The translations under genes were made by a program, and so were the position numbers. DNA of 64,000 nucleotides, taken from Companilactobacillus heilongjiangensis. GTDB taxonomy: Bacteria; Bacillota; Bacilli; Lactobacillales; Lactobacillaceae. The DNA lies in contig NZ_CP012559.1 of assembly GCF_000831645.3 (NCBI RefSeq), positions 2,604,001 through 2,668,000 of the forward strand, given 5' to 3'. The notes beneath the pieces are model-generated. The model was not told the origin of the DNA and did not search any database. It worked only from the letters and a program-made list of their open reading frames with translations. Shown piece after piece: positions 1-64,000 of this stretch. Numbering within the stretch: the first letter of the stretch is position 1; each line of letters opens with the position of its first letter.

Positions 1-117
1 TATTTGATGGGTAAAGTTGAAGCCATGCGAGATTCTGATTACGATATTGGGCGTACTGGCGACAATAAGACACCTGATGGTAATTCATTGTTTGATAAGG
101 TTAAAAAATTAAAATAA
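1..117 (+). CDS. C-terminal fragment of an unrecognised protein
   Basis: An open frame enters from the left edge and runs 38 codons to a TAA at 115-117. The visible tail is hydrophilic and lysine-rich, ending in KVKKLK, with no membrane segment or motif that I recognise. The upstream part is outside the window, so function cannot be assigned. A family B structured repeat begins 13 bp after the stop, in the same orientation, as it does behind other genes here. Confidence 0.5.
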   Translation, partial: YLMGKVEAMRDSDYDIGRTGDNKTPDGNSLFDKVKKLK

Positions 118-130
118 CAAAAAGATGAGA

Positions 131-283
131 GTGTGACAAAACATGGTCAGCTTTCGAGCATTAAGGCAAACAAGACTAGTAATCCGATTTTGGATTGCTA
201 GTCTTGTTTGCCTTAAGCGGAAAAAGCTATGTTTTGTTGCACGTTTATGCTGCATATTTAAGATAAAAATAGTTATGTCACAG
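131..283 (+). repeat. Family B structured repeat, copy B1
   Basis: About 153 bp closed by TGTGACA (132-138) and TGTCACA (276-282). Inside, an outer stem (ACAAAACAT with ATGTTTTGT) leads to the conserved internal loop CGAGCAT / AAGCGGAA. That loop is followed by a long inner hairpin whose arms (AAGGCAAACAAGACTAG and its complement) pair almost perfectly. Copy B2 at 61978-62131 shares the flanks, but its inner stem has compensated changes. An ORF of 73 codons across this element is an artefact of the inverted repeat. It may also act as a terminator for the gene ending at 117. Confidence 0.85.
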
Positions 284-340
284 AACCATCTTTTTTACCA
301 ATATGTAAATTGTGCAGTTAAAGATAAATTCGAATATAAT

Positions 341-390
341 GTTGATAAAGAGAAATATTTGTAATAGTTTATCAACTAGCACCATGCATA
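341..390. repeat. Dyad plus segment shared with the mnmG upstream region
   Basis: GTTGATAAA (341-349) and TTTATCAAC (368-376) form a 9-bp inverted repeat. The stretch 352-390 matches 52582-52620, just upstream of mnmG, at 36 of 39 positions. Both copies precede a gene start. The function is unknown; a shared promoter or operator segment or a repeat remnant are both possible. Confidence 0.45.
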
Positions 391-435
391 TTGGACTCAA
401 TTATTAAAAACTGACTGATTAAGGAGTGACGTTAA

Positions 436-1221
436 ATGGACAATACAAAATTAGCACGATTTATAACCTCACTGGGAAGTTTAAATGATTATGGCAGTAC
501 TGTCGCTCAGACTAAAAAAGCGTTGGATGCAAAATCTAGTGCGCCACTCGAACAGAATAATCATGATGTCGCAATATTTGAGGATGCAATAAGTGGTATT
601 GAAGCCATTAAAAAGATTGGCTTTAGCGTTGATGGTATTATCGCAGTAAATAAGAATTTTGATTCACCTGATGACGAAGAGCCCAACATTCCAGGACATT
701 TAAGAAATGCTATGTGGAATGAAGCTGCTCGTATTGTCGTCACGACTGATTCTAGAGCTCGTCAATCCGATAATTATTTTCCACCTGAAATAGTCACTCA
801 ATCTGATTTGAGTAAAATAGTGGAAGAATACAAAAACTCATTGAAGGCCGAAAAAGATGCTTGGCGGGTATTTGCAAGTATATCTAAGCTACAGCCGTTT
901 CAAGATGGCAACAAAAGAACAGCCTTAATCTCAGCCAATGCTGCTTATGAAGCATGGGAAAATGAAAATTATTTAGTACTGCCTTTCAGTGATTTAGATC
1001 GAGCAGACTTTACAATCCAATTAATGCGTTATTACAAGGCTGACAGTAAATCAGAAGAAAACAAATATCTTGACCGTATGATAGACATTCTACCTTCTGC
1101 TAAAGAACGTGAAACTAAACTGAGAGCCCCATTATCCCCAGAAGAGATAAACAAAGAAAAGTTGGCAACAACTTATAAAGTTAAACCACAATTTCGAAAC
1201 GAAAATAACAAAAATTTCTAA
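436..1221 (+). CDS. Fic/Doc-like domain protein with altered Fic motif
   Basis: A 261-residue cytoplasmic protein whose middle resembles the Fic/Doc fold. Around residues 152-163 it reads LQPFQDGNKRTA, matching the Fic motif (HPFx[D/E]GNxR) except that the leading histidine is glutamine (Q153). Fic enzymes usually transfer AMP or another nucleotide moiety to a target hydroxyl, and that histidine is the general base. Loss of it suggests no classical AMPylation; a different chemistry or a binding role is inference. The lysine-rich C-terminus is poorly conserved-looking. The start is supported by AAGGAG about 8 nt upstream. It sits alone between a repeat region and a bidirectional terminator, with no evident antitoxin partner. 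Confidence 0.75.
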   Translation: MDNTKLARFITSLGSLNDYGSTVAQTKKALDAKSSAPLEQNNHDVAIFEDAISGIEAIKKIGFSVDGIIAVNKNFDSPDDEEPNIPGHLRNAMWNEAARIVVTTDSRARQSDNYFPPEIVTQSDLSKIVEEYKNSLKAEKDAWRVFASISKLQPFQDGNKRTALISANAAYEAWENENYLVLPFSDLDRADFTIQLMRYYKADSKSEENKYLDRMIDILPSAKERETKLRAPLSPEEINKEKLATTYKVKPQFRNENNKNF

Positions 1222-1254
1222 GACATCCCGATAACGGTTTGAATCTAGGCGCAT

Positions 1255-1299
1255 AAAAAAGCTGTTGAACTTGATTAATTCAAGTCCAACAGCTTTTTT
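1255..1299. terminator. Bidirectional intrinsic terminator, Fic gene / ohrR
   Basis: A long stem (AAGCTGTTGAACTTGA with its near-complement, short TTAA loop) is flanked by A-run and T-run, so it can serve both convergent genes. Confidence 0.85.
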
Positions 1300-1309
1300 A
1301 ATTGATATT

Positions 1310-1750
1310 TTACTTAGTAATATTACCGTACAACTTTTTAGTGAGATCTTCTAAACTGTCCCATTCTTCTTTGGTGAAACCACTTTTACTAACTAATGAT
1401 TGTGGCAAGTCTTTCAATGCTTCACGTTTCTTGAGACCATCTTCAGTCAAATAAACGTTAACAACTCGCTCATCTTCTTTACTTCGCTGACGAACTACTA
1501 AATTTTCATGTTCAAGGCGTTTCAATAATGGTGTTAAGGTACCAGAATCAAGTGACAATAATTCACCCATCTGTTTGACCGATAATTCTTTATACTGATA
1601 CAGCGCTACAAGTACTAGGTATTGTGGATATGTTATGCCATTAGCGCTCAATCCGTCGTGATACAACTTTTGAATGGCACGCGATGTTGCGTAAAGCGAG
1701 AAACACAAATGATCGTCCAAAGGCAGGGGCTGACTCGTATCTACAAACAT
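1310..1750 (-). CDS. ohrR: MarR-family peroxide-sensing repressor, OhrR type
   Basis: A 146-residue winged-helix regulator. The N-terminal LDDHLCFSLYATSR segment followed by NGITYPQYLVLVAL, and the wing region LDSGTLTPLLKRLE plus RSKEDERVV, match the OhrR subgroup. In that group one N-terminal cysteine (here about C16) is oxidised by organic hydroperoxides to release DNA. OhrR normally represses the peroxiredoxin gene ohr, but no ohr is seen next to it, so the target is elsewhere or is ohrR itself. An AT-rich stretch upstream with TTTACAATTGAG could hold an operator. RBS AAAGGAGG precedes ATG at 1750. The cysteine and family match are clear; the exact regulon is inference. Confidence 0.85.
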   Translation of the reverse strand: MFVDTSQPLPLDDHLCFSLYATSRAIQKLYHDGLSANGITYPQYLVLVALYQYKELSVKQMGELLSLDSGTLTPLLKRLEHENLVVRQRSKEDERVVNVYLTEDGLKKREALKDLPQSLVSKSGFTKEEWDSLEDLTKKLYGNITK

Positions 1751-2004
1751 ATTGTTGCCTCCTTTAATACCGTATTTACCATGTATTCTATGCTTTTTAA
1801 ACTCAATTGTAAATTATTCTATTTTGCACAACCCAACAATGCCATAGCATCTAATTATAATATTAGTTATTATATGTACTGACATTTTATTATATTAATT
1901 ATATAAAAATACAATGGATTTTTACTCTTATCTTACGTGTACTAAGTGTATATATTTGATACACTCACTTTATGGAAGGAATTTGTGCGCGTAAGGGGAA
2001 CTAT

Positions 2005-4320
2005 ATGAGCAAGTTAAACGTTTTCAAAAGGATAGTATTTATTGTATTCGGGATATTTTCATTAATCCTTAATTATCCCGTTACTTTGGTTCACGCTGCC
2101 GATGCTAATGCGGACTTTCAAAATGCCTTGGCAACGACACCTAAAGGTTTAAAGTGGAAAGATGATGACTTTACCGTAGCTGATTTTGCCAAAGCCTATG
2201 CAAATAGAATAGCAAACGGTACAAACCAAGGAAATAACAGTAATAATTTGGTTGACCAAAACGCCAGCCGCGTCAATAATGCCAAGATTACTCAATCGAC
2301 CAATCCCAATACTCCTAATACAAGTGTCATTCAAATGACCAATGCAAAATGGCAGACTGGGGCTGTTTGGAGCAACTTAGCCAATGATAATTACTTCGAT
2401 ACCACACATGAACAAACCGCTTCAATGTGGCTTTATTTGGGAAAAATTACTGGAGTTCAGCCCGCTGATGGTATGGCTTTTGTCCTTCATAACGATCCCA
2501 ACGGTGGCGATGCCATTGCACTTTCAGCCAACGGAACCCCAGTTAACGGACAATCATTAGGTGTCTGGGGAGCTGATTGGAATACTGCAAATCCATATTC
2601 TGAAAATTTATCGAGAACAGCCATTCAAAATAGTTGGGCGTTGGAATTTGACACTTTTACCAATTTTGAAAATAGTAATATCACTGGTGAAGGTAATACT
2701 TTCGATTATGATATACCCAATCTTCAACGTCAGGATCAACACATCTCTGCCGGCTATCCCGCTTTATCATCCACATATACAAATGGTAAAAGTAATCGTG
2801 GTAAAAATTACTTCATAATGAACCATAATTCTCAGACCAACGTTTTTTCTTCTTACAATATTCCACCAACTAATCTGGTAGATAGCAAGTGGCACCACGT
2901 CACCATTAAGTGGACTCCCAGTACCGAATATACCGGCACACTATCATATGCGTATAACGATAAAGATCCCAATACAGGGGCACCTTTGACCAATAGCGTT
3001 ACGAGTAAATATCCGATTGACTTGACTAAACTAGGCATCACTAAAGATAATAAAAAACTATATTGGGGCTTCACCGGTTCGACTGGTAATAACTATGAAA
3101 ATAATTTGATAGTCTTTGAATCGATTCCGTCATTCGTTGATGCTGAAGCAAAATCAGCCGTATACGACGATTCCCAAGGTGGAACTCAAGTTACCAGCAG
3201 CAGTACCCTAGTTGATCCAAATTCGGACATCCGTTATACCTATTCTCTAAATTACAAAGGTTGGACTAAAACTTGGAATGACATCAATGCTTTAATGAAA
3301 GTGCCTGACAATATTACTTTCACAAGTGGAACTGTAACCTATCCAAATTCACCAACTAATAAAAATCCTCGTCCAATTCCAGCAGAAGTTTTTCAAAATG
3401 TAACAAATAATCAATTACAATACTTACTTCCCGAAGGTTTAGATTCCAACAGTCGTAATGCTCAAATTGAATTAAAGGGTCATACTATTGCCAGAGCGCC
3501 AACGCAACTGACGGTTCCTTCGGTTCATACATCATTTGAAGGTGACAATTTAATTACCGGAACCGATACTCAGGCTTTCAAAATTAGGTCGCGACTGTTG
3601 AGTTTGGAAAGTTCATCCCCTAACCCAATCACTTTAAAACCAAATGAAGGCACGACTGTCCCCGGTAAAGTTTCCTATATCGGTAGTGGAACAACGCCAA
3701 GTTTCAGTACGATGAACGTTTATCAAACTTTGAATGGAACCAAGACCAATCTTGGTAGAATCGTAGACCCAAGCGGCAATTTTACTATGCCAATCAGTGC
3801 TAATCAACTGAATAAAATCAGCACTCTATCTTTCTATGTAACGGACACATTGGGCAACACAAGTAACACTGTCTCCCGACAAATCAACGTTGGTGGGCTG
3901 CTAACTTTTGGTACCGTGCAAGATACGGTTCATTTCAAACCAACAAACGGCTCATTTGAAAATAAAATCATCCCTCGTTTAGATAATTGGCAAATCGATG
4001 TCATCGATAGTCGTGAAAAAGGCAGCAACTGGACCGTTCAGGCGAATGCTTCAAATATGTTTTTGAATAATGATCCAAAATATCCATTAAAGGGTAATCT
4101 GATTTATCGTGACAATTCTGGTATTGACCACAATCTATTCAACAATACCATCAGTGTAGCCAGTCATACCAAGGATATTGACGATACACAAACTAAGAAC
4201 ATCACCGATACTTGGACAACTGACAGCGGCGTTTTACTATCAATGGAAAAGGGAAATCAGGATGGTAACTATCAGGGTGAACTCCAATGGATTCTGTTAG
4301 ATGCCCTTCCTAATATATAA
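2005..4320 (+). CDS. Secreted WxL-domain protein with L-type lectin-like domain (first of tandem pair)
   Basis: About 771 residues. Met at 2005 is preferred over 1972 because AAGGGGA lies about 6 nt upstream and the product then begins with a clean signal peptide ending near VHA/AD. Residues roughly 30-390 resemble an L-type (legume) lectin fold: DGMAFVLHNDPN, SLGVWGADW, NSWALEFDTFTN and KKLYWGFTGSTG. Ig-like segments follow, then a C-terminal WxL-type region with WTV and a final WIL near the end. WxL domains bind peptidoglycan non-covalently, so the protein is probably displayed on the cell surface and binds glycans. The neighbour at 4510-6858 is a clear paralogue. The usual WxL operon partners (DUF916 protein, LPxTG anchor) are absent. 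Confidence 0.8.
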   Translation: MSKLNVFKRIVFIVFGIFSLILNYPVTLVHAADANADFQNALATTPKGLKWKDDDFTVADFAKAYANRIANGTNQGNNSNNLVDQNASRVNNAKITQSTNPNTPNTSVIQMTNAKWQTGAVWSNLANDNYFDTTHEQTASMWLYLGKITGVQPADGMAFVLHNDPNGGDAIALSANGTPVNGQSLGVWGADWNTANPYSENLSRTAIQNSWALEFDTFTNFENSNITGEGNTFDYDIPNLQRQDQHISAGYPALSSTYTNGKSNRGKNYFIMNHNSQTNVFSSYNIPPTNLVDSKWHHVTIKWTPSTEYTGTLSYAYNDKDPNTGAPLTNSVTSKYPIDLTKLGITKDNKKLYWGFTGSTGNNYENNLIVFESIPSFVDAEAKSAVYDDSQGGTQVTSSSTLVDPNSDIRYTYSLNYKGWTKTWNDINALMKVPDNITFTSGTVTYPNSPTNKNPRPIPAEVFQNVTNNQLQYLLPEGLDSNSRNAQIELKGHTIARAPTQLTVPSVHTSFEGDNLITGTDTQAFKIRSRLLSLESSSPNPITLKPNEGTTVPGKVSYIGSGTTPSFSTMNVYQTLNGTKTNLGRIVDPSGNFTMPISANQLNKISTLSFYVTDTLGNTSNTVSRQINVGGLLTFGTVQDTVHFKPTNGSFENKIIPRLDNWQIDVIDSREKGSNWTVQANASNMFLNNDPKYPLKGNLIYRDNSGIDHNLFNNTISVASHTKDIDDTQTKNITDTWTTDSGVLLSMEKGNQDGNYQGELQWILLDALPNI

Positions 4321-4324
4321 TTTG

Positions 4325-4361
4325 AAAAAGTCACTGAATATGTCATTCAGTGACTTTTTTT
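4325..4361 (+). terminator. Intrinsic terminator after first WxL/lectin gene
   Basis: The AAGTCACTGAAT arm pairs with ATTCAGTGACTT and is followed by seven T. It separates the two paralogous surface genes into different transcripts. Confidence 0.85.
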
Positions 4362-4509
4362 GATTACAGGAATAATTATTTAATATTTAATCGCTTATTT
4401 CATTTATATAAAAATACAATGGCCTTTCGCCTTTCATATGCAGTTAGAAAATCTGGGATTTGTTATGATTTTTCTGTAAATAAATTTGTTGAGGATGAAA
4501 GAGGCATTT

Positions 4510-6858
4510 ATGAAATGGCTTAGGCTTTTAAAAGTATTATTATTACTTTGTTTCGGATTTTTGATATCACTTAATAGTTATCAATTAGTGAAAGCTGATG
4601 AAGCAAACACTACCAATAGTGATTTTGAATATGCTCTTTCAAGTGCTCCTAAAGGATTACATTGGAATGATGATGATTTCATTATTGCTAACTTTTCAAC
4701 TGCATATAATAACCGTGTACTTAACGGAACAAACATCGGAAACCATAGTAATAAAACAGTTTTAAGTAAGAATCCCAGTAGACGGAACAATGCTAAAATT
4801 ATTCCATCTACTAATCCTAAACATCCGGATACGAGTATCATTCAAATGACCAATGCAGAACATCAAACTGGTGCCGTTTGGAGTAATATGTCAAAAGATA
4901 ACTATTTTGATCTTGATCATGAACAAACAGCCTCCATGTGGATATATTTTGGAAGAACAACCAATATACCCGCAGATGGTATGGCCTTTGTTCTACAAAA
5001 CGATCCCAACAGAGAAAACTCAATTGCACTTTCAGCTGACGGGGTACCTGTTAATGGGCAATCTATGGGAGTCTGGGGAGCTGATTGGGATATCAACAAT
5101 GAATGTCCAAATAAATTATCACAAACTGCAATTCAAAATAGTTGGGCTTTAGAGTTTGATACCTTTGCAAACATAAGCATCGGTGATGATGATGACCATA
5201 AATTAACAGGGGAAGGTACTGCTTTTGATTATTATATTACCCATAATCACATTATGGGTAACTATCCCGCTGATTCCTCTACGTACAAACATTATACGAA
5301 CAGGTCTAATAAAAATTATTTTAGATTATCACATAATCAAACTAATACTCGGTTTCCTCCAAATAACACTTCTTTTGTGGATAGTAAATGGCACCATATT
5401 ACTATTAAATGGAAACCGAATAGTAATGACAATACAAAGGGAGAACTAACATATATTTACAATGACAAAAATCCCACTACTGGTAAACCTTCGAAAGGAT
5501 ATACTATTTCTAACTCTCAAGAAATAGATACTACCAAATTTGGATTAACTAATGGCAATAAAAAACTATACTGGGGTTTTACTGGGTCAACTGGTGACTA
5601 TTCTGAAAATAATTTAATAGTTTTCGAATCTTTACCTTCATTCGTAGATGCTAAAGTTGATTCTACAATCTATGATAATTCAAAAGGAATACAAATCGAT
5701 GACACTCATAATATTGTTGATTCAAATTCTGATATTACGTATTCTTTCTCCTTAAATTATAAAGGATGGGAAAAAGACTGGAATAAAATTAACGCTAGTT
5801 TAAAAATCCCAGAGCACGTTACATTTACAAGTGGTACCGTGACTTATCCAAACTCGCCAATTAATACATCAACTCGCCAAATTCCTGCTGACTATTTTAA
5901 AGATAATACAAATAGGACCTTTCAATACCACCTTCCAGAGAAACTAGATTCCAACAGTAGAGATGCTAAAATAGAGCTTCATGGTAAAGTGGATAGAATA
6001 AATTCCGGTGAAACAAACGTACCAGTTCCATCGGTTCATGCTTCTTTTGAGGGTGATAATCTTATCACCGGTACCGAAACTCCATCATTTAGTATTGAGC
6101 CATTACAATTAACATTGGACAGTTTCTCACCTAACCCGATAATACTAAAATATAATCAGGACACCACGATTGATGGACAAATAACTTGTAGAGGATTGGA
6201 TGCTGACTACAACCAAATGAAAGTTCATTTAGTTTTAATAGATAGTGCTGATTTGACAAATCCAAAACGAATTATAATTGATAAACCTATACGAATCGAT
6301 CCTAGTGGTAAATTCACTTTTGGTATCGACGCTTCAATATTGAAACAAATTAATAATTCAAATTTCGGAAATTTAGAATTTTATGTCACTTACGGTGATT
6401 TGACAAGCAATCATATCAATCGTCAGCTTTCCATAGGTGGATTATTAGCCTTTGGAAAAGTTCAAACTGAAGTTAATTTTCAAACGACTATTGGCTTTTT
6501 GGGGGAACAAATAGTTCCTCGATCAGGAAACTGGCAAGTTGAGGTTAATGATAGCAGAAAAAAAGGTAGTCCTTGGAAAGTAACTGCCGAATCAGAAAGC
6601 TTAACTCATAATAATCAGAAAACAATTCTTAAAGGCAACATGTTCTATCGCGATCCTAAAAAAAAGAATTCGGATAAAAATATTCAGGGTAACCCAACTA
6701 TTGTTGCTAGTCATATCAAAGATGTCGACACACCAGAAAAAACGAATATTACTAATACTTGGGATTCAAACAGCGGAATCTTGCTGGCCATGCAAAGCGA
6801 TAATCTCATTGGAACCTACAATGGTAAAATTTATTGGGCCCTATCAGATTCTATATAA
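4510..6858 (+). CDS. Secreted WxL-domain protein with L-type lectin-like domain (second of tandem pair)
   Basis: About 782 residues from ATG 4510, chosen because AAAGAGG lies 6 nt upstream and MKWLRLLKVLLLLCF starts a typical signal peptide ending near VKA/DE. It is co-linear with the upstream gene over its whole length: DGMAFVLQNDPN, SMGVWGADW, NSWALEFDTFAN, KKLYWGFTGSTG and FESLPSFVDA. It ends in the same WxL-like layout (WKV, then WAL). Codon use is visibly more AT-rich than the first copy. An extra insertion of about GDDDDHKL near the lectin calcium-loop region may change ligand binding. A role in adhesion to glycans is inferred from the fold; the ligand is unknown. Confidence 0.8.
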   Translation: MKWLRLLKVLLLLCFGFLISLNSYQLVKADEANTTNSDFEYALSSAPKGLHWNDDDFIIANFSTAYNNRVLNGTNIGNHSNKTVLSKNPSRRNNAKIIPSTNPKHPDTSIIQMTNAEHQTGAVWSNMSKDNYFDLDHEQTASMWIYFGRTTNIPADGMAFVLQNDPNRENSIALSADGVPVNGQSMGVWGADWDINNECPNKLSQTAIQNSWALEFDTFANISIGDDDDHKLTGEGTAFDYYITHNHIMGNYPADSSTYKHYTNRSNKNYFRLSHNQTNTRFPPNNTSFVDSKWHHITIKWKPNSNDNTKGELTYIYNDKNPTTGKPSKGYTISNSQEIDTTKFGLTNGNKKLYWGFTGSTGDYSENNLIVFESLPSFVDAKVDSTIYDNSKGIQIDDTHNIVDSNSDITYSFSLNYKGWEKDWNKINASLKIPEHVTFTSGTVTYPNSPINTSTRQIPADYFKDNTNRTFQYHLPEKLDSNSRDAKIELHGKVDRINSGETNVPVPSVHASFEGDNLITGTETPSFSIEPLQLTLDSFSPNPIILKYNQDTTIDGQITCRGLDADYNQMKVHLVLIDSADLTNPKRIIIDKPIRIDPSGKFTFGIDASILKQINNSNFGNLEFYVTYGDLTSNHINRQLSIGGLLAFGKVQTEVNFQTTIGFLGEQIVPRSGNWQVEVNDSRKKGSPWKVTAESESLTHNNQKTILKGNMFYRDPKKKNSDKNIQGNPTIVASHIKDVDTPEKTNITNTWDSNSGILLAMQSDNLIGTYNGKIYWALSDSI

Positions 6859-6860
6859 GA

Positions 6861-6906
6861 AAAAGGCGTTACGCGAAAAACCTTCGCGTAACGCCTTCAT
6901 TTTTTC
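6861..6906. terminator. Bidirectional terminator between convergent genes
   Basis: A perfect 14-bp stem (AAGGCGTTACGCGA and its complement) has an A-run before and a T-run after. It terminates both the WxL gene and the leftward transporter operon. Confidence 0.9.
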
Positions 6907-6910
6907 ATCA

Positions 6911-7294
6911 TTAACTACGATAACCCAAGAACATCGCAAACATCAGAATAACCATAACAATTGATGTAATAACAACATACAAGGTATCGTGCTCCTTATA
7001 AAACGCATAGATTGAAACAACAACACGTAACACCGGTGTCAATATCAATAAGAATACGCCCAACATTATAACGGCGTATGACTTACCCTCTGCTATTCCA
7101 GCAAAGATTGACGAGAAACGCTGTGGGAAATCAACCATTGAATGGCCATTTCTGATAACGGTTGGATAACCAGCGCCATTCATAAAGTACAATCCCATAC
7201 CGATTAGTATAACGATAGCAGACGTTATAACGCCGATACGTAAGATTTGACCGATGATTAACTCAACTTTTCGAGTTTCTTCATGTGATTGCAT
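6911..7294 (-). CDS. DUF1634 family membrane protein
   Basis: 127 residues with about three hydrophobic segments (near 18-36, 73-95 and 105-122). The conserved-looking RVGVITSAIVILIGMGLY-type start and the linker with FPQRFSSIFAGIAEGK are typical of DUF1634 proteins. These are commonly encoded next to TauE/SafE permeases, as here. Its start overlaps the stop of the upstream permease gene by one base (TAATG type junction), implying translational coupling. A subunit or accessory role for the permease is inferred from context; the biochemical function is unknown. It is the last gene of the leftward five-gene operon. Confidence 0.75.
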   Translation of the reverse strand: MQSHEETRKVELIIGQILRIGVITSAIVILIGMGLYFMNGAGYPTVIRNGHSMVDFPQRFSSIFAGIAEGKSYAVIMLGVFLLILTPVLRVVVSIYAFYKEHDTLYVVITSIVMVILMFAMFLGYRS

Positions 7295-8136
7295 TAGATA
7301 TTCACCCCAAATCCTTTAAGAGCCATTTGTATTCCCATGTATAAAATAATGGGAACAAAGATCATTCTAATAACTCGAGGTTTCAATACTTGCATCAATC
7401 TAGCTCCGATTGTTGCACCAACCAAAACACCAATTGCTAAAGGTGCAGCGATGTCGGGACGGATTGAGCCGTTAAAGAAATACACTGTAGCACTAGCTGC
7501 AGCAGTAACACCCATCATCAAATTACTTGTTGCACTTGATGGTTTCAAAGGCATTTTCATAATTGTATCCATAGCGATAACTTTAAAAGCACCACTACCG
7601 ATACCCAACAAACCACTGGCCAAACCAGCAGCCCACATCATTATGAATCCACCGGGAACATTTTTCATTGAATAATCAATTTGTTTTTGTTCAGCTTTAT
7701 CGTAATAAGTACTGGCTAATTTGAATTTCTCAACAATTTCGCCAGTCTCGGTATAAACGACTTCACCTTTTTTATCGAATAACTTACGGATCATATTGTA
7801 TGAAGAATACAGTAAAAAGAATCCAAATAAGACGTATAAGAAATTACTTGAGAACATCCCTACTAACAGAGCCCCCATGATGGCACCGACCGTTGTAGCA
7901 ATCTCCAAAAACATAGCCACCCGCAGGTTTAGCATATCGTCCTTTAAATAAGCGATTGTCGAACCGGAACTCGTTGCAATAACTGAGATGATACTAGCAC
8001 CAATTGCATACTTGATATCTAACCCCATCATGATAGTTAGCACCGGAGTAATAATCATTCCGCCACCAATCCCCAAAATTGCACCAAGAACTCCAGCTCC
8101 CACACCCATTACTAGGAGTAGTAGCATTGAATTCAT
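7294..8136 (-). CDS. TauE/SafE (YfcA-like) sulfite/anion exporter family permease
   Basis: 280 residues, very hydrophobic, with about eight membrane segments. The duplicated glycine-rich motifs GAGVLGAILGIGGGMIITP near the N-terminus and GLASGLLGIGSGAFKV mid-protein are the hallmark of the TauE/SafE family. That family exports sulfite, organosulfonates or related anions. The substrate cannot be read from sequence. Start and stop each overlap a neighbour by one base, so it is co-translated with the unknown protein upstream and the DUF1634 protein downstream. Confidence 0.85.
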   Translation of the reverse strand: MNSMLLLLVMGVGAGVLGAILGIGGGMIITPVLTIMMGLDIKYAIGASIISVIATSSGSTIAYLKDDMLNLRVAMFLEIATTVGAIMGALLVGMFSSNFLYVLFGFFLLYSSYNMIRKLFDKKGEVVYTETGEIVEKFKLASTYYDKAEQKQIDYSMKNVPGGFIMMWAAGLASGLLGIGSGAFKVIAMDTIMKMPLKPSSATSNLMMGVTAAASATVYFFNGSIRPDIAAPLAIGVLVGATIGARLMQVLKPRVIRMIFVPIILYMGIQMALKGFGVNI

Positions 8137-8612
8137 TATTTATCCTCTTTTTCTACTTCCTCTTTCTTAGCAAAATTCTCGACGGAAGTTTCATAGTTAC
8201 TTTTCATTATATCCATTGTGTGTTTTATTTCATCATTTTTCAAGCTATTTTCTGAAATTAAATCAATGTGAAATTTGGATGCATTTAAGTAATCGCAACT
8301 TGTCGAAAGATAAATTTTTGTTTCTACTTCGGCGTCATCATCGAAGAAATGAGTGACTTTCTTAGCATCTGCAAAGGGTAAATTGATTACTCCTGTTTCT
8401 AAATAAAAATCAATTTCGAACTCAGCATCAGCCACATGGATCATAACTTGTGAAAGTTTATTATCGGTAACGTCTTTTTCAAGTTGTTCCTTAGCTTTAT
8501 TTAGTGACCAAAGGTCTTCTTGAAGTAAATCATCCTTACTAATTTCCAAACTAGTTTGGTTAAATTCACCTGCTTGAACGTTCTCCATAAAATCAGCAAT
8601 CTTAATTTTCAT
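8136..8612 (-). CDS. Conserved-looking acidic cytoplasmic protein, function unknown
   Basis: 158 residues, acidic, no signal peptide or membrane segment. The middle has alternating beta-like segments (QVMIHVADAEFEIDFYLETG), and the lysine/glutamate-rich tail is probably disordered. I do not recognise a family. It is translationally coupled to the TauE/SafE permease downstream (one-base overlap) and starts 9 bp after the hydrolase upstream. It therefore belongs to the same transcript and may assist export or detoxification, which is inference only. Confidence 0.6.
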   Translation of the reverse strand: MKIKIADFMENVQAGEFNQTSLEISKDDLLQEDLWSLNKAKEQLEKDVTDNKLSQVMIHVADAEFEIDFYLETGVINLPFADAKKVTHFFDDDAEVETKIYLSTSCDYLNASKFHIDLISENSLKNDEIKHTMDIMKSNYETSVENFAKKEEVEKEDK

Positions 8613-8621
8613 ACTATTCTC

Positions 8622-9518
8622 CTAAAGGTATTTTTCTAAAAAGTTTTCCACAGCCATCTGGTAGTTTTTCGAATCTATGTAGTAGCTCCGAATGTGAACA
8701 CCAAGGCTTTCGTACGTCCTTTTTTTGAATTGTCCACATGTGGATAACTCGTCTCGCATTTCGAATGGAACGGTAAAATCATTCTTGCCATGCATGAACA
8801 TCATTGGCACCTTATTCTTGGACAAAGCCTTGCGACAATCAGTCTGTCGATATGAAAAACCAGCTCTCAGTTTCGACATCAAAGATATCCCACCAATCAG
8901 TAACTTACCTTTAATATGATAACGTTTCTGACAGTGATAACTCAAGATTTCGCTTGCACTCGTGTACCCAGAATCTTCAATTATCAGTTTAACATTTTTA
9001 GGCAAGTCATACTGTGATGTTAACATAACCGTTGCCGCTCCCATTGAAGCACCAAATAGAATAATTTTATCATTTGGGCGTTCAGATAGAAGCTTTTTTA
9101 TCCAATCCAAAACATCAAGACTTTCCAAGTAGCCCCAGCCAAGGTATTTACCTTCACTTTTGCCAGCTGCCTGATTATCAATCTGCAATACATTGCACCC
9201 GAGCTTATCGAATAACTGTGCATGTACATTCAATGACGTATGATCCACACCAAAGCCATGAACCATCAACACCGTTACATCATCGTTATTATCAGTGAAC
9301 CACCCATACAGTTGATTGCCTGTATTACTAGACTTAATCTCCCACGTCTGCTTGGGTTTCTTTACAAACACATCCGTTGCTTCTGCTAATCCGTCATCCA
9401 TTTTTACTTTCGGAGCTTCTGAACCTAACGCTTTGGAACCTCTTTTTTGAACATATAAAAAAAAGGCGTTCAGAATTAGAACGACTAGTAATAACAATAT
9501 CAACAAAATAATTATCAT
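8622..9518 (-). CDS. Membrane-anchored alpha/beta hydrolase
   Basis: 298 residues with one N-terminal membrane anchor (about 2-24), then a serine-hydrolase core. Visible elements are the oxyanion segment VLMVHGFGVDHTS, the nucleophile elbow GASMGAA (Ser about 157), a likely acid in HGKNDFTVPF and a histidine in GVHIRSYY near the end. The arrangement resembles the YqkD-type extracellular/peripheral esterase-like hydrolases. The substrate is unknown. It lies 13 bp downstream of the MFS gene in the leader-controlled operon, which suggests processing of, or defence against, a compound handled by the transporter. Confidence 0.8.
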   Translation of the reverse strand: MIIILLILLLLVVLILNAFFLYVQKRGSKALGSEAPKVKMDDGLAEATDVFVKKPKQTWEIKSSNTGNQLYGWFTDNNDDVTVLMVHGFGVDHTSLNVHAQLFDKLGCNVLQIDNQAAGKSEGKYLGWGYLESLDVLDWIKKLLSERPNDKIILFGASMGAATVMLTSQYDLPKNVKLIIEDSGYTSASEILSYHCQKRYHIKGKLLIGGISLMSKLRAGFSYRQTDCRKALSKNKVPMMFMHGKNDFTVPFEMRDELSTCGQFKKRTYESLGVHIRSYYIDSKNYQMAVENFLEKYL

Positions 9519-9531
9519 GATATTACCTCAC

Positions 9532-10731
9532 TTATGCTAATTCTTTTACACCTATCATTGCTACAGCAACTACGATCATTGAGACAGTGATTCCCACGAA
9601 TAAACTTGAAAATGACAATGCCGTAACGATCAAACTACCTGCATATGGTCCAATGGCACGTCCTAATGATCCGAAAATACTATAGAAACTTTGGAACGTT
9701 CCGCGATTCTTGTTTGTCGACATTTTACTCAACAAAGCTGGAATTGTTGGGAAGACCATGGATTCACCAATTGTCAAAACTAACATACTCATAACGTAAG
9801 CTAGATATGACTTAGCTCCTGGCAACAAGAGGAATGATAATCCCATGATAACTGTTCCTAAGAAAATTTGATACTTTAACAATTTGAAAATCTTTGAAAC
9901 TACTCGATTCATAACTGGTTGAATAATCAAAAGTGAAGCCGCATTAATTGTGAAAACTAAACCATATTCACGTGTTGTGTAGCCTTGATTCAACATGTAA
10001 GCTGACATATTGCTGTCCCATTGTGAGTAGCCCAACCAAACGATAAAGATTGAAGCACAGATAACAATCAAGTTTACAGTAAAACGACTTGCACCAATTT
10101 CAATTTTAGGATCGGCAGTATCGCTACTTACATAATTATGTCCAATTGAATCATCATGTTCATGAACTGTATCCAATAGATTAGCTTTAAATAGTAAAAT
10201 AACGCCACTGACGACAAATAGTAACATTGGAATGAAGAAAGTGAAAAAGATACTCCACTTAAAAATAAATCCTACAGCCGTGGAACCAATAGCAATTCCG
10301 ATATTGGCAGCTAAGTACATATTATTGAATATTACTCGACTGTTTCCTGACATTTGTTCGGCAATGAAAGCTGTATAAGCGTTGACGGCTGTATACACCA
10401 GTCCCATTCCAAATCCTAAAATGAACAACATAATCGCATATGTTGGCCAAATATGATGAACTGACATGCCTAATAACGAAAGAATCGAAATAGCATAGCC
10501 AATGTATAATGTCCCACGTTTTGAAAAACGATCGAACATTACCCCTCCTAGGGCATTACCGATCATCATAAAGGCTGAATATACCATTAAAGTAAATCCC
10601 GCTGTTACTAATGACTCATGTAAGTTCTTGTGAATAAAAATTGTATTCACTGGCAAAATAAATCCCATCACTAAATTGAACGTAATATTCAAAATTAGTA
10701 ACCAAAGTCTTTGAGCGCGCATCCTTTTCAC
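9532..10731 (-). CDS. Major facilitator superfamily drug/metabolite transporter
   Basis: 399 residues with 12 predicted membrane helices. The loop between TM2 and TM3 contains GGVMFDRFSKRGTLY, matching the MFS motif A pattern (GxxxDRxxRR). A hydrophilic loop in the middle (DTVHEHDDSIGHNYVSSDT) separates the two six-helix halves. It looks like a proton-coupled multidrug or metabolite exporter; the substrate is unknown. It is the first gene of a five-gene operon and is preceded by a structured leader with a terminator (10754-10930), so expression is probably ligand-controlled. RBS GAGGTGA is about 7 nt upstream of the ATG. Confidence 0.85.
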   Translation of the reverse strand: MKRMRAQRLWLLILNITFNLVMGFILPVNTIFIHKNLHESLVTAGFTLMVYSAFMMIGNALGGVMFDRFSKRGTLYIGYAISILSLLGMSVHHIWPTYAIMLFILGFGMGLVYTAVNAYTAFIAEQMSGNSRVIFNNMYLAANIGIAIGSTAVGFIFKWSIFFTFFIPMLLFVVSGVILLFKANLLDTVHEHDDSIGHNYVSSDTADPKIEIGASRFTVNLIVICASIFIVWLGYSQWDSNMSAYMLNQGYTTREYGLVFTINAASLLIIQPVMNRVVSKIFKLLKYQIFLGTVIMGLSFLLLPGAKSYLAYVMSMLVLTIGESMVFPTIPALLSKMSTNKNRGTFQSFYSIFGSLGRAIGPYAGSLIVTALSFSSLFVGITVSMIVVAVAMIGVKELA

Positions 10732-10753
10732 CTCTTCTATGTAATTTTTTCAA

Positions 10754-10788
10754 TAAAAAAACCATGGCTTAAAATATCCATGGTTTTA
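10754..10788 (-). terminator. Leader terminator upstream of MFS operon
   Basis: On the minus strand AAACCATGG pairs with CCATGGTTT across an AT-rich loop and is followed by seven T, about 25 nt before the MFS start codon. A terminator inside the 5' leader implies attenuation control rather than simple transcription stop. Confidence 0.75.
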
Positions 10789-10930
10789 AACGGTAGTACT
10801 CATATGAGCAAATAGGTCCCCGTTCACATCGGTTTCCTATAGATATCCCTCACATATCCGGTGAGTAGTGCTCGATACCCTACCTCATAAGTGCCGTCCA
10901 AATTCGACGGCTCTCGACTCATCGCACAAT
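10789..10930 (-). promoter_or_regulatory. Structured 5' leader, candidate riboswitch of the MFS operon
   Basis: Read on the minus strand, the leader contains a closing stem (GATGAG with CTCAT), a hairpin GCCGTC/GACGGC and a hairpin TCAC/GTGA. A later stem ATAGG/CCTAT encloses CCG/CGG. Conserved-looking unpaired purine-rich stretches such as GAGGTAGGGTATCGAG lie between. GGTAG can alternatively pair with CTACC just ahead of the terminator, giving a plausible on/off switch. Size, position before an MFS gene and lineage are reminiscent of the yjdF (azaaromatic-compound) riboswitch class, but I cannot confirm this by memory of the consensus. Confidence 0.55.
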
Positions 10931-10972
10931 GTGTATCATAATATATTATGAAAATAGTTGCAACACTTTTCA

Positions 10973-12595
10973 TTAAAGATTTGGATTTTCATCAACCTTT
11001 TCTTCAGTCCAAATCTTGTAAATTAGGTTCAATAAGCCACCCATTTGGCCATCGACACCGTTATACATCCAACGATAGATGCAGACATCTTTTTTCATTT
11101 CGTCTTCTGGTGGATTGGCACTATTGGCAGTTACAACAATATCAGCTTCTTTAGGATCACTAACAATTTTAGCGTACGGCAATGATTGTAGAGTCACAGC
11201 CAAATCTGAATAAACTAAGAAGAATGATTCAAGTTCTAGATAAACTTTAACTTGAATATTCTTGTTATATAGTGAGAAGAAACGGTAAGCAATTGCATAA
11301 ATAGCTTCAGAAATTTGCTTTGATTTTCCAGTTAATGATTGATACTTATCACGCAACATCAAATGTTGAACAGTTGAGTAAATCTTACTCTCCAAGCCCT
11401 CATCATTAAGTTTGCTGATAGCATCGCCAAAACCAGAGTATAAGTTCAAGATTTCAATATAATTGTGATCAAGAGCAAGCACACCAATGATACATGTTGT
11501 CAGATTGTACTTATATCTCAAGAATTCAGAATGTGACATGGCCATATCTGAAACTGTTTGTTCAATATCAATTGGAATAAGTTCCAAGAAGTCATCAATA
11601 AAGTTAGCAAACAATGGATTATATCTAACCAATTGCTTAGAAACTGATTGTAAGTAGTCTTCGGAAACTTCAAATGTTGCTGGAACACACATCAATAGAA
11701 TATAGAAGTCAGCTGATTGGAACATTTGCTCTTCATAGCTAACATCTTCTTTGATGGCACGTTTCAATTCGCGAACTTTTTGGCTACCTGAATCCCCTTC
11801 AAGCATAGAACCAGCACTTTCGAAAATGTTTGGGAAAGGATAGTTGATGACATTCAATGCGTCCATATTTTGAACGTGGTTGCCGTCAATGATTCGATAT
11901 AGGTGTGCCATAACAACATATGCATAGAACATCTTTGTAATGTCATTAGTTGGCTTGAGACGATATTTGTCCAAAGCAATATCAACTACTTTGAAAGCAA
12001 CAGTCTGTGTGAAATCTTCAAATGGCCATACGTATCCCCTAGTAGCATTCCAGTACAATGCCGCGATAGCCAAACGAATTGATTCTTCATCACCAACAAA
12101 ACGCATAGGTTCATAGGCAATACGAACTCCAAAGCGTTTTAAGTAGCCTCTCATTGGTTTTAAGTGACGCAAAACAGTTGCCTTGCTACTTTCCAATGTT
12201 TCGTAAAAGTGCTTGAATGAGCTCTCTTTGTCCTTAACAATGGCATCTAAGAATAAGTAGCCATCAGAATTAGTCGTTAGAAATGCATGATAAGCATCTC
12301 GTGTAACATTGAACATTTCTTCAGTGCTATATTTATCCTTATTTAAAATTTTCTTGAAATCATCTTGGATTCCTAAGAAAGTATTATAGACACTACCGTA
12401 ACTCTTATTCATTTGATAAGCAGCCTTACGCAAGTTGATATCCTTAACTTGGATATCGCGATTACGATAAGTACCGATTAAGTCGGCACTAGCTAGTTGA
12501 GTAGTTCTAATTAATTTGATCTTGTTAAATAGTTGAATTTTTTCAATTTCTGATTTCGATAAAAATAAGTCAGTAAAACTATCCAAGAACTCCAC
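10973..12595 (-). CDS. Mga-like transcriptional regulator
   Basis: 540 residues, no membrane segment. Residues about 130-185 contain SSKATVLRHLKPMRGYLKRFGVRI followed by EPMRFVGDEESIRLA. This is the Mga helix-turn-helix followed by the conserved region found in Mga/PRD-type virulence regulators of Firmicutes. The C-terminal 100 residues form an alpha/beta domain (VKVYLELESFF, DPKEADIVVT) resembling a PTS EIIB-like sensor region. It probably activates genes in response to carbohydrate status, which is inference. The 3' end lies in the leader region of the MFS operon, transcribed in the same direction, and whether it reads through is unclear. ATG 12595 is preceded by GGGGGTGGAG-like sequence. 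Confidence 0.75.
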   Translation of the reverse strand: MEFLDSFTDLFLSKSEIEKIQLFNKIKLIRTTQLASADLIGTYRNRDIQVKDINLRKAAYQMNKSYGSVYNTFLGIQDDFKKILNKDKYSTEEMFNVTRDAYHAFLTTNSDGYLFLDAIVKDKESSFKHFYETLESSKATVLRHLKPMRGYLKRFGVRIAYEPMRFVGDEESIRLAIAALYWNATRGYVWPFEDFTQTVAFKVVDIALDKYRLKPTNDITKMFYAYVVMAHLYRIIDGNHVQNMDALNVINYPFPNIFESAGSMLEGDSGSQKVRELKRAIKEDVSYEEQMFQSADFYILLMCVPATFEVSEDYLQSVSKQLVRYNPLFANFIDDFLELIPIDIEQTVSDMAMSHSEFLRYKYNLTTCIIGVLALDHNYIEILNLYSGFGDAISKLNDEGLESKIYSTVQHLMLRDKYQSLTGKSKQISEAIYAIAYRFFSLYNKNIQVKVYLELESFFLVYSDLAVTLQSLPYAKIVSDPKEADIVVTANSANPPEDEMKKDVCIYRWMYNGVDGQMGGLLNLIYKIWTEEKVDENPNL

Positions 12596-12846
12596 CCCCG
12601 TAGATGCAATTAATTCTATAATAATAGAATATATTCAATCTCATTTTAAAACAATTATATTATGGTAAATAAATTTGTATATAAGTAACCTACCATATTT
12701 TATTACTTAAATAAATAGACAGAAAATTTAGTGAAATATGAACATAATTTATTATCTATACCAATATGTTATTTTACGCCTTATTTTAAATAAGTATAGT
12801 GCCTACACGTTCCGTAATCCGGAAAAAATATTTTTTCATAAAAAAG
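12596..12846. other. AT-rich intergenic stretch, no gene seen
   Basis: About 250 bp, strongly AT-rich, with no ORF of note and no tRNA. It probably holds the Mga-like gene's promoter (leftward), but I could not pick a convincing -35/-10 pair. Confidence 0.4.
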
Positions 12847-12882
12847 AAAAAAAGAAACTGAAATTTATTCAGTTTCTTTTTT
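12847..12882. terminator. Intrinsic terminator after doxX-like gene
   Basis: AAGAAACTGAA pairs with TTCAGTTTCTT, with A-run and T-run on either side. It is usable by the leftward DoxX gene that ends at 12899. Confidence 0.8.
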
Positions 12883-12898
12883 ATTTTATCTAAAAAAT

Positions 12899-13396
12899 TT
12901 ATATTGAAGCCTTATTTTTGAAGATATTTTTTCTGATCCATGGAATTACCCAGTAATCCAAACCAATTTTACCAGCATTGAATCCACCGATAATGATGAA
13001 ATATTCAAGAAAGATGTAGAGTGGATTTACAGAAATAGCTCCAGCTAACATGTATGAAAAGTTCATCATCAAGCCGAAGAAGACGGCAGCGGTTGTTAAA
13101 CAACCAAAGATTAAACCTAATCCAACTAATAGTTCACCCCATGAAACCATTAAGCTCATACCTTTGTAATGTGGCAAGATAGCACTGAGCATATCATTGA
13201 ACCAAGGATAAAGAACATTACCTTCAGGTCCCTTAACAGGGTTCTTGATAGCGTTAGCTACAAGACCTTTAACTGCTCCAGCAGCTCCGCCAGAAACCTT
13301 TTCCCAGCCAGCAAGTGTCCATTGAACACCTAGGTAAATACGAATGATTGCTAAGATAACAGTCGCAATCTTATTATTACGCAAAAAATGTACCAT
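12899..13396 (-). CDS. DoxX family membrane protein
   Basis: 165 residues from ATG 13396, chosen because AGAGGGG sits 8 nt upstream; the earlier in-frame Met at 13420 has no RBS. Four membrane helices are visible, with IRIYLGVQWTLAGWEKVSGG in the first and VSWGELLVGLGLIFG in the third, as in DoxX/YphA-like proteins. Family members have been linked to thiol stress and membrane redox functions, but the activity of this one is unknown. It appears monocistronic, with its own terminator and an AT-rich promoter region upstream. Confidence 0.75.
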   Translation of the reverse strand: MVHFLRNNKIATVILAIIRIYLGVQWTLAGWEKVSGGAAGAVKGLVANAIKNPVKGPEGNVLYPWFNDMLSAILPHYKGMSLMVSWGELLVGLGLIFGCLTTAAVFFGLMMNFSYMLAGAISVNPLYIFLEYFIIIGGFNAGKIGLDYWVIPWIRKNIFKNKASI

Positions 13397-13543
13397 TTTA
13401 TATTCCCCTCTGTTTAACAAATAAGTGACTACTACATTATAGAACTAATTGTTTTAATTTTCATAGTTTTCATTACTAATTACATATTTACTTTATAAAA
13501 ATGAAAATTAAAACTATATATAATAGGAAGAAATAGGTACACA

Positions 13544-13584
13544 AAGAGCCTTTCATGATCCCGAAGGGAAATGAACGGCTCTTC
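13544..13584 (-). terminator. Distal hairpin downstream of rRNA operon
   Basis: AGAGCC...TTCAT pairs with ATGAA...GGCTCT on the minus strand, with a CCCTTCGGG apical part. The T-tail is weak. It probably ends transcripts that read past 5S. Confidence 0.55.
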
Positions 13585-13592
13585 AATTGCAT

Positions 13593-13634
13593 TGCGGAGA
13601 GTAGGAGTCTCGAACCCTAGACGAAGTTCAGACC
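13593..13634 (-). pseudogene. Possible 3' remnant of a tRNA gene
   Basis: On the minus strand GGTTCGAGACTCCTACTCTC followed by CGCA looks like a T-loop and 3' acceptor strand of a tRNA ending in CA. The matching 5' acceptor strand, D-arm and anticodon arm are missing and the T-stem does not pair cleanly. It lies just after 5S, where lactobacilli often carry tRNA genes, so it may be the scar of a deleted tRNA cluster. Confidence 0.35.
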
Positions 13635-13663
13635 TTGTTTACTCTATATTATTTGAAGATACG

Positions 13664-13694
13664 AAAAAAGGAACTGACCTAAGTCAATTCCTTT
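13664..13694 (-). terminator. Terminator immediately after 5S rRNA
   Basis: On the minus strand AAAGGAATTGAC pairs with GGTCAGTTCCTTT and is followed by a T-run, 7 nt beyond the 5S 3' end. Confidence 0.85.
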
Positions 13695-13700
13695 ATGTTA

Positions 13701-13817
13701 GCGTGGCAGCTCCCTATCCTCGCGGGTAGTTTCCCACCAACTACTTTCGGCGCGGAGAAGCTTAACTTCTGTGTTCGGCATGGGAACAGGTGTATCCTTC
13801 TCACTATCGCCACCACA
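13701..13817 (-). rRNA. rrf: 5S ribosomal RNA
   Basis: About 117 nt. On the minus strand it begins TGTGGTGGCGATAGTGAGAA and contains the conserved CCCATGCCGAACACAGAAGT, ending near GCCACGC, which pairs with the 5' end. It lies about 90 bp downstream of 23S with no intervening tRNA. Limits are by comparison with remembered Firmicute 5S and could be off by a few bases. Confidence 0.95.
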
Positions 13818-13904
13818 CTATTTTCGCTCGTACCCTGAAAACTAGATATTAAGAACAATGAATTAAATTTTGAATCACTTCGAACTGCTGTAAACTCTTA
13901 CTCG

Positions 13905-16817
<2,913 letters not shown>

Positions 16818-16978
16818 TCTTGACAAAATATGAAATTAATCATTTTTATCGCGCAGTTTTCGGTGTTTCTTTAATTCATTATTTCTTAATATCCAGTTTT
16901 CAAGGTACGAGTTTGAGGGTAGACCCCTCAAAACTAAACAAAGTTTTAACAATTGTGTATTTCCGTTGATGCTTACGC

Positions 16979-18558
<1,580 letters not shown>

Positions 18559-18718
18559 AAAGTTTGTGACTCAATAAAAATATTAAATACTAGCGAATTG
18601 ACTTCGTTGTAAATCCAACAAATAAATGTTGGCCTACACAATTTTAGTGTTAAAACTTTGTTCAGTTTTCAAAGGTCTACCAGCTGATTAAGCGCTTACG
18701 CTCATCAGCGACTTAATT

Positions 18719-18747
18719 ATTTTATCAAGCTGACAAATGAATGTCAA
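18719..18747 (-). promoter_or_regulatory. rRNA operon promoter P3 (proximal)
   Basis: On the minus strand TTGACA (18747-18742), a 17-nt spacer and TAAAAT (18724-18719). It lies about 160 nt upstream of mature 16S and is preceded by AT-rich sequence resembling an UP element. Confidence 0.8.
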
Positions 18748-18831
18748 GAACTTTTTAAAATAATTTTCGTAAGAATTTAATGAATAAATTCATCAAATTC
18801 TTACGTGTTGCTCTTCTGAGTCAACTTAATT

Positions 18832-18860
18832 ATTCTACCAAGTTCAAAACATAATGTCAA
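18832..18860 (-). promoter_or_regulatory. rRNA operon promoter P2
   Basis: On the minus strand TTGACA (18860-18855), a 17-nt spacer and TAGAAT (18837-18832). The flanking sequence AAGTTCTTGACATT repeats that of P3, suggesting duplication of the promoter unit. Confidence 0.8.
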
Positions 18861-18947
18861 GAACTTATTTGAAATAATTTTTCCAACAATCAAGCAAAAT
18901 CATTGCTTAACCGTTGGCGTTGTTAACTCTTCGTGACAACAGGTAAT

Positions 18948-18976
18948 ATCTTACCGTTAATAGTAAACCAATGCAA
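18948..18976 (-). promoter_or_regulatory. rRNA operon promoter P1 (distal)
   Basis: On the minus strand TTGCAT (18976-18971), a 17-nt spacer and TAAGAT (18953-18948). Weaker -35 than P2 and P3. It sits between the ABC-F gene end and the other two promoters. Confidence 0.6.
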
Positions 18977-19004
18977 GTACTTTTTCATATTTTTTTGAAA
19001 ATAA

Positions 19005-20549
19005 TCAATTTTCTTTTATCTTTTCAATATCCAAGACCTTATCGATCCAGTCACTACTATAGAAATCCTCCTCGTGAGTTACGAGAATCATTGATCCATC
19101 ATAGTTCTTAAGCCCTTTACGTAGAGCAGCCTTTGACTCATCATCCAAGTGGTTAGTAGGTTCATCCATGAATAGGAAGTTAGTATTGTCGAACATCAAG
19201 TCAGCAATCTTAACCTTAGTCTGCTCCCCACCGGATAGTGAGCGCATTTGGGACATAATCTGTTGGTTAGTTAGTCCAGTTCTAGCTAGTACACGTCTAA
19301 CTTCCTTACCATCTTTGTCAGAATGCTCGTCACTTATGTACTTAAATGGTGATTCGAGATTATTCTTCCATACTAGATCCTGCTTGAAGTATCCAATCTT
19401 AACAGTCTCTGAGAAATCAAAATTACCTTCAATAGGAGGAATAATACCTAGTAGAGTCTTGATCAATGTAGACTTACCGATACCATTGAACCCTTTAATA
19501 ACCATCTTTTCGCCACTGACAATCGAGAAATTCAAAGCTTTATCAAATAGAGCTTTCCCATCATAACCGACTTTAAGATCATTTACTTCTAGCAACATAC
19601 GAGAACTTGGTACTTCGATATATGGAAAGCCAAAACTAGCTGCGGTCTTGTTCCCTGGAGGAGTAAGGACTTCCATGTGAGACAATTGCTTCTCCCTACT
19701 CTTGGCACTCTTAGAACGCGAACCGGCCTTAAACTTTCTAATATAAGCTTTAGTCTTCGAAATTTGGTCCTGTTGCTTAACGTAAGCCTTCATATATGTT
19801 TCTTTATTAGCAGCCTTTTGCTTGAGAGCTTGCTTCAATGAACCAGTATATTTAGTAATCTTACCGAACTCAAAGTCAGCTACACAGTTGATAATGCGGT
19901 CTAGGAAGCCATAATCATGGGAAATTACGATAAAAGCACCCTCAAAGTTATTCAAATAATCAGCCAACCAGTCAATATGGTTAGTATCCAAGTAGTTAGT
20001 AGGCTCATCCAAAAGAATCATATCAGGTTGTTCGAGCAAAATTTTAGCCAAGATAATCTTTGAACGTTGACCACCACTAAGTTTGGAAACGTCATGGTCG
20101 TATCCAATCGCATCGAGTCCTAAACCGGTAGCGACTTGTTGAATCTTAGTATCCAATTCGTAGAAATCGTTGGCATCTAAGATTTCTTGAAGCTTTCCAG
20201 CCTTTTCAAGGTCTTCATCATCTGGGTTATTCATGTAAATGTCGTTTAGCTTATCGCTAGTTTCATATAATTTTGAAAATGCGGTTTTAAGGTACTCGTA
20301 AATCGTCATTCCGGCAGCTAATTTGGCCTGTTGATCCAAGTAACCGATAGTTAAATGTTTCTTCCAAGAGATTTTTCCCTCGTCAGGTTCAATTTGGCCA
20401 GTCAAAATCTTGATAAAGGTAGACTTACCGACACCGTTTTGTCCAATAATACCCAAATGATCTTCCTTATTAACCTGTAGATTGGCTGAATCGTACAATC
20501 TTTTATCCAAAAATTGTTGTGTTAAGTCATGTACTTCTAAAACACTCAT
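19005..20549 (-). CDS. ABC-F family ATPase (ribosome-associated type)
   Basis: 514 residues with two ABC ATPase domains in one chain and no membrane segment, as in ABC-F proteins. Those bind the ribosomal E site to relieve stalls or protect against antibiotics. Domain 1 has Walker A GQNGVGKST (about 36-44), signature LSGGQ and Walker B LLDEPTNYLD. A basic linker (QISKTKAYIRKFKAGSRSKSAKSREKQ) follows. Domain 2 has GFNGIGKST, LSGGEQ and FMDEPTNHLD. Length and linker resemble housekeeping members such as YkpA/YbiT more than drug-resistance types, but the subgroup is uncertain. It is transcribed toward the rRNA promoters, in the same direction. Confidence 0.85.
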   Translation of the reverse strand: MSVLEVHDLTQQFLDKRLYDSANLQVNKEDHLGIIGQNGVGKSTFIKILTGQIEPDEGKISWKKHLTIGYLDQQAKLAAGMTIYEYLKTAFSKLYETSDKLNDIYMNNPDDEDLEKAGKLQEILDANDFYELDTKIQQVATGLGLDAIGYDHDVSKLSGGQRSKIILAKILLEQPDMILLDEPTNYLDTNHIDWLADYLNNFEGAFIVISHDYGFLDRIINCVADFEFGKITKYTGSLKQALKQKAANKETYMKAYVKQQDQISKTKAYIRKFKAGSRSKSAKSREKQLSHMEVLTPPGNKTAASFGFPYIEVPSSRMLLEVNDLKVGYDGKALFDKALNFSIVSGEKMVIKGFNGIGKSTLIKTLLGIIPPIEGNFDFSETVKIGYFKQDLVWKNNLESPFKYISDEHSDKDGKEVRRVLARTGLTNQQIMSQMRSLSGGEQTKVKIADLMFDNTNFLFMDEPTNHLDDESKAALRKGLKNYDGSMILVTHEEDFYSSDWIDKVLDIEKIKEN

Positions 20550-20575
20550 ATTTGTCTCCTCTTCTTTTGAAATAT

Positions 20576-20638
20576 GCCGTCTACAGAGATGAGAGTATTT
20601 CGCCCCTGTTGGTGAATACTCTCATCCCTTACGACTAA
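20576..20638 (-). repeat. Miniature family A element a1
   Basis: GATGAGAGTATTT pairs with AATACTCTCATC. Ends match full copies: GCCGTCTACAGAG on one side and CGACTAA on the other, as in A7. Only the terminal stem remains; the conserved core is lost. It lies 27 bp upstream of the ABC-F start codon. Confidence 0.65.
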
Positions 20639-20827
20639 TTTATCTTTTATTATTAATAACTCTATTAATGTTCTGAATTATATATATTATAAAACCAACT
20701 ATATTAAGCTTGGTTCCATCTAACCTTTTACTACTATAGTAGTAAATTATCTATTTATTCATATTTTTAATAAAACACACAAGAATACATGTTATCACCC
20801 AAAGTCAGACTAGTCCATGCAGCCAAC

Positions 20828-21022
20828 TTAACCGGAGGGGCTGGAAGTAATTAATTTCAGCAGTGAAAGTAGCGTTAGAGCAGCGATTTTCTGCTCTTAC
20901 ACTACTGACGCATTTTGAAATTCGCGTATTTTGCGAAGTTCAAAATCGAGGTTCGAGACCGCACTGTGGCTCGAACCGGTCTCACAGCAGAACTCCATTA
21001 CTGCCAGACCCGGAGGCCCCGC
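20828..21022 (+). repeat. Family A structured repeat, copy A1
   Basis: About 195 bp. An outer stem (CTGG.AGTAAT region with ATTACTGCCAG) encloses three internal hairpins. One is a variable hairpin with arms GTAG..AGAGCAG and CTGCTCT..CTAC. Another is a stem built from TTTTGAA and TTCAAAA. The third is a perfect 8-bp hairpin GGTTCGAG/CTCGAACC whose loop begins ACC and ends TGG. Flanks are CCGGAGG on both sides. Some outer-stem positions no longer pair, so this copy looks partly decayed. Confidence 0.8.
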
Positions 21023-21035
21023 CACTAAAAATATA

Positions 21036-21067
21036 TAAAAAAGACCGAAACTATCGTTTCAGTCTTT
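21036..21067 (-). terminator. Terminator after LCP-family gene
   Basis: On the minus strand AAAGACTGAAAC pairs with GTTTCGGTCTTTTTT, about 11 bp after the stop codon. Confidence 0.85.
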
Positions 21068-21077
21068 AGTCAAATCC

Positions 21078-22244
21078 TTATTCGGACGTTTGATTTCTTG
21101 TAAAGATTGTATAGTTTTGGTTTTGGTTCCCACTCTCAAAGGAGAAACCATTATCCTCATTCAATGTATTTAATCTTGTTTCTTCATTATCCAAATCTTC
21201 CTCGGATAAGCCTAATTGCTTCCTTAGTTTATTGGATGCACGTCGTAGTTCCTTAGAAGGAATTACTTCATAAGAAGAACCATTGATCATTGAGCCATAT
21301 CCTTGAACGTGATCAGAGCCGATACTCTTGGCCGCACCACGATAATTCAAGAACATTGATTGCATATCGCTAAAGCTCAAGTTAGTTGTCATTGAACTAG
21401 AAATACTATCCAACACTTTTTGATAACGTGTAAATGTCTTGGCACTCGCAGCACTCTTAATAATTGCTGTAATGACCTGACGTTGTCTTAATTGACGTCC
21501 ATAATCACCCTTTGGATCTTCGTAACGCATTCTTGAGTAATCAAGAGCTTGTTTACCGTTTAAATGCATCTTACCCTTCTTAAAATGGGATTCCTTTTGA
21601 CCGGTATCACCATAAGAAAAGCTAAATGGTACATCTACATCAACACCACCAACAGCATTAACAATCTGTGTCAATGAGTTGAAATCAACTTTAACATAAT
21701 AATCAATCGGTACATTCAAGAATTTCTCTGTTGTAGCAACAGCACTCTCTTCATTACCAATATTATAGGCTGAATTGATTTTTTGAATCTTTCTCGTATT
21801 ATTCGAGCTACTCTTCCAAATTTGAGCCATGGAATCTCTTGGAACAGACATCATCGTAGTTTTATTCGTATCCGGATTGACCGATACAATGATCATTGTA
21901 TCTGAATTACCACGATAATCCTTTTCAGAATCCCTGACACCATCGTCAGTTGTATCGACACCTAATAGAAGAATTGAGACAGGTTTCTTATCATTGATAC
22001 GAGTTGAAACTTTCTTACCATCCAAAGGCCTGTAAGTCTTACCCATAGAACTTTGGGTTTGGGCATATAGTCTAAATCCATAAGCACCCATGACGAAAAT
22101 CATAACTAGAAATACTAAACCTAGAATCTTCACAAATGGGCGTTTAATATTACCACCGTTATTAGAGGCTAAGGCACTGTTACGAGTTCGTTGCCGACGC
22201 TCTCTAGACATATTGTTTTTATTGTTTTTATTGTTGTTATCCAT
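21078..22244 (-). CDS. LytR-CpsA-Psr (LCP) family cell-wall glycopolymer ligase
   Basis: 388 residues. A short N-rich cytoplasmic head, one membrane anchor (about 36-55), then the extracellular LCP domain. Visible hallmarks are PVSILLLGVDTT, RGNSDTMIIVSVNPDTNK, TTMMSVPRDSM and ALDYSRMRYEDPKGDYGRQLRQRQVI, whose aspartates and arginines bind the polyprenyl-phosphate head group. LCP enzymes move teichoic acids or capsule from lipid carriers to peptidoglycan. A disordered tail rich in N, Q and E follows. RBS GGAG is about 8 nt before ATG 22244. It appears to form its own transcript. Confidence 0.9.
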   Translation of the reverse strand: MDNNNKNNKNNMSRERRQRTRNSALASNNGGNIKRPFVKILGLVFLVMIFVMGAYGFRLYAQTQSSMGKTYRPLDGKKVSTRINDKKPVSILLLGVDTTDDGVRDSEKDYRGNSDTMIIVSVNPDTNKTTMMSVPRDSMAQIWKSSSNNTRKIQKINSAYNIGNEESAVATTEKFLNVPIDYYVKVDFNSLTQIVNAVGGVDVDVPFSFSYGDTGQKESHFKKGKMHLNGKQALDYSRMRYEDPKGDYGRQLRQRQVITAIIKSAASAKTFTRYQKVLDSISSSMTTNLSFSDMQSMFLNYRGAAKSIGSDHVQGYGSMINGSSYEVIPSKELRRASNKLRKQLGLSEEDLDNEETRLNTLNEDNGFSFESGNQNQNYTIFTRNQTSE

Positions 22245-22404
22245 AAATAAACTCCGATTAATTTGCTATCTACGTTTCTAACAAATTCTCTCTATATTAT
22301 ATAGTAGATAGAATGCAATTATACAGCTTAATTCTACTGATTAAAAATCTTTCTGTAAAAGGCCTTGGTTCAACTGATGCACTAAACATTGAAAGCTTAG
22401 TATT

Positions 22405-22456
22405 TGTCTGCTGTTTCCAGGGCTGAGAACACGAATATTCTCAGCCCTTCCAACTA
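22405..22456. repeat. Miniature family A-like palindrome a2
   Basis: AGGGCTGAGAA (22419-22429) pairs with TTCTCAGCCCT (22438-22448), then CCAACTA, resembling the CCGACTAA end of family A. It is probably a decayed terminal stem. Apart from this and a3, the 588-bp divergent region 22245-22832 holds only AT-rich promoter sequence. Confidence 0.45.
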
Positions 22457-22630
22457 TTTTTTAGGATTAATAATCAAATTAAAGCTTCTCATTTTATTTT
22501 AATACCTTACTTATTGAAATTTCTAAACTGTTCAATGAATTTTAACATTAATAAATACATGTTAGCATCCCCAATATTATGATTGTTCAATAAGTTGATA
22601 ATTTAATCAAAAATCAATCAAAAAAATACA

Positions 22631-22668
22631 TTAGCCGGAGGCTGACATTACTGCCAGCCTCCGGCGGC
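22631..22668 (+). repeat. Miniature family A element a3
   Basis: It begins TTAGCCGGAGGCTG and ends CAGCCTCCGGCGGC, so both family A termini are intact and form a 10-bp perfect stem around a 10-nt loop. The whole interior of a full copy is missing. Confidence 0.75.
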
Positions 22669-22832
22669 CTTCCCAAACAATCTAAATTATATGTTTTTAA
22701 TACCACATGTCAATTTCATTAAAATAATTTTGTCAGAATATAAAGTCGGATATAATCAAAAAACTATCTTATTATTTTTAAGTTTTAGTTCCTAATTTCC
22801 TGTATAATCACCTTCGTAGGAGGATTTGAATA

Positions 22833-24284
22833 ATGCCAGATGCAAATAATGCAAAGACGTTCAGATGGTGGAATATTGCCTTACTAGGTTTTACCACTGT
22901 TTGGGGTCTTAATAACGTTATTAACAACTTTGCCAACCAAGGTTTAGCTGTTATAACTTCATGGATTTTGATCATGATTCTATACTTTGTCCCATACACT
23001 TTGATGGTTGGTCAATTGGGATCAGCCTTTCAAAATGCTGGCGGGGGTGTCAGTTCCTGGGTCAAAGCACTATCCAATAATAAGTTAGCTTACTTCGCTG
23101 CTTGGACTTATTGGGTTGTTCACGTTCCATACCTTGCTCAAAAACCACAAATTATCATGGTTAGCTTGAGTTGGTTATTTAAGGGTAATGGTTCATTTAT
23201 CAAAACTAGTTCCCCATTATTAGTTCAAGGGGCCAGTTTAATTATCTTTCTAGCTTTCGTTTGGTTAGCTAGTAAAGGTACTGCCACTCTAAATAATTTA
23301 GGTAGTATTGCCGGTATCGCTATGTTTACTATGTCAATGCTATTCATTATCTTAGGTGTCAGCGCTCCATTTATCACTCATGTGGCAATCGCTACACCAA
23401 ACATGACTGATATTCACACATATATACCGAAATTCGACTTTCAATACTTTACGACAATTTCTATGTTAGTCTTCGCCGTTGGTGGTTCTGAAAAGATTTC
23501 ACCATACGTTAACAAGACTAAGAATGCTTCCAAAGAATTCCCACTTGGTATGATTATCTTAGCTGTCATGGTTGCTGTTTCAGCCATTCTAGGATCATTT
23601 GCTATTGGTATGATTGTTAACTCTAACCATATTCCATCTGATTTGATGGCTAACGGTGCTTACCAAGCCTTCCAATTCTTAGGTAACAGTTTCCACGTTG
23701 GTAACTTGTTCGTTTGGGCTTTCGCGATTACTAATACAGTTGCTTCAGCCGCTGCCCTTGCTATTTCAATTGATGCTCCATTACGTATGCTTTTAGGTGA
23801 TGCCGATTCTAAATTCATCCCTAAGGCACTTTCAAAGAAAAACAAGCGTGGCGTAGCAATCAACGGTTACAAGATGACTGCCGTTCTTGTTTCTATCTTG
23901 ATTGTCGTTCCTGCTCTTGGTATCAACGGTATGAATGATCTATATAACTGGTTGTTGAACCTTAACTCAATCGTTATGCCTATGCGTTATCTATGGGTAT
24001 TCTTCGCATTCATGATGCTTTCAAAACATATCGAAAGTTTCCAATCAGATTATATGTTTGTTAAGAACAAATACGTTGGTTTCGGATTAGGTCTTTGGAC
24101 TTTCTTCCTAACAGCCTTCGCATGTATCTTAGGTATGGTTCCTAAGATGAATATGGCACAAGATCCATCATCATGGTGGTTCCAATTAGCACTTAACATC
24201 ATCACACCAATTGCTTTGATTACTCTTGGTTTGATTCTACCTGCTATTGCCAAACGTACTAATAAAGATTTAGACGAAGCTTAA
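22833..24284 (+). CDS. APC superfamily amino-acid permease / antiporter
   Basis: 483 residues with about 12 membrane helices. The N-terminus FRWWNIALLGFTTVWGLNNVINNFANQGLA and the GGGVSSW segment in helix 2 resemble the glutamate:GABA antiporter / YjeM branch of the APC superfamily. AVGGSEKISPYVNKTKN in the middle also fits. These import or exchange amino acids at the membrane, sometimes for acid resistance; the substrate here is unknown. RBS AGGAGG lies 9 nt upstream of ATG 22833, and a strong terminator follows. It is monocistronic, with no decarboxylase gene adjacent. Confidence 0.85.
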   Translation: MPDANNAKTFRWWNIALLGFTTVWGLNNVINNFANQGLAVITSWILIMILYFVPYTLMVGQLGSAFQNAGGGVSSWVKALSNNKLAYFAAWTYWVVHVPYLAQKPQIIMVSLSWLFKGNGSFIKTSSPLLVQGASLIIFLAFVWLASKGTATLNNLGSIAGIAMFTMSMLFIILGVSAPFITHVAIATPNMTDIHTYIPKFDFQYFTTISMLVFAVGGSEKISPYVNKTKNASKEFPLGMIILAVMVAVSAILGSFAIGMIVNSNHIPSDLMANGAYQAFQFLGNSFHVGNLFVWAFAITNTVASAAALAISIDAPLRMLLGDADSKFIPKALSKKNKRGVAINGYKMTAVLVSILIVVPALGINGMNDLYNWLLNLNSIVMPMRYLWVFFAFMMLSKHIESFQSDYMFVKNKYVGFGLGLWTFFLTAFACILGMVPKMNMAQDPSSWWFQLALNIITPIALITLGLILPAIAKRTNKDLDEA

Positions 24285-24314
24285 ACTTAATTGCCTCTCT
24301 GCACAGGTGATTTT

Positions 24315-24350
24315 ATAGGACCATCAGTTAATTCTGATGGTCCTATTTTT
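24315..24350 (+). terminator. Terminator after APC permease
   Basis: ATAGGACCATCAG pairs perfectly with CTGATGGTCCTAT across a 6-nt loop, followed by a T-run. Confidence 0.9.
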
Positions 24351-24364
24351 GTCTTTTAAAGCAT

Positions 24365-24543
24365 GCCGCTTGCGGATGCCAGTGATGGAGTCGCTATGAG
24401 GACCGAGCCGAGCCAAGGTCTCGTCTCTCGCTTTGAAGCCTTACCACAAAACGGTAAGTCTCCAAAGTCGCCCTGTGGTGTAATGGCTAAAGCCATTACA
24501 CCACCTCCATTGCTGACTCCATCACTGGCATCCGCAAGCTAAA
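24365..24543 (-). repeat. Family A structured repeat, copy A2
   Basis: About 179 bp, inverted relative to A3, 207 bp away. The outer stem CGGATGCCAGTGATGGAGTC pairs with its complement. Inner elements on the minus strand are GGTGGTGTAATGGC / GCCATTACACCAC, the stem CTTTGGAGACTTACC / GGTAAGGCTTCAAAG, and a loop ACCTTGG. The outer stem is unrelated in sequence to other copies but fully paired. Confidence 0.85.
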
Positions 24544-24660
24544 GTATTTTAAATACTCTGGACATATTAATAACTGAAGTCCTAACAATAGAGATAATAA
24601 TGTCCAAAAAATTATAGCAATTTTGATTCATTCACTCGTATTTAACCTATTAAATACAAA

Positions 24661-24693
24661 GAAGCCAGACCGTAATCCAAACAGTCTGACTTC
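24661..24693 (-). terminator. Probable terminator of PBP operon
   Basis: On the minus strand GAAGTCAGACTG pairs with CGGTCTGGCTTC (two wobbles), then CTTTG. The T-tail is short. It lies beyond repeat A3, about 260 bp past the PBP stop. Confidence 0.4.
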
Positions 24694-24750
24694 ATCAATA
24701 TCTACAATACATTTTTAATTCATACATTAAATCAACTAAAACTAAAACCC

Positions 24751-24933
24751 CAGCCACAGGTTGCCAGCAATTTCACCAGCAGTGAAAATAATATAATGAC
24801 GTCAGTCATTATATTATAGGGCGACTTGGAGACTTACCGGGTTGTGGTAAGGCTTCAAGTCGAGGTTCGAGACCGCTCTTTGGCTCGGACCGGTCCTCAC
24901 AGCAGGTGAAAATTGCTGGCAACCTGTGGCGGC
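24751..24933 (+). repeat. Family A structured repeat, copy A3
   Basis: About 183 bp. The outer stem CAGGTTGCCAGCAATTT pairs with its complement ending AACCTG. The second hairpin is replaced by an unrelated palindrome (ATAATATAATGAC / GTCATTATATTAT). The stem CTTGGAGACTTACC / GGTAAGGCTTCAAG, the hairpin GGTTCGAG / CTCGGACC and the core CACAGCAG are retained. It follows the PBP stop codon (convergent side). Confidence 0.85.
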
Positions 24934-24952
24934 ATCCTTCAATACACCAAAC

Positions 24953-27661
24953 CTAATCACTAGAACTGTCAAAGCTTGAAGATGAATCAGAAGAAGGCGT
25001 TGATGACGATGAAGAACTGGTTGAATTGCCATTGGCATCTATCTTGATGTCTGGCACATTGCCACCATAGCTTCTAATTTCGTTCATAATATCAACGAGT
25101 TTCTGCTTTTGATCAGCTTTATCTGAATCATCGTTCTTATAAGCATCCTTAACCTTCTGCAATTGTGAATTGTACTGTGGCATCAACTTATCGACCATTG
25201 ACTGACGTTTCTGAGCCCGTTCTGTTTCAATTGTTTCCTTCTCAGCCTCGTACTTCGCAACTTTCTTATTATCCTTAGCTGCTTGGAACATGGCCTGACT
25301 CATATTCAGATCCTTTTGTAATTCCAAAATCTGCTTATTGAAATCAATCTTGGCACTCTGGCGTTTAACATTAGCGTTGAGGTAACGAATCTTCTGCAAT
25401 TCACTCAACTTACTATTGTATTGAGACTCCTTAGTAATTGGTGACTCGTTATACTTATCGATGGCTTTTTGAACCTTATCTTCACGACTAAATTCTTCTT
25501 TCTTAGTCAAATGATAGATAATTCGATAATCGAGATTGTAAAGTCGGTTCGTATTCTTATCTTCTTGGTCGGTATTATATTTCGAAAAGTCGTTATCAAT
25601 AATATCTTGAATACTTGGCTTTTCATTGCTTGCCTTAACCGAGATATTGCCACCACTAACTGTGACAGTACTTGGTTTCTTGAAGTTAGTTTGCTTTTGC
25701 TTTGTATAATCGACCATATACTCACCCTCAGCCTTGAAAGCCTGCATCGTCAAAGCATCTTCACTCTGAGTCAAAGTAGATGGCACATCGTTACCAGTCC
25801 AGTTAGCAATCGTGAAATTAGGTGTCATCCCAACAAAATAGGAATCTTTCGTATCATCGGTCGTACCAGTTTTACCAGCCGTGTACTTATAGTTATCCAA
25901 TGCCGCTGCTTTACCCAGACCATCAGTAATAACGGATTGCATGGTATTGAGCATCATATAACTGGCATTCTTCGTATAAACGTCCTTTTTCATGTGCGTA
26001 TTCTGATAAATAAAACGATCATTGTCATTATCATAAATACTCGACAAATTACTTGGATGAATGAATTGCCCACCACGTGAGAATGAACTGTATGCGGAGG
26101 CCATTTCGGTCGTAGTTGTCCCATACTTGAATGAACCAATTGCTAAACGTGGCTCTTCTTTCTGTTCAGGGCTCAAACGAGCAAACTCCATTTTAACTAA
26201 GTCATCATAATAGGTGTGTTTAGTATCCGAAGCCGCTAATTTGTACGCAATTGTATTAATTGAGTTTTCCAAAGCATGACGCAAAGTATTGCTACCTGTA
26301 TAACCGCTGTACCAGTTATGAACTACTGGATTTCCGACAGCAGAATCGATTACGGTACTCTGAGGGAAATATCCACGTTCAAAAGCTGGAGCATAGGCAA
26401 CTATCGGCTTGGCTGTGGAACCAGGTTGACGATAACCACTTATCGCCCGATTAACTTGATCCCCGTTGGTTGTTCGTCCACCGACTATCGCTATAACGTC
26501 GCCAGTTTTGTTATCAACGACGGTACTTGATACTTGTGGCGCTAATTTTCCATGGACATCCCTACCTGTATAAGCCTTATACGTATTATTGACCAATTGC
26601 TCAATCTTATTTTGAACAGTTTCATCAATCGTTGTTCTAATCGTATAACCACCATCCATCAATTGACCATGAGCACGCTCGTATGCTTGTTGGTAACTAG
26701 TATTATAGGCGTTACGGTCAGCGTTATCCTTAAAATCATAACGCATCGTGAAGCCAGCTGACTTCATTAATTCCTCAGTCGCATTGAAGACGGCGTAGCT
26801 CAGCGCATAGTTATTCGAAACATTATTGTCATAACGCTTCTGATTAATCTTCAAACCTAATGGACGCTTACGTGCGGTCAAATAAGTCTTTTTGGAAATC
26901 AAACCACGTTGATGGAAAATATAGAGAATCATGTTACGGCGTTTTATTGTCCGTTGCGGTGCAGCTACTGGATCATAGTAAACTGGATTATTAGGGATGC
27001 CGACTAGCACAGCTAATTTATCAATTGATAAATCTTTTTGATCCTGTGAAAAATAGTAATCCGAGGCGGCACTGAATCCATAAGAACCATGTCCCATATA
27101 GACATCGTTGATATAGAATTCAAGAATCTGTTGCTTGGTAAATTTCTTCTCCAGTTGTTGGGCAATAACCATTTCTTTCAACTTACGCGTTAGATTCTGT
27201 GATTGATCCTGCAAAATAACATTCTTAACTAGTTGCTGCGTTAAGGTCGAACCACCTTCAGTCCGACGATGCAAAACAGTTGAAACGGTCGAACGCAGAA
27301 TACCATACAAATCGACACCATGATGAATGTAGAAACGTTGGTCCTCCACCGCGACTAATCCTTTGCTAATCTTGGGGTTAATGTCATTTATATCAGTATA
27401 ATTGGAACTCGACTGTGACAGTTTCTTGATTTCTTTACCGTTACGGTCATATATAACGGTTGAATTTTTAGGATGAAAGTCTGACTTCTTCAAACCCTGA
27501 CTGTATGAATAGCCATCCGCAATCGTATTTCTAATATCATAGCCATATTTCCACCAGAAAGCTCCGACACTCAAAACAATTAATAAAACGATTGTCAAAA
27601 GTATCCACGGCCATTTTTTTCTTTTTTTGATTAATCTGTGTTCCATTTTTTTCTTACGCAT
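24953..27661 (-). CDS. Class A penicillin-binding protein (glycosyltransferase-transpeptidase)
   Basis: 902 residues: cytoplasmic basic head, one membrane anchor (about 18-36), GT51 domain, transpeptidase domain, and an unusual tail. In the GT51 domain VAVEDQRFYIHHG holds the catalytic Glu, about E106, and EGGSTLTQQLVKN follows. In the transpeptidase domain SxxK is S415-T-A-K418, SxN is S467-I-N469 and KTG is K597-T-G599. The last 200 residues are charged and coiled-coil-like and end in a serine-rich stretch. It polymerises and cross-links peptidoglycan. All catalytic motifs are intact. It starts 9 bp after the unknown membrane protein at 27671-28966 and is surely co-transcribed with it. Confidence 0.9.
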   Translation of the reverse strand: MRKKKMEHRLIKKRKKWPWILLTIVLLIVLSVGAFWWKYGYDIRNTIADGYSYSQGLKKSDFHPKNSTVIYDRNGKEIKKLSQSSSNYTDINDINPKISKGLVAVEDQRFYIHHGVDLYGILRSTVSTVLHRRTEGGSTLTQQLVKNVILQDQSQNLTRKLKEMVIAQQLEKKFTKQQILEFYINDVYMGHGSYGFSAASDYYFSQDQKDLSIDKLAVLVGIPNNPVYYDPVAAPQRTIKRRNMILYIFHQRGLISKKTYLTARKRPLGLKINQKRYDNNVSNNYALSYAVFNATEELMKSAGFTMRYDFKDNADRNAYNTSYQQAYERAHGQLMDGGYTIRTTIDETVQNKIEQLVNNTYKAYTGRDVHGKLAPQVSSTVVDNKTGDVIAIVGGRTTNGDQVNRAISGYRQPGSTAKPIVAYAPAFERGYFPQSTVIDSAVGNPVVHNWYSGYTGSNTLRHALENSINTIAYKLAASDTKHTYYDDLVKMEFARLSPEQKEEPRLAIGSFKYGTTTTEMASAYSSFSRGGQFIHPSNLSSIYDNDNDRFIYQNTHMKKDVYTKNASYMMLNTMQSVITDGLGKAAALDNYKYTAGKTGTTDDTKDSYFVGMTPNFTIANWTGNDVPSTLTQSEDALTMQAFKAEGEYMVDYTKQKQTNFKKPSTVTVSGGNISVKASNEKPSIQDIIDNDFSKYNTDQEDKNTNRLYNLDYRIIYHLTKKEEFSREDKVQKAIDKYNESPITKESQYNSKLSELQKIRYLNANVKRQSAKIDFNKQILELQKDLNMSQAMFQAAKDNKKVAKYEAEKETIETERAQKRQSMVDKLMPQYNSQLQKVKDAYKNDDSDKADQKQKLVDIMNEIRSYGGNVPDIKIDANGNSTSSSSSSTPSSDSSSSFDSSSD

Positions 27662-27670
27662 AATTAGCCC

Positions 27671-28966
27671 CTAATTAACATAGAATGTTATTCCAGAAGA
27701 GATTTGTGACATCAAATTAGACAAGTCTGATGAACTAATTTGCATACCATTGTTGTAACTTGTACCTCCAGCATAGATGAATCCAAGTGTTGATCCATTA
27801 CTGAAGTAAATTGAACTGTTCAATGCTGAATTATTCTTGAACCAGAAGACTGGCGTAGCAGAATTGAAATCAGCTGTCGTATTATCTGGATCAGTTATAT
27901 TCATTGAAGTAAAGTCGCTTTCGCTAGCGTTTGAGACATATTGCCCAAAGTCGCTATTGCTACTATCTGTAACGATTGCATCCGAACTACCAGCATTAAC
28001 GAGTTTCTTAATCGTATACTTGCCGGAACTAACTTGTGAACTAATAACATTAGCGTAACCATCTTGAGCCACATACTTACCACTGACTTTAGTCATCAAT
28101 GCCAAAGTATTCTTACTTGAGTTGTAGTAAAGGACATTCTTACCCGTGATTCCAGATTGTGTTAAAGCATCTGATGCGCCAGTAGTTGAATTGAGACTGC
28201 CAACAATATCGACATTGGCAGGAGTATATTTCTCCGTCAAAGGTGAATTTCTTAGTGCTTCTAGTTCTTGCTTAACTGCCGCAACTCGAGAACTCTCACC
28301 TTGATGATTGGCAAAGTAGTCGTCCATCTTCGTAACATCCTCGGTCCAGCGTTTTTTAACCGTCTTATTTTTAACCAGTTTATAATAAGTATTAACCATC
28401 GAGATTTTCTTAAAGCTCAAACTCGAGTTATCTGCCGTATAAGCATTCCAAGTCTTACTCAAATACTTGTCAGCATCCTGAGTTTGTTCATACCATATCT
28501 GAATCGTATCGAGTTTATTACGCTGCTTTTGATAAACGTCTTGATTCTTCTCTTTTAACAACGTCTTATCCAAATTATTGATGGTATCACTCGTCACATC
28601 ATCACGATAGTCACTTTTGCCGTCATATAACGCGTTAACATCTTTCGTCCGATCCTTACGAGCCTGAATATAGTTCTCGAGCTCATGATATTTTTGAATA
28701 TTGCTCTTCGTAATCACGTAACCATCGCTGACATTGATCACCTTGCCGATGAAATCCAATGAGCGATAGTTTAAATCAGTCTTTAAAACTTCCAATTCTT
28801 TATCCTGATATTGACTAGATATTTTTGAAGTCACAACTGCATTGACGACACCACGTGAAAGCATGATAAAAAAGATGATGGCCGTTACTACACCAACAAT
28901 GCCAGCACTCACCATCAAATAATGCTCTGATTTCGTCCTACTCTTTAAATCTTTCTTATCTTTCAT
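27671..28966 (-). CDS. Single-pass membrane protein of unknown function, PBP operon partner
   Basis: 431 residues from ATG 28966, chosen because GGGGA is 6 nt upstream; the frame could open earlier at a TTG at 28978. A short basic cytoplasmic head and one membrane helix (about 20-40) are followed by a long extracellular region. The proximal half is helical and charged (YIQARKDRTKDVN, KEKNQDVYQKQRNKLDTIQIW). The distal half is serine/threonine-rich and beta-like. The layout is reminiscent of cell-division or wall-synthesis scaffolds in cocci, but I recognise no family. Position directly upstream of a class A PBP suggests a regulator or partner of that enzyme. Confidence 0.6.
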   Translation of the reverse strand: MKDKKDLKSRTKSEHYLMVSAGIVGVVTAIIFFIMLSRGVVNAVVTSKISSQYQDKELEVLKTDLNYRSLDFIGKVINVSDGYVITKSNIQKYHELENYIQARKDRTKDVNALYDGKSDYRDDVTSDTINNLDKTLLKEKNQDVYQKQRNKLDTIQIWYEQTQDADKYLSKTWNAYTADNSSLSFKKISMVNTYYKLVKNKTVKKRWTEDVTKMDDYFANHQGESSRVAAVKQELEALRNSPLTEKYTPANVDIVGSLNSTTGASDALTQSGITGKNVLYYNSSKNTLALMTKVSGKYVAQDGYANVISSQVSSGKYTIKKLVNAGSSDAIVTDSSNSDFGQYVSNASESDFTSMNITDPDNTTADFNSATPVFWFKNNSALNSSIYFSNGSTLGFIYAGGTSYNNGMQISSSDLSNLMSQISSGITFYVN

Positions 28967-29039
28967 TATTTTCCCCAAATATCTAGTTCATCTTGTTATT
29001 ATATATAGTAAATTATCCTACAAATAAAGGGTGGAAATT

Positions 29040-29966
29040 TTGAAAAAATTAAACAAAAAATATATTAAATGGATCATTATTCTTCTCTTACTAGTAATAA
29101 TTGTATCCTCATATGCCCTTAACCTAGGAAAAATCAAAGATAAGACGGTCGATGGCATTGCTTCAATCACCATTCCGTTTTCCCTGATTGTTAATCCTAA
29201 AAACATTGATGAAGATATTGCTCCCAAAGCCGTTGAAATAAATGATGGCGATATGACTAAGGCCAAGCAAGAAGCTATCAACTTAGTCAGCACTATCAAT
29301 GATGACTATGATAATACGAAGGAGCTCTCATTTTTATCCAATGACCAAGAAAAAACTTTGTTGAAAAAGGTTCACGAGAAACCACATCGCTACATTGCCA
29401 AAATGACCCTACTCAACTTTGGAAAAGATTCCATCGGCAAATACATCACTATCAGCTGTAATCGATACGATGATACGAAAAATATTGTCAGTTATCGTTA
29501 TCGACTCTATTATCGTGGCGATTCAATCAAATCAGCTAAGTATCTCAATACCAAGTCTAACAAGTATCCGCCAAAATTTGTTATTTCAAATATCGAATTG
29601 GGCAAATCAGGTAATGATCAGGCCAAGGCTTTCTTGCAACGTTTGAAGACAGCCATTATCAACTCAAATTTGACTGCAACTAATGCTAGCGAACCCGGTA
29701 ACTTCAATCAAATTTCAATCAACTTGGGGTTGAACCCTGATAATAGTAATAATGGTTTATATGCTTTGGCTAAAAATTCTAATGCCCGTGTCAGCAATTC
29801 TAGTATCGTTGGTTATCAGATTTCCGATGTACCTCGATATACTCGGGTTTACATTAAACAATTGAGTAAAGATAATAGTTATTACTATACATTAACTTTC
29901 AGCCGCAATAGTGGACGTTTTATCAATTTCCAGAAGGGTATTATTTCGACCGATGGTAATAATTAA
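29040..29966 (+). CDS. Membrane-anchored extracellular protein, function unknown
   Basis: About 308 residues. Start is probably TTG 29040, with AAAGGGTGG about 5 nt upstream; the in-frame GTG at 29031 overlaps that RBS. One N-terminal membrane helix (about 10-30, IIILLLLVIIVSS), then a soluble extracellular domain without cysteine pairs. A segment GKDSIGKYITISCNRYDDTKNI and several beta-like stretches suggest a compact fold, but I do not recognise it. It is transcribed divergently from the PBP operon with only about 73 bp between starts, so the two may share control. Confidence 0.55.
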   Translation: MKKLNKKYIKWIIILLLLVIIVSSYALNLGKIKDKTVDGIASITIPFSLIVNPKNIDEDIAPKAVEINDGDMTKAKQEAINLVSTINDDYDNTKELSFLSNDQEKTLLKKVHEKPHRYIAKMTLLNFGKDSIGKYITISCNRYDDTKNIVSYRYRLYYRGDSIKSAKYLNTKSNKYPPKFVISNIELGKSGNDQAKAFLQRLKTAIINSNLTATNASEPGNFNQISINLGLNPDNSNNGLYALAKNSNARVSNSSIVGYQISDVPRYTRVYIKQLSKDNSYYYTLTFSRNSGRFINFQKGIISTDGNN

Positions 29967-29996
29967 TTTATTGAAGGTTTAATTAAGTAGCATAAG

Positions 29997-30177
29997 TTAG
30001 TTGGAAGAGTTGAGAGTATTCATCAGCAGCGAAAGTGGCGTTATTGCTTTAGCAATTACACCATCGGGCGTGTTGGAGACCTGCCAGTTTTGCAGGACTT
30101 CAACCGAGGTTCGAGACCGCATTTTGGCTCGAACCGTACCGTGCAGCAGATGAATACTCTCAACTCTGGAAACGGCC
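29997..30177 (+). repeat. Family A structured repeat, copy A4
   Basis: About 181 bp, starting 31 bp after the upstream stop codon. The outer stem AGTTGAGAGTATTCATC pairs with GATGAATACTCTCAACT perfectly. Internal hairpin GTGGCGTTATTGC / GCAATTACACCAT, stem TTGGAGACCTGCC / GCAGGACTTCAA, and perfect 8-bp hairpin GGTTCGAG / CTCGAACC. Best-preserved copy for reading the pairing. Confidence 0.9.
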
Positions 30178-30198
30178 AATTTCAAAAATTTTTCACTA

Positions 30199-30245
30199 AA
30201 AAAGGCAATTCGTCTTCTGAACTTTCAGAAAATGAATTGTCTTTT
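30199..30245 (-). terminator. Terminator overlapping Rrf2 stop codon
   Basis: On the minus strand AAAAGACAATTC pairs with GAATTGCCTTTTTT around a smaller CTGAA/TTCAG stem. It overlaps the Rrf2 stop codon by two bases. Confidence 0.75.
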
Positions 30246-30675
30246 ATTTTTTCTTACTATTGTTAACCAAAATACTATCGATAATTTGTTGTAAAGTCAC
30301 CTGCGCCATACTGTCTTCAGCATTCTTTTGAATCTGATCATATATATCAGTCAAAGTTTCTTGAATATTGCCGCCGACAATACAGGCTGGATTAGTCTTT
30401 TCGTCGATGTGTAAGAGGTTTTGGTTATCCTCCATCACTTTATACACGTCCAAAAGTGTAATCTCATCCGCTGGTCGGCCCAGTTTCGGTGCTACTACTC
30501 CAGGTCGACTGACTAACAAGCCGGCTTTACTTAAGCGTGACATCATTCGACGCACTAAACTAGGATTGGATTCAATACTACCAGCAATCGCAGCGCTTGA
30601 GAGATCTCCATCTTTACAAATGTCGATATAAGCTAATATGTGGACTCCATCGCTTAGTTTATTGGAAAATTTCAT
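30244..30675 (-). CDS. Rrf2 family transcriptional regulator
   Basis: 143 residues. The N-terminal winged helix (SDGVHILAYIDICKDGDLSSAAIAGSIESNPSLVRRMMSRLSKAGLL) and the wing PGVVAPKLGRPADEITLLDVYKVME are typical of Rrf2. A single cysteine sits in NPACIVGGNIQ; the three cysteines needed for an IscR iron-sulfur cluster are absent. It is therefore probably a redox, metabolite or cluster-independent repressor. It lies 65 bp downstream of the QorB-like oxidoreductase in the same direction, and control of that gene is likely but inferred. Confidence 0.85.
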   Translation of the reverse strand: MKFSNKLSDGVHILAYIDICKDGDLSSAAIAGSIESNPSLVRRMMSRLSKAGLLVSRPGVVAPKLGRPADEITLLDVYKVMEDNQNLLHIDEKTNPACIVGGNIQETLTDIYDQIQKNAEDSMAQVTLQQIIDSILVNNSKKK

Positions 30676-30740
30676 ATTTAAACGCCTCCTAGTAAAAAAA
30701 TACCTTTTATTATCATAGCATTAGGCGTTTAGATGACAAA

Positions 30741-31586
30741 CTATTCATTAATAACTGTTTGAATGGCATCTGAAATTGGTGTCAAATCACGGCCTAGTAC
30801 ATCTGGTAAATCAGTTGTTTCTTCTTGTAAGGCACCTTCAGAAATCAAATCTTGAATTGAAATGATAATGCCGATTGTCATATCGTCCATTCCGGCAGCC
30901 TTAAGTTGTTCTTTGTACTCGTCATCAGTAATTGAAACAGTCTTTACATCACCAATAGCTTGAGCTAAATCTGCATATGTACGACTCTTACCGGCAAATT
31001 CATAGACTTTTTTAGGATCAGCAGTAGCTAAAACCTTAGCAGCAGCTTCTGAATATTCGCTTTCCAAAGCCCAGCCTACTTTACTGTCGCCAGTTGAATA
31101 AACTAAAGGTTGACCGTTAGCTGCAGCTTTCAAGCCAGCACCGTCATTTTCCAAATACCAGTTGTTACGTAGGAATGAATAGTCCATCCCTGATTCCTTG
31201 ATAAGTTTTTCAGATGCAATATGATCAGCGGCTAAAGGAACCGTTGTCTCGTCAGCATGTGGGAAGCTTGTATAAGCAATGTATTTTACACCAGCATTTT
31301 TAGCAGCTTTAATTGCATTTTCATGTTGTGTTAAACGAGCTACTGGTCCACCTGGTTGAGATGAAATTAGAAGTAGACGGTCAACGCCTTTTAGGGATGC
31401 TTCAAGTTGTTTTTCGTCAGTATAATCTCCAGGACGTACTTCGACACCTTCTGGAACGATTGCTTCAGCCTTTTTGGTATTACGTGCTAAAGCGATGATG
31501 TCTGTGGGTGCTACTAGTTTTGCTAATTCCTTGATTGCGTTTTGTCCAAAGTGGCCGGTAACGGCTGTGATTGCGTATTTTGTCAT
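30741..31586 (-). CDS. NmrA/QorB-like NAD(P)H-binding oxidoreductase
   Basis: 281 residues, Rossmann fold. The N-terminal glycine motif TAVTGHFGQNAIKELAKL, then RPGDYTDEKQLEASLKGVDRLLLISS, VKYIAYTSFPHAD and HIASEKLIKESGMDYSFLRNNWYLEN, closely follow the QorB (YtfG) NAD(P)H:quinone oxidoreductase pattern. Related proteins reduce quinones or act as redox sensors. The electron acceptor here is unknown. The Rrf2 regulator follows in the same direction, a pairing common for stress-induced quinone reductases. It has its own upstream AT-rich promoter region. Confidence 0.8.
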   Translation of the reverse strand: MTKYAITAVTGHFGQNAIKELAKLVAPTDIIALARNTKKAEAIVPEGVEVRPGDYTDEKQLEASLKGVDRLLLISSQPGGPVARLTQHENAIKAAKNAGVKYIAYTSFPHADETTVPLAADHIASEKLIKESGMDYSFLRNNWYLENDGAGLKAAANGQPLVYSTGDSKVGWALESEYSEAAAKVLATADPKKVYEFAGKSRTYADLAQAIGDVKTVSITDDEYKEQLKAAGMDDMTIGIIISIQDLISEGALQEETTDLPDVLGRDLTPISDAIQTVINE

Positions 31587-31690
31587 TGATATTATCCTTC
31601 TCTCTAATAGGTGTTACTTTATTATTAACTTGTTATTATTATAATAACATCTTATTTCTTAGATGCAAGGATTTTGGTTTCTGAGGATAT

Positions 31691-31735
31691 AAAAAAATCG
31701 GTTCCTTGGGATTAGGCCTTGGAATCGATTTTTTT
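31691..31735 (-). terminator. Terminator downstream of purA
   Basis: On the minus strand AATCGATTCCAAGG pairs with CCTTGGGAACCGATT-type arm (one bulge), then a T-run. It lies about 65 bp beyond the family B repeat that follows purA. Confidence 0.8.
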
Positions 31736-31800
31736 GTTTTGTTGTTGAGTTTAGTTAGTTGATTTAGTTTTAGTTTTGGAACTGATGATGCTTTTGGTTT

Positions 31801-31944
31801 ATATAGGCAGTGGCTCTAAAACGAGTTCCGACAGGGCAACTCCTTCAGCTTTTCATAAATAAGTAAATCGCCCGCTAAGTTCAGCGTACAATTCACTTAT
31901 TTACGAAAATGCTCGGGAGCTGACCGCCCTGTCTCCACTCTCTA
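31801..31944 (-). repeat. Family B structured repeat, copy B3
   Basis: It begins at the purA stop codon (minus strand TAGAGAGTGGA). Outer stem ACAGGGC..TCAGCTCC pairs with GGAGTTGCCCTGT. Conserved loop CGAGCAT / AAGCTGAA (one base off the usual AAGCGGAA). Inner stem TCGTAAATAAGT pairs with ACTTATTTATGA. Compared with B4 the inner-stem bases AAATAAGT/ACTTATTT have switched to TATTTAAGT/ACTTAAATA, keeping pairing. Confidence 0.9.
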
Positions 31945-33228
31945 GTTTGTCCACACGTCATTTACTTCAATTGTTTGTTCTCTATCTGGACCAACTGAAA
32001 CTGTAGCATATTCAACGCCTAATTGGTCTTTAACAAAGTCCAAATAATCTCTAGCTGCTTGTGGCAAATCTTCCAAGCTCTTGGCTTGTGTCATATCTTC
32101 ATCCCAACCTGGGAATGTCTTATATACTGGTTTACATTTTGCTAAAACGTTCAAGTTTGCTGGATATTCGTCGATAATCTTACCGTTCAAATCGTAGCCT
32201 GTGCAGACTTTGATTTCTTTTAGGCCTGTTAGTACATCTAAACAGTTAAGTGATAAGTGTGTTACTCCGGCAACATTACATGAATGTTTTAGAACGACTA
32301 GGTCCAACCAGCCAACTCGACGGGGACGGTGTGTTACTGTTCCGTATTCATGGCCAGCTTCACGTAAGAAATCGCCGGTTTCGTTTAATTGTTCTGTTGG
32401 GAATGGACCAGCACCAACTCGTGATGTATAAGCTTTCACAACTCCGATAACGTTGTCGATCAATGGAGCACCGACTCCGGCACCTGTTGTTACACCACCA
32501 GCGGGATTTGATGAAGTTACATAAGGATAAGTACCATGGTCAATATCAAGCATGATTCCTTGTGCGCCTTCAAATAGGACGTTTTTACCGTTCTTTAATT
32601 CTCTGTTCAAATAGGCAGATGTGTCGATAACACGATCTTTTAAGTCTTGACCAATTTGATAATACTTTTCAAAGATATCATCAAAGTTCATTGGTTCAGC
32701 ACCGTAGATTTTAGTAAATAGTTCATTCTTTTGCTTAAGGTTTTCTGTCAACAATTCCTTGAACAACTCTTTATCAAGAATATCGGCCATTCTAATACCC
32801 ACACGTGAAGCTTTGTCAGTATAAGCAGGTCCAATACCTCTATTAGTTGTTCCGACCTTAGAATCGCCCTTAGCAGCTTCTTGAAGCTTATCTAGTTCGA
32901 TATGGTAAGGCAAGATTAACTGTGCACGGTTAGAAATTTTTAGGTTAGTTGTGTCAACGCCTTGTTCGTGAAGACGACCGAGCTCTTCTTGAAGTGACTC
33001 AAGGTTTAAAACAACCCCATTTCCAATAACACTAGTCTTATCTGGATACAAAATACCTGATGGAACAGATCTCAATTTGTAAACATGGTTATCGATATTT
33101 AGCGTATGTCCAGCATTATCTCCACCTTGGTAACGTGCAATAATGTTAGCTTCACCACTGAAATAATCGGTAATCTTTCCTTTACCTTCATCGCCCCATT
33201 GAGTACCTACTACAACAACTGTTGTCAT
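31942..33228 (-). CDS. purA: Adenylosuccinate synthetase
   Basis: 428 residues, full length. It joins IMP and aspartate using GTP to give adenylosuccinate, the first committed step to AMP. The N-terminal [12 protein letters not shown] contains the catalytic Asp and P-loop-like segment. DNAGHT, the IMP loop [12 protein letters not shown] and the C-terminal [19 protein letters not shown] are all present. It ends the leftward origin-proximal series and lies 22 bp downstream of dnaB, so it may share that transcript. No purine riboswitch is visible. A family B repeat begins exactly at its stop codon. Confidence 0.95.
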
Positions 33229-33250
33229 ATTTCTTCTACACCTACACTAT

Positions 33251-34636
33251 TTAATTTTCTGGAATATTCGCGATCGATGAAAACTTATTATAAGATTTCA
33301 CGAACAATAACTTAGCAGTCCCACGAGGACCCGAACGGTTCTTACTGATGATGACTTCGACTTCACCAACATCCGGATCTTCCGGTTCCTCTTGCGGCTC
33401 ACTATTATTGTTGTCATCGCCATCTTCATCACGATAATAATCATCACGATAAAGAAAAGCTACGATATCCGCATCCTGTTCAATTGAACCAGATTCACGG
33501 ATATCTGACAACATTGGTCTCTTATCTTGACGAGCTTCAACACCACGGGAAAGCTGTGACAATGCGATTATTGGTACATGTAATTCTTTTGCTAATTTTT
33601 TCAAATTACGAGAAATAACAGAAACTTCTTGTTGTCTATTTTCTTGACCAGTACCTTCGATCAACTGCAAATAATCAATGATAACTAAATCCAAATTGCC
33701 GCTTTCCTTTAAAAGTCGACGACATTTTGATCTAATTTCAGCCATCTTAATACCAGGGGTATCGTCGATATAGACGTTAGTCCGTGACAAACTACCCATG
33801 GCAACAACTAAACTGTTCCATTGATTCTCATCCAACTTACCAGTTCTCAACGCATTGGCGTCAATACTACCTTCTGAACAAAGCATACGGTTAACTAACG
33901 ATTCAGCACCCATTTCCAAAGAGAAAATAGCAACTGTGGCATTAGATTTCGTGGCCGCATTTTGAGCCAAGTTCAAAGCAAAGGCAGTTTTACCAACACC
34001 GGGACGGGCAGCGAGGATAACTAATTCATCCTTATGCAAACCAGTCGTCATGGCATCAAGATCTTTGTAACCAGTTGAAAGTCCAGTAACATCACTGTCT
34101 TGATCATAGAGTTTATCAATCTCCTCAAATGAAGACTTTACAACATCTGAGATTCTTCTGAAACCCTTGTGATTTCGGTTTTCAGAAACATCCATGATTT
34201 CTTTTTCGGATAAATCGATAATACTATCAACATCTTCATCTTCTTCAAAACTCCGTTGGACAATTCCTGTGGCAGCATTGATCAGACGACGCAAAGTCGA
34301 TTTGTTCTTAACGATTTTGGCATAATAAGTCGTATTAGCGGCTGTCGGTACAGCACTAGCTAGTTCAGCTAAGTAACTGACCCCACCAATATCCTCAATT
34401 TGATTTAAACGATCGAGTTCGTTTTGAACTGTCACAACATCGACTGGTTCTTCCTCATCGTTTAAATTCATCATAGCTTGGAATACTAATTGATTAGCGT
34501 GTTGATAAAAATCTTCCGCTTCAACGTATTCCATAGCTTCGATTAAAGCATCCTGACTAAGAAAAACCGCTCCTAATACGGCTTGCTCGGCATCCTTATC
34601 ATTGGGCGGTATTCTTGAAGTTATATCATTATTCAT
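33251..34636 (-). CDS. dnaB: Replicative DNA helicase
   Basis: 461 residues, the usual size for the hexameric DnaB-type helicase (called DnaC in Bacillus). N-terminal primase-binding domain (PPNDKDAEQAVLGAVFLS), linker helix, then RecA-like motor with Walker A AARPGVGKTAFALN near residue 215 and Walker B DLVIIDYLQLI. The 3' end carries an acidic insert (DEDGDDNNNSEPQEEPEDP) before the conserved VIISKNRSGPRGTAKLLFVKSYNKF. It lies 6 bp after rplI, the standard Firmicute arrangement rplI-dnaB. Confidence 0.95.
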   Translation of the reverse strand: MNNDITSRIPPNDKDAEQAVLGAVFLSQDALIEAMEYVEAEDFYQHANQLVFQAMMNLNDEEEPVDVVTVQNELDRLNQIEDIGGVSYLAELASAVPTAANTTYYAKIVKNKSTLRRLINAATGIVQRSFEEDEDVDSIIDLSEKEIMDVSENRNHKGFRRISDVVKSSFEEIDKLYDQDSDVTGLSTGYKDLDAMTTGLHKDELVILAARPGVGKTAFALNLAQNAATKSNATVAIFSLEMGAESLVNRMLCSEGSIDANALRTGKLDENQWNSLVVAMGSLSRTNVYIDDTPGIKMAEIRSKCRRLLKESGNLDLVIIDYLQLIEGTGQENRQQEVSVISRNLKKLAKELHVPIIALSQLSRGVEARQDKRPMLSDIRESGSIEQDADIVAFLYRDDYYRDEDGDDNNNSEPQEEPEDPDVGEVEVIISKNRSGPRGTAKLLFVKSYNKFSSIANIPEN

Positions 34637-34642
34637 TTATTC

Positions 34643-35098
34643 CTACTTCTTTTCAGCAACGTGTACGCGAATGGTTGCCTCAACACCTTCAAACAATTTA
34701 ACAGGAACGTTAATGTATCCAAGTGCCTTAACACCATCAGCTAATGTCATCTTGTGCTTATCAGCTTTGATTCCATATTGGTTATTTAATTCTTCAGCAA
34801 TTTTCTTAGTTGTAACTGAGCCGAATAAACGACCATCAGTACCAGCTTTAGCTGAAACTTCGACAACTGTCTTGTCATCTTCAATCTGAGTCTTCAAAAC
34901 CTTAGCTTCAGCTTTTTCAGCTTCGTAATCTTTAGCTTCACGGTTTTGTTCAGCCTTTAATTTAGCAACATTAGCAGTTGTAGCCTCAATAGCCTTTTTA
35001 TTCTTAATTAGGAAGTTTTGGGCGTAACCGTCAGCAACATTCCTTAGCTCCCCCTTCTTACCTTTACCTCTAACATCTTCTAGGAAAATAACTTTCAT
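34643..35098 (-). CDS. rplI: Ribosomal protein bL9
   Basis: 151 residues. The N-terminal [36 protein letters not shown] is the diagnostic bL9 signature. It is followed by the long connecting helix and a C-terminal 23S-binding domain ([15 protein letters not shown]). It sits between gdpP (18 bp upstream) and dnaB (6 bp downstream) as in most Firmicutes. Confidence 0.97.
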
Positions 35099-35116
35099 AT
35101 TATATGAATCCTCCTC

Positions 35117-37120
35117 TTAGTTCTTCTTATTAGATTCAGTCAATACGTCAACCAATTGATTTTTGACATCCTCGACCGTTGAATCAGAAATTTGAGTTGC
35201 GGCATCAGACAAGTGTCCACCACCGCCAAGTTTCTCCATAATGACTTGAACATTAACATTTCCCAAACTACGTGCTGAAATACCAACACGACCATCTGGA
35301 CGTTTGCTAATAACAAATGATGCTTCAACATTATCTAATGATAACAATGTATCAGCTGCTTGGGCAACAATAACTGGATCGTAAGATTGGTCTTCTTCGC
35401 CAAAACATACTGCCATGTTGCCATTGACCATCGTAATTGTTTCGATTAAGTGACTCTTTTGAATAAATGAGTCGATATTCTCTTTCAAAACATTCTGGAT
35501 GACGGTCTCATCAGCACCCACTGAACGCAAGTAACTGGCCGCATCAAAGGTTCTGGTACCAGTTCTGAGTGAGAATGACTTCGTATCGACTGTAATACCA
35601 GCCAACAACGCTGTAGCCTCGATTTTTTCGATGGCTTTTTTATTCTTAGGCTGATATTCAAGCATTTCAGTAATCAATTCACTCGTTGATGAAGCGTATG
35701 GTTCGATATAAATCAACATTGGATTTTCTGGGAATTCCTCGCCACGTCTATGGTGATCAATAACGACAACTTTATTATTATCGCCGTTGAACAAATCAGG
35801 ATTGATAGAGATACTCTGTTTCGAGTGATCGACCATAACAATCAAAGTTCTAGGCGTCTTGATAGTCTCAGATTCCTCTGGTGAAATAATATCTTTCTTA
35901 ATACTAGGATCTTCGTCAATCATGCCCAACAAACGACTGACGTCAGAGTGCAAGGTATTCGGATTGATGACAATCTTACATGGAGTATTATTCATCATTG
36001 AAATACGTCTAATACCAAGGGATGAGCCCAAAACATCCATATCGGGATGCGAGTGTCCCATAACAATGACTTGGTCGCTATCCTTGAGCAATTCTTGGAG
36101 CGCTTCACTAATCATTCTAGCTCGAACCCGGGTTCTCTTTTCCATTGGATCAGTATTTCCGCCGTAGAAACGAGCTTTTTCGCCAATTTCTTTAACGACG
36201 ACCTGATCACCACCACGTCCAAGTGCCAAATTAAGATTCTTTTGCGCCTCATCGTTCAGCTTATGCAAATCATCAACACCATATGAGAAGCCCATACTTA
36301 GCGTCAAAGGTACATTTTGTTGTGATGTGTACTCACGGATGATATCCAAAATCTTAAAACCAGTCTTTTCCATTTCAAAAATCCGACCTGTGTAAGCCAT
36401 GATAAAGAAATGATCATCATCGATACGTTTCAAGAACATCTGCTGTTCTGAAGCCCAATTCGACAACTCATTGGTAATATAATTATCCAAATTAGAGACA
36501 TCACGATCACTCATTGACTGAGTAATCTCAGCGTAGTTATCCAAATATACTTGTCCGATAACTGAACGATTTTCTTCATATCTCTTTTCAATTTTAGAAT
36601 AGTGTGTAATATCCATTAAATAGATGACTTTCAGTTCTGTTTGAACCTGTACCAAATAATACTTGTCATCGATTTGAATCGTTTGATTCCCCGTAGGATT
36701 CGCATCATCAATCATACTGGCTAATTTGGCCGATACATCTCCGATGGTCATACTGTTAGATGGATTAAATCCTGTCTCTTCAACAAAGTAAGGGTTCACC
36801 CACTGAATCTGTTTATCAGTATCATATAGAAGTATTCCTAATGGATACTCTACAAAACTGTTATCTGTTCCCCGATCAATTCGATACTGCAAATTGTTAG
36901 TATACTTACCTGCTTTTTCACCTAATAATAGGAATAAATAAACAAATAGGATTAACGAGATAATTACTAGTATAGCTTGAATGTAACCAGCTGCTGAGCC
37001 GTGAATCAAACCAACTATTAATATCGAAAATAACATAACAATCAAAGAGACCGCCGTAAGTTGAGTTGAATGATCAACTCGTGAAAGGAAGAATTTCAGA
37101 TTAGCTTTTATCTTTTTCAT
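35117..37120 (-). CDS. gdpP: Cyclic-di-AMP phosphodiesterase GdpP
   Basis: 667 residues. Two N-terminal membrane helices (about 20-67), a degenerate PAS region, a degenerate GGDEF domain (about 175-310), then DHH/DHHA1. The catalytic motifs are GHSHPDMDVLGSS (about 355-367) and IDHH (about 454-457), with GGGGHLSDAA near the C-terminus. The enzyme hydrolyses c-di-AMP, which controls potassium and osmolyte balance and beta-lactam tolerance. All DHH-domain metal ligands appear intact. It forms the standard gdpP-rplI-dnaB order; ATG 37120 is preceded by AGAGGGG. Confidence 0.95.
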   Translation of the reverse strand: MKKIKANLKFFLSRVDHSTQLTAVSLIVMLFSILIVGLIHGSAAGYIQAILVIISLILFVYLFLLLGEKAGKYTNNLQYRIDRGTDNSFVEYPLGILLYDTDKQIQWVNPYFVEETGFNPSNSMTIGDVSAKLASMIDDANPTGNQTIQIDDKYYLVQVQTELKVIYLMDITHYSKIEKRYEENRSVIGQVYLDNYAEITQSMSDRDVSNLDNYITNELSNWASEQQMFLKRIDDDHFFIMAYTGRIFEMEKTGFKILDIIREYTSQQNVPLTLSMGFSYGVDDLHKLNDEAQKNLNLALGRGGDQVVVKEIGEKARFYGGNTDPMEKRTRVRARMISEALQELLKDSDQVIVMGHSHPDMDVLGSSLGIRRISMMNNTPCKIVINPNTLHSDVSRLLGMIDEDPSIKKDIISPEESETIKTPRTLIVMVDHSKQSISINPDLFNGDNNKVVVIDHHRRGEEFPENPMLIYIEPYASSTSELITEMLEYQPKNKKAIEKIEATALLAGITVDTKSFSLRTGTRTFDAASYLRSVGADETVIQNVLKENIDSFIQKSHLIETITMVNGNMAVCFGEEDQSYDPVIVAQAADTLLSLDNVEASFVISKRPDGRVGISARSLGNVNVQVIMEKLGGGGHLSDAATQISDSTVEDVKNQLVDVLTESNKKN

Positions 37121-37219
37121 AATAGTCCCCTCTTAGATATACCCTTTAATTTTATCACAGGCGACTTCTTCTTTCTTCATATATAGTGCTGAAAATAACT
37201 ATTAAAGAAAGCGTTTTAT

Positions 37220-37762
37220 CTAATACCTATCATCTTTAACAACACGTATCAGATGCCTTTCCCATAAATACATAAATCCGCTGAAAAAAATGGCAAAAAA
37301 TAGTGCTTCAAACAATTCCTGCCGACTAAATAACACAGTTAGAAAACTACGTTTCGAAAACTCTAGAACTGAGCTGATTATCCAAAAGGAAAGAAAATTT
37401 AACGGCAGCATCTTCATCCACTTCAGACGAATTTGTTTTATTTTCTGTTCTTTATTTTGCTTAGTAGTTTCTCGATCAATTAAACCAAGCTGACGTAACG
37501 GAATCATCGAACATAAAATCGCAATCCATGAAACCGCTAACAATTGAATTAATATATTAATATAAAAGAAATTTTCAAAATCATTTACCAATCCTGCTGC
37601 GGCATATGAAAAGCTAGCAATTGCAAACAAGAATTCAAAAACCAACAATACAATTACTGTTCTAATTGAATTCCGACCAATTTCATTCTTGACTCGTTCG
37701 TCCATCACTCCAGGAATTCCAAAGAACTTTTTGATTACTTTATCATCCCACTTAGTCTTCAT
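37220..37762 (-). CDS. DUF3278-like membrane protein paired with Xre regulator
   Basis: 180 residues with a cytoplasmic head and about four hydrophobic segments. The pattern (GIPGVMDERVKNEIGRNS near the N-terminus, followed by two helical pairs) resembles DUF3278 proteins. Those are often encoded directly after a small Xre regulator in lactobacilli and streptococci. Its start overlaps the regulator's end by 11 bp, so the two are translationally coupled. Function is unknown; a membrane sensor controlling the regulator is a fair guess. Confidence 0.65.
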   Translation of the reverse strand: MKTKWDDKVIKKFFGIPGVMDERVKNEIGRNSIRTVIVLLVFEFLFAIASFSYAAAGLVNDFENFFYINILIQLLAVSWIAILCSMIPLRQLGLIDRETTKQNKEQKIKQIRLKWMKMLPLNFLSFWIISSVLEFSKRSFLTVLFSRQELFEALFFAIFFSGFMYLWERHLIRVVKDDRY

Positions 37763-37952
37763 CTTGATCCCTCCAAAAAAGCGTATTCAAATCAGTCTTC
37801 AGTATCCAAGCCAGTTTTAGACACAGATCTAAAGACGGATTATACTTATCGTTTTCAATTAGATTAATCGTTTGCCTCGCTACACCAGCCTTTTCAGCCA
37901 GAGCCATTTGCGACAACTTTAAACTACGACGATATTCACGAACACGATTCAT
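37752..37952 (-). CDS. Small Xre-family DNA-binding regulator
   Basis: 66 residues from ATG 37952; AAGGGTGA lies 5-6 nt upstream, making it better than ATG 37967. It is almost entirely one helix-turn-helix: VREYRRSLKLSQMALAEKAGVARQTINLIENDKYNPSLDLCLKLA, the compact YgzD/cro-like type. Family members usually pair with a membrane protein as here. Two inverted repeats overlap its promoter, so autorepression is likely. Confidence 0.8.
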   Translation of the reverse strand: MNRVREYRRSLKLSQMALAEKAGVARQTINLIENDKYNPSLDLCLKLAWILKTDLNTLFWRDQDED

Positions 37953-37986
37953 CCATTCACCCTTCATTTCAAAAAGTCATATATAT

Positions 37987-38040
37987 ATTACATTTGTAAT
38001 TGTAGGGCTTAAAAATAATTATGTCAATTATATATGACAT
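37987..38040 (-). promoter_or_regulatory. Promoter with two inverted repeats, Xre/DUF3278 pair
   Basis: On the minus strand TTGACA (38027-38022), 17-nt spacer, TACAAT (38004-37999). ATTACA-tt-TGTAAT (37987-38000) overlaps the -10 end, and ATGTCA...TGACAT (38021-38040) spans the -35. Both are perfect dyads and candidate operators for the Xre protein. Confidence 0.7.
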
Positions 38041-38121
38041 TTTATTGATAAAAATAGACCCCAAGCTCAGTCAGTTTATGACCGTCATCAGGATCAAATG
38101 GATTTTCACTTTTGAGGGTTT

Positions 38122-38149
38122 AAAAAAAGACCACCGAAAAGTGGTCTTT
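38122..38149 (-). terminator. Terminator after rpsR
   Basis: On the minus strand AAAGACCAC pairs with GTGGTCTTT around TTTTCGG, followed by a T-run. Confidence 0.85.
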
Positions 38150-38166
38150 AATTAATTTTCAAAAAA

Positions 38167-38403
38167 TTAGTCTTCAGCAACGAATGGAAGTAGAGCCATG
38201 ATTCTTGCTCTCTTGATAGCTACAGTCAAAGCACGTTGGTTCTTAGCACTTGTACCAGTAACACGTCTAGGTAAAATCTTACCACGTTCTGAGATAAATC
38301 TCTTAAGTAAGTCTGTATCTTTGTAATCGATGTATTCGATATGGTTAGCAGCGATGAAGTCAACTTTACGTCTTCTACGTCCGCCTCTTCTTTGTTGGGC
38401 CAT
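38167..38403 (-). CDS. rpsR: Ribosomal protein bS18
   Basis: 78 residues. Basic N-terminus ([16 protein letters not shown]), then [51 protein letters not shown], the classic bS18 core that binds the 30S platform with bS6. Last gene of the rpsF-ssb-rpsR operon, followed by a terminator. I see no cysteine zinc-binding set. Confidence 0.97.
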
Positions 38404-38424
38404 TATTAATTGCTCCCTTCTATA

Positions 38425-39027
38425 TTAAAATGGTAAATCATCATCAGAAATGTCAATTGGTTTACTGTTGTCAGCAAATGGATCAGCACTACTGCTGTTA
38501 TTATTGTTAGATTGATTATTGTTATTATTATTTGTATTGCTGTTGTAATTACCACTATTAGCAGGGGCATTGTTGCCACCGTTAAAGTTGTTATTACTGT
38601 TATTATTTACTGGAGACTGATTTGATTGGTTAGAATTATTGTAGCTAGGTGCTTGATTATTATTTGAATAATTATTACCACTACCAGAATCACGTCTTTC
38701 ACTTTCAGCACGAGATTCAAGCAAGGAGAAGTTTTCCACAATAACATCCGTTCTGTAGACTCTTTGACCTTGTTGATTATCATATGAACTCGTTTGGATA
38801 CGTCCATCAATACCGACAAGCGAACCCTTCTTAGTGAAGTTGACAAAGTTCTCGGCAGCTTTTCTCCAAATAGTACAACCGATAAAATCGGCATCACGTT
38901 CCCCTTGAGAATTTGTGAATTGTCTGTTTACAGCAACTGTAAAACTGGCAACCGCAGCTCCGCTAGAAGTATATCTCAATTCAGGATCACGTGTCAGGCG
39001 TCCAACTAAAACTACTCGATTAATCAT
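38425..39027 (-). CDS. ssb: Single-stranded DNA-binding protein
   Basis: 200 residues. OB fold in residues 1-110 ([62 protein letters not shown]). Then a roughly 80-residue linker made almost wholly of N, S, Q and G, and the C-terminal acidic tip DISDDDLPF that recruits replication proteins. The linker is longer and more asparagine-rich than average. Gene order rpsF-ssb-rpsR is canonical. Confidence 0.96.
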
Positions 39028-39045
39028 TTATCTGCCTCCTTAAAA

Positions 39046-39061
39046 TGTTTCACGTGAAACA
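39046..39061. promoter_or_regulatory. parS: parS chromosome-partition site
   Basis: TGTTTCACGTGAAACA, a perfect 16-bp palindrome identical to one of the known parS variants bound by ParB/Spo0J. It lies between ssb and rpsF about 9 kb from oriC. In Firmicutes parS sites nucleate ParB spreading and SMC loading near the origin. No parA/parB genes are in the window. Confidence 0.9.
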
Positions 39062-39064
39062 AGT

Positions 39065-39361
39065 TTAGTCTTCGCGTCTAACGATCATGTGACGAAGAAT
39101 GTTATCTTCAATCTTTGAAAGACGGTCGAATTCGTTAACTGCTTCATCGTTATCAGATTCAGCATTTACGATATGGTAAATACCTTCTTTGTAATTAGCG
39201 ATTTCGTATGCTAAGCGTTTCTTTTCCCAGTCTTTTGAGTCGATTACTTTGGCGCCGTTGTCAGTAAGGATCTTATCGAAACGATCGATCAATACCTTCT
39301 TTGCGTCTTCTTCCATATCAGGTTTAATGATATATGTGATTTCGTAATGTGCTTCAGCCAT
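39065..39361 (-). CDS. rpsF: Ribosomal protein bS6
   Basis: 98 residues. [36 protein letters not shown] and [24 protein letters not shown] match bS6, and the last residues are the usual acidic/basic tail. RBS GGAGG is 8 nt before the ATG. First gene of the rpsF-ssb-rpsR operon. The parS palindrome sits directly after its stop codon. Confidence 0.97.
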
Positions 39362-39501
39362 GACTGTACACCTCCTTATGGTCTAATGGTCCCTTCCACT
39401 TGGAAAGGACAAGGAGCATAAATTAACTACATTTTATACTCACGAATGATAATTCTATCATAAGTTGTCTGTAATTACTAGGACTAATTCTATTGTAATT
39501 T

Positions 39502-39673
39502 GCCGTCTCCGGTTGGCAGAAATATAGTCCGCTATGGGACCGACGCGAGCCAAGGTCTCGCGCCTCGATTTTGAGCCGAAAAAGCGCGTCTCAAAACTCG
39601 TCCTGTGGTGTAATGGCTAAAGCCATAACGCCACCTCCATTGCTGGACTATCTTTCTGCCAACCTCCGACTAA
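39502..39673 (-). repeat. Family A structured repeat, copy A5
   Basis: About 172 bp, opposite in orientation to A6, 128 bp away. On the minus strand the outer stem TTGGCAGAAAGATAGTCC pairs with GGACTATATTTCTGCCAA. The core hairpin is GCGCGAG / CTCGCGT with loop ACCTTGG, a compensated version of GGTTCGAG / CTCGAACC. Ends are TTAGTCGGAGG and GGAGACGGC. Confidence 0.9.
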
Positions 39674-39801
39674 GTCTGAGGATTTTTTGTAGATATCTAT
39701 CATACATAATCAAATTTCAATTCATAGCTGCCAGCATGACTAAGCAATGACTATGTATACAAAGCCACAAAATAAAGCTAATACCAACATTCAAAGTCAA
39801 A

Positions 39802-39978
39802 TTAGCCGGAGGGTTTGAGAGAATCTATCCGCCGTGCAAGTGGCGTTATGGCTTTAGCCATTACACCACCGGCGTCTTTGGAGACTTGCTGTTTTTGCAA
39901 GGCTTCAAAGCGAGGCGTGAGACCTTGGCTCACACCGGTCGGCACAGCAGATAGAATTCTCTCAAACCCGGAGGCGGC
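39802..39978 (+). repeat. Family A structured repeat, copy A6
   Basis: About 177 bp. The outer stem TTTGAGAGAAT.CTATC pairs with GATAGAATTCTCTCAAA. Hairpin GTGGCGTTATGGC / GCCATTACACCAC, stem TTTGGAGACTTGC / GCAAGGCTTCAAA, core hairpin GGCGTGAG / CTCACACC with loop ACCTTGG. Ends are TTAGCCGGAGG and CCGGAGGCGGC. Confidence 0.9.
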
Positions 39979-39981
39979 AAC

Positions 39982-40060
39982 AAAAAAACCGTTTCTGCCT
40001 GACACGCATCCCTTAATTGGGCTACATATCTAAAGTACGCAGAAACGATTAGTTTTTTTT
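39982..40060 (-). terminator. Terminator after gyrA with long loop
   Basis: On the minus strand CGTTTCTGC (40047-40039) pairs with GCAGAAACG (39998-39990) and is followed by a T-run. The loop of about 40 nt is unusually large and may fold further. Confidence 0.65.
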
Positions 40061-40071
40061 ACTATTTATTA

Positions 40072-42645
40072 TTATTCATTGTCTGAATCTGAATTATCTG
40101 AATCTTCTGAACTATCAGAAGTATCAGAATCTACTGAATCAGTTGAATTTTCTTCTGATGAATCATTTGTTGAATCATCAGTCTTGTCACTGTTATCAGT
40201 ATCTTCGGAATCTTCTGTTTCGTCTTCAGCAATTTTTGCCATTGTTGAAACGATTGAATCGTCATCGACTTTAATCAATCTGACACCAAGTGTTGCACGA
40301 CCTGTTTGTGAGACGCTTTGAACGCCGAAACGAATCATAACACCTTTATCAGTGATCAACATGATATCTTCATCACCGTCAACAACTGTCAAACCAGCAA
40401 TTGGTCCATTTTTCTCAGTTACGTTAGCAGTCTTGATACCTTTACCACCACGACCCTTGATTGGGTATTCAGTTACGGCAGTTCTCTTACCATAACCATT
40501 TTCTGAGATGGTCAAAATTTCTTGGCTAGCTTCAGCAATTGATGAGCCAACGACATAGTCTTCTTCACGCAACTTAATACCACGGACACCGGCAGCTGTT
40601 CTTCCCATTGGGCGAACGTCGCTTTCTCTAAATGTTACGGCATAACCTTTGTGAGTTCCGATGATAATAACTTTACTGCCATCAGTTAAGAAGGCATTGT
40701 TCAATTCATCTTCATCACGCAAAGTAATTGCACGCAAACCAGAGTGTCTGATATTGGCAAAGTCACTAACTGGAGTCCGTTTAACGGTTCCGTATTTAGT
40801 AACGAAGAACAAGAATGAATTATCGGGATCAACATCTTTATCGACATTGATGACAGTTTCAATCTTTTCGCCCTTCTCGATATTCAAGAGGTTGATAATT
40901 GGAATTCCCTTGGCTGTACGCCCATATTCAGGAACTTCATACCCTTTGATTCGATAAACTTTACCAGCGTTTGTAAAGAACAAGAGACGGTCATGTGTTG
41001 ATGTATAAATCATCTGTTCGATGAAATCATCATCATGAATCCCCATTCCTTGAACACCACGGCCACCACGATTTTGAACACGAAATTCATCCGCAGACAA
41101 ACGTTTGATATAACCATTGTGTGTCAAAACGACTAAGATATTTTCTTCTTCAATTAAATCTTCATCTTCGATGTTAGCAACTTCACTAGCACGAATTTCA
41201 GTTCTTCTTGGATCGCCGAATTTATCTTGAATATCAAGCAATTCGTCATAAATAATCTTGTCGACACGTTCTGGTTTAGCCAAAATATCTTCGAAGTCCG
41301 CAATTTTAACTAAGAGTTCTTGATACTCAGCTTCAACTTTTTCACGTTCCAAACCAGTCAAACGAACCAGACGCATATCTAGAATAGCTTGTGATTGTTT
41401 GTCTGAAAGCTTGAATTTGTCCATCAAAGTTTGCTTAGCAATCGCTGAAGTCTGAGAACCACGGATAATACTGATAATCTCATCGATGTGATCCAAGGCA
41501 ATTCTCAATCCTTCAAGGATATGAGCTCTAGCTTTGGCACGTTTCAATTCGAATTCAGTTCTTCTTCTGATAACAACTTCTTGATGCTTCAAGTATTCAA
41601 CTAGGACACCTTTAAGTGTGAAGACCTTAGGAGTCTTACCCACGATAGCAACCATGTTGATACCATATGAAATTTGTAATGATGTCAATTTATAAAGGTT
41701 ATTCAAAACAACTGAAGCACTGACGTCACGACGAATATCGATAACGATACGCATACCTTCACGGTCAGATTCATCGTTCAAATCAGTGATACCTTCAAGT
41801 TTTTTCTCACGAGCTAGTTCAGCAATACGTTCAACCAACTTAGCCTTGTTGACCATGTATGGAAGTTCAGTCACGATGATTTGTTCAGCGCCACTCTTCT
41901 TCGTTACAACGTCAATTTTGGCACGGAGAATGATTGTACCTTTACCAGTTTCATAAGCTTTTCTGATACCTGAACGGCCCATGATGATACCACCAGTAGG
42001 AAAGTCAGGTCCGGGAATAACTTTCATCAAATCAGCTACAGTTGCATCCTTATTTCTCATCAAAATATGCAATGCATCAATAACTTCTTTCAAGTTATGA
42101 GCGGGGATATTAGTTGTCATACCAACGGCGATACCAGTTGCACCATTAACTAACAAGTTAGGGAAACGAGCTGGTAAAACCATTGGTTCTTTTTCTTCAC
42201 CATCATAATTAGGAACAAGGTCAACGGTATCTTTGTTGATATCACGCAACATTTCAACCGCCATCTTGCTCATACGTGCTTCGGTATAACGCATAGCAGC
42301 GGGCGGATCACCATCGATTGATCCAAAGTTTCCGTGTCCATCAACCAATGGGTAACGGTAACTGAAATCCTGAGCCATTCTAACCATTGATTCGTAGATA
42401 GCTGAATCCCCGTGGGGGTGATACTTACCCATGATATCCCCAACGAAACGGGCACTCTTCTTGTATGGTTTGTCAGGTGTAACACCTAACTCATTCATAC
42501 CGTAAAGGATACGACGATGAACGGGTTTGAGGCCATCACGAACATCAGGTAACGCACGTGACACGATAACACTAGCAGCGTAGTCAACAAAGGAATTCTT
42601 CATGACTTCTGTCAAATTAACATTTTCTATTCTATGCTCTGCCAT
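40072..42645 (-). CDS. gyrA: DNA gyrase subunit A
   Basis: 857 residues. The catalytic tyrosine lies in [11 protein letters not shown], in the usual position of about Y124. The quinolone region reads [21 protein letters not shown], with the wild-type-like Ser (about 84) and Glu (about 88). The C-terminal beta-propeller contains the GyrA box ([10 protein letters not shown]). A roughly 50-residue tail made almost only of S, D, E, T and N ends the protein. Together with GyrB it introduces negative supercoils. 16 bp separate it from gyrB. Confidence 0.96.
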
Positions 42646-42661
42646 TAAATTGCCATCCTCC

Positions 42662-44611
42662 CTAATAATCTACTTCTGCATAACGTGCATTTGCTTCGAT
42701 GAACTCACGTCTAGGTTCAACTTTGTCACCCATCAACATTGAGAAGACTGCGTTAGCTTCAATGGCATCATCGAGGTTAACACGGTCCAATCTTCTCTTG
42801 TCAGGATCCATAGTTGTTTCCCATAATTGATCAGCATCCATTTCACCAAGACCCTTGTAACGTTGAATCTTTGGTTCTGGTTTTGGTGCTAATTGTTCAA
42901 CAAATTCATCTTTTTCTTTATCAGTATCAAAGTACTGCATCATCTTACCTTGGCGAACTTGATACAAAGGTGGCTTAGCGATATAAACATAGCCTGCATC
43001 AACGATTGGACGCATGTATCTGTAAAGCAACGTCAAAAGCAATGTTCTGATATGGGCACCATCGACATCGGCATCGGTCATGATAATAACCTTGTGATAT
43101 CTAGCCTTAGAAATATCGAAATCTTCACCAAAACCTGTTCCCATCGCTGTGAACAAAGTTCTGATTTCTTCATTAGCCAAGATTTTGTCCATTGAAGCTT
43201 TTTCAACGTTCAAAATCTTACCTCTAATAGGCAAAATAGCTTGTGTTAAACGTGAACGACCAGTCTTAGCAGAACCACCGGCTGAATCACCCTCGACGAT
43301 AAATAATTCAGAAATTGCAGGATCTTTACTTGAGTTGTCAGCCAACTTACCAGGTAAATTACTGATTTCCAAACCATTTTGCTTTCTAGTTACTTCACGA
43401 GCACGCTTAGCAGCTAGACGAGCTTTGGTAGCTAAAGAACCCTTTTCAATAATCTTCTTAGCAACGTTAGGATTTTCCATCAAGAACTTCATGAAATGTT
43501 CACTGAATAGACGATCAGTGATAGTTCTAGCGTCACTATTACCAAGTTTTGTCTTTGTTTGACCTTCAAATTGTGGGTCCGGGTGCTTGATAGAAACGAC
43601 CGCAGTCATCCCTTCACGAACATCTTCACCAGATAATTTGTCGGTATCTTTTAATAATTTGTTTTTGTGAGCGTAATCGTTAATAACACGTGTCAAAGCT
43701 GTCTTGAAACCAACTTCGTGAGTACCACCTTCATAGGTGTGAATGTTATTAGCGAAAGTCATCAAGTTAGTGTGATATTCATCAGTATATTGGAGGGCAA
43801 CTTCAACAGTAATACCGTCTTGAACACCTTCAAGATAAATAGGATCGTCGAAAAGGACTTCCTTGTCTTTATCCATGAATTCAACGTAACTCTTAATTCC
43901 ACCTTCATAGTGGAAAACTAATTTTTCAGCTGTATCAGCTCTCTTATCAGTGAAAGTTAACTTCAAGCCTTTATTTAAGAAAGCTAGTTCACGAATTCTA
44001 GTTGTTAAAACTTTGTCATCGTAAACTGTAGTTTCGGTAAAAATATCTGGATCTGGCACGAAATGGACTTTAGTTCCATGTTTAAATTCACCAGCATCGC
44101 CGAGGACATGCATTGCATCCTTAACCTTGCCACGTTCGAAGTCGATACCGTAACGTTTGCCGGCACGAACAACTTCAACCTGCAATTGACTACTCAACGC
44201 ATTAACAACGGAAGCACCAACACCATGCAAACCACCAGATACTTTATAACCGCCACCGCCGAATTTACCACCAGCGTGCAAAATTGTATAAACCGTTTCA
44301 AGAGCAGGCTTACCAGTCTTCTTTTGAATATCAACTGGAATACCACGTCCATCATCGGTAACAGTAATGGAGTTATCAGGTTCAACAGTAACCTCGATCT
44401 TTGTAGCGAAACCAGCTAAAGCTTCATCAATACCATTATCAATAATTTCCCAAACAAGATGGTGTAAACCTTGTTTACTAGTAGAACCGATATACATACC
44501 AGGACGCTTACGAACAGCCTCTAGTCCTTCAAGAACTTGAATTTGACTCGCGTCATATTCTTCGACTTTTTCTTCTTTCTTTTCCAGCTCAGCTTTTCTG
44601 TCTTCAGCCAT
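42662..44611 (-). CDS. gyrB: DNA gyrase subunit B
   Basis: 649 residues, full length. The GHKL ATPase domain shows [22 protein letters not shown] and [14 protein letters not shown]. The transducer follows, then TOPRIM with the [13 protein letters not shown] and [13 protein letters not shown] metal-binding motifs. The C-terminus RYAEVDY contacts GyrA. It overlaps recF by one base (TAATG junction) and belongs to the dnaA-side operon running leftward. Confidence 0.97.
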
Positions 44612-45732
44612 TAAATCTCCTCCTGTTGAACTTTGCCATTTTTAATATTTAAAATATTAGGATTTTTAACCAATTCCGGATCAACGTCATCGATCGAAGT
44701 CGTGGTAATAAAAGTTTGAATACCACCCTTAATTGAGGATAGTAAATGGGTCTGTCGTTTGTGATCAAGTTCTGACAAGACATCGTCCAACAAAAGAATT
44801 GGATAATCCCCTACCTGATCCTTAATCAATTCGACTTCCGCAAATTTCAAACTCAAAGCGACTGACCGCTGTTGACCTTGTGATCCGAAATCTTGAACAT
44901 TTTTCCCATTGACCATGAATTTAATATCATCGCGATGTGGACCAGAAAGCGTCACACCACGTTGAATCTCTTTTTGGTAGCTCTTTTTGAAATTATCTTT
45001 GAAAATATTATAGATATTTTCAAGACTCTTTCCGTCAGTTTTGAAAAACGTATTGTAAACAATTTCTAGTTTTTCATTATCTTCGGTAATATTTGCATGA
45101 ATCTTTTCAATATGAACCTGCAACTTCTGTAAAAACTGTAAACGTGAAAAAACAACTTCCGCACAATACGCCGCAAACTGATCTGATAAAACATCTAAAT
45201 AAATCATATCGTTCGCTTGGTGATGCTGAAGTTTTTTTAAATATGCATTGCGCTGTTTTAAAACTGACCGGAATTGACTCATCGTCTTCAAATATTGCGC
45301 CGACATTTGGCCAAATTCCATATCAATGAACTTGCGACGAATCCCAGGATTGCCTTTAACAATCGACAAATCTTCTGGAGAAAAAAGAACAACATTCAAA
45401 TTACCAATGTAACTGGATAATTTACGTTGTTCTAAATTATTCAATTTGGCTTTTTTTCCAGACTTACTGACGACCAAATCCAATTTCAGACGACTGGAAT
45501 TATCTTTGATCACCGTACCGGAGATTCTTGCAAAATCACTGCCCCACCTAATTAAATCCTTGTCATTTGATGTTCGATGGCTTCTCGTCAAAGCTAAAAA
45601 ATACATAGCCTCTAATAAATTGGTCTTGCCTTGAGCATTTTCTCCCAAAAATACATTGATAGCGGGTGAAAAATTGACGTTTAAGGATTCGTAGTTACGG
45701 TAATTTTGAAGTTTGAGTTCTTTTACAAACAT
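44611..45732 (-). CDS. recF: Recombination mediator RecF
   Basis: 373 residues, SMC-like ATPase of replication repair. Walker [15 protein letters not shown] (about 30-37), signature LSGPHRDD, Walker [13 protein letters not shown]. It loads RecA at gaps together with RecO and RecR. It lies 3 bp from yaaA and overlaps gyrB, as in other Firmicutes. Confidence 0.96.
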
Positions 45733-45735
45733 CTA

Positions 45736-45945
45736 CTATTCAATTTCAAAAGTTTGATCACCGACAACTACAACGTCCCCAGAGCGTAACTTTTTACCAC
45801 GACGATCTTCGGGACTGCCGTTAAGAAGGACTGAATTCTCACGTAAGAACCATTTAGCTTGGCCACCAGTTTCGATGACTCCAGCTTCTTTTAACATTTG
45901 ACCTAAGGTTATAAATTCAGTTTCTAGCTTAATTTTTTCAGACAT
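45736..45945 (-). CDS. yaaA: S4-domain RNA-binding protein YaaA
   Basis: 69 residues from ATG 45945 with GGGTG upstream; an in-frame GTG at 45954 is less likely. It is a single S4 RNA-binding domain: FITLGQMLKEAGVIETGGQAKWFLRENSVLLNGSPEDRRGKKLRSGD. The conserved position between dnaN and recF identifies it. Likely associated with ribosome assembly; its precise target is unknown. Confidence 0.9.
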   Translation of the reverse strand: MSEKIKLETEFITLGQMLKEAGVIETGGQAKWFLRENSVLLNGSPEDRRGKKLRSGDVVVVGDQTFEIE

Positions 45946-46135
45946 TGTTAACACCCTATTTATTAGATTTATCCATTAATGACATACTAATATTATAGTT
46001 GTTTTCACAATAAAAAACAACTTAGAACTAAATATCAGGCGATTTGAGCAATTTTTCAAATAATGAGTATCCACCCACTAAAATACCCTCAAAAAAGTTT
46101 CTACGCTAAATTACGGCGTTTTGGCTGATATTGGC

Positions 46136-46173
46136 AAAAAAAATAGACCGAACCGAAAGTTCAGTCTATTTTT
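46136..46173 (-). terminator. Terminator after dnaN
   Basis: On the minus strand AATAGACTGAAC pairs with GTTCGGTCTATT, then a long T-run. It ends the dnaA-dnaN transcript and separates it from yaaA-recF-gyrB-gyrA. Confidence 0.85.
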
Positions 46174-46184
46174 GCGTTTTCACA

Positions 46185-47321
46185 TTAAAATGTTCGTACT
46201 GGAGTGATAAGTTGCACGAAATTATCACGATCTTCTACTGGTCTTAAAGTAAATGGATGTAATGGTGATGTGAAACTCATTTCAATTGTTGTGTTACTTC
46301 CGAACGATCTCAAAGCATCTTTCAAGTAATCAGGGTTAAAGGAAATTTCTAAGTCGTCTCCTTCAAGATTTTCACAATCAAGAACTTCTTCAACGGTACC
46401 AACTTCTGGTGAGTTTCCGTAAAGAGTGGCTTTTTTATCCACAGCTTTGATTTCAAGCTTGATAACATTGTTGCGACTTTCATGAGAAAGCAATGAGGCA
46501 CGTTCAACTGAAGCAAGTAGATTTGATGAGTCGAAAGTCAAACGAGTATTTGATTCATCAGGAATCAAGCGGTCAGTTTCTGGATAACGGCCATCAAGCA
46601 ATCTTGAGTAGAACATGATGTTGTCAAAACTGAATAAAACTTGGTTTTCAGAAATTGACATTGAGATCTCTTTAACTGAGTCGCTGATAGTTCTAACTAA
46701 TTCAGTCAAACTCTTACCAGGAATAATCAAGTTGTAATCTTCATCACTAGTAATGTTGATACGACGTTGTGAAAGACGGTGACTATCAGTCGCAACAGCA
46801 GTTAGTCCTTCACTTGTAATCAAGAAGTTGACACCAGTTAAAACGGGACGACTTTCTTGAGTTGAAACAGCGATAACAGTTTGGTTAACAACTTCTTTGA
46901 AAACATCAGTTGGAAAGACAAGTTGATTGTCAGCTTCAACATCTGGAAGGTGTGGATAATTTACAGCATCCAAACCATTGATTGTAAATTCTGAAACACC
47001 AGACTTGATTAAAGTTTGATTATTGCTCAAAACTTCTAATTCAAAATTGTCGCCAGGAAGTTTCTTAATAATTTCGTTAAAGAATCTAGCAGGTAGAACA
47101 ATTGAACCAGTACTCTCAATTTTCAAATCATTATCAGCATCTTCTTTAGAAATAAACGATGTGATAGAAATGTCTGAATTGCTACCAGTAATTGTTAAGC
47201 CTGATTCCGAAAGATCTAATTTCATTCCTGTCAAAATAGGAATAGTTGTCTTTGTCGAAATTGCTCGTTGAACGTTACTTGTTTGGTTAATGAATTTTGA
47301 TCTGTCGATAGAAAATTTCAT
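46185..47321 (-). CDS. dnaN: DNA polymerase III sliding clamp (beta subunit)
   Basis: 378 residues, three repeated clamp domains. The N-terminus MKFSIDRSKFINQTSNVQRAISTKTTIPILTG and the C-terminal FTLRPVEDRDNFVQLITPVRTF are typical. GGGAG precedes ATG 47321. It lies 158 bp downstream of dnaA, with an origin element between. Confidence 0.97.
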   Translation of the reverse strand: MKFSIDRSKFINQTSNVQRAISTKTTIPILTGMKLDLSESGLTITGSNSDISITSFISKEDADNDLKIESTGSIVLPARFFNEIIKKLPGDNFELEVLSNNQTLIKSGVSEFTINGLDAVNYPHLPDVEADNQLVFPTDVFKEVVNQTVIAVSTQESRPVLTGVNFLITSEGLTAVATDSHRLSQRRINITSDEDYNLIIPGKSLTELVRTISDSVKEISMSISENQVLFSFDNIMFYSRLLDGRYPETDRLIPDESNTRLTFDSSNLLASVERASLLSHESRNNVIKLEIKAVDKKATLYGNSPEVGTVEEVLDCENLEGDDLEISFNPDYLKDALRSFGSNTTIEMSFTSPLHPFTLRPVEDRDNFVQLITPVRTF

Positions 47322-47479
47322 AGGTAACTCCCTTTTTTAATTAATTAATATAAAGATAGAAGTAGTAGTAGGGACTGTTAAAACTGTGGAAAACTATTAG
47401 AAAGATATGTGACAGTTGAAAATTTTATGTTATTAACAGCTGTGGATAACTGTGGGAAAAACTAAAAGTTATGAACATG
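47322..47479 (-). other. oriC: oriC unwinding region between dnaA and dnaN
   Basis: Read on the minus strand, TTATCCACA-type boxes (47459-47451 weak, 47449-47441 exact TTATCCACA) precede TTTTCCACA (47393-47385). Next come GC-rich TCCC and the triplet run CTACTACTACTTCTATC, then AT-rich sequence TTAATTAATTAAAAAA up to dnaN. This is the layout of the Bacillus basal unwinding system: DnaA boxes, GC patch, DnaA-trio, DUE. Strand melting would therefore start here. Confidence 0.85.
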
Positions 47480-48856
47480 TTAATTTCTAAGGTCATCCTT
47501 CAGTTCATTAACGGACCGTTTCAAATCGTCATCTTTAATGAGTAATTCGGATATTTTATCACACGAATGCATGACTGTCGTATGATCTTTACCGCCAAAT
47601 TCCATTCCGATTTGTGGAAGTGATCTGTCGGTCAACTCACGAGAGAGATACATGGCGATTTGTCGAGGAACGACAATGGTTTTGACACGTTTCTTCCCTT
47701 TTAAGTCTTGGATCGTGACACGGTAATATTTAGCAACTTTATTTTGGATTTTCGCGATGGAAATACCGTTTTTGTCGTTAGATAATTTATAGATTTTTAG
47801 CGCATCGGCGGCGACTGACTTAGTAATATCAGTGTTTTTGGTCGTTGAATAAGCTTGAACTCGAATCAAAGCACCCTCAAGTTCACGAACATTGGTATCA
47901 ATTTGAGCGGCAATATAAGAAAGCGTGTCATCAGGAATTTCAAGGTGTTCTGCTTTAGCTTTATTGCGTAAGATAGCAATTCTAGTTTCGAGATCAGGTG
48001 CGGTGATGTCTGCTGACAAACCTTGTGTAAATCTGGAAACTAATCGTTGTTGTAATTTAGGGATTTCGTTTGGTAAACGGTCCGATGTCATTACGATCTG
48101 CTTACCATTTTCGTAGAGCTCATTAAAAGTATGGAAGAATTCTTCTTGAGTACCCTCTTTTTCAGCGAAGAATTGAATGTCATCTATTAATAGTAGATCG
48201 ACGTTTCGATACTCTTGTCTGAAATCGTCTTGAGTCCGCATCTGGATTGAGTTGATGAAGTCATTGGCAAAGGTTTCACTCGTAACATATTTAACTTTAG
48301 CTAGTGGATCAAGTTTGATCATTTGATGTCCGATTGCTTGCATCAAGTGAGTCTTACCTAAACCAACGCCACCATAAATAAAGAGTGGATTGTAGACCCC
48401 GCCGGGATCTTCAGCTGCAGCTAAGGCTGCGGCATGTGCCATCTGATTTCCGCTACCAACGATAAATGAAGAAAAAGTATATTTTGGATTCAAATGTGAA
48501 TTATGGAAAATATGCTTTGGTTGAGCAGTTTCAGTTGTCTGTTCAACTTGAGGAGCGATTGTTTGCTCCTCTTTTTTGTTGTTTTCTTCATCATTTTCGA
48601 TGATTGGATTCAATTCAGTTCCATTTAGTTCATATGAATATATAGCAATTTTTTCGGTGTAATTTCTTTCCCAATAGTCTTTATGTAGTTTTGTTGGGAC
48701 CGAAATATAAATGTTATTGCCATCGATATATAAAGGATTGGCACTTTCAACCCAAGTTGAATAACTGACAGAAGTTAATTGAGATCTAAGCTTATTTGTA
48801 AAATAGTCCCAAAATTCGGTTAGTTTTGGATCAGTTGAGTTATTTATATTTTGCAA
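47480..48856 (-). CDS. dnaA: Chromosomal replication initiator DnaA
   Basis: 458 residues. N-terminal oligomerisation domain (FWDYFTNKLRSQLTSVSYSTWVESA), variable acidic linker, AAA+ domain with Walker A GGVGLGKTHL (about 162-170) and Walker B LLIDDIQFF, then the DnaA-box-binding helix-turn-helix near the end (FGGKDHTTVMHSCDKI). Both flanks carry DnaA boxes, the bipartite origin arrangement of Firmicutes. Confidence 0.97.
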   Translation of the reverse strand: MQNINNSTDPKLTEFWDYFTNKLRSQLTSVSYSTWVESANPLYIDGNNIYISVPTKLHKDYWERNYTEKIAIYSYELNGTELNPIIENDEENNKKEEQTIAPQVEQTTETAQPKHIFHNSHLNPKYTFSSFIVGSGNQMAHAAALAAAEDPGGVYNPLFIYGGVGLGKTHLMQAIGHQMIKLDPLAKVKYVTSETFANDFINSIQMRTQDDFRQEYRNVDLLLIDDIQFFAEKEGTQEEFFHTFNELYENGKQIVMTSDRLPNEIPKLQQRLVSRFTQGLSADITAPDLETRIAILRNKAKAEHLEIPDDTLSYIAAQIDTNVRELEGALIRVQAYSTTKNTDITKSVAADALKIYKLSNDKNGISIAKIQNKVAKYYRVTIQDLKGKKRVKTIVVPRQIAMYLSRELTDRSLPQIGMEFGGKDHTTVMHSCDKISELLIKDDDLKRSVNELKDDLRN

Positions 48857-49358
48857 TTATTTCCCCCCAATCTGTGGTTGTGGATAATTTTTTCCCTAAA
48901 ATGACAGAGTATAGTTTATCATTCTATCAAAGAGTTTTCCACAGAACACACGTTTAAATTTAGAAGAAATAACAACAGGTATTTTCTAAATACACAGGTT
49001 TGTGGAAAAAGGTTGTTGATAAAAACTATCCACACAGTTATCCACAATTAACACAACTTCAAAAGCCCTATTACCAGCTGTTACACCTAAAAAACAAGAA
49101 TTCAACAACACCTGTGGAAAACTAAAACACAGCAAAATAATCCGTTGGAAAAGTTTGTTCATACTCCTGTGGAAAAAACAAGTTGTAAAATTGCTCCACA
49201 AATTATCCACAATTAAAAATGCGAAAAACTTTCTAAAAAAAACTTGCTTTTATAGGAAATTAGTTATTTAAAAAGTTGGCATAACATGATATTATAGTTA
49301 AGCAATTGTCTGAAGAAGTGAATATTTTAAATATAACGAAGAGTCAGGAGGTTTATTG
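48857..49358. other. oriC: oriC DnaA-box cluster between dnaA and rpmH
   Basis: About 500 bp, no gene. DnaA boxes on either strand: TGTGGATAA 48880-48888; TTTTCCACA 48935-48943; TGTGGAAAA 49001-49009; CTATCCACA 49025-49033; TTATCCACA 49037-49045; TGTGGAAAA 49113-49121; TGTGGAAAA 49169-49177; TTATCCACA 49203-49211. It is the incA/B-like subregion and also holds the divergent dnaA and rpmH promoters; TATTATAGT near 49290 is a likely rpmH -10. Confidence 0.9.
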
Positions 49359-49499
49359 ATGACTACAAAGAGAACTTATCAACCAAAGAAGCGTCACCGT
49401 GAACGCGTCCATGGTTTCATGAAAAGAATGAGCACAAGTAATGGTCGCAAAGTTTTAGCAAGACGCCGTAAAAAGGGTCGCAAAGTATTATCAGCTTAG
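49359..49499 (+). CDS. rpmH: Ribosomal protein bL34
   Basis: 46 residues, [20 protein letters not shown] with the basic C-terminus [12 protein letters not shown], unmistakably bL34. CAGGAGG lies 7 nt before the ATG. It heads the rightward rpmH-rnpA-yidC-mnmE-mnmG series facing away from dnaA. Confidence 0.97.
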
Positions 49500-49507
49500 T
49501 TTTGAAG

Positions 49508-49538
49508 GATCACTAAACAATTTGGTGGTCTTTTTTTA
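49508..49538 (+). terminator. Hairpin with T-run between rpmH and rnpA
   Basis: GATCAC pairs with GTGGTC (one G-T wobble) and seven T follow. Probably a partial terminator that lowers rnpA relative to rpmH. Confidence 0.65.
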
Positions 49539-49566
49539 TTACAGAACGAGAGTAGACTGGTGACAT

Positions 49567-49908
49567 ATGAGAAAAAGTTATCGAATAAAAAAAGAAAATG
49601 AGTTTCAATATGTCTATTCCAAGGGAAAATCCGTAGCAAACCGTAATTTTGTTTTGTACACGATGCCTAAAGAGAAGCAAAAGCATTTTCGTGTCGGAAT
49701 TTCTGTCGGAAAGAAAGTTTCACATACTGCAGTCGGACGTAATCGTATTAAAAGATACATCCGCCAATCACTTTTGGAATTGAAGCCTGAAATTCCTCAA
49801 GAATTGGATTTCTTGATCATTGCAAGAAAACCGGCGGTAGATTTAGATATGTTTGAATCCAAGAAAAATATTGTACATTTATTGAAATTAGGTAAAGTAT
49901 TAAATTAG
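49567..49908 (+). CDS. rnpA: Ribonuclease P protein component
   Basis: 113 residues, basic. [31 protein letters not shown] plus [28 protein letters not shown] contains the RNR motif that binds the RNA subunit during tRNA 5' maturation. Conserved neighbour of rpmH and yidC. Confidence 0.96.
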
Positions 49909-49941
49909 GGTACAAAATATTAATTAACTATAGGTGCAAAA

Positions 49942-50784
49942 GTGAATAAGAAAAGCTTAAAGAAATACATAGGTGTTGCTCTTTTACTTAGTGTTGTCTT
50001 GGTTCTAGCTGGATGTTCAAACCTAAATGAACCAATTACTAGTCACAGTAGTGGATTCTGGGATCACTATATTTTATATAGTTTCTCTCAATTCATTCTT
50101 TGGTTAGCTTCATTGGTTCACAACAGTTATGGTTGGGCAATCATTATCTTCACAATTATTATTAGAGTTATTCTGTTGCCACTTAACTGGTTCCAAATCA
50201 GAAGTATGAACAAGCAGATGAAGATTCAGCCGCAAATGCAGGCCCTTCAGAAGAAGTATTCAGCTAAAGATACGGATACACAACAGAAGCTACGTGAAGA
50301 GACACAGAAGCTATATAGTGAGGCTGGAGTGAACCCAGTTGCTGGATGTTTACCATTAGTTGTTCAGTTGCCTGTTATGTTCGCCCTCTATCAAGCCATT
50401 TATAAGACCACACAATTGCGTGATGGTACATTCTTATGGATGCAACTTGGTAAAGCCGATCCATATTACATCATGGCTATCTTGGCAGCGGTATTTACTT
50501 TCTTAAGTACATACATTTCAAGCTACTCACAGCCAACACAAAATGCGACGACAAAGATCATGACTTGGGTCATGCCAATCTTTATCTTCGTACCAGCATT
50601 AACATTCCCATCAGCTATTACAATTTATTGGGTTATCACTAATGCGTTCCAAGTTCTTCAGACATTGGCTTTCCAAAACCCATTCAAGTATCGTCGTGAA
50701 CAACGCGAAGCTGAAGAGGCTGAGAAAGAAAAAGAACGTCGTCTTAGAAAAGCTAAGAAGCGTGTCTATAAAAATCGTAAATAA
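49942..50784 (+). CDS. yidC: Membrane protein insertase YidC
   Basis: 280 residues from GTG 49942. The lipoprotein signal ends in VLAGC (lipobox), giving a lipid-anchored mature form as in the Firmicute SpoIIIJ/YidC1 group. Five hydrophobic segments follow. The substrate groove includes the conserved Arg in IIRVILLPLNWFQIRSMNKQM, and NPVAGCLPLVVQLPVMFALYQAI is conserved. The tail is basic and coiled. It inserts membrane proteins with or without SecYEG. The gene khpB (jag), often directly after yidC, is missing here. Confidence 0.95.
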   Translation: MNKKSLKKYIGVALLLSVVLVLAGCSNLNEPITSHSSGFWDHYILYSFSQFILWLASLVHNSYGWAIIIFTIIIRVILLPLNWFQIRSMNKQMKIQPQMQALQKKYSAKDTDTQQKLREETQKLYSEAGVNPVAGCLPLVVQLPVMFALYQAIYKTTQLRDGTFLWMQLGKADPYYIMAILAAVFTFLSTYISSYSQPTQNATTKIMTWVMPIFIFVPALTFPSAITIYWVITNAFQVLQTLAFQNPFKYRREQREAEEAEKEKERRLRKAKKRVYKNRK

Positions 50785-50856
50785 TTGACAATCGTAAAAA
50801 ATGTCGTTAAGATGTTTTAGAAATTGTTCATATATTTTATATATAGAAAAGTAGTC

Positions 50857-50900
50857 AAGGTGCTTTTCCGTCACTAAGTGGCGGATTATGCACTTTTTTT
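50857..50900 (+). terminator. Terminator after yidC
   Basis: AAGGTGC pairs with GCACTTT, closing an inner CCGTCAC/GTGGCGG stem, followed by a T-run. The first in-frame ATG of the mnmE reading frame (50901) lies at its end, which argues for the later start at 50931. Confidence 0.75.
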
Positions 50901-50930
50901 ATGCTCAAAAATCGAGAAAGGGAGCTTATT

Positions 50931-52319
50931 ATGCCAAGTTCAGTAACTGAATATGACACGATAGCAGCTATCTCAACTCCTCCTGGGGAAGGTGCCATTT
51001 CCATCGTGCGTCTGTCCGGAGATCAAGCTGTTGAAGTTGCTATGAAAATTTTTAAAGGTCGTGATTTGACTAAAGTTGCCAGTCACACCATAAATTACGG
51101 ACACATCATTGATCCAGCTGACGGTTCATTAGTCGATGAGGTCATGGTCTCAGTAATGTTGGCACCAAAGACTTTCACCCGCGAGGATGTTGTTGAAATT
51201 AATACCCATGGGGGTATAGTTGCAACGAATAAAGTTCTCCAACTATTGTTAGGTTACGGTGCTCGTATGGCCGAACCAGGTGAGTTTACAAAACGTGCCT
51301 TCTTAAACGGTCGAATTGATTTAACACAAGCCGAATCAGTTATGGATTTGATCCGTGCGAAAACTGATAAAGCTATGCAAGTGGCCGTCAATCAATTGGA
51401 TGGTAATTTACATCATTTAATCAGTAATTTACGTCAAGAAATCCTCGATTCCTTGGCTCAAGTAGAAGTTAACATCGATTATCCAGAATATGATACTGAT
51501 CAGATGACAACTAAATTGTTATTAGAAAAAGCTCGACTAGTTAGTGGCAAAATCGACAGTCTATTGAAGACAGCTGACAGTGGGGAAATCCTTCAACACG
51601 GTTTAGCTACAGCGATTGTTGGGAAACCTAACGTTGGTAAATCAAGTTTATTGAATCGTCTTTTAGATGAGGAAAAAGCTATTGTAACTGATGTTGCCGG
51701 AACGACCCGTGATGTCGTTGAACAGTACATCAATATTGACGGTGTGCCTTTGAAGTTGATCGATACAGCCGGTATCCGTGATACTGACGATAAGGTCGAA
51801 AAAATAGGTGTTGAACGTTCTAAACAAGCCTTGAACGGTGCGGACTTAGTAATCCTTGTATTGGATTCAAGTCGTGAACTAGAGGATGACGATATTGAGT
51901 TATTGGACGCAACTGCAGATAAGAAAAGAATCGTTATTTTTAACAAGAATGATTTGATGCCCGTTATAACGCCGAACTCAGTCGTGCAATTAAAAGCTGA
52001 CGATATTATCTTGCAAACTTCAGCCATCAAGAATGATGGTATTGAAACTATTAAAGATACGATCAGTAAGATTTTTAACTCCGGAATTGAAGATAACAGC
52101 AGTAACGTGATTATTACGAGTGCTCGTCAAGCTGGCTTGCTCCGTAAGGCTAAAAATAGCCTCAACGACGTTATTTCTGGAATTGAAGCAGGAATGCCTA
52201 TCGACCTTGTACAAATCGATATGACAGCTTGCTGGGACACTCTCGGTGAAATTACTGGTGAAAGTTATGCGGACGAATTGATTACACAATTGTTCTCGCA
52301 ATTCTGTTTAGGAAAATAA
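50931..52319 (+). CDS. mnmE: tRNA modification GTPase MnmE
   Basis: 462 residues from ATG 50931 with AAAGGGAG about 7 nt upstream. N-terminal tetrahydrofolate-binding domain ([21 protein letters not shown]), helical domain, inserted G domain and the C-terminal FCLGK tip whose cysteine is catalytic. The G domain shows [10 protein letters not shown] about 231-240, [15 protein letters not shown] and NKND. With MnmG it installs the (carboxymethyl)aminomethyl group at U34 of certain tRNAs. It is followed by mnmG after a repeat-filled gap. Confidence 0.96.
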
Positions 52320-52340
52320 CGTATTGTGCTAGTTAAGTAT

Positions 52341-52532
52341 CCCGTCTACAGAGCTGGAAAATATTCTCTAGCTGTGCGGACCGGTCCGAGCCAAAGTACG
52401 GTCTCGAACCTCGGTTTGAAGCCTTGACATAATTCGTCAAGTCTCCAAACACGCCCGGTAGCAAAAAGACGGGTGGTCCCGTCCTTTTACTACTTTCACA
52501 GCACACAAATATTTTCCAGCTCTTCCGACTAA
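52341..52532 (-). repeat. Family A structured repeat, copy A7
   Basis: About 192 bp between mnmE and mnmG. On the minus strand the outer stem AGAGCTGGAAAATATT pairs with AATATTTTCCAGCTCT perfectly. The second hairpin has a GC-rich variant (AAAAGGACGGGACC / ACCCGTCTTTTT), with stem TTTGGAGACTTGAC / GTCAAGGCTTCAAA and core hairpin GGTTCGAG / CTCGGACC. Ends TTAGTCGGA and AGACGGG. Confidence 0.9.
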
Positions 52533-52581
52533 TTGATCGTTAATAATTGAGTATAAAATTATTTAAATTATTTTAGAGGAC

Positions 52582-52620
52582 GAAATATTTGTAATAGATT
52601 ATCAACTAACATCATGCATA
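52582..52620 (+). repeat. 39-bp segment shared with the region upstream of the Fic gene
   Basis: GAAATATTTGTAATAGATTA through CATGCATA matches 352-390 at 36 of 39 positions. The unusual in-frame ATG at 52614 lies inside it, another reason to prefer the mnmG start at 52641. Confidence 0.5.
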
Positions 52621-52640
52621 AATTAGGTAAAGGTGAAGAA

Positions 52641-54536
52641 ATGGAAATTAAGGAATTTGACTCAGAAACTTATGACGTTATTGTCGTAGGTGCTGGCCAT
52701 GCAGGTTCTGAAGCTGCTTTGGCTGCTGCCCGAATGGGTGAAAAAACATTGCTCGTAACGATCAACTTGGATATGGTGGCTTTCATGCCATGTAATCCTT
52801 CTGTTGGTGGACCTGCTAAAGGTATCGTTGTCCGTGAAATTGACGCTTTAGGTGGCGAAATGGGCCGCAATATCGATAAGACATATATCCAAATGCGTAT
52901 GCTCAATACTGGTAAAGGTCCCGCCGTTCGTGCGTTACGTGCCCAAGCTGATAAGAACATGTATCACCGTGTTATGAAAGATGTTTTGGAAAACGAACCT
53001 AATTTGACTCTTCGTCAAGGAATGGCTGAAAAGCTTATTGTTGAAGATGGCGTCTGCAAGGGTATCGTTACAGCGACTGGTGCAAGATACCACGCTAAAT
53101 CAGTTGTTTTGACTGCTGGTACTTCATCAAGAGGTAAGATCATCATCGGTGAATTGATGTATTCATCTGGTCCAAACAACAGTATTCCTTCAATCAAGCT
53201 TTCAGAAAATCTTGAAGAGAATGGTTTCAAGTTGACTCGTTTCAAGACTGGTACGCCTCCACGTGTTAACAAGAATACAATCAACTTTGATGAAACAATT
53301 GAACAACCTGGCGATAAGGAACCAAACCATTTCTCATTCGAGACACCAGATTCTAGTTACCTTCAAAATCAAATTTCTTGCTGGATGACTTATACAAACG
53401 CTGATACACATAAGATTATTCGTGAAAATCTTAATCGTGCACCAATGTTCTCCGGTGTTATCAAGGGTGTTGGCCCAAGATATTGCCCTTCAATCGAAGA
53501 TAAAATCGTCCGTTTCGCTGACAAGCCAAGACACCAAATCTTCCTTGAACCAGAAGGTAGAGATACACAAGAGTATTACGTTGGAGACTTTTCAACATCA
53601 ATGCCAGAAGAAATTCAATTGAAGATGGTCCACTCCGTTGCTGGTCTAGAAAACGCTAAGTTGATGCGTCCGGGATACGCCATTGAATATGACGTTATCG
53701 AACCATGGCAATTGAAGTTAAACCTTGAAACTAAGGTCGTTAAGAACCTCTTTACTGCCGGTCAAATGAACGGAACATCAGGATATGAAGAAGCAGCTGG
53801 CCAAGGTATTATGGCTGGTATCAATGCAGCGTTACGTGCCCAAGGCAAAGATCCATTTATCTTGCGTCGTGATGAAGCATATATCGGTGTTTTGATCGAT
53901 GATTTGGTAACAAAGGGAACTAACGAACCATACCGTCTACTAACAAGTCGTGCCGAATATCGTTTGATTTTACGTCACGATAATGCCGATCTTCGTTTAA
54001 CAGACTATGGTTACAAGTTAGGCTTGATCAATGATAAGCGTTATGACGCCTTCAACATCAAGCGAGACACCATTAAAAAGGAACTTGACCGTCTTTCACA
54101 TAAGATGATTACACCAAAACAAGCATTACCATTCTTGAAGGCACATGATTTGAAGCCATTAAAAGATGGAATTTTGGCTGATCACTTCTTGAGAAGACCA
54201 GAAGTACACTACTCAGATATCATTGACATGGTCGGTGAAGCTGATTTTCCAGTTGATAATCGAGTTGCTGAACAAGTTGAAATCGCAACTAAGTACGACG
54301 GTTATATCAAGAAGGAACAAATGCGTATCGAACGATTGAAGAAGATGGAATCAAAGAAGATTCCAGACCGCATCGACTATACTAAAGTTGATAGTTTGGC
54401 TACCGAAGCCGTTCAAAAACTCAGCAAGATCAATCCTCAAACAATTGCCCAAGCAAGCCGAATCAGTGGAGTAAATCCAGCTGATATTGGAATTTTGAGT
54501 GTTTATATTGAACAAGGGAAGATTGCGAAAAAATAG
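52641..54536 (+). CDS. mnmG: tRNA uridine-34 modification enzyme MnmG
   Basis: 631 residues from ATG 52641, chosen for AAAGGTGA just upstream. FAD-binding Rossmann motif [21 protein letters not shown] at the N-terminus. The conserved cysteine-containing [13 protein letters not shown] and [12 protein letters not shown] follow, with a C-terminal MnmE-binding helical domain. It pairs with MnmE to make cmnm5U34. A family B repeat begins at its stop codon, exactly as behind purA. Confidence 0.96.
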
Positions 54537-54663
54537 AGAGTGGAGACAGGGCGGTCAGCTCCCGAGCATTTTCGTATTTAAGTGAATTGCACGCTTGTTT
54601 TGCGGGCGATTTACTTAAATATGAAAAGCGGAAGGAGTTGCCCTGTCGGAACTCGTTTTAAAA
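54534..54663 (+). repeat. Family B structured repeat, copy B4
   Basis: It starts at the mnmG stop codon (TAGAGAGTGGA). The outer stem ACAGGGCGGTCAGCTCC pairs with GGAGTTGCCCTGT. Conserved loop CGAGCAT / AAGCGGAA. Inner stem TCGTATTTAAGT pairs with ACTTAAATATGA, topped by GC-rich GCACGC/GCGGGC. It is very similar to B3 but has compensated inner-stem changes. Confidence 0.9.
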
Positions 54664-54665
54664 TA

Positions 54666-54800
54666 AGAGAGTGGAGCAGGCCCGGGAATTTCCGAGCATT
54701 TGCATGACTTCACGAATTATCCGCGTACTTTGCGGATGATTTGGGAAGTTAGGCAAAGCGGAAGAAATTGGCCTGCGGAACTCGTTTTAGAGCCACTGCA
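54666..54800 (+). repeat. Family B structured repeat, copy B5
   Basis: Tandem with B4. Outer stem GCAGGCC..GGAATTTC pairs with GAAATTGGCCTGC, clearly different bases from B4 but still paired. Loop CGAGCAT / AAGCGGAA unchanged. Inner stem ends in ATCCGC / GCGGAT. It finishes in CGGAACTCGTTTTAGAGCCA, as B3 does. Confidence 0.9.
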
Positions 54801-54810
54801 TATATAAGAC

Positions 54811-54858
54811 TAAGAAGGCTATAATCCTCAACAAAAGAGGGTTATGGTCTTTATTTTT
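54811..54858 (+). terminator. Terminator after mnmG / repeat pair
   Basis: AAGAAGGCTATAATCCTC pairs with GAGGGTTATGGTCTTT through several G-T pairs and is followed by a T-rich tail. Confidence 0.7.
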
Positions 54859-54905
54859 AAGCTTTATATATCAAATGATAAATAAGATACTAAAACTTGT
54901 CTTAT

Positions 54906-54993
54906 CGTTATAACGGACAATGAATCCATACCATAACGCCGTTATAACTGACAAAACCTAATCCAAGGCAATACACCCCCGCAATGTTATAAT
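54906..54993 (+). promoter_or_regulatory. Promoter region of the UvrA paralogue with repeated palindromes
   Basis: Direct repeats CGTTATAACGGACAA (54906-54920) and CGTTATAACTGACAA (54940-54954) each contain the palindrome GTTATAAC. Downstream, TGTTATAAT (54985-54993) is an extended -10. Binding sites for a repressor or activator are plausible. Confidence 0.5.
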
Positions 54994-55019
54994 CGACTCA
55001 TTGATTGAAGGGGGAAATT

Positions 55020-57554
55020 ATGACGATAAGACATAAGAATTACATTCCGGATAACATTGAGGTTACAGGAGCTAAAGCCAATAACCTCAAGAACATCAAT
55101 GTCGAAATACCACTCAATTCATTTGTAGCAATTACGGGTGTATCGGGTTCAGGAAAGTCTTCCTTGGCAATGGATACGATTTACGCCGAAGGGGCTAGAA
55201 AGTATCTCAATGCGTTGTCGACTTACACGAGAAGAAGAATCACTCAAGTAGGCCGTTCTGATGTAAAAGATATTAAGAATTTGCCTTCAACTATTGCGTT
55301 ACGTCAAAGACCAACCGTCCCCAGTGTCCGTTCAACCGTTGGTACAATGACCGAAAGTTTGAACATTTTAAGATTGATGTTTTCACGTTTGTCATCAGTC
55401 GTTTGTCCTAATGGTCACCGATTAGATCCAACGTTGAAAATTTCTGAAGTGATGGATTTACCAGCAGCTGATGAAGCAATGGGGATGATGACTTGTCCAA
55501 CCTGTGGCGTTAAATTCATGGCTTTTGGAGCTGAAGATTTCGCCTTTAATTCTGATGGTGCTTGTCCAACATGTCAGGGGACTGGTTTCTTAAAAGATAT
55601 TGAATTATCGAAGATTATTCCTGATGAAACGTTGTCAATTGATGAGGGAGCAGTTAGGTCATGGAACTTGCCAGGTCGCTCATTACAAAAGGATATTATT
55701 AAAGAATTAGGTATTAGAACTGATGTACCATTCAAAGATTTAAATGATCATGAAAAGGACGTTATCGTCAACGGTAAGGAGTTAAAACGAGAAGTTATCG
55801 TTCCGACTAAGACAGGTCGAACATTCAAGTTGAATGCTTTGTATGAGAACGCCGTTATAGCCGTTAAAAATAGTCTGAAGAATGCTAAAAATGAAAATGC
55901 TGTGAAACGCTTAGAGAGATTCTATTCAGTAAAAATTTGTCCAGATTGTCACGGCAGCCGTTTTAATCCGAAACTATTCAGTAATCAATTAGTTGGCAAG
56001 AATATTGCCGAAGTTTCCAACTTTACGATTTCACAGTTACAAGATTTTTGTAAGGATATCATGGCCTGGTTGCCAAGTGATATGCAAGCCTTAGGTAGAA
56101 ATTTAACTAATGAATTATTGGACTTATTATCACCAATTGACGATTTAGGACTAAATTATTTATCGATTTCACGAGCTGGGAACACATTGTCGACGGGTGA
56201 ATTACAACGAATTCAATTGGCACGGACAATACGTAACCAAATGACGGGTGTCCTGTACGTTTTGGATGAACCAAGTGTTGGTTTACATGCGGCCAACGTT
56301 GATGGTTTGATTAAGATTTTGCGTGAATTAGTACGCCTTGGTAATTCATTGGTTGTAGTTGATCACGATACAAGTATCATCGCTGCAGCTGACTATGTGA
56401 TTGAAATTGGTCCCGATTCTGGTGCGGATGGCGGTCGAATTATTAGTCAAGGTACTGTTGACCAAATTGAGGCTGAAAGTGATTCAGTTATCCAGCCATA
56501 TTTGACCGGTAAAGCTAATATTATCAAGCATCAGCCGGAAAAAACTTTTGAAAAGGGAACTATCAGTATCGCTATTGGCGACCGTTACAATATCCACGAT
56601 ATGACGGCTAAATTTAGCAAGGAGTCATTGAATGTCGTTTCAGGGATGTCCGGATCAGGAAAGACAACCTTGATTTTTGACAGTTTATTGCCAGCGATGG
56701 ACGATAAAATTGCCGGTGAGCCATTGCCTAAGTTTGTTAAGGATGTCGATACGGCTGATATTAAAAATATCGTTAAAGTTGACTCTGTTCCGATTGGGAA
56801 AAATGTTCGTTCAACCGTGGGGACGTATACGAAGATACTGGATCACTTACGGAAGCTATTTGCCGATACACCTGCTGCTAAAGCTAAGAAATTTACACCA
56901 ACGTATTTCTCATACAATAACAAACAAGGCGCTTGTCCAAATTGTGGCGGTACAGGCGTGATTACATTGGACATTCAGTATTTACCAGATATGGTTCAAA
57001 CGTGTCCTGTGTGTCACGGTGATCGCTATAAGAAGGATATTTTGGATATTGAATGGCATGGTAAGAATATTGCCGAAATTTTGGATATGTCAGTTAAAGA
57101 AGCGGCTGAATTTTTCAAGGATGTTCCTCAGATTGAAAATACACTCGATGTTTTGGTAAATATCGGTTTGAGTTATCTCAAATTGGGTGAGAGTACGCCA
57201 ACTTTATCCGGTGGTGAAGCTCAGAGAATGAAGTTAGTTACATATATGAAGCGCAGTCAAAAGAACCAATTATTCATCTTTGATGAACCAAGTGTTGGCT
57301 TGCATCCAAAAGATGTTGGCGTGTTGCTAGATGTTTTCAATAAATTACTGAAAAAGCACGCCACGATTATTGTGATCGAGCATGATTTGGATATTATTGC
57401 CAATGCGGACTATATCAACGATTTAGGTCCTGAAGGTGGCATCAATGGTGGTAAAATAGTTGCAACAGGTACTCCGAAAACGGTTGCAGATAATCCTGCC
57501 AGTTTGACCGGTAAGTATCTTAAAGAACATTTACAATTGTTCAACGAATATTAA
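55020..57554 (+). CDS. UvrA-like ABC ATPase, short paralogue
   Basis: 844 residues from ATG 55020, with GAAGGGGGAAA upstream; a TTG at 55005 is in frame but unneeded. Two UvrA-type ABC domains: Walker A GVSGSGKSSL (about 40) and GMSGSGKTTL (about 545), signatures STGELQR and LSGGEAQRMK, and Walker B VLDEPSVGLH and IFDEPSVGLH. Zinc-binding pairs CPTCG/CPTC and CPNCG/CPVC are visible. It is about 100 residues shorter than housekeeping UvrA (about 940), suggesting the UvrB-interaction region is reduced. Such paralogues act in drug resistance or accessory repair. No uvrB or uvrC is next to it. Confidence 0.8.
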   Translation: MTIRHKNYIPDNIEVTGAKANNLKNINVEIPLNSFVAITGVSGSGKSSLAMDTIYAEGARKYLNALSTYTRRRITQVGRSDVKDIKNLPSTIALRQRPTVPSVRSTVGTMTESLNILRLMFSRLSSVVCPNGHRLDPTLKISEVMDLPAADEAMGMMTCPTCGVKFMAFGAEDFAFNSDGACPTCQGTGFLKDIELSKIIPDETLSIDEGAVRSWNLPGRSLQKDIIKELGIRTDVPFKDLNDHEKDVIVNGKELKREVIVPTKTGRTFKLNALYENAVIAVKNSLKNAKNENAVKRLERFYSVKICPDCHGSRFNPKLFSNQLVGKNIAEVSNFTISQLQDFCKDIMAWLPSDMQALGRNLTNELLDLLSPIDDLGLNYLSISRAGNTLSTGELQRIQLARTIRNQMTGVLYVLDEPSVGLHAANVDGLIKILRELVRLGNSLVVVDHDTSIIAAADYVIEIGPDSGADGGRIISQGTVDQIEAESDSVIQPYLTGKANIIKHQPEKTFEKGTISIAIGDRYNIHDMTAKFSKESLNVVSGMSGSGKTTLIFDSLLPAMDDKIAGEPLPKFVKDVDTADIKNIVKVDSVPIGKNVRSTVGTYTKILDHLRKLFADTPAAKAKKFTPTYFSYNNKQGACPNCGGTGVITLDIQYLPDMVQTCPVCHGDRYKKDILDIEWHGKNIAEILDMSVKEAAEFFKDVPQIENTLDVLVNIGLSYLKLGESTPTLSGGEAQRMKLVTYMKRSQKNQLFIFDEPSVGLHPKDVGVLLDVFNKLLKKHATIIVIEHDLDIIANADYINDLGPEGGINGGKIVATGTPKTVADNPASLTGKYLKEHLQLFNEY

Positions 57555-57568
57555 CTTGAGGTGATACT

Positions 57569-58477
57569 ATGGAAAAAATTGGTGTGATTGGTCTAGGAAA
57601 TATCGCTCAAAAAGCATATTTACCCGTTATGGCAACGTTACAAGACAAGTATGAATGGCATTTAACGACTAGAAATGAAGTTAAAGGAAAAATGCTTGAA
57701 CAGAAATATGGATTTAAGCATTTTCATCAAACGTTAGATGAGCTGATTACTGAAAAACCTTTGGCAGTCTTCGTTCATACACCAACAGCGACACATTTTG
57801 AAATTATCAAGCAACTTTTGAATTCAGGTATCAATGTTTACGTCGACAAGCCAGTTTCTGAAGACTTGGCCGAAGTTGAAACCTTATATAAATTGGCAGC
57901 AGACAAAGGTCTCATGTTAACTTGTGGTTTCAATCGTCGTTTTGCACCATTTAATCAAGAATTGAAACAAATAGCGGATAAACGGACTATTGTCTCAGAA
58001 AAGATTCGTGAAAAGGCTGTCCAAGAAACAAAGTTTGCCATATATGATCTGATGATCCACTCAGTTGATACGGCAGTTTACTTGATGGACGAAAAGGTTC
58101 AGCATGCAAATAATTTTCTAGTTACTAGTGATGGCAATTTGGAACAAGGTTACATTACGTTGCAAGGTGATAAGAGCCAAGTTCAAGTTATAACAAATAT
58201 GGTTGGTGGCAGTAATCTTGAATTATCAACTGTTCAAGGTTCACAGACACGTCAGGTCGTAACGAATTTGGGCCTATTGCAGACTTATCAAACTGGAAAA
58301 ATTACTCAAGAGTCTCGTCCGGATTGGGAAAATACTTTAGTGACTCGAGGCTTTGATCCAATTATTAAGGCCTTTCTAGCAGCAGTTTCAAATGAAACTG
58401 AGAATCCTGTTAGTCCAGAATCTGCTATTTTGAGTCATAAGTTATGTAACGATTTGGTAAATTCTTTACATAAATAG
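57569..58477 (+). CDS. Gfo/Idh/MocA family oxidoreductase
   Basis: 302 residues. N-terminal Rossmann nucleotide-binding motif IGVIGLGNIAQKAYLPVM, then VFVHTPTATHFEIIKQLLNSGINVYVDKPVSEDLAEVETL, the EKP-type motif of this family with lysine in the active site. It is a short member, so a small substrate is likely. It starts 14 bp after the UvrA paralogue stop with GAGGTG before the ATG, and the two are likely co-transcribed. Substrate unknown. Confidence 0.85.
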   Translation: MEKIGVIGLGNIAQKAYLPVMATLQDKYEWHLTTRNEVKGKMLEQKYGFKHFHQTLDELITEKPLAVFVHTPTATHFEIIKQLLNSGINVYVDKPVSEDLAEVETLYKLAADKGLMLTCGFNRRFAPFNQELKQIADKRTIVSEKIREKAVQETKFAIYDLMIHSVDTAVYLMDEKVQHANNFLVTSDGNLEQGYITLQGDKSQVQVITNMVGGSNLELSTVQGSQTRQVVTNLGLLQTYQTGKITQESRPDWENTLVTRGFDPIIKAFLAAVSNETENPVSPESAILSHKLCNDLVNSLHK

Positions 58478-58531
58478 CCAATTGGACCGCACCACAATAT
58501 ATTGTGACGAACGGATGTTTTTTGTACAATA

Positions 58532-58547
58532 TGTTCCATGTGGAACA
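58532..58547. promoter_or_regulatory. Degenerate parS-like palindrome
   Basis: TGTTCCATGTGGAACA. It resembles the parS consensus TGTTNCACGTGAAACA, with two mismatches (T for C and G for A). About 9 kb from oriC on the right side, mirroring the exact parS on the left. Binding is uncertain. Confidence 0.4.
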
Positions 58548-58554
58548 ATTAAAA

Positions 58555-58591
58555 GAAAAAGGCTGTAACCTCAAGGGGTTCAGCCTTTTTT
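58555..58591 (+). terminator. Terminator after Gfo/Idh/MocA gene
   Basis: AAAGGCTGTAACC pairs with GGTTCAGCCTTT, followed by a T-run. Confidence 0.85.
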
Positions 58592-58722
58592 GTGTCACAA
58601 GCTTGTTAAAGCAGTTTAAATGATGCTTAGTATTGATACAATAAATAGGTTTAATTTCAATACAAGGAAAATAAAATCATGCTAAGATATCAAAGAAGAT
58701 GACGATTAGAGGAGGTGAGAAC

Positions 58723-59913
58723 ATGGTAACTGCAAGAATTGATGTCAAACCAGAGATTCTTCAATGGGTTCAAAATAATACTGGAACTGTTCTGAACGAT
58801 ACTTGGATTGAAAAAATAAATAAGTGGTTAAACAATGACGGTAAGCCGACTGTAAACCAACTTAAGGAATTAAGTAGAAAAGCCCAGATTCCTTTTGGAT
58901 ACTTTTTTCTAGATAATGTTCCTAATGAAGAACTGCCATTACTTAAGTTTAGGACTGTTAATAACGTAGATATAGATAGACCTTCTCGAAATTTAATTGA
59001 TGTGATTCATAGCATGGAAATAAAACAGAATTGGGTTAGCGATTATCGTAAGCAAAATGATTATCCAACTAGTATTTTTTCCAATGGGTATAAATTAATT
59101 GAAAATCTGGATTGTATGAATGAAGAACAAATTGCAGAAAAGATAATGAGTAGTCTAGATTTAAAATTGGGGTGGAATACTGAACTTAAGAATCGAAAAA
59201 GCTTTAATTTACTACGAAGTAAGCTTGATCAAGTTGGTGTTGTTATGTACAGCGGCATCGTAGGTAGTAATACACACCGGGCACTATCTCAATCAGAATT
59301 TCGAGCTTTTGCTCTGGATGATAAATATGCACCATTAATTTTTATCAATTCAAACGATAGTTATAACGCCATGCTCTTTTCTCTCGTTCACGAATTAATA
59401 CATATTTGGTATGGGACATCCGAACTGTATAACGATGATTTTAAAAATAATTATCAAGTATTAAACCCTAAAAGCGAGCAAGAAATTAATCATATTAGCG
59501 AGAGTATTATTTTTCCGAAAAACTTGTTTTTAGATAGGTGGAAAAGACAAGAAGTAACTGGGATTGATCGAATTAAGAGTGTTGCCAAATATTTTGATGC
59601 CAGTCCATTATCTACAGGAATAAGGGCACATCGACTTAGACTTATTAGTCAAGATGATGTCAAACGTTTGAAGACTGAGTTGAATCAGGAATATCAACGC
59701 AATAAAAGACATCAAAAGGAAATAGGTGGCGGTAATTATTATGCGACTAAGGCAGCTCAAACTGATTCTGCTTTCGCTATGGAAGTTGAACGTGGTGTTA
59801 ATAGCGGTAATTTAGGATTTAACAGTGCATTTGAGTTATTAGGTGTCAAAAATAGTACCGCATTTGATCGATTACTAAATACAATTAGGGAAAAGGGATT
59901 AGATATTGAGTAA
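58723..59913 (+). CDS. ImmA/IrrE-type metallopeptidase, probable antitoxin or regulator
   Basis: 396 residues from ATG 58723, with AGAGGAGGTGAG 4-9 nt upstream; an in-frame ATG at 58699 lacks one. The N-terminus (to about 70) resembles a degenerate Xre-type HTH (KPTVNQLKELSRKAQIPFGYFFLDNVP). The ImmA/IrrE peptidase domain carries HELIH (about 223-227) and a downstream ESIIFP stretch. It overlaps the next gene (a DUF4411 protein) by 8 bp. This pairing is seen in type II toxin-antitoxin modules, where the IrrE-like protein is the antitoxin or activator. Activity here is not shown. Confidence 0.8.
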   Translation: MVTARIDVKPEILQWVQNNTGTVLNDTWIEKINKWLNNDGKPTVNQLKELSRKAQIPFGYFFLDNVPNEELPLLKFRTVNNVDIDRPSRNLIDVIHSMEIKQNWVSDYRKQNDYPTSIFSNGYKLIENLDCMNEEQIAEKIMSSLDLKLGWNTELKNRKSFNLLRSKLDQVGVVMYSGIVGSNTHRALSQSEFRAFALDDKYAPLIFINSNDSYNAMLFSLVHELIHIWYGTSELYNDDFKNNYQVLNPKSEQEINHISESIIFPKNLFLDRWKRQEVTGIDRIKSVAKYFDASPLSTGIRAHRLRLISQDDVKRLKTELNQEYQRNKRHQKEIGGGNYYATKAAQTDSAFAMEVERGVNSGNLGFNSAFELLGVKNSTAFDRLLNTIREKGLDIE

Positions 59914-60448
59914 CTTAAATTCACACGCAAGGTACGTAATTGATAGCAACTCATTTATTGAGCCCTTTAAACGTTATTACTCGATGGAGCACTTTCCGAG
60001 TTATTGGGAATGGATGAAACAATATCTCATTGATAACTCAAGTGAAATTGTTGTTCCCGAAGTTGTATTCAATGAATTGAAAAACTCTAAAGATAAACTT
60101 GCTACGTGGATTTCAGCATACGTTGAGCCGGTTGTTTTTAAAGAATATGGTAATGATCCGGCATATTTTGTAGAGTATGGTAAGATCATGAATTACTTGC
60201 AGGATTGTGGATTTTATCAACGTCCAGCAATCGATAATTGGAGTCAAGACTGGAAAGCTGACCCCAAGCTTATTGCAATAGCGGCCGCTTATAATTTGAA
60301 AATCATTACTTTTGAACAACCAGCTGGTCACTTAGACAGGAGAAATCCAATGAAGAAAGAACCTAAGATTCCTGATATTGCCGATTATATGGGAGTAAGC
60401 TGTGTGTCGCTATTCCAAGTTGAGGATGAGCTTAAACTTTTGATATAG
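59906..60448 (+). CDS. DUF4411 family PIN-like protein, probable toxin
   Basis: 180 residues from TTG 59906; AAAAGGGA is about 6 nt upstream and the start overlaps the ImmA/IrrE gene by 8 bp. RYVIDSNSFIEPFKRYY near the N-terminus, VVPEVVFNELK, and SQDWKADPKLIAIAAAYNLKIITFEQPAG form the acidic triad pattern of PIN-type nucleases. The first Asp is in VIDSNSF, further acids are in FNELK and KADPKL. DUF4411 proteins occur with ImmA/IrrE partners. RNA cleavage and toxicity are inferences from family. Confidence 0.75.
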   Translation: MSNLNSHARYVIDSNSFIEPFKRYYSMEHFPSYWEWMKQYLIDNSSEIVVPEVVFNELKNSKDKLATWISAYVEPVVFKEYGNDPAYFVEYGKIMNYLQDCGFYQRPAIDNWSQDWKADPKLIAIAAAYNLKIITFEQPAGHLDRRNPMKKEPKIPDIADYMGVSCVSLFQVEDELKLLI

Positions 60449-60460
60449 GATATTTAATGA

Positions 60461-60608
60461 TTGACTTACGACCAACATTCGTGCAATACTACATAACGGT
60501 GCCAAACCGAGGTAAGGGTAGACGGTTGGCGTGCAAGCGTTTGGAAAACCTGTCGCACCTTACCACTGGAGATTTCTACAGATGTGTAGATTTCTCCTCT
60601 TTTTTTGT
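60461..60608 (+). ncRNA. Candidate small structured RNA with pseudoknot and terminator
   Basis: Promoter-like TTGACT (60461-60466), 18 nt, extended -10 TGCAATACT. The transcript would begin near 60497. GCCAAACCG (60501-60509) pairs with CGGTTGGC (60523-60530). Its loop GGTAAGG (60511-60517) is fully complementary to CCTTACC (60558-60564), a 7-bp pseudoknot. A terminator follows (GGAGATTTCTAC with GTAGATTTCTCC and a T-run). No ORF. I cannot match it to a known family. Confidence 0.5.
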
Positions 60609-60657
60609 CCAAAATCAGGTCTATTAAAATTATGAAAAAAGCGTTATATTGGAAGTA

Positions 60658-60769
60658 TAAATGCTACGGCATTTATTGGACTTCGAGTCCGTATACACGA
60701 GAGTGTAGTAAGTCTTATTCTAAGAATAAGCATTCAGTCGTATCTCTTAGGGGATGCGGCTGTTTTTTT
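60658..60769 (+). promoter_or_regulatory. Five-hairpin leader ahead of the ClC gene
   Basis: Five consecutive hairpins within 112 nt: TAAATGC/GCATTTA (60658-60675), GGACT/AGTCC (60678-60690), TACAC/GTGTA (60694-60707), CTTATTC/GAATAAG (60714-60730) and a terminator CAGTCGTATCTC/GGGGATGCGGCTG with T-run (60735-60769). The last ends 16 nt before the ClC start. It looks like an attenuating leader or a separate sRNA. It does not match the fluoride (crcB) consensus that I remember. Confidence 0.5.
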
Positions 60770-60785
60770 ATTTATTCAAGAAAGG

Positions 60786-61997
60786 GTGAGTGAGATTAAA
60801 CGAGTAGCGCTTGTAGGTTATGGATTTTTATTGAGTACGATCATTGGTGTGATTGCGGCAGTTTTCCTAATTTTAGAAGGTTTTACTTCAGAACTAGTTT
60901 GGTCGAGTAATAATCGATTGCTTGAATCAGTACTGGTAATAATTGGAAGTTTCATACTATATTATTTGTTGAAACGTTGGCCGGATTTGCCAAAAACATC
61001 ACAGGATTCAATGCGAGAATTAAAGCTTAATAAAACAATTGATTACCATGATGTCTTTTTCAACTTGCTGATAACGTTGGTCATCTTGAGTTTTGGTGCG
61101 GGAGTTGGACCTGAAGCCGCATTGTTGAGCGCGATTATCTCGTTGTCAATCTGGCAAGCTGATAAATTACGATATTTATATTTTCAATATGATGAATTAA
61201 AAAAACTGCCGTTACATGAAACGCTAAAAAGGTTATTTAATCCGTTCAAATTTCAGCAAAAATACGTCGGCGCTAACGCGCCTAAAATACCCTCAGTGAT
61301 TAAACAAAAACGAATTTTATATCCAGTTTTTATTGTGAATGGAATCTTGGCCTTTGGTTTATTGATTCGCCAAACTGATCAGCCGTCGTTCATTATTAAA
61401 CTAGGCCAGTCGAATTGGCAGCTTGTGGATATCTGGATACTGCCAGTTCTGATGGTTGTGGGGATAATTTTCGGAGAACTCTGTAAATTATTCTATAAAG
61501 TTTTCCACATGTGGATAAGAAAAAATAATTTACCGTTGGCTTTAAAGGTTGGTTTAGGAGCAATTGTCATTATTCTGATATCTTATCTGGCACCCGATTT
61601 ATTATTTTCAGGTCAGCACAGTTTAAATCTGTTAATAAGTGGTTGGTCGCATAAATCAGTCGGATTTTTAATCAGTATGGGAATAATAAAACTGCTTTTT
61701 CTAGATTGGTGTCTAAATTTCAATTGGCGTGGTGGACATATTTTTCCAATTACGTTTGCGGCAATGATCGAAGGATTTGCTATGGCCCAAATGTTGCCTA
61801 ATTTTGACCGTTTATTCGTCGTTGCAATCATCGCCACAACGATAATGAGTGAGCTGATATCTCCAGTTGTTGCTGGAATTTTCATTATGTTATTTTTCCC
61901 TTTGAAATTAACGCCGATAATTATTTTGGTAGCGATATTAATGTATTTGAAAAATAAGATTGGGTTCAAAAAAAAGAGTGTGACAAAACATGGTTAG
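60786..61997 (+). CDS. ClC-type chloride channel/transporter family protein
   Basis: 403 residues from GTG 60786 (RBS weak, AAGAAAGG just ahead). About ten membrane segments. GAGVGPEAALLSAIISL (about 104-120) aligns with the ClC GxEGP motif, but the gating glutamate position is valine (V107). This resembles YfeO-like members more than EriC antiporters. GWSHKSVGF and FNWRGGHIFPITFAAM fit the family C-terminal half. Ion specificity is uncertain. The last codons and stop are supplied by family B repeat B2. Confidence 0.75.
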   Translation: MSEIKRVALVGYGFLLSTIIGVIAAVFLILEGFTSELVWSSNNRLLESVLVIIGSFILYYLLKRWPDLPKTSQDSMRELKLNKTIDYHDVFFNLLITLVILSFGAGVGPEAALLSAIISLSIWQADKLRYLYFQYDELKKLPLHETLKRLFNPFKFQQKYVGANAPKIPSVIKQKRILYPVFIVNGILAFGLLIRQTDQPSFIIKLGQSNWQLVDIWILPVLMVVGIIFGELCKLFYKVFHMWIRKNNLPLALKVGLGAIVIILISYLAPDLLFSGQHSLNLLISGWSHKSVGFLISMGIIKLLFLDWCLNFNWRGGHIFPITFAAMIEGFAMAQMLPNFDRLFVVAIIATTIMSELISPVVAGIFIMLFFPLKLTPIIILVAILMYLKNKIGFKKKSVTKHG

Positions 61998-62131
61998 CTT
62001 TCGAGCATTAAGGCAAAAAAGACGCGTAAATCCAATTTTGGATTGCGCGTCTTTTTTGGTTTAAGCGGGAAAAACTATGTTTTGTTGCACGTTTATACTG
62101 CATGTTTAAGGTGAAAATAGTTATGTCACAG
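61978..62131 (+). repeat. Family B structured repeat, copy B2
   Basis: About 154 bp, closed by TGTGACA and TGTCACA. Outer stem ACAAAACAT / ATGTTTTGT, loop CGAGCAT / AAGCGGGA, inner stem AAAAAAGACGCG / CGCGTCTTTTTT. Relative to B1, ACTAG/CTAGT is replaced by ACGCG/CGCGT, preserving pairing. It covers the last seven codons of the ClC gene. No other terminator is visible between the two convergent genes, so it may serve as one. Confidence 0.9.
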
Positions 62132-62148
62132 CCAATTCTTTATGGATA

Positions 62149-62982
62149 TTATTCAGCATCGTCAGAGTCGGAATCATCGGTATCTGCATCTGAATCGGGA
62201 TGTTCTTTTTGATATTGATCCAAAGCACGATTACCAGGATAAGAAACATCGCCGTTATCAGAAACAATCCAAGGACCAAGGCCATTATAAAAGTTCCAAG
62301 CACCGTCAGCTCGTTCAGCAGTCAAATCTGAAGTGTCACCGTAGCCAGAATCAGCTAGTTTTTGACGGGCCTGGGCCTCAGTTAGTTCAGTTGTATTGGC
62401 TGAGTTATCGTTGGCAGGTGCAGTTTGTGAATTGTTTGAATTATCTGAATCATTCTGTTTATCAGAATTATTAGTTTGATTTGAACTAGTATTACTTGCT
62501 TGGGTTAGATTATTCAAATCATCATTCGATAAAGTTGAACGAGTGGAGGCTAATTTAAATTTATGGGAATACGTTATAAAACAATTAGTTTGAGCTAGTT
62601 CGTTAATATTCTGTTTTTGAAATAGACCAGGTATCTTTTTAGTTTGATTAGGTTTCAAAATCAATATGCCAGTTAAGACAGCTGGTACTTCGTTATCTGT
62701 GAATTTTAGCGCAAATTTAGAACGATTAAATCTGATGGTTTTGTCAGTTTTATTAGTGACTTTGGCAGAAATAAAATAACCGTAATCATTCTGGTCGGCC
62801 TTGAAGTTGAATTTAACTTTCTTTTGATCGGCCTTTTTTAAGTTTTGGTAATATGTTGTTTTTGCCTGTTTGCGTGATGTTTGTACCGGTGCTGACTGAT
62901 GCGTTGATTTAGCAGTATTACTACAGCCACTAGCCCCCAATAATAACAAAATTCCAGTTAGTAAAATAAACGTTTTCCTCAT
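62149..62982 (-). CDS. Lipoprotein with DUF4352/DUF5067-like domain
   Basis: 277 residues. The signal peptide ends in LLGASGC with the lipobox cysteine about C20, so it is anchored to the outer face of the membrane. Residues about 50-165 form a beta-rich region (KVKFNFKADQNDYGYFISAKVTNKTDKTIRFNRSKF) like the immunoglobulin-fold DUF4352/DUF5067 type. A disordered N/S/T linker and an acidic DSDADTDDSDSDDAE tail follow. Function is unknown, perhaps ligand binding or wall-associated. It converges on the ClC gene across repeat B2. Confidence 0.75.
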   Translation of the reverse strand: MRKTFILLTGILLLLGASGCSNTAKSTHQSAPVQTSRKQAKTTYYQNLKKADQKKVKFNFKADQNDYGYFISAKVTNKTDKTIRFNRSKFALKFTDNEVPAVLTGILILKPNQTKKIPGLFQKQNINELAQTNCFITYSHKFKLASTRSTLSNDDLNNLTQASNTSSNQTNNSDKQNDSDNSNNSQTAPANDNSANTTELTEAQARQKLADSGYGDTSDLTAERADGAWNFYNGLGPWIVSDNGDVSYPGNRALDQYQKEHPDSDADTDDSDSDDAE

Positions 62983-63142
62983 ATTCGTCTCCCCTATATC
63001 TTCATTACAAGAATAAGTTTATCAAAATCTAATGTCATATTGTGGCATTATAACGGTCAATATTGAACTACTTGTCTAATTACGATCGTTAGCTTAATAT
63101 TTTAAAGGTGTGTTTTAAAGAAATTGATAATGGAGATTCACA

Positions 63143-64000
63143 ATGAAAGAAGCAAAAAAGGGCAGTGTTAAAGGATTACTGCCACTAATTATATTTTTGA
63201 TTTTATACGCCTTAACTGGTATCGTGTCAGGAAAATTTGATAGTATGCCGCTATTGGTCGGGATGATTTTGGCATCAGTTGTTTCATTTGCTGTCGCTCC
63301 TCCCGCTGGTACGAAAAAATTATCTTTTTCAGACAAAGTTATGACCTTCTGTAAGGGTGGTGGGGAGCCAACTCTGATCATGATGGTCGTGATTTTTATT
63401 CTGGCTGGGGCGTTTCAAGGTGTTGCCGCAAAGATGCATGCCGTTTCATCGGTGACCAATTTGGGTCTCAGTATTTTGCCAGCTAACATGATTTTGCCCG
63501 GAATTTTTGTCATTGGTTGTATCCTGAGTTTTGCGATGGGAACTTCAATGGGAACAATCACCGCTTTGATGCCAGTGGCAGTTGATGTAGCTGTTAAAAC
63601 CGGCGTCAATCCAGCTTTGATGGCGGGAATCGTTGTCGGCAGTGCCATGTTTGGTGACAATTTATCCTTTATTTCAGCGACTGCCATTGCTTCGGTTCAA
63701 ACTCAAGGTGTAGAGCAACGGGAGAAATTTAAGCTGAATATTATTACTTACATCCCTGCAATTATTATTAATGTTATTTTATTAGCGATTTATCCAGTTA
63801 AAACAGTCGTTTTGAGTGGATCTTACAATTGGAATTTCGTCGATTTGATTCCTTATATCTTAGTAATTGTTCTTTCATTAGTCGGTCTAAATGTTATGCC
63901 AGTCATGTTGATTGGTGTTGCATCCGGAATCGTTATTGGCGTTATGCACGGTGATTTCAGCCTAATAGGTTCCATGCAGTATGTACAATCGGGTATGGCT
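63143..64000 (+). CDS. NhaC-family Na+/H+ antiporter, truncated by window edge
   Basis: 286 codons visible from ATG 63143 (TGGAG about 9 nt upstream); the frame is open at the right edge, so the C-terminus is outside. Several hydrophobic segments. SFAMGTSMGTITALMPVAVDVA and GIVVGSAMFGDNLSFISATAIAS are the characteristic NhaC/arginine-ornithine-like antiporter pattern. It exports sodium (or exchanges an organic acid) for protons. Precise substrate unknown. Confidence 0.8.
   Translation, partial: MKEAKKGSVKGLLPLIIFLILYALTGIVSGKFDSMPLLVGMILASVVSFAVAPPAGTKKLSFSDKVMTFCKGGGEPTLIMMVVIFILAGAFQGVAAKMHAVSSVTNLGLSILPANMILPGIFVIGCILSFAMGTSMGTITALMPVAVDVAVKTGVNPALMAGIVVGSAMFGDNLSFISATAIASVQTQGVEQREKFKLNIITYIPAIIINVILLAIYPVKTVVLSGSYNWNFVDLIPYILVIVLSLVGLNVMPVMLIGVASGIVIGVMHGDFSLIGSMQYVQSGMA

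Follow-up and report, generated by a model that had tools for sequence, protein, structure and literature searches.

A dispersed four-helix repeat of Companilactobacillus heilongjiangensis that folds on one strand and may be a REPIN-like mobile DNA element

A first-pass annotation of a 64,000-nucleotide stretch of the Companilactobacillus heilongjiangensis genome (hereafter, the window) had described seven intergenic elements, family A, and suggested that they could be either a mobile structured element or an undescribed regulatory RNA. We consider the odds slightly better than even (probability about 0.52) that family A is a dispersed, non-autonomous, REPIN-like mobile DNA element, which would work as a folded single DNA strand and would be moved in trans by an enzyme that we did not find.

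Results

Family A in the window, the genome and its relatives

A profile search (nhmmer) recovered all seven copies where they had been placed. These copies and the units around them are as follows.

20564..20646, minus strand: degenerate left arm of pair A, having both outer-stem arms and the core deleted
20829..21016, plus strand: copy 1, full element, right arm of pair A (nhmmer E 2.6e-42)
20564..21030, no strand: whole insertion of pair A, comprising the core-less left arm, a spacer and the full right arm; several relatives have an empty site here
24364..24542, minus strand: copy 2, left arm of pair B (nhmmer E 6.9e-40)
24751..24934, plus strand: copy 3, right arm of pair B (nhmmer E 3.7e-40)
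29997..30176, plus strand: copy 4, unpaired (nhmmer profile match)
39501..39673, minus strand: copy 5, left arm of pair D (nhmmer E 4.9e-42)
39802..39979, plus strand: copy 6, right arm of pair D (nhmmer profile match)
39494..39982, no strand: unit of pair D, between gyrA and putative rpsF, empty in L012
52341..52532, minus strand: copy 7, full element inside a terminal-inverted-repeat (TIR) unit (nhmmer E 9.7e-39)
52319..52619, minus strand: TIR unit enclosing copy 7, with short terminal inverted repeats ACGTATTGTGCTAGTT... and TATGCATGATGTTAGTT...

The core-less arm of pair A gave two weak partial matches in nhmmer (model 166-206 and 5-45, E 0.056 and 2.9). Of the genes flanking pair D, gyrA was identified by Pfam and rpsF by eye. 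That none of the copies encodes a protein agrees with the list of open reading frames, its sole basis, and that no transposase is near agrees with the same list and with Pfam searches of ten window proteins, most of which flank copies.

The original observation held and was an understatement, as the family is genome-wide and lies mostly in head-to-head inverted pairs. We counted 48 copies, 42 of them near full length, in 234 kb sampled at even spacing, which corresponds to ∼570 copies per genome and 3.5% of its bases. Many related copies were also found outside this genome: the family is present in 20 of the 25 Companilactobacillus genomes scanned (under stricter filters, copies are absent from 5 of the 25) and in 10 of 80 sampled genera of the order Lactobacillales. 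At the syntenic loci of more distant relatives, the copy was absent in 24 of 25, while L015 has one diverged copy. Blastn searches of plasmids and of phages, with one copy as query each, gave no match, nor did one distant copy against phages; among 75 viral contigs sharing a 15-mer there was one weak partial match, and a 30-base P2 pattern had none among viral contigs. Our literature search (mainly open-access, not in depth) found no such repeat named.

The elements share a covarying four-helix fold

Each element of ∼180 bp folds into four helices, a long outer stem (P1) followed by the hairpins P2, P3 and P4. P1 is preceded by a base of GYC/GRC and an internal loop of GGA/GGA, the mismatches T.T in P2 and A.G in P3 are conserved, and an A-rich AAATAAAYTAG stands ahead of the folded element. 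The plan drawn up earlier, with an outer stem, a second hairpin, a stem built on GGAGACTT/AAGGCTTC, a fourth hairpin and shared end motifs, was borne out.

The covariation, which we evaluated by counting paired changes, is strong. In 30 copies from the window, the rest of this genome, L009 and L024, the 54 predicted pairs were paired in 97.2% of cases, compared with 77.9% when the 3′ letters were redealt and 35–39% when the partners were slid, the structure being favoured over the slid versions because it was derived from the same sequences. Double-sided changes were seen in 41 of the 54 pairs; the shuffles averaged 28.1 and none of 500 reached 41. Between this genome (G000) and G006, positional orthologs differ in their letters yet preserve the fold (judged by eye), and the L024 ortholog of copy 3 retains its stem through paired changes. 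Copy 6 and its G006 ortholog have a common ancestry in the outer stem and not in the core.

Wobble pairs identify the folding strand. On one strand, G.T pairs greatly exceeded A.C pairs at the P1 base (22:1), the junction (69:1), P2 (44:14) and P3 (114:9), although much of this excess falls in single columns (100 of 114 in P3, 67 of 69 in the junction), so that the counts are not independent events; 28 of 245 matches had been removed as partial or identical, and several P4 columns and two junction columns are left out. In the outer stem the two kinds were about equal (53:52; 41:24 for the outer 12 bp). The covariation and this strand-specific wobble both support the earlier proposal that folded RNA or single-stranded DNA is under selection. 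The ratio was 58:6 where both neighbour genes are antisense and 61:10 where both are sense, and therefore host mRNA is an unlikely target of the selection.

Copies stand head to head and were inserted

The usual form of the family is two copies whose 5′ ends face each other across a spacer of 71–414 bp. In the evenly spaced sample, 15 of 17 '-+' neighbours lay within 450 bp compared with 0 of 13 '+-' neighbours, and a larger sample, most of its stretches having been chosen around matches, gave 78 of 92 and 0 of 73 (L009 and L081 are the same stretch, taken once). This pairing is independent of gene order, and single copies had no leading- or lagging-strand bias (31 vs 39, p = 0.40). The two members of a pair resemble each other no more than non-mates do (core, 0.740 vs 0.753, n = 48), which is not what a unit moving whole predicts, unless the copies were later reshuffled. 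It also led us to reject the duplication of one arm into its mate as a palindrome. Left and right end types were rejected since mates assort into subfamilies at random, and so was a common spacer: among 60 spacers there were 21 pairwise matches, 27–118 bp long and largely TIR-unit sequence (not checked individually).

Empty sites in relatives demonstrate insertion. The aligned flanks of pair A join at 20563|21031 in L010, L011 and L014, and within 5 bases of this point in L013 and L015; for pair D, the L012 flanks meet at 699|698. The site of copy 4 is occupied by a pair in L024 and is empty in L009 (29972|30190), and a single copy at L073 9785-10117 has an empty site in G006. Copy number, distribution and empty sites together uphold the view of family A as a mobile structured element. 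Taken as units, close pairs had a target duplication in 4 of 69 cases (any subfamily), against 4.3% expected by chance from mixed pairs.

Some copies lie within 300-bp units that have terminal inverted repeats at their ends and target duplications of 8–9 bp. With at most one mismatch, such a duplication was found in 8 of 14 TIR units vs 1 of 182 mixed pairs, being present in 5 of 7 core-reduced units and 3 of 7 with the full element; the unit at 52319..52619 has none remaining at its ends. As some core-less units carry target duplications, the fold is either dispensable for those units or was lost after insertion.

Guest elements use fixed points of the fold

Of the 7 reverse-transcriptase loci in the genome, 6 have a group II intron inserted at the same position directly after P4, in sense orientation with the element. 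The identity of the intron follows from RF02001, RF01998, RF00029 and TIGR04416 on L257; the three Rfam models were also found on L258 and L261, and two of them on L260, while the end motifs used gave no intron ends at L262 and L266. Its insertion after hairpins suggests that the intron may be of subclass IIC; group IIC introns use a hairpin in their DNA target, as described in the parts of PMC4424553 and PMC7923331 drawn on here. IS110-type copies likewise occupy one point between P3 and P4, in 4 of 4 cases in G000 and 2 of 2 in G001, a second species. This fixed-site habit of IS110-type elements is known for REP and attC, going by the relevant sections of PMC1525189, PMC8450116 and PMC11187229.

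Candidate mobilisers

None of the Y1 transposase, the reverse transcriptase (RVT_1) and IS110 tracks copy number. We rejected the Y1 transposase as the current mobiliser because PF01797 is absent in G002, G006 and G009, each with at least 83 copies; it is present in G007, which has no copies, and G000 has two Y1 genes. RVT_1 is absent from G001, G002, G005 and G010 (57 or at least 83 copies each), and IS110 from most copy-rich genomes. A transposase carried inside the pair was also considered: a 348-aa open reading frame, 100% identical in the L057 and L068 spacers, has its own ends and by eye looks like an IS30-type insertion, and no other frame of at least 80 aa recurs among the 12 wide '-+' gaps examined.

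Discussion

Could the fold act as RNA? If every copy, or a handful of source copies, gave rise to a structured noncoding RNA that is selected in its folded form and spread as an RNA-gene family, the one-strand excess of G.T over A.C would be expected; the multi-branched plan with conserved mismatches also resembles RNA. However, the bias is unchanged over hundreds of copies in all gene contexts. Within 80 bp upstream there is no positioned promoter signal apart from the A-rich YTAG motif (the bases ahead of the pairing G are A, 1.00; T, 0.83; C or T, 0.94, in 217 copies), and we found no conserved T-run downstream. Rfam had no match at gathering score in the window outside rRNA, none to pair D up to E 5 and none at 12 distant loci. 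With the covariation strong and related copies many, neither of the outcomes that the first-pass annotation had set as refuting was seen. Transcription from a promoter of its own is possible. For the suggested regulatory RNA, the one-strand wobble speaks in favour, while the equal bias with sense and antisense genes and the missing positioned promoter speak against it, and we regard this reading as unlikely. Elements useful to the host, with a 3′-end, supercoiling or insulation function and each copy kept by selection, would accord with the fold kept between G000 and G006, with the intergenic position and with a somewhat favoured convergent orientation (35 of 78 gaps vs 92 of 292 tandem and 19 of 72 divergent, from crude ORF calls with one stretch counted twice). 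Against such usefulness, 5 of the 25 genomes scanned in the genus and 24 of 25 more distant syntenic loci lack copies, and there is no terminator enrichment beside the copies (62 of 216 upstream, 74 of 216 downstream). We find it very improbable. By the same lack of enrichment, obtained with a crude hairpin finder, terminator-targeted insertion was rejected.

The TIR units raise a different explanation, in which family A consists of ordinary MITEs moved by a DDE transposase and the fold is passenger sequence. These units do have ACGCRTGGTGCTAGTT ends and 8–9-bp target duplications, and core-less versions also carry duplications, one of them being ∼95 bp long. But close pairs as units lack duplications, left TIR ends gave 116 pattern matches in the whole genome vs 58 for the control, against ∼570 copies, and recognition of duplex ends would leave both the covariation and the strand-specific wobble unexplained. 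In 15 stretches around TIR ends, there was no transposase gene between them and no full-length partner. This account is improbable, and we return to the REPIN-like element. Under that reading, single-stranded DNA would be the working form, and a trans-acting enzyme, possibly lost in several genomes, would have recognised the strand in its folded form and moved it. The copies would then persist and be reshuffled, the cores probably by gene conversion between copies, and the outer stem perhaps renewed with one arm as the template for its partner; the fold would have become a landing site to which other mobile elements adapted. The bolder claim, that family A is a novel class of mobile element working as single-stranded DNA (a hairpin of several helices and small-RNA size, a mobiliser other than Y1/RAYT, an outer stem drifting as arm rewrites arm, and dedicated intron and IS parasites), is tentative and on the doubtful side.

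A single structured repeat makes up several per cent of a tightly packed genome and appears undescribed. The numbers of copies and species suffice to study selection on folded DNA directly, and the homing intron and the IS are natural probes of fold formation in chromosomal DNA. The discovery of a non-Y1 mobiliser would extend the known mechanisms by which single-stranded DNA moves. For research on programmable IS110 recombinases, the family supplies natural targets in lactobacilli.

Among known systems, bcr1, Efa-1, Lac-1, RUP, BOX and other structured interspersed repeats appear to differ from family A in plan, pairing habit and sequence. Non-autonomous elements derived from IS200/IS605 (PATE) fold as a single strand and make no target duplication, both features being like family A; unlike them, several copy-rich genomes here have no Y1 transposase and the copies form inverted pairs. 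In likeness, bcr1 (Bacillus cereus group), Efa-1, Lac-1 (L. johnsonii), RUP and BOX are families of repeats whose fold is conserved, several of them 100–200 bp long, in gram-positive hosts, as far as the relevant part of PMC2267715 describes them. Integron attC sites also keep structure while sequence varies, fold on one strand and serve as targets for hairpin-seeking group IIC introns and IS1111-type elements (sections of PMC7923331 and PMC11187229); family A differs in being multi-branched, and no cassettes were seen. From REP/REPIN–RAYT, family A departs in having ∼180 bp and four helices instead of a 20–40-bp palindrome, YTAG instead of GTAG, a Lactobacillales host, pair mates that do not resemble each other and no Y1 gene that tracks the copies. 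It nevertheless shares with the REP/REPIN–RAYT systems of Pseudomonas and E. coli, as portrayed in the parts consulted of PMC3116915, PMC3733652, PMC8450116 and PMC1525189, the hundreds of extragenic copies, the inverted doublets, the compensatory changes, a tetranucleotide tag at one end and the role of fixed-site target for IS110-type elements.

Fold and folding strand

A profile search recovered seven of the seven copies that the first-pass annotation had located in the window, together with a weak match to an eighth, core-less arm at 20564-20646. From sequence reading and alignment counts, the element has the following plan, where P1 is the long outer stem, P2 to P4 are inner hairpins and the core is the part inside P1:

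5' AAATAAAYTA-GYC-[GGA]-P1 (~20 bp)-GCnGTG-P2-GGRCG-P3-CGAG-P4-GGTCC-CACnGC-P1'-[GGA]-GRC-GGCA 3'

The covariation claimed for the stems was borne out. Among 30 copies, 41 of the 54 RNAalifold pairs had changes on both sides, the covariation score was 0.545 compared with 0.188 in the control, and 97.2% of the cells were paired; with the partners shuffled the figure was 77.9%, and with the partners slid 35-39% (the last comparison is inflated, as the structure was derived from the same sequences). None of the 500 shuffles reached the observed value on any of five measures. The P1 arms of random copies were 42% different, and the outer stem had on average 2.38 mismatched or gapped positions per copy, compared with 8.70 with mixed partners. 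In the 217 distinct full copies among 245 matches from four species, a T.T mismatch in P2 (192 copies) and an A.G mismatch in P3 (195 copies) were conserved.

On the outward (folding) strand, G.T exceeded A.C by 22:1 at the P1 base, 69:1 at the junction, 44:14 in P2 and 114:9 in P3, single columns accounting for 67 of the 69 junction and 100 of the 114 P3 G.T. Together with the covariation above shuffles, this one-strand bias upholds the proposed selection on folded RNA or single-stranded DNA. The outer stem showed little of this bias (53:52; 41:24 in its outermost 12 bp), a pattern consistent with templating of one arm by the other or with symmetric decay. Because the bias holds in every gene context (both neighbouring genes antisense, 58:6; both sense, 61:10; mixed, 64:6 and 41:3; stretch ends, 25:0), host mRNA is an unlikely target of selection.

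Genomic setting and abundance

The window spans positions 2,604,001-2,668,000 of a single contig of 2,790,548 bases. The replication origin probably lies near 49 kb of the window, judging from the positions of two features:

47480-48856, - strand, ORF that reads as dnaA by eye
40075-44611, gyrB/gyrA (Pfam)

A penicillin-binding protein of the window (Pfam) is 96% identical to a Companilactobacillus huachuanensis locus and 93% to a C. nantensis locus. A different structured intergenic repeat, with a long hairpin inside an outer stem (CATGGTCAGCTTTCGA ... AAAGCTATGTTTTGTTG), occupies 125-280, and a similar one in the stretch L012 adjoins the penicillin-binding-protein gene.

A model search of the own genome (G000) gave at least 150 copies, and 48 were counted in 234 kb (twelve evenly spaced stretches, two shortened against overlap), which extrapolates to ~570 in the whole genome, or 3.5% of its bases. 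Matches were present in 22 of 41 relatives (20 of 25 within the genus, 2 of 16 outside). An order-wide scan, run under tighter filters and limited to 8 scored candidates for each genome, gave matches at E 1e-4 in 31 of 395 genomes, belonging to 10 of 80 genera. By eye, distant copies keep the plan and often miss P4. One genus of another family, presumably Streptococcus, has a single copy in each of 8 of the genomes scanned, and none in G027 and G035 from the scan of relatives. Its flanks are alike in all five of the 8 that were compared (L086-L090), where it is apparently vertically inherited; in L086 it lies between two ORFs reading as what we take to be infB and rbfA.

Insertion, pairing and mode of movement

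Empty sites were observed in several stretches from other genomes. At 20564-21030 (pair A) the flanks join exactly at the ends in L010, L011 and L014, and within 5 bases in L013 and L015. L012 is without 39494-39982 (pair D) and L009 without 29973-30189, while the genome G006 is empty at the sites of a single copy (L073 9785-10117) and of a pair (L073 4353-4908). A model scan of loci from 25 more distant relatives gave one diverged copy of the fold, at L015 12789-12878 (C. crustorum), the site of pair B (copies 2 and 3, 24364-24934).

Head-to-head neighbours ('-+', 5' ends facing) lay within 450 bp in 15 of 17 cases, against 0 of 13 for '+-', in the 234-kb sample, and in 78 of 92 against 0 of 73 in a larger sample of stretches mostly chosen around matches. 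This arrangement predominates whether the gap is tandem, convergent or divergent, and pairs were present at 2 of 20 distant loci (L104, L105). Mates were no more alike than non-mates, and a search for left and right types among them revealed no such division.

Some copies are enclosed in units of ~300 bp with terminal inverted repeats (TIRs; ends ACGCRTGGTGCTAGTT), one of which, in L009, occupies a site empty in both the window and L024. An ordinary TIR-MITE would explain the 8-9-bp target duplications (<=1 mismatch) flanking 8 of the 14 units with both ends seen, five of them without any mismatch; among mixed pairs the figure was 1 of 182. Seven of the 14 are core-reduced, as are 4 of the 5 with perfect duplications. 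Extended to the element at large, however, this explanation is quite improbable: close pairs as units, including those with one arm in a TIR unit, had duplications in 4 of 69 cases against 4.3% in the control, none beyond chance, and a left TIR end marks only a minority of copies (116 pattern matches in the genome against 58 for the reversed control). The idea that pairs outside TIR units make up a defined majority type found no support and was dropped. No target duplication remained at the window unit, 52319-52619. A solitary TIR end (CCAATATGCATGGTGCTAGTTGATAA, reverse strand) lies at 353-389 with no element adjoining, and at L160 ~1238-1340 a ~95-bp unit with a perfect 9-bp duplication is without the entire element, perhaps lost between flanking direct repeats.

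A noncoding RNA made by the element itself would also be selected as a folded strand, and we consider it unlikely, as a promoter-like positioned signal was absent from the 80 bp upstream; to a host function of the copies we give little credence. Single-stranded DNA is favoured over element-made RNA as the selected molecule, and the element would be REPIN-like, its folded single strand being mobilised by an enzyme acting in trans. None of the Y1, RVT_1 and IS110 families tracks copy number, so the mobiliser may be some other enzyme or may be gone. Tests for the tag and the RAYT of REP/REPIN families were both negative (YTAG in place of GTAG; the Y1 family missing from several copy-rich genomes, though G000 has two Y1 genes); we therefore keep the element apart from them.

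Evolution in place

At six positions where copies of G000 and G006 correspond, the nearest relative among 17 G006 copies was the positional one in none by core and in two by outer stem. The outer stem at 39802 was a reciprocal best match (0.69; first among 17 in one direction and among 167 in the other), whereas its core was the worst of the 17, which points to conversion of cores between copies with inheritance of the outer stem. Against the nearer L024, copy 3 ranked 1st of 33 in both core and outer stem, copy 4 third and tenth in its two parts, while copy 2 came twenty-first in each, indicating that this arm was exchanged. The amino-acid permease gene is inverted in L024 between repeat copies (L024 12716-15456, window 22718-24945) with replacement of one pair B arm, as expected from recombination between repeats.

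Guest elements at fixed points

Six of the seven reverse-transcriptase matches in G000 lie in introns (L064, L065, L167, L257, L258, L259), each inserted in a separate element at the identical site, P4-CCGNNCCGCG/GTGCG...CTCGAT/CARCAG, sense with the element. They are classed as group II by Rfam and NCBIfam, and three compared were 98.9-99.7% identical. The seventh (L260) has a terminator-like hairpin on its 5' flank and the element 3' part on its 3' flank, as if produced by recombination between two intron sites. By eye, the introns of G003, G009 and G004 (L263-L265) are preceded by terminator-like sequence; one in G006 (L261) is preceded by the antisense P2 hairpin. Intron-end motifs sought at two other reverse-transcriptase loci gave no ends.

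All four copies of a DEDD/IS110-type element in G000, and both in G001, are inserted at the same point between P3 and P4 (L267-L272; a weak sub-threshold match in G015 is left out of this count), and those of the two species are 76% identical. PMC1525189, PMC8450116 and PMC11187229 describe IS110/IS1111 members that likewise insert in REP and attC. Group IIC introns target terminators and attC, a hairpin standing in for one recognition site, according to PMC4424553 and PMC7923331. The group II intron of G000 is specialised on one point of the repeat, and its six copies there resemble the IIC-attC introns on attC in their use of a fixed site.
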